From NCBI GenBank assembly GCA_025399215.1, contig MU621222.1:11708-47707 (forward strand): a stretch of 36,000 bases of DNA, in the 5' to 3' direction. The first letter of the stretch is position 1. Each line of letters starts with the position of its first letter. Origin of the DNA: Globomyces pollinis-pini (Eukaryota; Chytridiomycota; Chytridiomycetes; Rhizophydiales; Globomycetaceae). The notes beneath the pieces were generated by a model. That model searched no databases and had not been told where the DNA came from. It saw only the letters and a list, made by a program, of their open reading frames with translations. Below are positions 1-36,000 of this stretch, one piece after another. Position numbers and translations under genes: made by a program.

Positions 1-266
1 CAACTCTTTAGCTGTTTTAGTTTTTGAGATAGAAAATGCCAGATTTCCACCTTTCTATGTGTGTAACCACGCTCACTAAAAAAATTTGCTCTTAATCATG
101 CTCCATTTTGGATCACGTATCCATGATGAATTTCAATGATCAATCCATCATCACGTCACATTTATGTTAATTACATCGTGAGAAAAGCTTATTTTTTACC
201 CATAACCTTTCAAACATTGAACTAAATATTCGACAAAGATCATTTATTTCAAAAGAGAGAAATAAG

Positions 267-383
267 TTATGCATAATTACTATCGGTTGATCCTTCAGCA
301 ACATCTATTTTTGTACCTGTAGTGGTGGAACCTGGTAAAGCGTTTGAAATTGAGATCAGTAAGCAGACTAGTATTTTCCACAT
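267..383 (-). CDS. Small secreted peptide (38 aa), unknown function
   Basis: The ATG at 383 opens a 38-residue frame closed by TAA at 267. Residues 1-15 (MWKILVCLLISISNA) form a textbook signal peptide: Met-Trp-Lys, a hydrophobic core, then Ser-Asn-Ala before a likely cleavage site. The mature part would be about 23 residues, rich in Gly, Thr, Ser and Asp, with no cysteine. The first ten codons and the upstream region lie in a 145-bp repeat whose second copy sits at 2248-2391. I recognise no family. The frame is short enough to be a remnant or the first exon of something longer, but the signal peptide argues for function. Confidence 0.45.
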   Translation of the reverse strand: MWKILVCLLISISNALPGSTTTGTKIDVAEGSTDSNYA

Positions 384-498
384 TTAAAAAAGTAAAGTAT
401 CTTTATGATTAATTTTGTTTGATATTCCACGGTATTAGTTCCCATTTTCATGGATGCTCTAATTGGCAATTGGTAAATGTTAAAACCAAATAAGAGAC
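354..498. repeat. 145-bp direct repeat, copy A
   Basis: Matches 2248-2391 in the same orientation. The only difference is one extra T in the run at 480-482. On the minus strand it holds the presumed promoter, the 5' UTR and the first ten codons of the secreted peptide at 267-383. Near-identity of a largely non-coding stretch indicates a recent duplication or conversion. Confidence 0.95.
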
Positions 499-925
499 GT
501 ATTCTCTAAAAATCAATTGTTCATTTAATTTACAAGAATGAACACTGGCCAATAAATGACAGTCCAATCTTTAAAGTTATTTTAACTAAATTGACATGTA
601 AAAATTCACGACGATCTAAACCAGAAGGAATACTGAAATAATTGTTTTGGAGATTTAAAGCGAGCAAATACTTTAGATTGTTTGATGTTGACTAAATTGC
701 TATCCGAACAATCCTACGTGGAATTAAAGTTAGATTGAATGTATTATATAACGAAGATGAGGATTTCGAGCATTCAGATTTGTAATCTCCTTCTCGTGTA
801 TTTCTAATGTTGTGAGAGTCCTTGCGCTGTTCGAGCAACTAACGATAAAGTTGATACGATCAATTCTGGTGTCAGTGGTAACATCATTGCTTCTTGGTCT
901 ATTAGTCGTTTCTCTACATTTTAAA
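384..925. other. Intergenic region upstream of the Crinkler-like gene
   Basis: Positions 384-498 belong to repeat copy A. Between 499 and 925 I see no supported gene. The frame of the Crinkler-like gene is open back to a GTG at 812, but the first ATG is at 926, so this stretch is taken as 5' flank. Confidence 0.5.
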
Positions 926-1925
926 ATGACTGAAATCGAGCCTTTGTTTGTACAGTATTTGGACACTGAGCCTATTGAAGTCGACCCAATTGGATGCAAA
1001 GACATTGCTGATTTCATTAAAAAAGCACAGAAGGAGTTCTCTCCTGAACTGGATGAATTTCCACTCAACAAGTTGACTCTCCATCGCTACACTGGCACCA
1101 AACTCAAGGGCGACATTAAAATAAGAGAGCTACTTAAGCAATCAGGATTTGAAAACACAGACCTCGCTCCTCTTCTCATTAGATGTGCTGATGCTCTGTC
1201 CGCTCACCCAAAAGACCAAGACTTTTCATCCATCAGAAGAAAGAAGAAAAAGATGGAAAGAACTTAATCCTATTCTTATTCAGGCCGAAATTGATGCCGC
1301 AGAAAAGAGTGGAAAGAAGAATCTCAAGGGGAGTTTAGCATATTCATCATTGAATTGGAGTCTCATTTCTCCTGTATATGACCACATTATTCATGACTAT
1401 TCTCAAACTGTCAAAGAAGTTCCTCAAGAAACGATGGAGTTGCTGCATAATTATCTTGTCACTCTCACAAGACGTTTGAGCTCGGTTACCACTGCTAAAG
1501 AATCTCAACGGCTGCACTTTATTGCTCCCATTCTTGTCTATGTTTCAAACCTATTTGGACCGGAAGATTTTATCCAGATTGTTATCGAAGAAGATTTAAA
1601 TGGAGTTAATGTCAAAGCTAATGGGCATTTTGAATTCATGCTCAAACGCAACAACAAGAGAATATGTATAGTCCAAGCCAAGAAGGATGATATACTGCAA
1701 GGAATGGTTCAGAATTTGGTTGGAATGGAAGTTGTTTCTGATTTGAATGATTTGGATACTGTTTATGGAATAGTCACAAATTATGTTGAATGGTTGTTCT
1801 TGAAAAGTCAGAATGATAAAATCGAAATGGATGAAGATGTATTGCACCGTGAACGCGGAATTCCCACTATCGAATCATTGAAGAGAATCGCTGGCAAGAT
1901 TTATGCTTTGCTTTCAGATGACTGA
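926..1925 (+). CDS. Crinkler (CRN)-like protein with PD-(D/E)XK-type nuclease domain; frame break near 1198-1256
   Basis: The N-terminal ~90 residues resemble the ubiquitin-like header of Crinkler-type proteins, with the usual pattern of an isoleucine-rich strand, an Asp-Ile-Ala-Asp-Phe helix and a Lys-Leu-Thr-Leu strand. The C-terminal ~225 residues resemble the restriction-endonuclease-fold domain of fungal and oomycete Crinklers: a conserved Glu, then an Asn-Gly-His-Phe-Glu-Phe segment, then Val-Gln-Ala-Lys-Lys, where Gln stands at the usual Glu of ExK, then Gln-Gly and Gly-Met-Glu. The halves are in different frames. Either a 46-nt intron (1198-1243) joins them, or one base has shifted in the purine-rich run around 1235-1256, which would make this a pseudogene or an assembly error. 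No signal peptide is seen at the chosen ATG. It is flanked by the 145/144-bp repeats. Confidence 0.75.
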
Positions 1926-1957
1926 TATGTGGAAGTGATTATCGCCGATAAATTGTT

Positions 1958-2247
1958 TTAATTCACGAATATTTGTGGTTTAGATTCTTTAAGTCTTGAG
2001 AAACGAAGAATTGATTTCTTAGAACATTGCCATTCTTGTCGCTTTCTAAGCCAAACTTTTCCCATAACTCTTGGTTGTAAATCTACTAGTAATTGATACG
2101 CTTCTTCTTTGGATTCAGTGATTCGCATCTGATAGACAAACATTCATCTCCAACACAAAAGATGTCTCTTTCAGATTCATCGTATTTACGTTCGCCCATC
2201 AACTCTTTAATCTGCTGATAACGAGACTTGACGTCTAATTTACACAT
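1958..2247 (-). CDS. Hypothetical basic protein (87 aa), one 26-nt intron
   Basis: Two overlapping frames join cleanly if a 26-nt GT..AG intron (2129-2154) is removed, leaving 31 plus 56 codons in phase. The product is Lys/Arg-rich with a helical first part (KSRYQQIKELMGERKY) and a segment MGKVWLRKRQEW. I do not recognise the family. The ATG at 2247 touches the left edge of repeat copy B (2248). The frame is also open upstream into the repeat, to an ATG at 2277, which would prepend the ten hydrophobic residues of the secreted peptide at 267-383. This looks like a chimeric 5' end. Without removal of the intron, both frames stop early. Confidence 0.4.
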
Positions 2248-2391
2248 GATCAGTAAGCAGACTAGTATTTTCCACATTTAAAAAAGTAAAGTATCTTTAT
2301 GATTAATTTTGTTTGATATTCCACGGTATTAGTTCCCATTTTCATGGATGCTCTAATTGGCAATTGGTAAATGTTAAAACCAAATAAGAGA
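2248..2391. repeat. 144-bp direct repeat, copy B
   Basis: Second copy of 354-498, differing by a single-T deletion. Together the copies bracket a 1.75-kb cassette with the Crinkler-like gene and the small minus-strand gene at 1958-2247. There are no terminal TG..CA ends, no reverse transcriptase and no transposase, so LTRs are not indicated. Confidence 0.95.
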
Positions 2392-2452
2392 ATTGAATAT
2401 TACTACAATCTTTATTAATCAAACTAATATGAATAAATCAATAGAGTTCACA

Positions 2453-5400
2453 CTATTTCCGTTTAATAGTGGTGCGATTGAACATTGGACGTGACAAATC
2501 TTCTAAACTCAAACTTTCACAACTTTCAATAAAATGCTCATTTGGTAAGAGTTTAGGTAATGGATGATTGGGATTTGCATTTACGGTTAAGGAATTCGTC
2601 GTGTTGGGAATAAGTTTTGGCAGAAACGATTCATGTTTTTCCAATGGTACTTTGGACTCTGATTGTTTCTCGATGGGATAGCTACGTTTATCATCTTTAT
2701 GTGATGTATTGATATGCTCTTTGGCAACTATGTTTTCTTTTTTGGTTGAATGTGTTTCGGTATGTTTTCGTGAAATGGGTTGATCATGATGCTCGTTCCC
2801 TTCATTTCCTGGTTTTTTTGAACTGTTTCGTCTGCTATGAGTTTGAAGATTACCAAAATCTTTTTCAGTTACAATATGTTCCCCATGTGCTTCCTTGTCT
2901 CCTACTGCCAAATTCTTGAGATTTGATTTAGTAGAGCTCACTTTAACAATTGGTGATGGTTTTGAAGACATAGCCTCATTAGTTTCCAAAATCGACTTTT
3001 TTGAATTGTGTCTGCTGATGCGATGCTGAATCGGACTCCCATTCATATGCTCAGAGTTGGGGTCTGAATCGCTCTCTTTCTTGTTTAAATGTATTTCTGT
3101 ATGTTTTCTTGAAAGAGGTTGATCGTGATGTTCGTACCCGTCAATTCCCGGTTTCTTTGAACTGTTTCGTCTGCTATGAGTTTGAAGGATACCAAAATCT
3201 TCCCCATGTGTGTCTTTGTCTTCTACTGCCAAATTCTTGAGGTTTGATTTGGTAGAACTCATTCTAACAATAGATGGCTTTGTCCCAGTTGAAGTCATAG
3301 GTTCACCAGTTTCCAAAATCGATTTTCTTGAATTGTGTCGGCTGATGCGATGCTGAATCGGACTCCCATTTACATGCTCATCCGACTCATTGGTGACCCT
3401 GATCGTGGTACTGTTATTTAAACGAACTTTAGACCCACTAACTCGACTTATTAGATCGTCTCTCTTTAACTCCAAATGTTCCGCAGTATTAGTTTGTTCA
3501 CTTGATCGTCTAACAGATAATGAACTGCTAAAGACGCTAGTGGGTGGTGTGGATCCTGGTGATGGTTTTATATATGCATTCATAACATGATCAGTTTTTG
3601 GTTCGTTTGAACTAACCGATTTGGCTGAATGTAATTCTAAAATCTCTCTCCTATCACCTGTTATAGTTGCACTTCTCGGTTTCGTGTTATGCGCTCGAAT
3701 GGAATCTGGTTTCCCTCCATTTGGATCTAGTTTGAGATAAGCAAGTTTCATAGTTCTTACTACTTTCCAAATACTGTAAACCACCTGGAGCCAATGAACT
3801 ACGTCGGCCACTGATGACTGGCTCTGGTTGTCCGAAAGAGGGCTGATTTATTTGTTCCGCTTTTTTATCGAAAGAAGGAGTTTTGATCATACTGGCCCTC
3901 CTTGAGATCGGTCGAGATTTAGTTGAATCTTGTGAACTGGCCCTAGCATGATTCATTTCATTCGCTTCATTCGAACTGTTTTTGACCTCTCCTTGATTTA
4001 CCCCTGAATCTTCGGAACTGATAATAATCATACCTCCTTCTTGATTCGTATTGTGGGTTTCATTGCCAATAGGTCCACAAGAATTTATACTCTTTAACCA
4101 TCGATCTCCCACTGGATGAAACTTTATGTCTGGTAGCACTTTGTTTAGCACAGAAACAACATCAGAAAAGCAATCGATTTTGAAATCTATAGGCATTCCA
4201 TTTTCAATAAACTCTAGCTTTGGTACTGTTCTAACAACCCTAAGAAATAAGTATTCCTACATAAAACAAAAATAAATATAAATTATCCAATTACCTCTAG
4301 TGCCAGATTATCACAGTTTACTAGCAAGAATGTCACTGATTGATCATAATTGAATGATAATATCTGCATATTCTCCAACATGGTTTTATATTCTTCACTG
4401 GTAGGTTTAAAATACAATACCAACACAAATTTGTTTAATTCAATAAGTGATGTCATAGTAACAGGTTTAGTAATAAACCTTAATTTGGAATATTTTGGAT
4501 AAATTTCTAGAATATCTGTTTTAATGAGATCCAAATCTTTGGCTGAGACTACTTGACCAACAGTCTTTCCAAACTGAAATATTTGAACAACTGGTAATGT
4601 TGCATATCGAACATTACCAAATGACTGTTGTTTGTAAGGTTAATAGATTATACCTTTATATCAAATTTCAAGACGTTTATGGAAAGTGTTGGAATTCCAT
4701 AATTTAACATGAGACCAATAAATGGTTCTACAATTGACCTATAATCATTAAATACGATGTTGAAATACTCTTCTCTGGTTTCATAGTACAAGATACAACT
4801 CAATTTTTGTGCTATCATTTGATTAAAATCTTCCATTGTTTCTGATTCATTCCAAGTTTTTAAATTGTTTAGTTTCGGAGGTATTTTTAAACCAGTAGAT
4901 TGTATATCTATTTGATCTGACTGTATGACTCTCTTTACTGTCATCTTTTTAGTGATTCCTTTTTGTTTTTCTCCTTTATCGAAACTATTTGTAAATAATT
5001 GTGATAATTCTATATCATTCGTATCAAATTCTTGTAGTTGTGTCAAGATATCTTTAAATTCTATTTGATTTGATTTCCCGCTCGTTTGGAACACAAAGTA
5101 TGGAGTTTTATTTATTTGACGTTCCGTTAGATGTTCCTTTATGATTAGAATGTATGATTTGATTACCTTTAGTAACATTGATTTAGTATCTACTGCTACA
5201 AAAGGAAAATCATATTTTGTAGATAGAATGTGTAATTTCAATAATCGATTTAAATGTAATTCATTCTCTATTCCAAAATAATAAATCAATAGAGTTTCGT
5301 CTGCTTCCAACCAATCATTCAATTTTTTAGATTGATTCGTGAATTTTAATTTGGACGTTATTGATATGTGCATACTAGTGAGACGTTTGACTTGATCCAA

Positions 5401-5694
5401 ATCAATTTGAATCAATGGTTTATAAATATTATTTGATAAACTATATAATTGAAAACAAGGCAAGGCATCCAATTCAAATTTCACTAAATGCTACCATAAA
5501 AATCAATTTTTAGTTACCCGAAATTTCATTATATTGACCTTTGCATAAGAAAAATTCATTTCATCCAACCATTCTGTGATTAATGGATCAATTGTTATCT
5601 GACTAAAGTAATACACAATACAACAGTTTGTCGCGTTTTGTACAGTTTGCAATTGAGTCTCTGATCCTATATCTATCCATTGATAATTTGACAT
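2453..5694 (-). CDS. Multi-thioredoxin-fold protein with repeat-rich disordered tail
   Basis: Five exons (5518-5694, 4654-5490, 4295-4624, 3761-4256, 2453-3726; introns 27, 29, 38 and 34 nt) encode 1037 residues. The first ~540 residues contain about four thioredoxin-like units. Each has a strand ending in a Val-Asn or Asn-Val motif and a cis-proline-like loop (ALPCFQLY, TLPVVQIFQ, TVPKLEFIE). None shows a CXXC redox centre, so they are probably structural or binding domains, as in non-catalytic PDI relatives or ciliary thioredoxin-domain proteins. The remaining ~490 residues are Ser/Lys/His-rich and disordered, with several RRNS or RHNS sites that fit basophilic kinases and an internal 109-residue duplication. 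The start at 5694 is the first ATG; there is no signal peptide. A 37-nt alternative exists for the last intron. Confidence 0.75.
2729..3382 (-). repeat. Two-unit in-frame tandem duplication (327-nt period)
   Basis: Inside the disordered tail of the thioredoxin-fold protein, a block of about 109 residues occurs twice. Shared landmarks include GSPIQHRISRHNS, SSTKSNLKNLAV, THSRRNSSKKPG and SRKHTE. At DNA level the segment at 3341-3350 recurs at 3014-3023. The second unit carries a short HIVTE insertion. Substitutions are mostly conservative, so both copies are probably under selection. Confidence 0.9.
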
Positions 5695-5894
5695 GATGAT
5701 TGGAAAAGGGAAGTGGAGGTTCACAAACAAATTAGTATTTTCCAAACATTTTATTTATTGCACTCAAAACAAAACAATGAAAAGTGAATGTACGATCGCT
5801 TCAATTACGTATTTTTGTATTTCTAAAGTTTTTGGTGAGTAGTTTAGCCGACGGCATTTTTAGCCAGTTAAATATCAATACAGATTTAGCAATA

Positions 5895-6077
5895 TTATAT
5901 AATACTATCGTTATTGTACAAATATTTTAATACACTGGCTGACGTGTTTTTATAAAAATCCTCATTGTAGAATCGCAAGACGTTTTGTATTATCAGTTCA
6001 TAGACTGCATCAATGGGAATTGGCGAATAGGATGCATTAGCCTTCATTAATTCAGATCCTATTGAACTCGGACACAT
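5895..6077 (-). CDS. Short ORF (60 aa), hypothetical
   Basis: An ATG-initiated frame with an in-frame stop just upstream. It sits in the 511-bp gap between the start of the thioredoxin-fold gene and the end of the DCAF5-like gene. The middle (SPIPIDAVYELIIQNVLRFY) reads like an amphipathic helix of a real protein, loosely reminiscent of small histone-fold or adaptor proteins, but I cannot assign it. It may be a complete micro-gene or the last exon of something missed. The rest of this gap shows nothing clear. Confidence 0.3.
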   Translation of the reverse strand: MCPSSIGSELMKANASYSPIPIDAVYELIIQNVLRFYNEDFYKNTSASVLKYLYNNDSII

Positions 6078-6205
6078 TTACGCAAATGTATGTAGTATAG
6101 TATAAAGAAGAATTTAACATCTCAACATTGAACTGTGAAATCAAAACTACATTGAATATAAAAAAAAAAGTATTGAAAGAATATAATACAAGGAAATATG
6201 CTTAA

Positions 6206-7878
6206 TTATTCGAGATCTGAATCATCCATCCATGCATAATTTTCAGAGCTAGAATCTGATGCTTCTACCATCTCATCTGTAGAGCCATTCATGGCTGCGG
6301 TTTGAGGATTGGGGAATACATCTGATCCCCACAGTCTTCGTTCCCATGTCTCTTCCTCGCTTGAAATCTACAGTTGAGACTTGGAATCATTACCAGTCTT
6401 TCAAACATTCTTATAGTATGATGGTCTGGGTTCGATGGATCACCAGCAAAAGTTTCAGGTAGAACTAAAAATGAGTATCCATTATCGAAAAAACCTTGTT
6501 TGATTGGAAGAGGTGCAAAAATTCTTACCAGCTTTTCCACACCTGCCGTAACAATATACTAAACTTTAGATCACAAGATTCAAATACAGGCAATGAAGGA
6601 TGGCAAGCAATGGAATTAACGATAGATTTATGATTTTTCAAAGTTATAGTTGCTTCCGAAACCACCTTTGGTTTTACCATCGCTCCAGATCGAAAATACA
6701 CTATAAATCAATGTTCAAGCAATTGATTTTACATATCTCTCCTGGTTCAGGTAATCGTCTTTCAACTTGTCTCTCAGAAATAAGTTCAGTCAAACTGGGT
6801 ATTTTCCAACCATATGCACAATAATCATCTGACCCTGCAAAGAAATACCTTGATCCTAAACTTTCACAAAACGATGCCGTTTTAATAGTTGCCAAACTTT
6901 TGAAATGTTGATTCTTTATCGCGTTGGTTTTTAGTAGACAGATAGGATCTGGATCATTCAAATGATAGATGGTGGGGTACCATCGTTGAATATTTGCCCC
7001 CAACATTTTTCCATCAGCACTCCATGTAGCTGAGGTAATATCAGAAGGTTTAGATATTTTGTTTTGTTTGACAAGTCTTGTTGTATACTAAAAATGTTAA
7101 TCAAATGACTCATCCAGATTATGAAAGGTGAAGTTTGAGTCAGATCATTATTAATAATAAATATTTTACCTGTATAATCGGCTCTTTATCAGAACTTTTA
7201 GAAAATGCAGTTCGGATATCAAACAAAAATATACCTCCTTTATCGTCAGCAGTAACAAATAGATTTGGTATAATGGGATTAAATTGAGCATGATTTTGAC
7301 CTCTACCCGGAACAAACATTGTCCCTTGAGCAGTTTTACATCTTATATCCCACAGCTTGATAGACCCTATAAAATATATCAGTAAACTCTAAATGACAGT
7401 ACAATCTTGACCAGCAGTGAGTACAATATTATCATTCTTGGGATCGACTGATACTCTCAAACAAGCATCATGATGTGCTAATATTCGATTCGAATAATTT
7501 GGTTCACTAATAATTGAAGTATTTTCAGTTTGTAAATCAAATCGTAATAGTAATCCATCATTACCACATCTATAAATTAAATGGAAAGAATATCATTACG
7601 AATAAATATGATTTGATTGATCAAATTCAATACTAAAAATATTGGATCGATGACCTTTGAATCTCTTTAAAGGGTTCCATAAGACATTCAAATCTCCATA
7701 CATATTCCATAACTAAACACATAAGAATCAATAATAATGATAATCGTACTAAAATATCCAAATCATCACCACCTGTTGCCAATAATTGACCATTTTTTGA
7801 AATACTGATTGCATTAACACAACCTTCATGTTGTTTTAATACTCTACCATAAAATATTTTGAATGTAGTACTTTGCAT
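6206..7878 (-). CDS. DCAF5: DCAF5-like WD40 protein, putative CUL4-DDB1 substrate receptor
   Basis: Eight exons (7750-7878, 7600-7712, 7403-7569, 7170-7366, 6733-7087, 6575-6700, 6333-6542, 6206-6294) give 461 residues in one frame. The start reads HEGCVNAISISKNGQLLATGG, then a GHRSNIF segment, then LWDIR, a WDxR motif of the kind that docks DDB1, then HKSIVNSIACHP and VEKLVRIFAPLP. This order matches DCAF5/DCAF10-type WD40 proteins, including the post-propeller region with RMFERLV. The acidic Ser/Asp-rich C-terminus also fits. The predicted role is substrate choice for a CRL4 ubiquitin ligase. Introns are 30-38 nt except one of 82 nt (7088-7169), the longest single intron in the window. A TGG at the third junction gives Trp where a small residue is usual. 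Confidence 0.82.
7088..7169 (-). other. Unusually long single intron (82 nt)
   Basis: This GT..AG intron of the DCAF5-like gene contains no internal AG|GT junction, so it cannot be split like the composite introns elsewhere. It shows that longer ordinary introns do exist here, and it serves as a negative control for the tandem-intron idea. Confidence 0.8.
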
Positions 7879-8111
7879 TGAAAGTTCCTTTGGATTGTTT
7901 ACATAACGTTTGGATTATATTTCCATTCGGTTTCGTTGGTGTCAACTCTCGTTGGTTTAACAATCGCAGCATGATTAAAAAAATAAGATTTTAATCACGA
8001 TTCGGTAGCATAAACGATCAATTATTGATTTGATCAAGACGTTCAATGGATACATAGAGTGGATCTAAAGTAAACAGTTCAATGGTAAGTCTATGTAGAT
8101 AGAGTATGATT

Positions 8112-8384
8112 TTATTTGAATGACTTGCCAAATTGCTTTAGTCTAGGATATAATTCCCTTTTTATCAACACTGCTAAGAATATCAACTTGAGAACGGTAA
8201 AGATCCAATCAATTGCAATCACTGACCATAAATCATTTTCACCAATTTCCAAGATTTCAGTTGATTCTAAACCACTGCTAAGATCTTGATATGAATCTTG
8301 AAATGCTACTGCACCTTCCATCAGATTGGCATTCGTGAATGACACGATAGAAGTCAAAAGAACTAATACTAATTGAAATGCCAT
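8112..8384 (-). CDS. Small type I membrane protein (90 aa)
   Basis: A single-exon frame from ATG at 8384. The N-terminus MAFQLVLVLLTSIVSFTNA is a clear signal peptide. A ~35-residue acidic lumenal or extracellular segment follows (ESTEILEIGEND), then one transmembrane helix (VIAIDWIFTVLKLIFLAVL) and a basic tail ending KQFGKSFK. The topology predicts a small type I protein of the endomembrane system or cell surface. The size is reminiscent of small ER or Golgi subunits, but I recognise no family. Confidence 0.6.
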   Translation of the reverse strand: MAFQLVLVLLTSIVSFTNANLMEGAVAFQDSYQDLSSGLESTEILEIGENDLWSVIAIDWIFTVLKLIFLAVLIKRELYPRLKQFGKSFK

Positions 8385-8815
8385 GTTCTTTTAGACTTTT
8401 AATAATGGGAAGGTAAGTTATGAATTCGATAGAGATCTAGTCTATAAACAAAGCCACTAAAACAATACTGTTGATCGATCCACGACTATAATGGTACTGG
8501 TAGAATCGGTTGAAAAGCATCTACTTGTAAAGCGTACTCAATCAGATTGATGGCTATAATTTCTACTTAACAATAATTGACCTAGTGACGTGTAATGCTG
8601 ATTAATTTTTACGTGTTTCTCGTAGATCCTTTTTACAATAAAGCACAGAATTCCTTGGATTAGCTGATTATAGATATATAGTTGCAATTGAAGAGTTTAA
8701 AAAAGTCTAGTAATTTTGTTGGTGTTTCCACATCAAATGATAAAACACTTCATACCAATAACATAAGTCAATAGTATATACTTTTATATTCAATTTATGA
8801 TTTCCAGATTTCAAA
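8385..8815. other. Divergent intergenic region, no gene seen
   Basis: A 431-bp AT-rich spacer between two divergently transcribed membrane-protein genes; presumably both promoters lie here. I found no RNA gene, repeat or convincing ORF. Confidence 0.5.
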
Positions 8816-9411
8816 ATGGCTGACCTGTACATCTATTTCAACAGTGTCACATTCCAATGATTTTTTTCAACTTTTTAGATGGACTTGGATACATTGATAC
8901 AATTCTTCTTGAATGTATCGGCATTTCTACACAAGATTTCAATCGAATTATCGGTCTGGTTGATAGACCGATCACCTCCAGTTATCCAACAATTCTTGTA
9001 TCAAATACCAGAAGAGATCCTATTTATTTCGGTACTCAAATCTAATGATTTTCTAATTAGTAGGTAACAATCCTGAATCTCATTTTATAGATGTCTTGTT
9101 TTCTTACGTTTCTACTATTCAAAATATTCTCATACGTACTTAAAATGATGTTGAAACCAATCGTTTTGTTGATTAAAGTAATGATGATATCCATCGCTAT
9201 AGGTTGCGTCTATTGGATAATCTACAAATTCTCAGCTGAATATCAATCTAGTCAAAGTATAAACCCACTGATTAAACGATTTTTTGATTCAGTGCAATAC
9301 AATGTGCTCAATATTTGGGATCAAATTATAGGATTTTGGTTGAATTTGTTGATTGATTTACCCATACTGTACGAAAAAATACAAGGACATTGGGATAATT
9401 TGATCCATTAA
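8816..9411 (+). CDS. Small hydrophobic membrane protein (~167 aa)
   Basis: Proposed exons are 8816-8845, 8879-9031 and 9091-9411. The last two join in phase only if the 59 nt between them are removed, and that stretch splits into two abutting GT..AG blocks of 32 and 27 nt. Exon 1 is less certain because its donor would be GTCACA; the gene may instead start at the ATG at 8879. The product has hydrophobic segments near residues 60-110 (FLTFLLFKIFSYVLK, then IVLLIKVMMISIAIG) and a tail of amphipathic helices rich in Trp, Ile and Asn. It is probably membrane-inserted. No family recognised. Confidence 0.55.
9032..9090 (+). other. Two-block tandem intron array (32+27 nt)
   Basis: Blocks 9032-9063 and 9064-9090 each begin GT and end AG and meet as AG|GT with no exon base between. 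Removing both keeps the reading frame; removing only one leaves a stop or frameshift. TCTAAT occurs in the first block as a possible branch-point element. Confidence 0.65.
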
Positions 9412-9585
9412 TATATAGTTTTGATATCAATATTGGTATTACCCTACTATCATAGAGTCAATCCTTTCAAATTTTGTTCATCCTTTCCCTGGATATATTT
9501 CAAAATGTAGAATTTATTCGGTTTGTACAAGATTAAAAGCAATTTGAATATGTATACTGATATTTACAATCCAAGGTAGTGTATA

Positions 9586-9920
9586 TTAGAAACGTGCCAA
9601 ATAAATGTATCCAATTGTACACAAAATGAACACTAGAATGATCCAAACCCAAGAACCATTCTCTGAACGAATTAAATTCTTCAGTTTTCCCATTGCACCT
9701 TTTAATAATCCACCTACCCCATCAAAATCATCTTCCTAAGTGATATGAGTGATAACTATGAATCAAACCATTTCATTCATTAAAGATTTTTGGTATTGTA
9801 TTTCTGAATCGATATCAATTGAAATCTAATTGGATGAGCATCATCAATGCATACTTGTTTTAAAGAAGAAATACGATGAGATAGAGAATCTGCTTGGTCG
9901 TCATGTTGGTAATGTGCCAT
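9586..9920 (-). CDS. BET1: Bet1/Sft1-type Qc-SNARE
   Basis: Three short exons (9855-9920, 9769-9825, 9586-9735; introns 29 and 33 nt) encode 90 residues. The sequence shows the SNARE helix LSHRISSLKQISIDIDSEI, then the Bet1-like EDDFDGVGGLLKGAMGKL, then a single C-terminal anchor (WVWIILVFILCTIGYIYL). That is the layout of Bet1/Sft1 tail-anchored SNAREs. Bet1 acts in ER-to-Golgi fusion and Sft1 in intra-Golgi transport; which one this is cannot be settled by eye. The central Qc glutamine is best read as the Gln in EIQYQ. No separate exon exceeds 150 nt, so ORF-length filters miss the gene entirely. Confidence 0.85.
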
Positions 9921-10201
9921 AGATTTAATTGTGTCGGTCTAACAATTGCTTTGATTCGTTTAAAAAAGAAAAAAATTGAAATGAAATCCAATGAAATGTG
10001 AATGATAATCTTTAAAGAAGAATTCGATTAATAGAAAGAAGGGGAATCTGTTTGGGTTTAGAAAGTTATCGTGGAGTTCAATATTTATATGCGTGTCTTA
10101 ACTACGTGTCCTTTATACAAAGATTCATTCTTCTTTAAGCTTTTCATCTTTACTAATAATGTATTTATTGACCTTGAATTGTCTTTTTATTCATTTTTTA
10201 T

Positions 10202-11803
10202 ATGGACGATGAGCAAGTAAATGTCCTGCAACCGGTATAAAAACCACTCCTTTAAATAAATAGTGGGAAGAAGAATATAAAAAGAGTTGGGATATTCTAA
10301 AGGAGGATGATCAAGGAACTTTGACTAAAGCTGTTCATTCAATTAACCAACTGAAATTAGCAAAACGAAGGTATTCATTTGTTGTTGGATTTAATATAAA
10401 TCAGGTTCACTTATTAGAGTTTGGTTCTTATCGATTTAGGTTTGATTGGGTTGATTAACTTTGTAAGGTATTCAATAGTGGAACCACTCATATTTTCCAT
10501 TAGGTAATTCGAATCACTCAACAATACAAGGTTACTAAAGGATTCCGTCACCCTGCAACGTGGAATTATCAGACATGTCGTTGTATTAGTGGATTGTTCA
10601 AAGGCCATGGCTGATCAAGACCTTCGACCAAACAGATTAGAATGTACACTAGGACTCACAAGAGATTTTATCAACGAGTTCTTTATACACAACCCGCTAT
10701 CAATGCTAATGGTTGTTGGTATACGTGATGGATTAGCGGAACGGTTAGTTTAGATGAAATATCTCATTCAGATAGTTGGAGTGAATGGTCTGGAAATCCT
10801 GTAGAACTAATTAAACAATTAAAAAGTCGAGAGCATCGAACAGTACTGGGTGATTCTTCTTTACAAAACGGATTGGATTTATGCCACCAAGCGCTACAGT
10901 TTGCATTATTTTAGAAAGATAACATTTTAGGTACCAATTCAAACTATCAATAACTATTCAGGTACTTGAATTTATTCTAATGGTACCATAGGTATATACC
11001 CAATCATATTTCAAGGGAAATCGTCACATTATATGGCAGTCTAAGTACTTGCGATCCAAATGATATATCAGTGACAATACAGAAACTAAAACTGGACAGA
11101 GTCCGGGTTAGTTTTATTGGATTATCAGCACAAATAAAACTATGTCAAATAATTGCAGCAGAGACCAATGGTTAGAAATCAATTCTTGCTAATTCTAAAT
11201 TTTCTAGGTATCTTTAGTATAGCTAATTTAAAATCAAAGGTTAGCTCATTTGAATTTATAGATTTTAGGGGTGTATGATATTGTCATCAACGAGAGTCAC
11301 TATAAGGATCTATTATTTAGTCACATCCCACCACCACCACTGAGCAACAACAGTTCATTTCACATGATCCAAATGGGATTCCCAATTTTGCAAGAGTTTG
11401 ATCATATGATACTCTGTTCCTGGTAATTCGTCTGTGACGATACTGATACGTTTTAGTCATCAAAGATTAATTAAACAAGGACAACTATGTCCTAAATGTA
11501 AAAGCATAGTATGTGAGATACCCAGAGATTGTCCTGTATGTTCATTGACACTAGTATCTTCACCATCTCTCACTCGATCTTATCATCATTTGTTTCCAGT
11601 ATCAGTATTTCAAGAAAAGAAGTAAAAATTGTGAGCTTTAACGTGATAGAGGACTTATTGGAGGATGTTTTGGATGTAGTTCTGATTTTGAGGGTCAAAA
11701 TGGAGTTGGTTATCAATGTTTACAATGTCATCATAGTTTTTGCTTTGAATGCGATGTTTATATTCACGAAGGACTTTATAACTGCCCTGGCTGTTTATGC
11801 TAA
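10202..11803 (+). CDS. SSL1: TFIIH core subunit SSL1/p44 (GTF2H2)
   Basis: Eight exons (10202-10216, 10264-10370, 10531-10743, 10776-10898, 10992-11170, 11269-11422, 11457-11621, 11650-11803) total 1110 nt, 369 residues, in one frame. Order: WEEEYKKSWDILKEDDQG at the N-terminus, then a von Willebrand A-like domain starting QRGIIRHVVVLVDCS and including RPNRLECTL and SGNP, then SREIVTLYGSLSTCDPND and FIGLSAQI, then a CPKC..CPVC zinc finger with SLTRSYHHLFPV, and a final Cys/His-rich RING-like module. This matches SSL1/p44 end to end (human protein 395 aa). It is a structural subunit of TFIIH that stimulates the XPD helicase in transcription initiation and nucleotide-excision repair. Three of seven intron positions are tandem arrays. 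Confidence 0.93.
10371..10530 (+). other. Five-block tandem intron array (34+35+28+36+27 nt)
   Basis: Blocks 10371-10404, 10405-10439, 10440-10467, 10468-10503 and 10504-10530 each start GT and end AG, and abut as AG|GT four times. Removing all 160 nt joins AKR to RLLKDSVTLQRGIIR, exactly the continuity expected for SSL1. No internal segment adds plausible protein. Confidence 0.75.
10899..10991 (+). other. Three-block tandem intron array (32+31+30 nt)
   Basis: Blocks 10899-10930, 10931-10961 and 10962-10991 are contiguous GT..AG units. Removal joins CHQALQ to YIPNHISRE in phase, matching the p44 family. TCTAAT in the third block is a possible branch element. Confidence 0.72.
11171..11268 (+). 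other. Three-block tandem intron array (37+32+29 nt)
   Basis: Blocks 11171-11207, 11208-11239 and 11240-11268 abut as AG|GT. Removal joins AAETN to GVYDIVINESHY, as expected for p44. GCTAAT occurs in the first two blocks and TTGAAT in the third. Confidence 0.74.
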
Positions 11804-12098
11804 TAAAGACTCTTTGGTTCTTTGATATTTGTATTTGTTATTCATTTATGTTTGTGTAATCAATCCGTTTCCGTCTAATCCGTTTTTTTAAAGAATTCAA
11901 GTGCTGTTCTAATGGCAGTAAAAGCATTGAACGCGCTTGCAAGAGTGTAATAATGCAGCATAGTTGATTACCTCTCACTTAATACTCTTTACTCTATACA
12001 ATTTCTTCTGGCCTCTAATTACATATTGGCCACCAGTTTGTCACACCCTCCTTTCATTTAAATTTTCATCAGTTTTACTTTTTAATCATTTCCTGCTG

Positions 12099-13741
12099 AT
12101 GGTATTTGATTGATTGCTTATTCATTTTTAGGATAACAAACAAACTTTCTTTTTCGGTGTTACTTCAGGAGTCGCTCTCGTTGCTACGGTGCAATACTTG
12201 GTATCTTTACTAGCAACTAAACCTGTCGTTGCTGGCCAACAATTCATCTCTCATAAAGATCCTCTAAGAAAAAGACCTAAAGTCTTACAATCCCAAATGG
12301 ATTCAGAAACTCCAAATAGGCCAACTTCCGCTCTCCCTGGTTCTTTACTATCTACATTAGATACACAATTGACTGTACCTTCTTCAAAACTACAGAAAAT
12401 CGTATTACATATGGTTTCGGAATTCAAGAAAGGTTTGCAATCCGATGGAGAACAGATTGCCATGTTACCATCTTATGTTGTCAATCGACCAACGGGTAAC
12501 GAAACTGGAGTTTACTTGGCCTTGGACCTTGGTGGAACTAACTTCAGGTATGAATCCATCAACATTTTAATGTTTTATAGAGTATGTCGCGTTAATCTTG
12601 AAGGTTATGGAAATATTCGTATGTCACAGGCAAAGTATACCATCACAGATGAACTCAAGACTGGTGCTGGTACTAAATTATTCGATTTCCTTGCAGAATG
12701 TGTTGCTTCTTTTTGTCGCGACCAAAACATTCCAACTGATGTAAAAACCTCCTTAGGATTTACCTTTTCTTTCCCAGTTATTCAAAGTTCCATTAACACT
12801 GGTATTATGGAATAATTTATTAAGCTTTGTAGGAAAGTTGACACAATGGAACAAAGGGTTTACTTGTTCGGGTGTAGTTGGAGTAGATGTGGTAGATTTG
12901 TTACAAGCATCATTCAAGAAAAAAGGACTTAATATTGATATTAAGGCCATTGTCAATGATACAGTCGGTACCTTAATTGCTCATGCCTACACCGATCCAC
13001 AAACATACATTGGTGTCATCTTGGGCACAGGTACCAATGCTGCATATGTTGAAAAGGTTGATAATATTCGTAAATGGGGCACTGGAAACGGAGAAGTGGT
13101 TATCAATACTGAATGGGGTGCATATAACGAACCATCTATTTTGCCATTGACTCCATGGGATAAACTTTTGGATCGTCGTACCAACAACCCTGGTAAGCAA
13201 GTGTTTGAAAAGATGATTTCCGGCTTATACTTGGGCGAGCTTGTTCGTTTGATCCTTGTGGATCTCATAAAAGCTGGAGAATTGTTTGGTGGAAAAGGAT
13301 CTGACGAATTGCTTAAGACTCACAACTTTGACACTGCATACATGTCACGTATTGAACGGTAAATAATTTCATGTTTCTAATTTGTTTAGTGATCATTCCC
13401 TATCACTTTCTGATACTCGTCAATTATTGGAAGATGTATTGAATGTCCCAAACACCTCTTATGATGATCGTCGTATTGTCAAACATGTCTGTGAACTTGT
13501 TGGTACTAGAGCAGCAAGATTATCTGCTGCAGGTATTGCTGCACTGGTAACCAAGATCAATCGTTTGGATGCATGTACAGTTGCAATTGATGGATCGCTT
13601 TTTGAACACTATCCTCACTTTGGTAACCGTATGAGAGATGCGTTGCGTGAAATCCTTGGAATTACTGCACAAAATATTGTATTAGAACAAGCCAGAGATG
13701 GATCTGGGCAAGGTGCCGCTCTTATTGCTGCTTTAGCTTAA
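12099..13741 (+). CDS. HXK: Hexokinase with N-terminal hydrophobic anchor (copy 1)
   Basis: Exons 12099-12101, 12132-12547, 12581-12801, 12833-13358 and 13390-13741 encode 505 residues. The first coding exon is only the ATG. The 33-nt second intron has no stop and would be translated if overlooked. Motifs: LALDLGGTNFR near residue 133 (phosphate binding), GFTFSFP, FTCSGVVGVDVV, catalytic Asp about 256 in VNDTVGTL, and LGTGTNAAYVE. The enzyme phosphorylates glucose at the first step of glycolysis. Residues ~5-25 (FFFGVTSGVALVATVQYLVSL) form a hydrophobic segment not typical of yeast hexokinases, suggesting attachment to an organelle membrane, perhaps the outer mitochondrial membrane. An inverted paralogue lies at 20017-21647. 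Confidence 0.93.
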
Positions 13742-13827
13742 ACCAATAAAATATACATTGAAAAGAAGAATTATAAGAGTGTTTGAGATTTGTTAAAAAA
13801 GACGCGATTTTAATATTTTACACAAAC

Positions 13828-14517
13828 ATGTTTGAATTGAATGAGCAAGAAATACAAAAGTTATACACTTGGATTGATAGCGCTCAATTTTCCAGACCCA
13901 AGAAGAATCTGACCAGGGATTTTTCAGATGGAGGTAACTTTCTACACAGTTCAAAAAAGTTAATGTTAGTTGCTTGTGCGGAACTAATCCATCATTTTAT
14001 TCCCAAGCTGGTTGAATTGCATAACTATTCATCTGCAAATTCTGTATCCCAGAAATTATACAATTGGAATACTTTAAATTGTAAATACATTTAATTGATG
14101 ATAAAATTAGATAAGGTTTTCAAGAAACTTGGCTATCAAACTAGTGAAGAGATTATAAAATCAATAGTTGCCATGCGACCAGGTTACATTGAATATTTAC
14201 TGTATGATTTACGTAACAAAGTATATTCTCTACAATAATGATAGGTTCAAGAATATCTCACTCAAATTCCTTCCAAAACTCATCTTGAAACTTTACCTAA
14301 AGAATCGCCTACTAATATCACACCAAGACCAAAATCGAAATTGAAATTACATGAATTGGAAATGATTGAACGTGATCCATTGTTAAATCCTATCGTCAAG
14401 GAGTTGAATGAAACCATTAGAGTCTTGAGTTTAAAGGTAACTAAATTAGAAGAATTATTGGAATTGAAAGATCATCGAATACATGATTTACTTTCCAAAT
14501 TACAAAGGAATGAATAA
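13828..14517 (+). CDS. SPEF1: SPEF1/CLAMP-like flagellar CH-domain protein
   Basis: Exons 13828-13933, 13970-14080, 14111-14220 and 14245-14517 (introns 36, 30 and 24 nt) give 199 residues. The start reads LYTWIDSAQFSRPKKNLTRDFSDG, then HHFIPKLVELHNYSSANS, then KLYNWNTLN: the signature of the SPEF1 calponin-homology domain. The C-terminus (ELNETIRVLSLKVTKLEELL, then KDHRIHDLLSKLQ) matches the short coiled coil typical of the family. SPEF1 bundles microtubules in the axonemal central apparatus, so the organism very likely makes flagellated cells. The 24-nt third intron is the shortest I could place here. The ATG at 13828 is the first that gives the family N-terminus. Confidence 0.9.
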
Positions 14518-15052
14518 ACGTTTAATGATATTGAATTGAAATGAATTGATTTTTAATGTGGAAAGTTCAATTAGAAATATTTTTCGAATTCATCTCTTCT
14601 CTGTGGATAGGTTTATCCATCGTCCTCTCATATGATCACGTACTTTGGTAGTTGTAACCATCATGTGATTCACCAATTGGGGTTTTTAGCTAGTAAAGGG
14701 CACTAAATTAGATTTTGCATTTAGCTTGATGATCAATCACAAATTATTCTTCGTGAACTTAATTGATTACCAATCTCTCTTGATCTTGCTCATTGACACA
14801 GCGTTTCACTTTACCATTTCCATTGTGCAGGATGACCTATGACCTTCGGTCAATGAATAATGTCATCTAAGCCTAGCACCTGATCAGCTATCTTTAATCC
14901 AGTCACATTATTTTATCTCAGGTGATTCTCTCCTTTTGACTCAATTCCTGTCCGTGTGTAGTATCGTGACTGAACACAACACCGTTGATGAACTGAGAAC
15001 CTTGTATTTAAACAGTTACTGATTGAATTTTAAACGATATCTTTAAACAAAA
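14518..15052. promoter_or_regulatory. Intergenic/promoter region of the GH7 gene
   Basis: A 535-bp region without a supported gene. A TATA-like TATTTAAA lies at 15005-15012, about 40 bp before the GH7 start codon. A short palindrome TGACC-TTC-GGTCA sits at 14840-14852, with another TGACC just before it. These are candidate core-promoter and transcription-factor sites, by pattern only. Confidence 0.4.
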
Positions 15053-16528
15053 ATGAAAATTGTTTCTTTAACTGTTTTTGCAACTATTGCCAGTGGTACT
15101 ACTTTCAAACGCGATACTGCATGTGCTGCCGAATATCAACAATGTGGTGGAAAACAACATACGGGTGCTACATGTTGTCAATCTGGGTTGATCTGTAATG
15201 TGATCAATGAATACTATTCTCAATGTAATCGAGCTCCTCTACCACCTCCATCTACTACCGATTCTCAACCTCCTCGTCCAACCACTTCTCCAAATCCTCC
15301 AGCCAGTGGAAAAATTCGTCCTGGTACTGTCAAAAAGAATTTCAATCCTCCGTTCGCAATCAAAACTGATGGAATCAATGTCAATAGTGCTGTGACTATT
15401 GATGCTAACTGGAGATGGGTTCACGATAAAGATTACAGGAACTGCTATGATGGGAAATGGGGAAGTCAATGTCAAGATCCAGCAACTTGTGCTGCTCAAT
15501 GTGTACTTGAAGGTGTTGAAGAAGCTGATTGGAAATCTACTTATGGTATTACATTCCCTGATGAAAAGAGTGTACAACTCAATCTTGTCACCGGTACAAA
15601 TATTGGATCTAGATTGTATCTTCTTGATAGTACCAAGAATTCTTACTATGGATTCAATCCCATGAATCGTGAGTTTCACTTTACTGTGGATTCATCTAAG
15701 CTTGGATGTGGATTGAATGGTGCTCTTTACTTTGTGACTATGGATTTGACTTCTGAAGATACAACTGCAGCCGGACCTGCTTATGGAGTTGGATATGCTG
15801 ATGCTCAATGTCCAGCTGATATCAAATACATCAATGGTATCCCAAATGTTAGTAATCCACCATTACAAATCTGTTCTCCTGAAATGGATCTTTGGGAAGC
15901 CAACAAGTTCTCCAATGCGTTCACTCCTCATCCATGTGCGACTCCATTGAAGGCAACTGTTTGTAATGGCCTTGAATGTGGTAATGGAAGTGATCGTCAA
16001 AATGGATTATGTGATAAAGATGGTGCTGATTATAATCCTTATCGAGGTGGTAATACTACCTTTTATGGTCCATCTTCAACAAACGTAATTGATTCTACCA
16101 AACCTATCAAAGTCATCACTCAATTCATTACCAAGAACAATGCAGACGATGGTGATTTGGTCAAGATTCAACGATTCTATCAACAAGGCGGTAAAACATT
16201 CTATGGTGGTATGATGACTGATACATTCAATGACCTTCAAAAAGATCTATTTAAAGATCCAAATACATTCAAACGATTGGGAGGAATGAAACAAATGGGA
16301 GTGAGCTTACGTAACAAGATGGTTTTGGTGATGAGTATCTGGGGGGATACCGTGACCAATATGGAATGGTTAGATTCTTCAGTACCAGCTGGATCTAAAG
16401 AACCTGGACATGTTCGTGGAGTTTGTCCACCTGGTAAAACTTATCAAGATTCTATTGATCCTAAAGCATCTGTTACTTATAGTGACATTCAACTCAACAA
16501 AATTGTGAACTACCAAACTGCAAATTAA
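15053..16528 (+). CDS. Secreted GH7 cellulase with N-terminal CBM1
   Basis: A single uninterrupted exon of 491 codons. Residues 1 to ~17 are a signal peptide. Residues ~24-60 form a fungal CBM1 cellulose-binding module (YQQCGGKQHTGATCC through SQC). A Pro/Thr/Ser linker runs to ~88, and the rest is the GH7 catalytic domain. The catalytic motif PEMDLWEAN places the nucleophile at Glu277, Asp279 and the acid/base at Glu282; the cysteine pattern and GGMMTDTF and MVLVMSIWGD segments also fit. GH7 enzymes are cellobiohydrolases or endoglucanases that release cellobiose or cut cellulose chains; I cannot judge the loops that separate the two. The CBM1 is at the N-terminus rather than the C-terminal position usual in ascomycete Cel7A. 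Absence of introns is notable beside its intron-rich neighbours. Confidence 0.95.
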   Translation: MKIVSLTVFATIASGTTFKRDTACAAEYQQCGGKQHTGATCCQSGLICNVINEYYSQCNRAPLPPPSTTDSQPPRPTTSPNPPASGKIRPGTVKKNFNPPFAIKTDGINVNSAVTIDANWRWVHDKDYRNCYDGKWGSQCQDPATCAAQCVLEGVEEADWKSTYGITFPDEKSVQLNLVTGTNIGSRLYLLDSTKNSYYGFNPMNREFHFTVDSSKLGCGLNGALYFVTMDLTSEDTTAAGPAYGVGYADAQCPADIKYINGIPNVSNPPLQICSPEMDLWEANKFSNAFTPHPCATPLKATVCNGLECGNGSDRQNGLCDKDGADYNPYRGGNTTFYGPSSTNVIDSTKPIKVITQFITKNNADDGDLVKIQRFYQQGGKTFYGGMMTDTFNDLQKDLFKDPNTFKRLGGMKQMGVSLRNKMVLVMSIWGDTVTNMEWLDSSVPAGSKEPGHVRGVCPPGKTYQDSIDPKASVTYSDIQLNKIVNYQTAN

Positions 16529-16762
16529 CATTTCTATTCATAACGTATAGAATAAATTTCTGATCAAAATGATAATCATTGTTGTTTACTTACTGTCTTG
16601 AGATGATTTCTATACTTTAGTGAATATACCTATATATTGATCGTAGTGGATGAATTCCATGGACAAGATTTTCACAGAATTCAAAGTCGTGTTTAGATAC
16701 TAAAATGATACGGGTAAAATAAGAATGCAGTTGTATATATCATTTTATTAGTTTTGATCTCT

Positions 16763-19684
16763 TTAAGGCTTTTCAACAGTCACGACTAATGGTACTTGTT
16801 CATGATTTGGAGCTGGAGGAATTCCATAATATTTGCGTTTGAAGAATTTGTAAATCTCTGATATAATCAAAAACACCACAACTTGGGCCAAAAGTATAAT
16901 CCACCATCCAGGTGCAAAGCTTGATTGTTCAAACACGTAGACATTGACTTGTGGAATAAATGCTGTTGGGATAGTCATTGCAATTCCAAAAGCTATGGCA
17001 CCCCACAAGTAATAATTTTGGACTTGATCTTTACGAAAGGCAGAAAGACGCAAATGTCGACAGTTGAATCCATGGACAAGAATTAGTAAAGAGAGTGAGT
17101 AGAATGAAAGGGCCCTAGCAGCATATACTGGTTCACATACACCTTCAGTAAATTCTTTACCACAACGGGGAGGAATATTATGTATTCCAACATCATGATG
17201 GAGCGAGGCAATAAAAGTACCCAAAGAAAAACTTCCCAACCAAAACCCATAAAAGAAGAGATCAATTAAGGTATGAGTGTTAATAATCGAAGATCCAGCT
17301 TTGCGAGGAGGATGTTGCATGATATCAGAAGCAGGTGCTTCCACCCCAAGAGCGAGGGCAACAGGTGACGAAGTGATCATATTCAACCATAATATCTGAA
17401 TAGCTGACATTGGAAAAACAGTATGGCCTTCACTATCACGAATGGCTAGACCAAATATAAGGACAATAACTTCAGATACATTTCCTGAGAGTAAATGCAA
17501 TGCAATTTGAGTGATGTTTGTAAATATACACCTGCCTTCTCGAACGGCAGAAAGAATTGATCGAAAATTATCATCTGTTAATGTAATTGCAGAAGCTTGC
17601 TTTGTTACTTCCGATCCAGTAAGTCCCATAGCAATACCAATATCCGCTTGTTTAACTGCTGGTGCGTCATTGACCCCATCACCAGTCATTGCAACATATT
17701 TACCCCGTCGGTGTAAAGCTCCAACGAGACGAACTTTTGATTCTGGAGCACATCGAGCAAGAACAAGTGGCAGTTTCTCCAATTGGTCGATTTCATTATC
17801 GGTCATTTGATCAAAATGAGACGCAATCATAACTAATGGACTTCCAGGTGGATCAGTAGGCAAAAGAATACCAACTTCACGTGCAATCGCTTCAGCTGTT
17901 TTGGGATGGTCACCAGTAGCCATGTGAACAACAATTCCAGCAGTACGACATTCTTGAACAGAAGGAAGTGATTCTGGTCGAGGTGGGTCGTAAATAGCAA
18001 CCAGTCCCACAAACACCATTTCGGATTCAGCATCTTGACGAGCCATACCTTCGACGTGAGGAACGTGTGTGTGTTTTGTAGCCATAGCCAAGACTCTCAT
18101 TCCTTTTCCGGCAAAGTCTTCCATAATATCGATGATCGATTTGGTTTTTTCTGGAGTTATAGGATGAATCTGTCCATTTTCAGAATATTTATGACATTGA
18201 GAGATAATCATATCCAAGGCACCTTTTGAAAAATAAACATACTTCTCCCCATGCTTGTAAACAGTGGTCATTCGTTTCACTGATGAATCAAAAGGGTATT
18301 CGTGGATAAATTCGTAGTCTTTTCCCACCAGGTCAGCTTTCAAGAAACTCATTTTCGCAGCCAATACTTGAAGTGCAATTTCTGTTGGAGCTCCGGTGGC
18401 TTTCCATTGATTAGTTTTCTTGTCGATGAACAAATTTGATGTGGTACATAACGAAGCAACCAAAAGCCCCGATTTCAATTCTTCGCGTGAATTTACCATC
18501 TCAGGACTGATTTCAATTTCTTCTTCTCCTTTAAGATGTAAAACTTTGCCCACTGGAGCAATTGGTTCACCAGAGATTTTGTACATCATACCCCCAAAAC
18601 TAGCAAACCTAGCCACCATTTTACCTTCGGTTAATGTCCCAGTTTTGTCCGAGCAGATATTAGTAACTTGACCAACAGCTTCCATTGCAGGTAATTTACG
18701 AACCAGTGCTTTTTGCTTACTCATACGGCTTAAACCAAGAGCGAGGACAACAGTAATAACGGCAGGCAATCCTTCAGGCAAAAGAGCGATACCTACAGAA
18801 ATAGCATACAAGAACGTATCAGTCGACCATTGAAATTTTTCAATGGCAAAGACAAAAATACCCAACACAACAGCAGCCACGACACAAAAAATCATCAATC
18901 GATCAAGTGTAATCATCAATGGAGTTTTTTTCGGTTTCTTTTCACCTTCAGATACCAAAGTTGCAATTTTCCCAACCTCTGTTTTAAAAGCTATACTAAT
19001 CACAACTCCAGTACCACGACCTTTGACTATTTTGGAATTCATGTATGCTAAATTCACACGGTCTCCTACAGATGGTTCTTCTTCTCCACGAACAAGTGCT
19101 CTGGTGTTTTTGGGAATCGGAAGTGATTCTCCAGTCAAGAAAGCTTCATCAGTTTCCAAATTGACAGCATCAATTAACCGTAAATCTGCAGGACATATCG
19201 CGCCAGTTTCAAGAGTTAATATATCACCAGGTACTACTTGAGAGGAAGGGATCTCTTGAAGCATTCCATCTCGTAAAACCTTGGCAGTTGGTGAAGTCAT
19301 TTGACGTAACGCATCCATAGTCTTTTCAGATCTATATTCTTGCATAAATCCAATACCAGAGTTGGTGATGATGACCAACAATAAAACACCGACTTTAACC
19401 CAGTCTAGAACAGCCAAAGAAACGATTAATGCACCGATTAAAACAGCATTCATATAATTGAAGATATTTTCAAACAAGACTTTCCAGATTGATGGACCAG
19501 TATCACCTTCAAGTTTATTTTCACCGAAACGTAATTTATTTGCAGTAACTTGATCAGCAGAAAGTCCAGAGTGCGCTTTCACGTTAAAATGTTCGAGAGT
19601 TTGTTGAATCGTCCAAAAATGAGTTTTTAAATCATCCAAAGAATTATTTAAGGGTGTCACTTCTTCTACTGTTATCTGCATCAT
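16763..19684 (-). CDS. ENA1: P2-type cation ATPase, most like P2D (ENA) Na+/K+ efflux pumps
   Basis: One exon of 973 codons. Features: an N-terminal cation-ATPase domain, actuator motif LTGESLP, TM4 motif PEGLP, phosphorylation site CSDKTGTLTEGK with Asp346, nucleotide-domain KGAL, hinge MTGDGVNDAPA, and about ten membrane helices ending in a basic tail. The SVGDRVNLAYMNSKIVKGRG segment and a C-terminal stretch with ASDIMQHPPRKA resemble ENA-type P2D pumps. The intact PEGLP in TM4 is closer to Ca2+ pumps, so a Ca2+ or mixed specificity is possible. The likely role is export of Na+ or K+ at the plasma membrane. It is convergent with the GH7 gene, with 234 bp between the two stop codons. It has no introns, unlike most genes here. 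Confidence 0.88.
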   Translation of the reverse strand: MMQITVEEVTPLNNSLDDLKTHFWTIQQTLEHFNVKAHSGLSADQVTANKLRFGENKLEGDTGPSIWKVLFENIFNYMNAVLIGALIVSLAVLDWVKVGVLLLVIITNSGIGFMQEYRSEKTMDALRQMTSPTAKVLRDGMLQEIPSSQVVPGDILTLETGAICPADLRLIDAVNLETDEAFLTGESLPIPKNTRALVRGEEEPSVGDRVNLAYMNSKIVKGRGTGVVISIAFKTEVGKIATLVSEGEKKPKKTPLMITLDRLMIFCVVAAVVLGIFVFAIEKFQWSTDTFLYAISVGIALLPEGLPAVITVVLALGLSRMSKQKALVRKLPAMEAVGQVTNICSDKTGTLTEGKMVARFASFGGMMYKISGEPIAPVGKVLHLKGEEEIEISPEMVNSREELKSGLLVASLCTTSNLFIDKKTNQWKATGAPTEIALQVLAAKMSFLKADLVGKDYEFIHEYPFDSSVKRMTTVYKHGEKYVYFSKGALDMIISQCHKYSENGQIHPITPEKTKSIIDIMEDFAGKGMRVLAMATKHTHVPHVEGMARQDAESEMVFVGLVAIYDPPRPESLPSVQECRTAGIVVHMATGDHPKTAEAIAREVGILLPTDPPGSPLVMIASHFDQMTDNEIDQLEKLPLVLARCAPESKVRLVGALHRRGKYVAMTGDGVNDAPAVKQADIGIAMGLTGSEVTKQASAITLTDDNFRSILSAVREGRCIFTNITQIALHLLSGNVSEVIVLIFGLAIRDSEGHTVFPMSAIQILWLNMITSSPVALALGVEAPASDIMQHPPRKAGSSIINTHTLIDLFFYGFWLGSFSLGTFIASLHHDVGIHNIPPRCGKEFTEGVCEPVYAARALSFYSLSLLILVHGFNCRHLRLSAFRKDQVQNYYLWGAIAFGIAMTIPTAFIPQVNVYVFEQSSFAPGWWIILLAQVVVFLIISEIYKFFKRKYYGIPPAPNHEQVPLVVTVEKP

Positions 19685-20016
19685 TTATAAAAATTTTAGT
19701 AAAGAAGATTTGACGATCAAGATGACTTGGATAGTTAAAATGATTACAAAATGGATCGGATTTAAATAAATTTAACAGCCACCTCTTTTACTCCAAAAAC
19801 AAGACAACGGAACGAGCCCTTGGATTTTTTTAAATTGAGCCCATGAAATTGCATCTGCCTAGATCCGATTGATCTCAACATCACGCGTTTCCTAAACAGC
19901 TTTAATCAAACGTACAAATTTATTGGTGTTGAAACCTTATTACTCTCATTAAAATATTGTAAGATTATAGCAAGTATATTAAGTACATTACCATTCAGAA
20001 AAACAAAAAGTAGGTA
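19685..20016. other. Intergenic region between the ATPase start and hexokinase copy 2
   Basis: A 332-bp AT-rich spacer holding the presumed promoter of the minus-strand ATPase and the 3' flank of hexokinase copy 2. No further feature is visible. Confidence 0.5.
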
Positions 20017-21647
20017 TTAAGCAAGAGCAGCAATTAATGCTGCTCCTTGTCCTGAACCATCTCTAGCTTGTTCCATAACAATGTTTTGAGCTGTGATTCC
20101 AAGAATTTCCTGTAGTGCATCTCTCATACGGTTTCCAAAATGAGGATAATGTTCATATACAGAACCATCAATGGCAACTGTACATGCATCCAAACGATTG
20201 ATCTTGGTAACCAGTGCAGCAATACCTGCGGCAGATAATCTTGCTGCTCTAGTACCAACAAGTTCACACACATGTTTGACAATACGACGATCATCATAAG
20301 AGGTGTTTGGGACATTCAATACATCTTCCAATAATTGACGAGTATCAGAAAGTGATAAGGAATGATCACTAAACAAATTAGAAACCTATATTCCTTACCG
20401 TTCAATACGAGACATGTATGCAGTGTCAAATTGATAAGGAATGTTTAATGCTGGAGATCCATTTCCAGAAAACAACTCTCCAGCTTTGATAAGATCAACA
20501 AGAATATTTCGAACAATTTCACCCAAATACAATCCAGAAATCAATTTTTCAAATATTTGTTGTTTAGGATTACTAGTATGACGATCAATGTTACGATCCC
20601 AAGTAGTTAAAGGCAAAATAGATGGTTCGTTATATGCACCCCATTCGGTGTTGATGATAACTTCCCCATCATCACGATTCCATTTTGGAATATTATGAGA
20701 TTTTTCAACATAGGCAGCATTTGTTCCAGTACCCAAGATAACACCAATGTATGTTTGTGGATCAGTGTAGGCATGTGTAACGAGAGTTCCTACAGTATCA
20801 TTGACAAGAGCTTTGATGTTGATCTTAAGTCCTTTCTTGTCAAATGCGAGTTGAAGTAAGTCAACGACATCAACACCAACAACACCTGAGCAAGTAAATC
20901 CTTTACTCCAATGAGTCAAAGTTCCTAGACTAAGTTTATTTTTAAATGTACCTTTGTTGATAGCGGTTTGTAGAACTGGGAAAGAGAAAGTGAATCCCAA
21001 AGATATGTGATTATCTGTTGGAATATTATTGTCCCTGCAGAAGGCAGCAACACAATCAGCAATAAAGTCAAACATTTGGGCCCCAGTACCAGTCTTGAGT
21101 TCTTCAGAGATGGTATATTTTGCATGATTCATACGAATATTACCATAACCTTCAAGATTAACACGACATACTCTATAATAGATAAATATCTTATGACTAT
21201 CATACCTGAAATTGGTTCCACCGAGATCAAGAGCGAGATAAACACCAGTTTCCTTTCCAGTTGGGCGATTTACAACATAAGAAGGAATCATGGCAAGTTG
21301 TTCATTATCATTCTGTAACCCTTTCTTGAATTCCGAGACCATATGTAAGACAATTTTCTGTAACTTAGAGGAAGTTACAGTTAATTGTTGATCTAATGAT
21401 GCCAATAAAGTACCACGGATAGGGGAAGAAGGTCTGGTAGCAACTGCAGAAAGATTCTTTTCATTTGATTGCTTTTGTGATTTTTCAGGAACATTTTTAT
21501 ATGAGGTTGAAATAGTTGTAGGTTGTTGATGTTGTTCACGAAGGGACACCAGATATTGTACAGTGGCAACGAGTGAGATACCAGTGGACACACCAAACCA
21601 GAATATGAGGTTATTCTACATGATAAATTCAATACTCAACTCACCAT
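20017..21647 (-). CDS. HXK: Hexokinase with N-terminal hydrophobic anchor (copy 2)
   Basis: Exons 21645-21647, 21206-21615, 20952-21172, 20399-20924 and 20017-20368 encode 503 residues, with introns at the same positions as copy 1 (29, 33, 27 and 30 nt). The first coding exon is again just ATG, followed by NNLIFWFGVSTGISLVATVQ, a hydrophobic anchor. Catalytic and nucleotide motifs match copy 1 (ALDLGGTNFR, VNDTVGTL, LGTGTNAAYVE, NTEWGAYNEPS). Two introns are multiples of three and free of stops, so naive translation adds spurious residues. The last exon is nearly identical to copy 1 over its first two thirds while other parts are diverged, pointing to gene conversion. Both copies appear intact. 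Confidence 0.93.
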
Positions 21648-22647
21648 TTGAAGATTAATGATAATTATATGACCAATTTTTGCCCTTTAAATATGTCAGT
21701 GGCTAATCTTAAATTGGTAGACGAGTCCTCACATGACCCAGATAAAAATGTCATCAAAATGGTAATGACAGTGCATTGATGACTGCCAAGTTCTCAGAGT
21801 TTGTTCCTTTTGAGTTATAAAATTAAGAGTGTTTTCAGTGGTGATATTCAGTCTTGAATTGATTGAAGAATAGTAAAGGCTCAAATTAATTGAAACGTAT
21901 TTTGATTCTTAATTTGTACTTTTGTCAGATGACCTTTGTGGGACGTCATTTGTCTAACTTTGTACTTAAGAATGAACTAATAACTTCTGCCCTCTTGGCC
22001 TTCATCTCATCTTGTGTTTCTATAATTTACGTAAAGGGAAATCTAATGTTTTTGTAAATTAGAAATAGGCTTATATCGTGAAATCTGATGATTTGAGTAA
22101 CAATTATTCATACATGTTCACCAACCCCTTTTACAGCTCCCCTTCAAACAAAAGTCACGATCGTTAACTATACTAATTTAATTCAAGATTGTATGTATAA
22201 TTACTTTATTATACTAGACATTGATTTGATCAATCCTTTCTTAGAGTGGCCACCCAAAGAAGGAATAGTGATGCCAATTATGGAAGAAGAGATTATACCT
22301 ACAACAGAAATTTCAGTTCCTTCGTTTTTGATACACTTCTAGCAACTGCTTCTATGAACTTTTATATAGCATCTGTTAGTTTGACGAGTGAAATACAAAT
22401 ACTACACGGACATCAATTTTTTTTATGATGAGTTTCATGTGTAACAAAGTGTTTTGTGAATAGATGATGAAAATCCTTATACAAATTACAAATAAATTAC
22501 CAGAAAAAAAGAAACAAAAATAAAGATCAATTGATGGAATGGATTCACTATCATGTGAAAGCGAAGACGGCCGAGTCGTGGTCAATCATGAGAACAAATT
22601 GATTTACCATCCATTGAAATTTCTTTCCCCTACAAAATCAAATTCAA
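21648..22647. other. 1-kb divergent intergenic region
   Basis: Lies between the start of hexokinase copy 2 and the enoyl-CoA isomerase gene. It probably holds both promoters. Apart from the weak ORF at 22193-22342, I see no gene, repeat or RNA element. Confidence 0.45.
22193..22342 (+). CDS. Possible micro-ORF (49 aa), weak
   Basis: An ATG-initiated frame whose translation reads like a soluble peptide (NPFLEWPPKEGIVMP, then EEEIIPTTEISVP). It has no recognisable family and no supporting neighbour. It may be chance, a remnant, or an exon of an unresolved gene. Confidence 0.18.
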   Translation: MYNYFIILDIDLINPFLEWPPKEGIVMPIMEEEIIPTTEISVPSFLIHF

Positions 22648-23497
22648 ATGCCAGAATTCTTAAAAATTGAAATCAAAAAGAACTTTGCTATTGTTTCTAT
22701 TAAAAGAGATCCTGTAAATTCAATGCATTTACCATTATGGAAAGAACTAGCTCAAATGTTGTCTGATTTGGAATCAAATGAGAAAGTTAGAGGTTTGATC
22801 ATCACATCTGGTCTTAGTCGTCCTATCTTCACCGCTGGAAATGATCTAACGTATGATTGATAAATACTAATGTTTTCAATAGTGAATTACATGCTCCTAA
22901 AACTTCACATGAAAGATATACTGAATTTTGGAGAGTTTCAAACACCTTTTTAGCTGATCTTTCAACCACATCTTTGGTAACTGTTGCTGCAATTCATGGA
23001 GCATGTCCAGCTGGTGGTTGTTGTTTATCCATGTGTTGTGATTATAGAATCGCAACGGATGATGTAACAATGGGTCTCAATGAAGTAGCTTTAGGTATTC
23101 CAGTTCCAGCCGTTTGGATTAAATTAATGAGTGATCTTATTGGAAAGGGTAAAACGGATAAAATTGTTCAATTTGCCATTATGGTACCAGCAAAACAATG
23201 TAAAGAAATTGGGTTGATTGATGAAATTGTCAGCAAAGATCAGTTGATTCCAGCTGCCGAAACTTTATTGAAACAAGTAATAATCATAATCCATTTATAT
23301 TTTAGTTATTGAAATTACCAGATCCTGGTCGAGCAATTGTAAAAGGACACCTACGAAATCAATTGGCGGCTGAATGGACTGACAGCGAGCGATTAACCAA
23401 CGAATCAGATATGGGTTGGAGTATGTTGTCACTACCATCCACTGTAAAAGCTTTGGATGGTGTTTTTGCTCGATTGGCTGCCAAGCCGAAATTGTAA
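22648..23497 (+). CDS. ECI1: Delta3-Delta2-enoyl-CoA isomerase (ECI1-like)
   Basis: Exons 22648-22850, 22883-23276 and 23306-23497 (introns 32 and 29 nt) encode 262 residues of the crotonase superfamily. Visible motifs are RDPVNSM, FTAGNDLTEL, then INGACPAGG-like HGACPAGGCC with CDYRIA, and LNEVALGIPVPAVW, whose Glu135 aligns with the catalytic glutamate of mitochondrial enoyl-CoA isomerase. The enzyme shifts cis/trans-3 double bonds to trans-2 so that unsaturated fatty acids can enter beta-oxidation. I see no strong mitochondrial presequence and no C-terminal SKL-type signal (it ends PKL), so location is open. An unrecognised upstream exon could supply a presequence. Confidence 0.88.
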
Positions 23498-23899
23498 TCA
23501 AAATATATCACAATTGATTGGAATTCTCGCTATTAAGTTATGTTAGAATTGTCACCATTTGGGCAGTTCCTTGAATTGCGGGCTGCTTGAGTAAACAATC
23601 GAATGGGTTAGAATGTTGTTTTTCTCATTCACAATCTTGCTTCCTGTGAAGCTACTCATTCCGTACATATGATGAAGTAGCAATAAGCTGAATGAATCAT
23701 CTGTGCTCTTACGGATCTGTAGTTGGGAAGCATTAAACGATTTTCATGGATACAGCATAGAACTGGACTCAAGTTGAATGATAATATAGCTAAATATGGG
23801 TAATGTTTAGTAATTGTTATTAAGGTTAACTGGCGAAGTTCGCCAAAGTCACATTTAGTTGAAAAAAGAAACCAATTCTCAACTTATTAGAAACAAACC
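23498..23899. promoter_or_regulatory. Intergenic/promoter region of the GH19-like gene
   Basis: A 402-bp spacer with no gene. It contains a perfect palindrome at 23831-23845 (7-bp arms, 1-bp centre), about 55 bp before the start codon, described separately. Confidence 0.45.
23831..23845. promoter_or_regulatory. Perfect 15-bp palindrome, candidate operator
   Basis: TGGCGAA-G-TTCGCCA has 7-bp perfect arms and is GC-rich against an AT-rich background. It lies 54 bp upstream of the GH19-like start codon. It could bind a dimeric transcription factor; assignment is by pattern only. Confidence 0.4.
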
Positions 23900-24768
23900 A
23901 TGAGATTATCATCGGCAGTACTTTCCTTTTTCAGTCTTGTTGATGGTAATCACAGATACCATCATAAATCTGTCCATCATGATTCCTCTTTGGCACATTG
24001 GGCCAACATGGCAGTTGAATCTACCTCCAAACCCACATTCCTTCCATCATTCGAAATCTTTCAAAATGCTATCGTAAATGCCAATGCAAAAGTTGGAGAT
24101 CCTCAACCTGCACCATCCAAAAGTGTTATTCAGGAAGCATATGATGAAATATCCAATGTCCAAAAAAAGCAAAAATTCTTTTCTGGATTAAATGAAGTAG
24201 CAATGTTCTTGGCGAATGTTTTACAAGAAACAAATATGTTAGTAAGAGAACAACATTGTGGAAAAGATCGACGAAAACCTTCATGCAATACTGGATGCGG
24301 AGGTTGTGAAGGTGGTAAGCAATACTTTGGAAGAGGTATTATAGATTTATTATTAAAAAACTAGGATACCTTCAATTAACACACCAAAATAACTACAAAT
24401 TCTTCTTTGCTTACTATAACAAAATTTATGGTACAAAGTACAGTCATTTGAAGCAGAATGATTGTAATCTGGTGGCTACCAAACTTGCCTGGAGTAGTGC
24501 ATTTTATGTCTGGCATCGGGACGCAGCTGGTCCAGATTTTTACGATAAATATCACCCTGTCTCTGGTTCCTTTGGATATTCAATTAATTCAATCAATGGA
24601 TGTATGGAATGCAAAAAATATTGTCAGCTGAATGATAATTGTCCAGATGGTTGTCATGGTCCAGATGGTGCTGCTCAAAAGAGAGCAAAGTACTTCCAAG
24701 CACTTCAAAGAGGATTTGGTCTGCGTGTAAGCTCAGACAGAGAGGCACTGAAAGGTTGTTTGTATTAG
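23900..24768 (+). CDS. Secreted GH19-type chitinase-like protein
   Basis: Two exons (23900-24335, 24365-24768; intron 29 nt) give 279 residues. The N-terminus MRLSSAVLSFFSLVDG is a likely signal peptide, followed by a His/Ser-rich stretch. The core matches GH19: AMFLANVLQETN with the candidate catalytic acid Glu110, a Cys/Gly-rich loop (CNTGCGGCEGG), and YFGRGYLQLTHQNNY formed exactly across the splice junction. The C-terminal half has a Cys-rich insertion (CMECKKYCQLNDNCPDGC). GH19 enzymes cleave chitin and some relatives act on peptidoglycan. In fungi the family is known from microsporidia and zoosporic groups, where wall remodelling or host attack are plausible roles. The second catalytic Glu is not obvious to me. 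Confidence 0.82.
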
Positions 24769-24901
24769 AAAGTTGTTTTACTATAAAATCAATTTGTTGT
24801 GCTATTGCTGTTTTTCTGAATGTCTGGAACTATAATTGATAAGCATAAGATAAATGTATTTACAATAGTTAAAGTTGTATATATTTATAATGCTATCATT
24901 T

Positions 24902-27900
24902 TTAATCTACTGGTACAATCTTTGAATTCCTACCACAACATGAAAAGCAGTTGGAAAAGATCAATCTGGAACTTGGCTTCACTACCACTGGCTCTACGTC
25001 CTTCACTGGTTTAATATTGGCTTCAGTTAAGGATTGCTTGATTAAAGGTTCTGACTGGTTGGTGATTTCCTCTTCTATCTCATCTTCTTGATTCTTATTT
25101 TGGCTTAGTTCATCTATAGATGCATAGATGTTTATGGATCCATAGACACTAGCCTCCTTCAGTTTCATTGTGCCCAAGTTTTCAATGTCTTTTTCACTCT
25201 CGTCATCACTTTCATCTTCTGTCTCATTGAATTGGGTTGAACCAACAAGTACAATTCGTGGGCATACGTATTCGATAGTCGTTTGAGTGTTAGCATTGTT
25301 TGGTGTCGTAATTACACTGGCTTTGCTGGTTTCGGCACTAATTCGGTTCAAATAAACATTAGGCAGTTCAATATTTCGGTCAGCTGTAATAGGTTCATAA
25401 GGTAATATTTGATGATCTTGAATGGGTAACGAAAATAAAATAATTGAGTTTCCTATAATGAATTAAATCCAAAGATTTACCATAATATCGTACTAATCTT
25501 CGATCCGACACAACTTGAGAAAATATTAAACATCGTAGTCCCAAATTATTTTTGAAATAGCAATATGGTTTATCAACTATCCCATACCAACTGAATTCAT
25601 GTAATGCAATTGAAGATCTATAGATGCTTTGTCCACTCATAAAACAATCATTGGTAACACCATATTCTATGTCATTGATAAAATCATAAAGGAGGTATCG
25701 AAAATTTGGCATACCACTACATATTAATAATTTGGTTGAATCTTCATTAAATTTTAATCCATTACAATCCAATTTGACAAAGAAATTACGATTTGTATTC
25801 AAAATTAAATCTAGAACTTGAATTTCGGTTTGATATTTGCCAAGGTCAATTGAAACTGCAAGTTTTGATTGGTTGTCATTGATAGAGATGGCCTTGATTG
25901 ATTTTCCAAGATTCAATTGCTTAACTAATTCAAATTTATTGTTCCATATGTATACTAGCCCGTCGGAACAGCCATTTATAATCGTACTTCCATCTGAATT
26001 GATATAACCACATGTTATTTGACCGCCGATATCATTCCCAGTAGTTGTTAAATTCATCAAACCAAGTTTTTTGCAACTACTGTTCCATAGAGTAATGTGA
26101 AGATCAATAGAGTTAAATGTCATGATATAATTTCCATCACTAGACATATAGATGGAGGTATCATTTGACAAACTCTGTTCCGAAATGCATTTTAATTGAC
26201 CTCGTTCATTATAAATATGCAGAAACATTTTCTCGATAGTACAAATAACTCTACCATCATCTGATTGACACATCAATAATGAATCATCATATTTGAAATG
26301 TGGAGTGGTAGCTGTAGTACGAAAAGTGGATGTCTCATTACATGGTAACTTTGGATCTAAACTGCAAAGTAATGGTAAAGAAGTGTCTGAAAAGCTACAT
26401 ACTACATATCCATCAGTGGCTTCGATAAATATTTGACATGGGTTTGGAATATTAAGTTTGAACATATCTTGTGGTTTTAAACTGTATGTTTCCAAACACC
26501 ATACCATTACCATTAAATCAACTGATATTGTTGTCAATCGCCTCGTTTCCGGATCAACTTTCATATCTAATATTTTGACACCGTTATTAGAAATTCTGTG
26601 AAGCTCCGTTTGCTCTTCTAAGCTAAATATGGAAATGATATTGTTACAACTATATATAATCTCCTGTTGATTCCCTCCGAATATGATATGATTAATTGGA
26701 CTGCTTTCTTTGCAAATAATATGTCCTTGATTAAAGCGCTTACTCCATTGCATAATAGTTCCATCCTGTAGGCCAATATATACATGACATGCTTCATCAT
26801 CCATCATGACAGCAGTAATTGAACAATGAAAGCTCAGACTATGAGTGAATTCTGTTGATTTAGTCTCTCCATTCCAAATATAGAGTCGATTATCAGATGT
26901 GGTAATGATAGTAGCATTTCTTGATGTAACACGATCGTCAATCAAGAGATGCACTGGACCAGGATGTGGTACTCTAATGACTGAAACATTATTTGTATCC
27001 ATATCATAATCAATGAAGCATAATTGATGTATTCCATTCACCGAGACTGATGCCGACATTTCATCCATCATATCAAGAGCGCCAAACTTTTGTACTCCCA
27101 GCAATGGTATAAATATCAAAGGTTTTGTACAATTATCTAAGCAATAAATTTCTATACCTTTCTCTGTTCCTAACCCAATTTGTTCTTTTCGAACGAATAT
27201 TCCAAATGTTGAATTTGTATCAGTTTCGTATCTACATATTTCACGACTCCACCAATTACGATCAGTGTAAATCAAGTCATAACTTGGATCCAGATGTTTT
27301 TCTAGGTAGTTTAGAGATATAATAGAATTTTTTGGCAAGTCAAGTAACACCGTTTTGAAAATCTGTGAAGAATCAATCTTCAATAGGTCTCCATATTGTA
27401 AAATAATACTAATCACTTCATTCAAGATTGTATCAAGGGCAATAAAATCTTCTTGTAAAGATAATGTTTTGGTTTGTTTAAATTGAAGTCCCAATTTAAT
27501 CTTAACAATATCAGATCGTCTTACTTTAAACCCTAAAAAGAATTGAAGCTCCAACCAAAGCAGTACTGAAGGAGGTTTTTCTTTTGCATTTGTTGGATTA
27601 AAGAAAGATCTGGCTCTTTTAATTATTTTTGTGGTGAACTGAATATTGGAAAGTTGAAATGATAAAATCCAGAATCGTGAATAGTATTTTAAGAGTTTGG
27701 GCATTTTTTTTAACTCTGTTTCATTTTGTCTGTAGATGGGTTTCGATAGATATAAGTTGAAGACTTTCAAACCTCTTGTCATCCATAACATTAGACTGTT
27801 ATGGAACCAATCTGCATCAAAAACATCTGACTCATCTTGTATCATTTTCATGAACTGTTCTGTTGTTGAAAATGATTGAGAATCAATATTAAAAAAAACT

Positions 27901-29770
27901 TTTTTAGATTCAAGTTGATATTCCAACTCTGATAATGACATTTCGAACCCTTCATATTGCAAACTTTCGTACAAATCTATCAATGTAGGATATTGTGCAC
28001 CACTAAGCCTAAACTGCCAATGAATCTGACAGAATTCAAAAATAAATTTCCAAAATGGATCCAGCATATGTGATTTAATATCATTTGGATGTGTAGTAGA
28101 ATAATTGATTGTATCTTCAATATATCTATCAATAATATTTTCTTCTGTCAACATACAGTTTTCCATAAATAAAGAGTACAAGTCTCGATCAAACTTTGAA
28201 GCAATGCGATTAACTTTTTGGTATGTATTTAATGGTTCTGAAATTTTTGACATTAATTTGTTTACCAAAATAGCTTGTACCTTTTCATCATAACCAAAAA
28301 CGGAAAATTCAATCTTTGCTTTTAATGTGGTTAATAAATCCTGCTCCAAATGCAGAGGGAATAAGATGGATTTTTTCCCCATAAACCAAGAATCATCATA
28401 TGTTAAGGATGCAGTTAGGATAAATTTGATATATTTTCCTTCCAGTTTACTGAGGCATTGCAGTAGCTTTACCATATCCGATGTTGACTGTCTGAGCAAC
28501 ACGTCTACAGAATCAAGCACCAACACAACTCTTGTTCTAGATTTTATAGCAGGCTCCACTAGCATTTCTTGAAATATTGACACTATAGAGTCGTTACTGT
28601 CGTCATTCCAATTGGATGAGAGAATAGGCTGATTGTCTAGTGCTTTAGCAAAATCAAAGTTTTTTGAAAGTTGTAGAGCAAATCCGGCAATAATATTAAT
28701 TGGCTTGTATAGATTGACTTTTGAATGTTCTAGAAGTTAGTTATGCTTTATTTATCTCTACCATTGGTATCTAGTAAAGTGTAGGCCACCAAAGCGTTTT
28801 CCAACATATCCCCAATTTTGGAAGCGAATATAGTTTTACCGGTTGCTTATTCAAAATTAACAAGAAGTAGCTTACATTCAGGTGATTTCAAAAGATATCC
28901 TTTATGCTTTCCATTATACCAATGCTGTATCTCTGCTGTTTTTTTCACAAGTGTATTTTCTACAAAACATTGTTTAGCAGCTTTCAATTGAAAATGACAA
29001 ATATATGGTGAAAACGATTTTAGCTTGTCCTGGATTCGATCAAAAAGCTCAGTCTCTTCTTGGATTCTTAATTTTTTTTTTAAAGATTTCACTCCTTGTT
29101 GTATTGAATCTGATATTCGATGAATGTCTACAACCTACTCATAAGTTAAATCTATAATTACCTTCAAAATTAGTTTCGATATAGTACTTGTTCATGTGTT
29201 TCTAACAAAACCTCGTATGAAATACATTCTTTCCAATTAACCATCGCCCGTTCGAATTCTTCCAGTAGTTTGTCCAAATCTTTTGGAAATAGTATCGCAT
29301 CTAATCTTTCAAACATACCCGTTTGCTTAGCTAAATCAAATTTCTTTGTCATTGATGTTAAATCTTTCATTAGTTTCTCAACAGCAGCTTTTAATTCTGT
29401 AGATTGTGCATTTTTCTTGACTCGTTTGCATTCCTTTGTTGAAGCTTCAATAATTCGTCGAAACTTTTCAAGTAATTCCTGTTTGTCCTAAAAGATAAAT
29501 CTATTGATGAGCAAGAACCTGCTCTTTGATGTAATCTTTCGCTACATTTATAACTAAAGTTGAAGCAACTCCTACAAAAGACCCTATAGGTGCAGGTAAA
29601 AAATCTGATAGTTTGTTGATGGTCTTTGCAACAATTAAGGTCACTTTTACTGCATTTGGTTTCTTTCCACTTTCCATTTGTTTGCCAATGCTTATCACAT
29701 CTTTAAATATTGACTTGTTCTCGGTATATACTTCTTTTATATCATCTATAACGGATGTTATGGTATTCAT
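24902..29770 (-). CDS. NACHT/STAND NTPase with WD40 repeats (NLR-like, 1564 aa)
   Basis: Six exons (29519-29770, 29188-29487, 28876-29134, 28762-28845, 25481-28729, 24902-25452) total 4695 nt. Residues 1 to ~260 form a helical N-terminal region (starting MNTITSVIDDIKEVYTENK). Walker A is SPESTGKT with Lys274, and Walker B is VVLVLDSVDVLL near residue 370. A helical NACHT-associated region follows, then about ten WD40-like repeats from ~800 to ~1400. An acidic linker leads to a C-terminal Cys cluster (NCFSCCGR) that might be lipidated. STAND proteins of this plan act as ligand-triggered switches; in fungi, relatives control incompatibility and non-self responses. An apparent TAA before Walker A lies inside a 30-nt intron (28846-28875), so the gene is not broken. 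It is divergent from ANAPC7. Confidence 0.87.
29135..29187 (-). other. Two-block tandem intron array (27+26 nt)
   Basis: On the coding strand, 29187-29162 (26 nt) and 29161-29135 (27 nt) are contiguous GT..AG units in the NACHT-WD40 gene. Removing both joins LLETHEQ to VVDIHRISD in phase; an in-frame TAA in the first block shows that it must be removed. ACTAAT and TTTAAC elements are present. Confidence 0.68.
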
Positions 29771-30072
29771 AATCTATGTGATTAATACGAATAAACGCGT
29801 CCAAACGAAATTTTTGGAAATTGAACATTCAGTCACCTATTTATTGCAGATACGTGGTTTTCTTAATATTCAATACAAGATCTCTCTTTGAAGAGCATCA
29901 TTCCATAATTTTAGTATAAATATGCAGAATTGGTATATTAGTAAAAGTACTTCAATAGCTTCTATGCTACTTACCATGAACCATGCTAATTGCATAATAT
30001 TTGAATGGTCATACTGAAGTTGCAGTTCAGTTGCTATTGTCAATTCTCTTTTTCTCAAAAATACCTACAAAC
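29771..30072. promoter_or_regulatory. Divergent promoter region, NACHT-WD40 / ANAPC7
   Basis: A 302-bp AT-rich spacer between two divergently transcribed genes. I see no ORF worth keeping and no clear motif; it presumably holds both promoters. Confidence 0.45.
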
Positions 30073-32022
30073 ATGACAACGGATTTGTTCGTACAGGCCC
30101 ATTCTTTGTTCACCAACGGTCTTGTCGACTCTTGTATGATTTTAGTAAGCAGATTCAGATCAACTAATATCTTGACATCAACTTTGATGCAAAACCAACA
30201 AACTCGGACTCCACAAGTGATCATTTTATATGCAGATTGTTTAGTTAAAAACAAGGAATATTTACGATCGTTGGTAGACTCAGTTGCTTTTATATCTAGA
30301 AATTCTACGAAACTGCTTTCGAATTGTTGAAAAACAATAGTAGTAAGTGGGTTGAACAAGCTTTGAACAGATATTTTGACGCTTGCATTAAAGCAAAACA
30401 ATTCGATAAATTAAAAGCAAAGGTATTATTGGTACGATTTTTTATATTTAGTTTCATGAAGTTCCATTGCAAAAGTTGTCAATCCAATCTCTAAGACAAT
30501 TACTGATAGTCTACGATCATGCTAGTAATATCAAGTATTGATTTATCATAATTAATCTAAGATCTGCTATTGAATGCTGCAAACAAATCTTAAGGTAGAA
30601 TTGCTAAAACAATAATTTCGCAGACTTCAACCTTTGGCGATAGAAATAGCTATCAAGTTATTAGAATATGGAGTCTCAATGAATGAGGTGTTACCGTACC
30701 TTGATAAAAACCAATTCATGCTGGATTATTGTTCAGCCAATTACAACTCATTACAGTGTTCATTTGACAGTAATTTACTCGATTTCAATTAATTCATTAT
30801 CATTTAAAGACGCTATATACGGATTTAAATCTCTGGAACAAAATATGAAGGGTGATTGTGATATAATGTCAAAGTTAGCTGTCACATACAAGAATTCAGG
30901 AGATTATTTTGCCGCACTATCTGTATTTCGAAAAATTAGGATGATTGATCCATTTTATGTTAAAGGAATGGATCATTATGGTCAAATATATCAAGAGCAA
31001 GGAAGGATTCAGGATTTACAAAGGTAAAGTTGATTTTTAAACTCATTCCTAGGTGAGTTATTAATCAGATCTCTTATTTTCAAAAAGGTTTCCCACCTGT
31101 ATTGTATTAAACAGTGAAGGCTGATTGATGATTTGATTAGTTTTGCGATGGAGAGTTGTGAAACATGGATACTTCTATCATTACTTTCCTTGATTAAATG
31201 TGATTATCCTCAAGCATCAAATCATATAGACAAAGTAAAATTGCTTTCGAATGTAATGATAGTAGGCATTAGAGATAAACAGTTTACATATGTTGAGTTA
31301 TCAAATTAAAGGTTTCATATTATGATTAATCATTAAGGAGAGATTATGTTGGCAGTTGGAAATCCTAATGCTGCATGTCTATCATACAGAAAAGCATACA
31401 GATTATCTAGAGACATAATAAACTACGAAGGATTAGTTTTATGTTACCTGTCTCTTAACAGAAACAATGAAGCTCTACGTTTATCTCAAGAAGCGTTAAC
31501 ACTCTTTCCAAAGTCTAGTATTGCCGTTTATTTATCAGGACTAGTATCATCTCAAGACTATGAAAAGGTATTTCTCATGATGGTAACAAAAAGGCTCAAA
31601 CGCTATTTGAAAAATCCATTCAAATGGATCTAAAATGTATCAAGCCATTGTTAGCCTTATCTGATTTACATTTGAAGAATGGTGAACCACAGAAAGCAAT
31701 TGAAATGTAGAAAATAATCTCATATCTAATCCTACAGTATTCAATCCCATCTCGCTCATCATCCTGTTCATACTATCCATCTTAAATTGGGATATTTATT
31801 TTTCCAGCAAGAAGATTGGGCAAATTCACGGTATCATTATAATGCAGCATTAAGGTATGTTCATTTTTTGATAATTAATATACCAGTATGTTTCCTGAAA
31901 GTGAAGTTGCACAAACAGGTTTGGCTGATATTGAGAAAGCCATCAATGGCTCTGGCGAAGAGGATGGAGATTTGGAGAGTGAAGATGAAGGTGATATGGA
32001 AGCTAATGTGTTTGATGGATAA
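30073..32022 (+). CDS. ANAPC7: Anaphase-promoting complex subunit 7 (TPR protein)
   Basis: Twelve exons (30073-30273, 30300-30422, 30452-30534, 30562-30594, 30624-30769, 30810-31022, 31119-31234, 31266-31311, 31338-31567, 31594-31706, 31738-31854, 31887-32022) give 518 residues. Family landmarks run in order: PQVIILYADCLVKNKEY, SLEQNMKGDCDIMSKLA, MIDPFYVKGMDHYGQ, NPNAACLSYRKAYRL, NYEGLVLCYLSLNRNNEA, EKAQTLFEKSIQ, and an acidic tail with GSGEEDGDLE. The TPR superhelix and acidic tail are those of APC7, part of the TPR arm of the APC/C ubiquitin ligase that drives mitotic exit. APC7 is absent from budding yeast, which fits an early-diverging lineage. The raw DNA looks full of stops only because of 11 short intron positions. 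One position is a three-block tandem array. Confidence 0.92.
31023..31118 (+). other. Three-block tandem intron array (29+35+32 nt)
   Basis: Blocks 31023-31051, 31052-31086 and 31087-31118 abut as AG|GT twice. Removal joins GRIQDLQR to LIDDLISFAMES in phase, consistent with APC7. The second block begins GTGAGT, a strong donor in the middle of the array. Confidence 0.74.
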
Positions 32023-32110
32023 AATATACTACTTTATGATTATTATCATTATGATTGACTTCTCATTTCCTCTGAAGATTTAAATATTTGCAGAAAACGG
32101 GTTTTGAAGT
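32006..32110 (+). repeat. Inverted repeat, left arm (3' end of ANAPC7 and flank)
   Basis: Pairs with about 33074-33155 in inverted orientation. Two exact cores are visible: 21 nt (32009-32029 against 33130-33150), covering the ANAPC7 stop codon, and 19 nt (32092-32110 against 33074-33092). Weaker similarity continues to about 32165. The arms are separated by nearly 1 kb. Confidence 0.85.
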
Positions 32111-32700
32111 TTGCACATCTTTTCGTTCAACTCTGGTCACTGTTATATGAAAGTGACAACAATGTAGATAAGGTACGGTATCTCTCCTTGGTTGCCTATT
32201 TAGTTTATACTAAGTTCCAAAATTATAGCTTGATGATGATAGTGATAGGTATTTCAATCAATGCGCTTGCTCTACTTGATGGAGAGCACTAGTTGGATTT
32301 ATTTTGAAAAAAAAGTGACACGGATTAAGTAGATGCGATTAGATCAAATTTCCAATGAATGTATTGTGAACCACGGAGGTTTAGGGAATCAGTCAAACGA
32401 TTAACATACCAAGTTAATGGTCTTCTACCCTTTTCTTATATTCACAACAGAACATATTTTTTTTTTTTCAGTTTTAATTTCCCAAAATCATGAATTTAAC
32501 TCTTTCTATTTCTATTTTTCGCCCGATTCTTAAGGGAATTCTCGTAAGCAAAACCAAAACATTTCACTTTTACAGGTAATAAGGTTGGATCTAATCTAAT
32601 ATTGAACATCTAATCTAACATTTGATAGATTGAGTTGAGATGTCGAACTCTAATCTAATTCTGATATAAGTATTATATTAGATTCGATGTTCAAATCGAG

Positions 32701-32758
32701 GTTGTCTAACAGTTAAGAAAGTATTAAAAGTTGTCTAAGAGTTATGAAAGTATTAAAA
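32701..32758. repeat. Two 29-bp tandem repeats
   Basis: Units 32701-32729 and 32730-32758 differ at two positions. Non-coding; no function is evident. Confidence 0.9.
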
Positions 32759-33073
32759 GTAAAGCACAACCTCGTTGTCCAGGTATACATGAACAAGGAG
32801 AGGTATGATGATTTGAACTACAAGAGGTGTGAGCATACTCTTTAACACCAGGGCTATTGTCTTTTGAAAATTCACCTGATATTTCAACTAATAAGCTATA
32901 TTACCCAAAAGCTTCTAAGCGGGTTTGTCCATCTTAGATCTTGCTGATTTTGAGAGAAATACTAGTGGTAATTATCGGTTTAGAAAACTGATATCATCTA
33001 GGTACTGTAGTTTAACTACACAGCTGTCACTCCTATATAAAAGTGACCTGAGTTGAACGTACGACAAAACGAT

Positions 33074-33155
33074 ACTTCAAAACCCGTTTTCTATAATCAT
33101 TTAAATCTTAAACAGTCAATCATAAACTGGTATATTTTATCCATCAAACACAGTA
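33074..33155 (-). repeat. Inverted repeat, right arm
   Basis: Counterpart of 32006-32110. On the minus strand it runs through the last codons and stop of an ANAPC7-like sequence into its 3' flank. It is continuous with the degenerate ANAPC7 exon/intron fragment at about 33110-33240. Confidence 0.85.
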
Positions 33156-33240
33156 ACCCATTGAGTAGATTTTTCAAATAGCTCTTGGGTCTTTTTGTAT
33201 CATACTTTAGACATGAACAATACCTTTTCATAGTCTTTTT
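33110..33240 (-). pseudogene. Inverted, internally deleted ANAPC7 3' fragment
   Basis: Read on the minus strand, this copies the functional gene around 31556-31620 (end of exon 9, its intron and the start of exon 10), then jumps directly to the last codons and stop of ANAPC7. The exons in between are missing. Because a degenerate form of the 26-nt intron is still present, the copy arose at DNA level and not by retroposition. Substitutions and the deletion rule out function as APC7. A 76-codon open frame (33097-33327) runs through it and is probably meaningless. Confidence 0.75.
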
Positions 33241-33779
33241 CTTGATTCTTCTGTTGCCCTTTGCTTTCGATAACATTTTGATGGTATCTTCTCTATTGCT
33301 TTGTTCCTCTTGACCTCGACCACACACATCTTTACGCTCACTAAAATGATTCCTTTTTCGTCATTTTGACCACCTCACGAATTTCAAAATGATTATAGAT
33401 ATGGTATATTAAAAATGGAGTTAATATTAAGTTGATCTGCTGATGTGATATGATTGTTCAATACAAATACTGGAACATTCAACAAATAATTTATTAATGA
33501 AGGAAATTCCATCATTCGATAGTTTAGTGACTTTGATGAAATTATTTTAATAAATCTAAATATCTATCTATAGTGATCTGATTTATCTAGTCATGGACCA
33601 AATTCTCAACAACATTGATGACTGACCAACATCATCAACTGGTACTATCAATGCAAATGATTACAATCCAATTCCTTGTCATCTCAATCTGTACAACATT
33701 CTATCGTGTCTTTACAATTTTTTTTCATTCACGTTGCTTTCCAAATTGATTTCAAACTTTGACAAAATTCTTAAAACAT

Positions 33780-34789
33780 ATGAGTATTGCCACCATAACA
33801 GACCACCAAAATAGAATGGAACCATACGATTTTAGGAAGGATCAAACAATTTCACAAGGGTCTGAATCACCAGGAAAAAATCAGGATAGTCCAGCTTTGA
33901 CGCAACCAATGACAGAGTCTAGATGTTCCGATAATGATTCCGAAATTCACGACCAAGCTTCTAATGTGGAAGAAACGGATACTCAGGATGGTAATGATGT
34001 TGATAATGATTCCGATCATCCTCGTGTAAAATATAATCGAGATTGTCGTGAAGTTAAAGATAGAGTGAAAAAATCTAAAGAAATGTCTGATAATGCCTTT
34101 GAAAAGTATATCGTTAGGTATTAAAAATAGATTATATGAAATACAAATGGAAAAATTCAAAATAGAAGAAGAATTAATTAGATCCAAGAAACATCCAAAA
34201 TACCTTCAAAAAATGGTTGATTTATCTGAATTTAAAGAATGTCGAATCGAAAGAGCCAAAAAACTATTAAATCATTGTAAAAGTGATATTTATAGTAACA
34301 CGAAATCAAACATTAAATTGGCACATGATACCTTACTAGTAAAACTAGAATTGATTTTAATGATAGGCATCAAAACGTGAAATGCGAACGAATTTTATAA
34401 CAACAATAACAAAACAATATTTTGATTTGTTACAAACTCATCAAAAAAGTTTATTAGAAGTTGAATCACGTAACCATGATCAAATTAACAAACAATTAGC
34501 ACGAATATTTACAGTGAATCCAAATGTATTGTATAAAAGAAAGAGAAGTATGATAGATGAATTCCGAGATGGGAATATAGATGAATCGGAAATCCCAGAT
34601 TGGATACTTCAGATGGTACGAAAGAAACATCGTGCAGGGTTCCATCGCGTAAAAAATTTTTTTTTATATTGATTGTAGATCTGGATGCCTAATGGATGTG
34701 GTGGATTAAATGAAAATGAAAAACAAGAAGATGTTGATTATTTACGAACGGTTTTATCGATTTCGGATACTATTAAAGAATCGAATTGA
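33780..34789 (+). CDS. SDS3: Sds3-like subunit of the Sin3/Rpd3 histone deacetylase complex
   Basis: Exons 33780-34105, 34131-34338, 34367-34648 and 34679-34789 (introns 25, 28 and 30 nt) give 308 residues. The first ~100 are acidic and Ser/Asp-rich. The core FEKLYEIQMEKFKIEEEL, HPKYLQKMVDLSE, CRIERAKKLLNHC, then KREMRTNFI is the coiled-coil Sds3-like domain. Such proteins (Sds3, Dep1, BRMS1) scaffold the Sin3 corepressor with the Rpd3 deacetylase. The C-terminus (IWMPNGCGGLNENEKQEDVD) completes the gene. The start is the first ATG of the open frame. The 25-nt intron is among the shortest here. Which family member it is (Sds3 or Dep1) is uncertain. Confidence 0.72.
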
Positions 34790-34972
34790 TTTCATTCAGT
34801 TATTTTTCTTAAAAAATCACCATGTCCTTTTCTAAATAAATATTATTCTCTTTAACTTTTTGATGGCTTGAATCATGGTGGAATTGATACAACCAAGCTG
34901 ATCATCGTCATGTTCAATTTAAATTATAAATCAACATGAATACAAGTCTAAAAGATATATTGTAAATGGTAA

Positions 34973-35614
34973 TCAAAGAAGTAAGGCGGTAAGAATGAAT
35001 GATACAACCGTATAAGTGCTATAAGATTGTGCATTTGAATCAACAACAATTTTGACTGATTTATCACCTCCAAAGATTAAACTCTTGCCTTCACGATAGG
35101 ATACTTTCATTGACATTGTGGGATCAAAAATACTTGGTAAACATGATCCAATCCAAGGTTGATATTCTTTATTACCAGTTGGGTAGACATTGATTTTAGT
35201 AGATTGGCAACCATAAACGGTGAGGGAAGTAGGTTGATCGAAACCAGGTGCATAAGAAATCATGGATGCATTCGTACAAGTTTCTATTCCCGAAGGAAAT
35301 TTTTTATCAGTGTATAAAGTAGGTAAAGCTATGGCATGAACCAATTTCCCACAATTATCACCTTCATAATGTTTTACCAAACCAACCTTCCCAGTTGGTA
35401 AAAACAAAGAATCCATCATAAATTGATCAATATTCTTTGTACAAGATTTGTAAACCATAGTATTATTTACCAGAATTGGTAAACATTTCTCTACTTTACA
35501 ATCATTGACGACTTTGAATTGAATGTGAGCAGGTGTTTGACCATGATTACATATGATATCATCAGGAGTATAGTTTGGATAATATTCTTGTACTTCGTAT
35601 ATCAATTCAACCAT
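34973..35614 (-). CDS. Cys-rich surface protein, probably GPI-anchored (213 aa)
   Basis: A single-exon frame from ATG at 35614. It has eight cysteines, several N-glycosylation sequons (NYT, NNT, NAS), and a C-terminus with a small-residue region followed by a hydrophobic end (VVSFILTALLL), typical of a GPI-attachment signal. The N-terminus (MVELIYEVQEYYPNYT) is not a signal peptide, so a short upstream exon encoding one may be missing; I could not place it. No known family recognised. A cell-surface or cyst-wall role is inference from composition only. Confidence 0.6.
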   Translation of the reverse strand: MVELIYEVQEYYPNYTPDDIICNHGQTPAHIQFKVVNDCKVEKCLPILVNNTMVYKSCTKNIDQFMMDSLFLPTGKVGLVKHYEGDNCGKLVHAIALPTLYTDKKFPSGIETCTNASMISYAPGFDQPTSLTVYGCQSTKINVYPTGNKEYQPWIGSCLPSIFDPTMSMKVSYREGKSLIFGGDKSVKIVVDSNAQSYSTYTVVSFILTALLL

Positions 35615-36000
35615 TTTTAATAATTTTTTTTTCTATTTTGTCAAAGTTTTATATTGGACTGTTTTATATGTCCCAAAGTATCACAAAAATTCAACCCCAA
35701 AAATCAATTGGAAAATGGATGGTTGTTGGATATTCTAATGGAATACATTACAGGAGTATCCAATACTATTTGTGGTATCCAGCAATTGGTTGAGGGGTAA
35801 AAATACAAAAGAGTGTTCGTGTTCGTGTACCATGTGAGTTGTTAGTAAGTTCAATCACATTTCACACTTTTTGATTAAAAAATATTGGTTTTATAATCAC
35901 AAGGCTACGAAAGTAGTCAAATCATTACATCTTATGAGTTGAAACCTTATATTGTAGTAATTGTCACACTTATTTGGTAGTTTACAATGCCTTATGAATA
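35615..36000. other. Terminal intergenic stretch
   Basis: 386 bp to the window edge. A 41-codon plus-strand frame starts at the ATG at 35668, but nothing supports it. Otherwise AT-rich sequence with no visible feature; a gene may begin beyond the edge. Confidence 0.4.

What the first reader, a model, noticed from the sequence alone, without database searches (positions are those of the whole stretch)
10371..31118. Tandem introns with zero-length exons: six introns built from abutting GT..AG blocks
Six of 55 reconstructed intron positions have composite lengths: 160 and 93 and 98 nt in SSL1, 96 nt in ANAPC7, 53 nt in the NACHT-WD40 gene and 59 nt in a small membrane-protein gene. Each splits without remainder into 5, 3, 3, 3, 2 and 2 consecutive GT..AG blocks of 26-37 nt, the same size as ordinary introns here (24-47 nt). 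Internal boundaries read AG|GT in all 12 cases. From base composition, AGGT is expected roughly twice in the ~560 nt involved. Many blocks carry a branch-like TAAT or TAAC near the 3' side. AG|GT with no exon is the ratchet-point arrangement of recursive splicing, known from very long animal introns; here it would be in miniature. Inference: introns multiplied by insertion at AG|GT or by block duplication, and the splicing machinery may be limited to ~30-nt units, so longer introns exist only as chains.
Basis: partly seen in the sequence, partly recalled or inferred. Interest (0 to 1): 0.9.

Follow-up and report, generated by a model that had tools for sequence, protein, structure and literature searches.

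The report
Chains of tiny introns without exons
In the genome of a chytrid fungus, some gaps in genes are not one intron but rows of two to twelve ~30-letter introns joined end to end with no exon between them, which suggests that the cell cuts them out one by one and that introns can multiply by being copied in place.

Summary
The genome is most likely Globomyces pollinis-pini, a chytrid. My gene finder, trained on 286 kb of it, puts 532 of 568 introns at 22-39 nt and, when zero-length exons are allowed, finds 15 intron positions made of 2-5 abutting GT..AG units. Six loci picked by a whole-genome pattern hold seven more chains, of 2-12 units, up to 365 nt. Of 11 chains tested against solved structures, 9 lie at gap-free positions. 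Genome-wide, TAGGTA pairs occur 379 times at intron spacing, 35 and 41 times at two other spacings. Adjacent units resemble each other above chance in 14 of 75 pairs, so tandem duplication of whole introns is one source. That longer introns exist only as chains is wrong: a single 84-nt intron is homology-supported. Unit-by-unit removal is my best explanation but is inferred; no RNA data were available. Nine searches of open-access papers showed no description of such chains.

The parts
10202..11804 (+). SSL1 / TFIIH p44 gene; exons 10202-10234, 10264-10370, 10531-10743, 10776-10898, 10992-11170, 11269-11422, 11457-11621, 11650-11804
   Evidence: Exons chosen by hand with recalled p44 as guide, then checked: 375-residue product aligned to 5o85_B, E 2.2e-95
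10371..10530 (+). Chain of 5 introns, no exon between: 10371-10404, 10405-10439, 10440-10467, 10468-10503, 10504-10530 (34+35+28+36+27)
   Evidence: Unique split; 1 of 2000 shuffles splits; one-residue gap seven residues upstream in the alignment
10899..10991 (+). Chain of 3 introns: 10899-10930, 10931-10961, 10962-10991 (32+31+30)
   Evidence: Gap-free alignment across it; 5 of 2000 shuffles. The gene finder added a false 4th unit, removed by homology
11171..11268 (+). Chain of 3 introns: 11171-11207, 11208-11239, 11240-11268 (37+32+29)
   Evidence: Gap-free alignment across it; 5 of 2000 shuffles
31024..31119 (+). ANAPC7-like gene, chain of 3 introns: 31024-31052, 31053-31087, 31088-31119 (29+35+32)
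   Evidence: Gap-free alignment to APC7 4ui9_X across it; 13 of 2000 shuffles
29135..29187 (-).
   Evidence: Gene finder only; the run without chains called 29135-29211 instead; 60 of 2000 shuffles
9032..9090 (+). Possible chain of 2 introns: 9032-9063, 9064-9090 (32+27)
   Evidence: Splits without remainder, but no gene called here; 153 of 2000 shuffles split too. Not confirmed
7088..7169 (-). Single 82-nt intron (gene-finder call) in a WD40-like gene that does not split: possible counter-example to 'only chains'
   Evidence: not checked by homology

Best explanation
These are tandem chains of ordinary, minimal spliceosomal introns. Each unit of about 23-38 nt has its own donor, acceptor and usually a branch-like motif and is most likely recognised and excised on its own. 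Because every internal boundary reads AG|GT, removing any unit leaves the same AG|GT behind, so the units can be removed in any order and the exons end up joined exactly. Chains grow at least in part by tandem duplication of whole intron units, which is harmless as long as each copy can be spliced; the copies then diverge. Shown: existence, zero exon length, genome-wide spacing, duplication in part of the chains. Inferred: unit-by-unit excision, order-free removal, near-neutral growth.
For: Zero-length exons: 29 exons of exactly 0 nt against 0,2,0,0,2,0,0,0,2,1 for 1-10 nt in a decode that allows any exon length; with exonic splice-matrix positions zeroed, 16 against 8 summed over 1-10 nt (one of the 29 is false by homology). 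Whole genome: TAGGTA pairs at N16-30: 379; N31-45: 35; N1-15: 41; three in a row 105 against 11 for the backwards control. Chains of 10, 8, 12, 4, 2, 6 and 7 units in six fetched loci. Of 11 chains tested against solved structures, 9 lie at gap-free positions with the nearest gap 11 or more residues away: SSL1 93 and 98 nt, APC7, MSH2, CLK, MARK-type kinase (365 nt, just before the DFG motif), ATG3, PHYHD1, DCN1. All 92 units of 22 chains are 23-38 nt. Internal sites of the 15 sample chains do not differ significantly from single introns (+3A 20/28 p 0.057; -3T 16/28 p 0.077; branch-like motif 18/28 p 0.53), which argues against decay of unused sites. Duplication: adjacent units above the 99th percentile of random intron pairs in 14 of 75 (0.8 expected; cross-triple control 1.0%), above the 99.9th in 9.
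Against: No RNA evidence; one-step removal from first GT to last AG gives the same mRNA. The spliceosome here can take a single intron of 84 nt, so two- and three-unit chains could be cut in one step. Two of the 11 tested chains are not at clean positions: SSL1 160 nt (gap seven residues upstream) and KIFAP3 33+31 (variable stretch with gaps). One long call, L007 7177-7273 (97 nt), holds AG|GT inside but does not split into units: a broken chain or a false call. Adjacent units are not recognisably similar in 61 of 75 pairs. Outer sites of chains look weaker than those of single introns, which the model does not predict. Units are slightly longer than single introns (mean 29.3 against 28.4 nt, p 0.011). 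The public model of the PHYHD1-like gene keeps two units as exon. The backwards control of the pair pattern at N16-30 is itself high (284), so the pair result rests on the spacing contrast. Two-unit chains have weak shuffle support one by one (29-364 of 2000).
Confidence: 0.78

Rival explanations
1. One-step removal: each composite is one longer intron, and the inner AG|GT sites are leftovers of tandem duplication that are not used.
For: A single intron of 84 nt is homology-supported, one of 74 nt is called. Part of the chains are tandem repeats. In fission yeast, two introns gained by tandem duplication comprise tandem repeats (PMC3629103, passages). L007 7177-7273 holds AG|GT without splitting.
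Against: Unused sites should decay, yet units with no detectable similarity keep GT, AG, size and branch-like motif, in rows of up to 12 with no remainder. How often broken chains occur was not scored systematically.
Confidence: 0.15
2. Nested splicing (stwintron-like): an inner intron is cut first and restores the donor of an outer one.
For: Fungal precedent: stwintrons are nested introns removed in consecutive reactions (PMC5639578, PMC12403724, passages).
Against: In the chains examined every boundary is AG|GT, so no donor or acceptor is interrupted.
Confidence: 0.03
3. The units are tiny exons or alternative exons, not introns.
For: The public model of the PHYHD1-like gene keeps units 4 and 8 as exon, 19 extra residues. 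In L033 my gene finder reads one unit-like stretch as a 10-residue exon.
Against: Three related chytrid proteins lack the 19 residues, and 9 of 11 tested chains lie at gap-free positions of structure alignments.
Confidence: 0.03
4. Chance or gene-finder artefact.
For: Two-unit splits arise in 29-364 of 2000 shuffles depending on the case.
Against: Spacing peak in the whole genome without any gene model; homology across chains; chains of six or more units split in 0 of 2000 shuffles each.
Confidence: 0.01

Closest known systems
Recursive splicing at Drosophila ratchet points
   Same: Juxtaposed acceptor and donor with an apparent zero-nucleotide exon; removal in steps (PMC8605326, abstract and passages).
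   Different: There the sites lie mostly in long introns and need a cryptic exon behind the site (same passages). Here the whole stretch of 50-365 nt is nothing but units of 23-38 nt, up to 12 in a row.
Stwintrons (spliceosomal twin introns) of ascomycete fungi
   Same: Complex intervening sequence in a fungus, removed by consecutive reactions (PMC5639578, PMC7138796, PMC12403724, passages).
   Different: Stwintrons are nested: one intron splits a splice element of another. Here units abut and no donor or acceptor is split.
[quoted passage not shown] ATP2A1, potato, fission yeast)
   Same: Tandem copies joined at proto-splice sites such as AG|GT (PMC4974935, PMC3629103, passages).
   Different: In the classic model an exon segment is copied and becomes intron (in potato an intron-exon stretch); here whole introns are copied, into chains.
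Dual-specific splice sites, tandem array in human UBC
   Same: AGGT used as donor and acceptor, in a tandem array (PMC10809524, abstract and passages).
   Different: UBC units are coding ubiquitin repeats with variable inclusion; here units are non-coding and absent from homologous proteins.
Introners / introner-like elements
   Same: Introns that multiply (PMC4457414, search listings only).
   Different: Introners are scattered through a genome (recalled); the two chains that I searched as DNA match only themselves.

Membership tests
Recursive splicing (ratchet points) | Juxtaposed AG|GT that restores a donor after the first cut | tested here: met
Recursive splicing (ratchet points) | Lies within long introns | tested here: not met
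   The 22 composites are 50-365 nt
Recursive splicing (ratchet points) | Cryptic exon with its own donor downstream of the site | not tested
   The next boundary follows after 23-38 nt, but cryptic donors were not scored
Recursive splicing (ratchet points) | Partly spliced intermediates or lariats at the site | not testable with these tools
   No RNA reads available
Stwintron | An internal intron interrupts a donor, branch site or acceptor of an external intron | tested here: not met
   Donors and acceptors of all 92 units are complete and boundaries abut; branch sites were only scored by motif
[quoted passage not shown]
   For a minority: 14 of 75 listed pairs, 15 of 42 in the fetched loci, 4 of 28 in the sample, above the 99th percentile
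[quoted passage not shown]
   Similarity of units to flanking exons was not searched
Introner-like elements | Near-identical copies in many unrelated genes | tested here: not met
   Two chains searched as DNA: self match only; the other chains were not searched

The most novel reading that the evidence does not exclude
The genome holds several hundred to about a thousand intron concatemers: minimal introns that multiply in place by tandem duplication at AG|GT, stay nearly neutral because every copy is itself a complete splicing unit removable in any order, and so form a route of intron gain and gene growth not described before.
Probability: 0.7. Interest if true: 0.92.

Novelty: new variant of a known kind. 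Interest (0 to 1): 0.86.

Why it matters
How new spliceosomal introns arise is a long-standing question with few caught-in-the-act cases. Arrays such as six 27-nt units behind one start codon, or five related 27-28-nt units in the PHYHD1-like gene, look like introns caught multiplying. Chains of up to 12 units would ask the spliceosome to act up to 12 times at one exon junction, which makes the limits of intron definition, the order of removal and the cost of each splicing step directly testable. Practically, gene callers that forbid zero-length exons may misread such genes: the public PHYHD1-like model carries 19 extra residues, and none of the 120 SSL1 relatives listed bears the name Globomyces.

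Tried and rejected
U1 snRNA search with Rfam RF00003 found nothing, but the controls were silent too, so it says nothing. The window had no Rfam hit at gathering threshold and no tRNA by a bacterial-code scan. A flank filter kept 54 of 568 introns and was set aside as too strict. A first pass with a flat length prior up to 300 nt gave 478 introns, 70% of them up to 48 nt, with many long calls that I take for gene fusions. A 93-nt intron called in C1 29661-29753 is not counted as long: I read a hidden exon in it, from recalled insulysin relatives. Comparison with other strains or species was not possible: no relatives are held. Odds: I lowered the main explanation from 0.80 to 0.78 and the exon rival from 0.04 to 0.03 on recheck, because of L007 7177-7273 and so that the odds add up.
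Full report
Organism. The window is G000:C133:11708-47707 of an 18.5-Mb assembly in 459 contigs. Its P-type ATPase is 99% identical to a protein of Globomyces sp. JEL0801. A Globomyces pollinis-pini protein (BC833DRAFT_47563) lies on a contig of 131,799 bases, exactly the length of C12 here, and matches the gene read from C12 apart from 19 extra residues. The genome is thus most likely that of G. pollinis-pini, a chytrid of the order Rhizophydiales.

The observation. All six composites exist and split as described; the ANAPC7 one is shifted by one base. In 559 nt there are 12 AGGT, against 0.94 expected from the intergenic rate. By dinucleotide shuffles the 160-, 93-, 98- and 96-nt cases are each below 1 in 150; the 53-nt case is at 3% and the 59-nt case at 7.7%. 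Four cases are backed by homology: SSL1 93 and 98 nt and APC7 96 nt lie at gap-free positions of alignments to solved structures, and SSL1 160 nt has a one-residue gap seven residues upstream. The 53-nt case rests on the gene finder; the 59-nt case is not confirmed.

A gene finder without homology. I wrote a semi-Markov gene finder and trained it on 286 kb (window, 70 kb of C1, 18 contig starts of 10 kb) starting from open reading frames. With lengths of 18-170 nt allowed and no chaining, 532 of 568 introns were 22-39 nt, 1 was 40-53 nt and 35 were longer. The length prior was re-fitted to short introns during training, so this gap is partly shaped by it. In a second decode any exon length, zero included, was allowed: 29 internal exons were exactly 0 nt, against 0,2,0,0,2,0,0,0,2,1 for 1 to 10 nt; the only other peak below 30 nt is 6 at 15 nt. 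With the exonic positions of the splice matrices zeroed it was 16 against 0,2,0,0,3,0,0,0,2,1. One zero exon (SSL1, a 4th unit added to the 93-nt chain) is false by homology, which leaves 28 in 15 chains, 10 of them outside the window.

Whole genome, no gene model. The pattern TAGGTA-N16-30-TAGGTA, two consensus boundaries one intron apart, occurs 379 times; at N31-45 35 times and at N1-15 41 times. The same pattern read backwards gives 284, 244 and 349, so the evidence is the spacing contrast, not the excess over the backwards count. Three boundaries in a row occur 105 times, backwards 11. Some pairs will be ordinary introns whose flanking exons happen to fit; triples are hard to explain so.

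Long chains. I fetched six loci from the triple list, so these are chosen for strong consensus. The gene finder read chains of 10 units (285 nt, PHYHD1-like), 8 (235 nt, ATG3), 12 (365 nt, MARK/SNF1-type kinase), 4 and 2 (unnamed gene, L033), 6 (162 nt, SDR-like, right behind ATG) and 7 (204 nt, DCN1). In L033 the two chains are parted by a 10-residue exon that looks like one more unit (one search lists TAGGTA boundaries on both sides), so that may be one longer chain. All 92 units of the 22 chains are 23-38 nt.

Test by homology. Of 11 chains put to solved structures, 9 lie at gap-free positions, the nearest gap 11 or more residues away: SSL1 93 and 98 nt, APC7, MSH2 29+24, the 5-unit CLK chain, the 12-unit kinase chain between ..VKIT and DFG, ATG3, PHYHD1 and DCN1, there also across a 9-nt exon behind the chain. 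The other two are SSL1 160 nt (see above) and KIFAP3 33+31, which falls in a variable stretch. The remaining chains were not put to this test.

How it works. Each unit has the parts of a single intron. In the 15 sample chains, internal donors have A at +3 in 20 of 28 (single introns 482 of 564, p 0.057), internal acceptors T at -3 in 16 of 28 (418 of 564, p 0.077) and a TRAY branch-like motif in 18 of 28 (398 of 564, p 0.53). Internal sites are thus at most slightly weaker. Outer sites look weaker: +3A 7 of 15 (p 0.0006), TRAY in the last unit 4 of 15 (p 0.0007); this is post hoc and unexplained. Units are slightly longer than single introns (29.3 against 28.4 nt, p 0.011). The best reading is that every unit is cut as an ordinary intron by intron definition. 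Removing any unit from AG|GT..AG|GT leaves AG|GT, so the order does not matter and the reading frame is safe. This is inference; one-step removal yields the same mRNA.

Where the units come from. In 75 of the 100 listed triples (those outside the fetched loci; neighbouring triples can share a unit) the two units score above the 99th percentile of random intron pairs in 14 cases (0.8 expected) and above the 99.9th in 9; units paired across triples do so at 1.0% and 0.1%. In the fetched loci it is 15 and 10 of 42 adjacent pairs; in the 15 sample chains 4 and 1 of 28. Tandem duplication of whole units is thus one source. The remaining pairs are either old copies or unrelated introns set side by side. 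Two chains (SSL1 160 nt, SDR-like) have no other match in the genome, so these two are not scattered introners.

What does not fit. A single 84-nt intron in the KIFAP3-like gene is crossed gaplessly by 9w9h_C and has no AG|GT inside. A 74-nt intron called in a LeuC-like gene has no internal AG; the solved relatives are distant there. The gene finder also called single introns of 80 and 82 nt. So longer introns do not exist only as chains. L007 7177-7273 (97 nt) holds AG|GT but does not split into units; it may be a broken chain or a false call. I did not count broken chains systematically.

Public annotation. The public PHYHD1-like protein has 19 residues that three related chytrid proteins lack; they are the translation of units 4 and 8 of the chain, and the model then implies introns of 85, 84 and 59 nt. 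I take this as an annotation error; if it rests on RNA it would mean alternative retention. None of the 120 SSL1 relatives listed (of 354) bears the name Globomyces.

In print. Nine searches of the open-access library gave no description of such chains in their listings; papers outside that library were not searched. Closest are recursive splicing (PMC8605326, abstract and passages), stwintrons (PMC5639578, PMC7138796, PMC12403724, PMC8469720, passages), dual-specific AGGT sites in UBC (PMC10809524, abstract and passages) and intron gain by tandem duplication (PMC4974935, PMC3629103, passages). The number of chains in the genome, about 700-1000, is a rough extrapolation from 10 chains in 250 kb outside the window or 15 in 286 kb.

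Noticed in passing
window 12099-13741 (+) and 20017-21647 (-): Two hexokinase-like paralogues (name recalled) in opposite orientation, each with four predicted introns of 27-33 nt and near-identical C-terminal ends.
   Followed up: no
286-kb sample: Donor sites have G at +5 in only 24% of 564 single introns and rely on A at +3 (85%); unusually weak for a fungus (comparison recalled).
   Followed up: partly
15 sample chains: First donor and last branch region of a chain are weaker than in single introns (7 of 15 and 4 of 15).
   Followed up: partly
L018 4885-4958, L008 8722-8805, L014 2790-2869, window 7088-7169: Single introns called at 74, 84, 80 and 82 nt, a narrow range, that do not split into units.
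   Followed up: partly
L030 (C12:41200-43200) and public protein P0241: Public gene model keeps two chain units as exon, adding 19 residues.
   Followed up: yes
L007 7177-7273 (-): 97-nt intron call with AG|GT inside that does not split into units; broken chain or false call.
   Followed up: no
C1 19928-21981 (-): CLK-type kinase with a repeated RYDDR motif at the N-terminus; the gene finder places several introns within that repeat.
   Followed up: no
L035: DCN1-like gene has a 9-nt exon (EHH) between a 7-unit chain and the next intron.
   Followed up: partly
window 15053-16528 (+) and 24008-24768 (+): Intron-free cellulase-like gene with a Cys-rich N-terminal stretch, and a chitinase-like gene (names recalled, not searched).
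   Followed up: no
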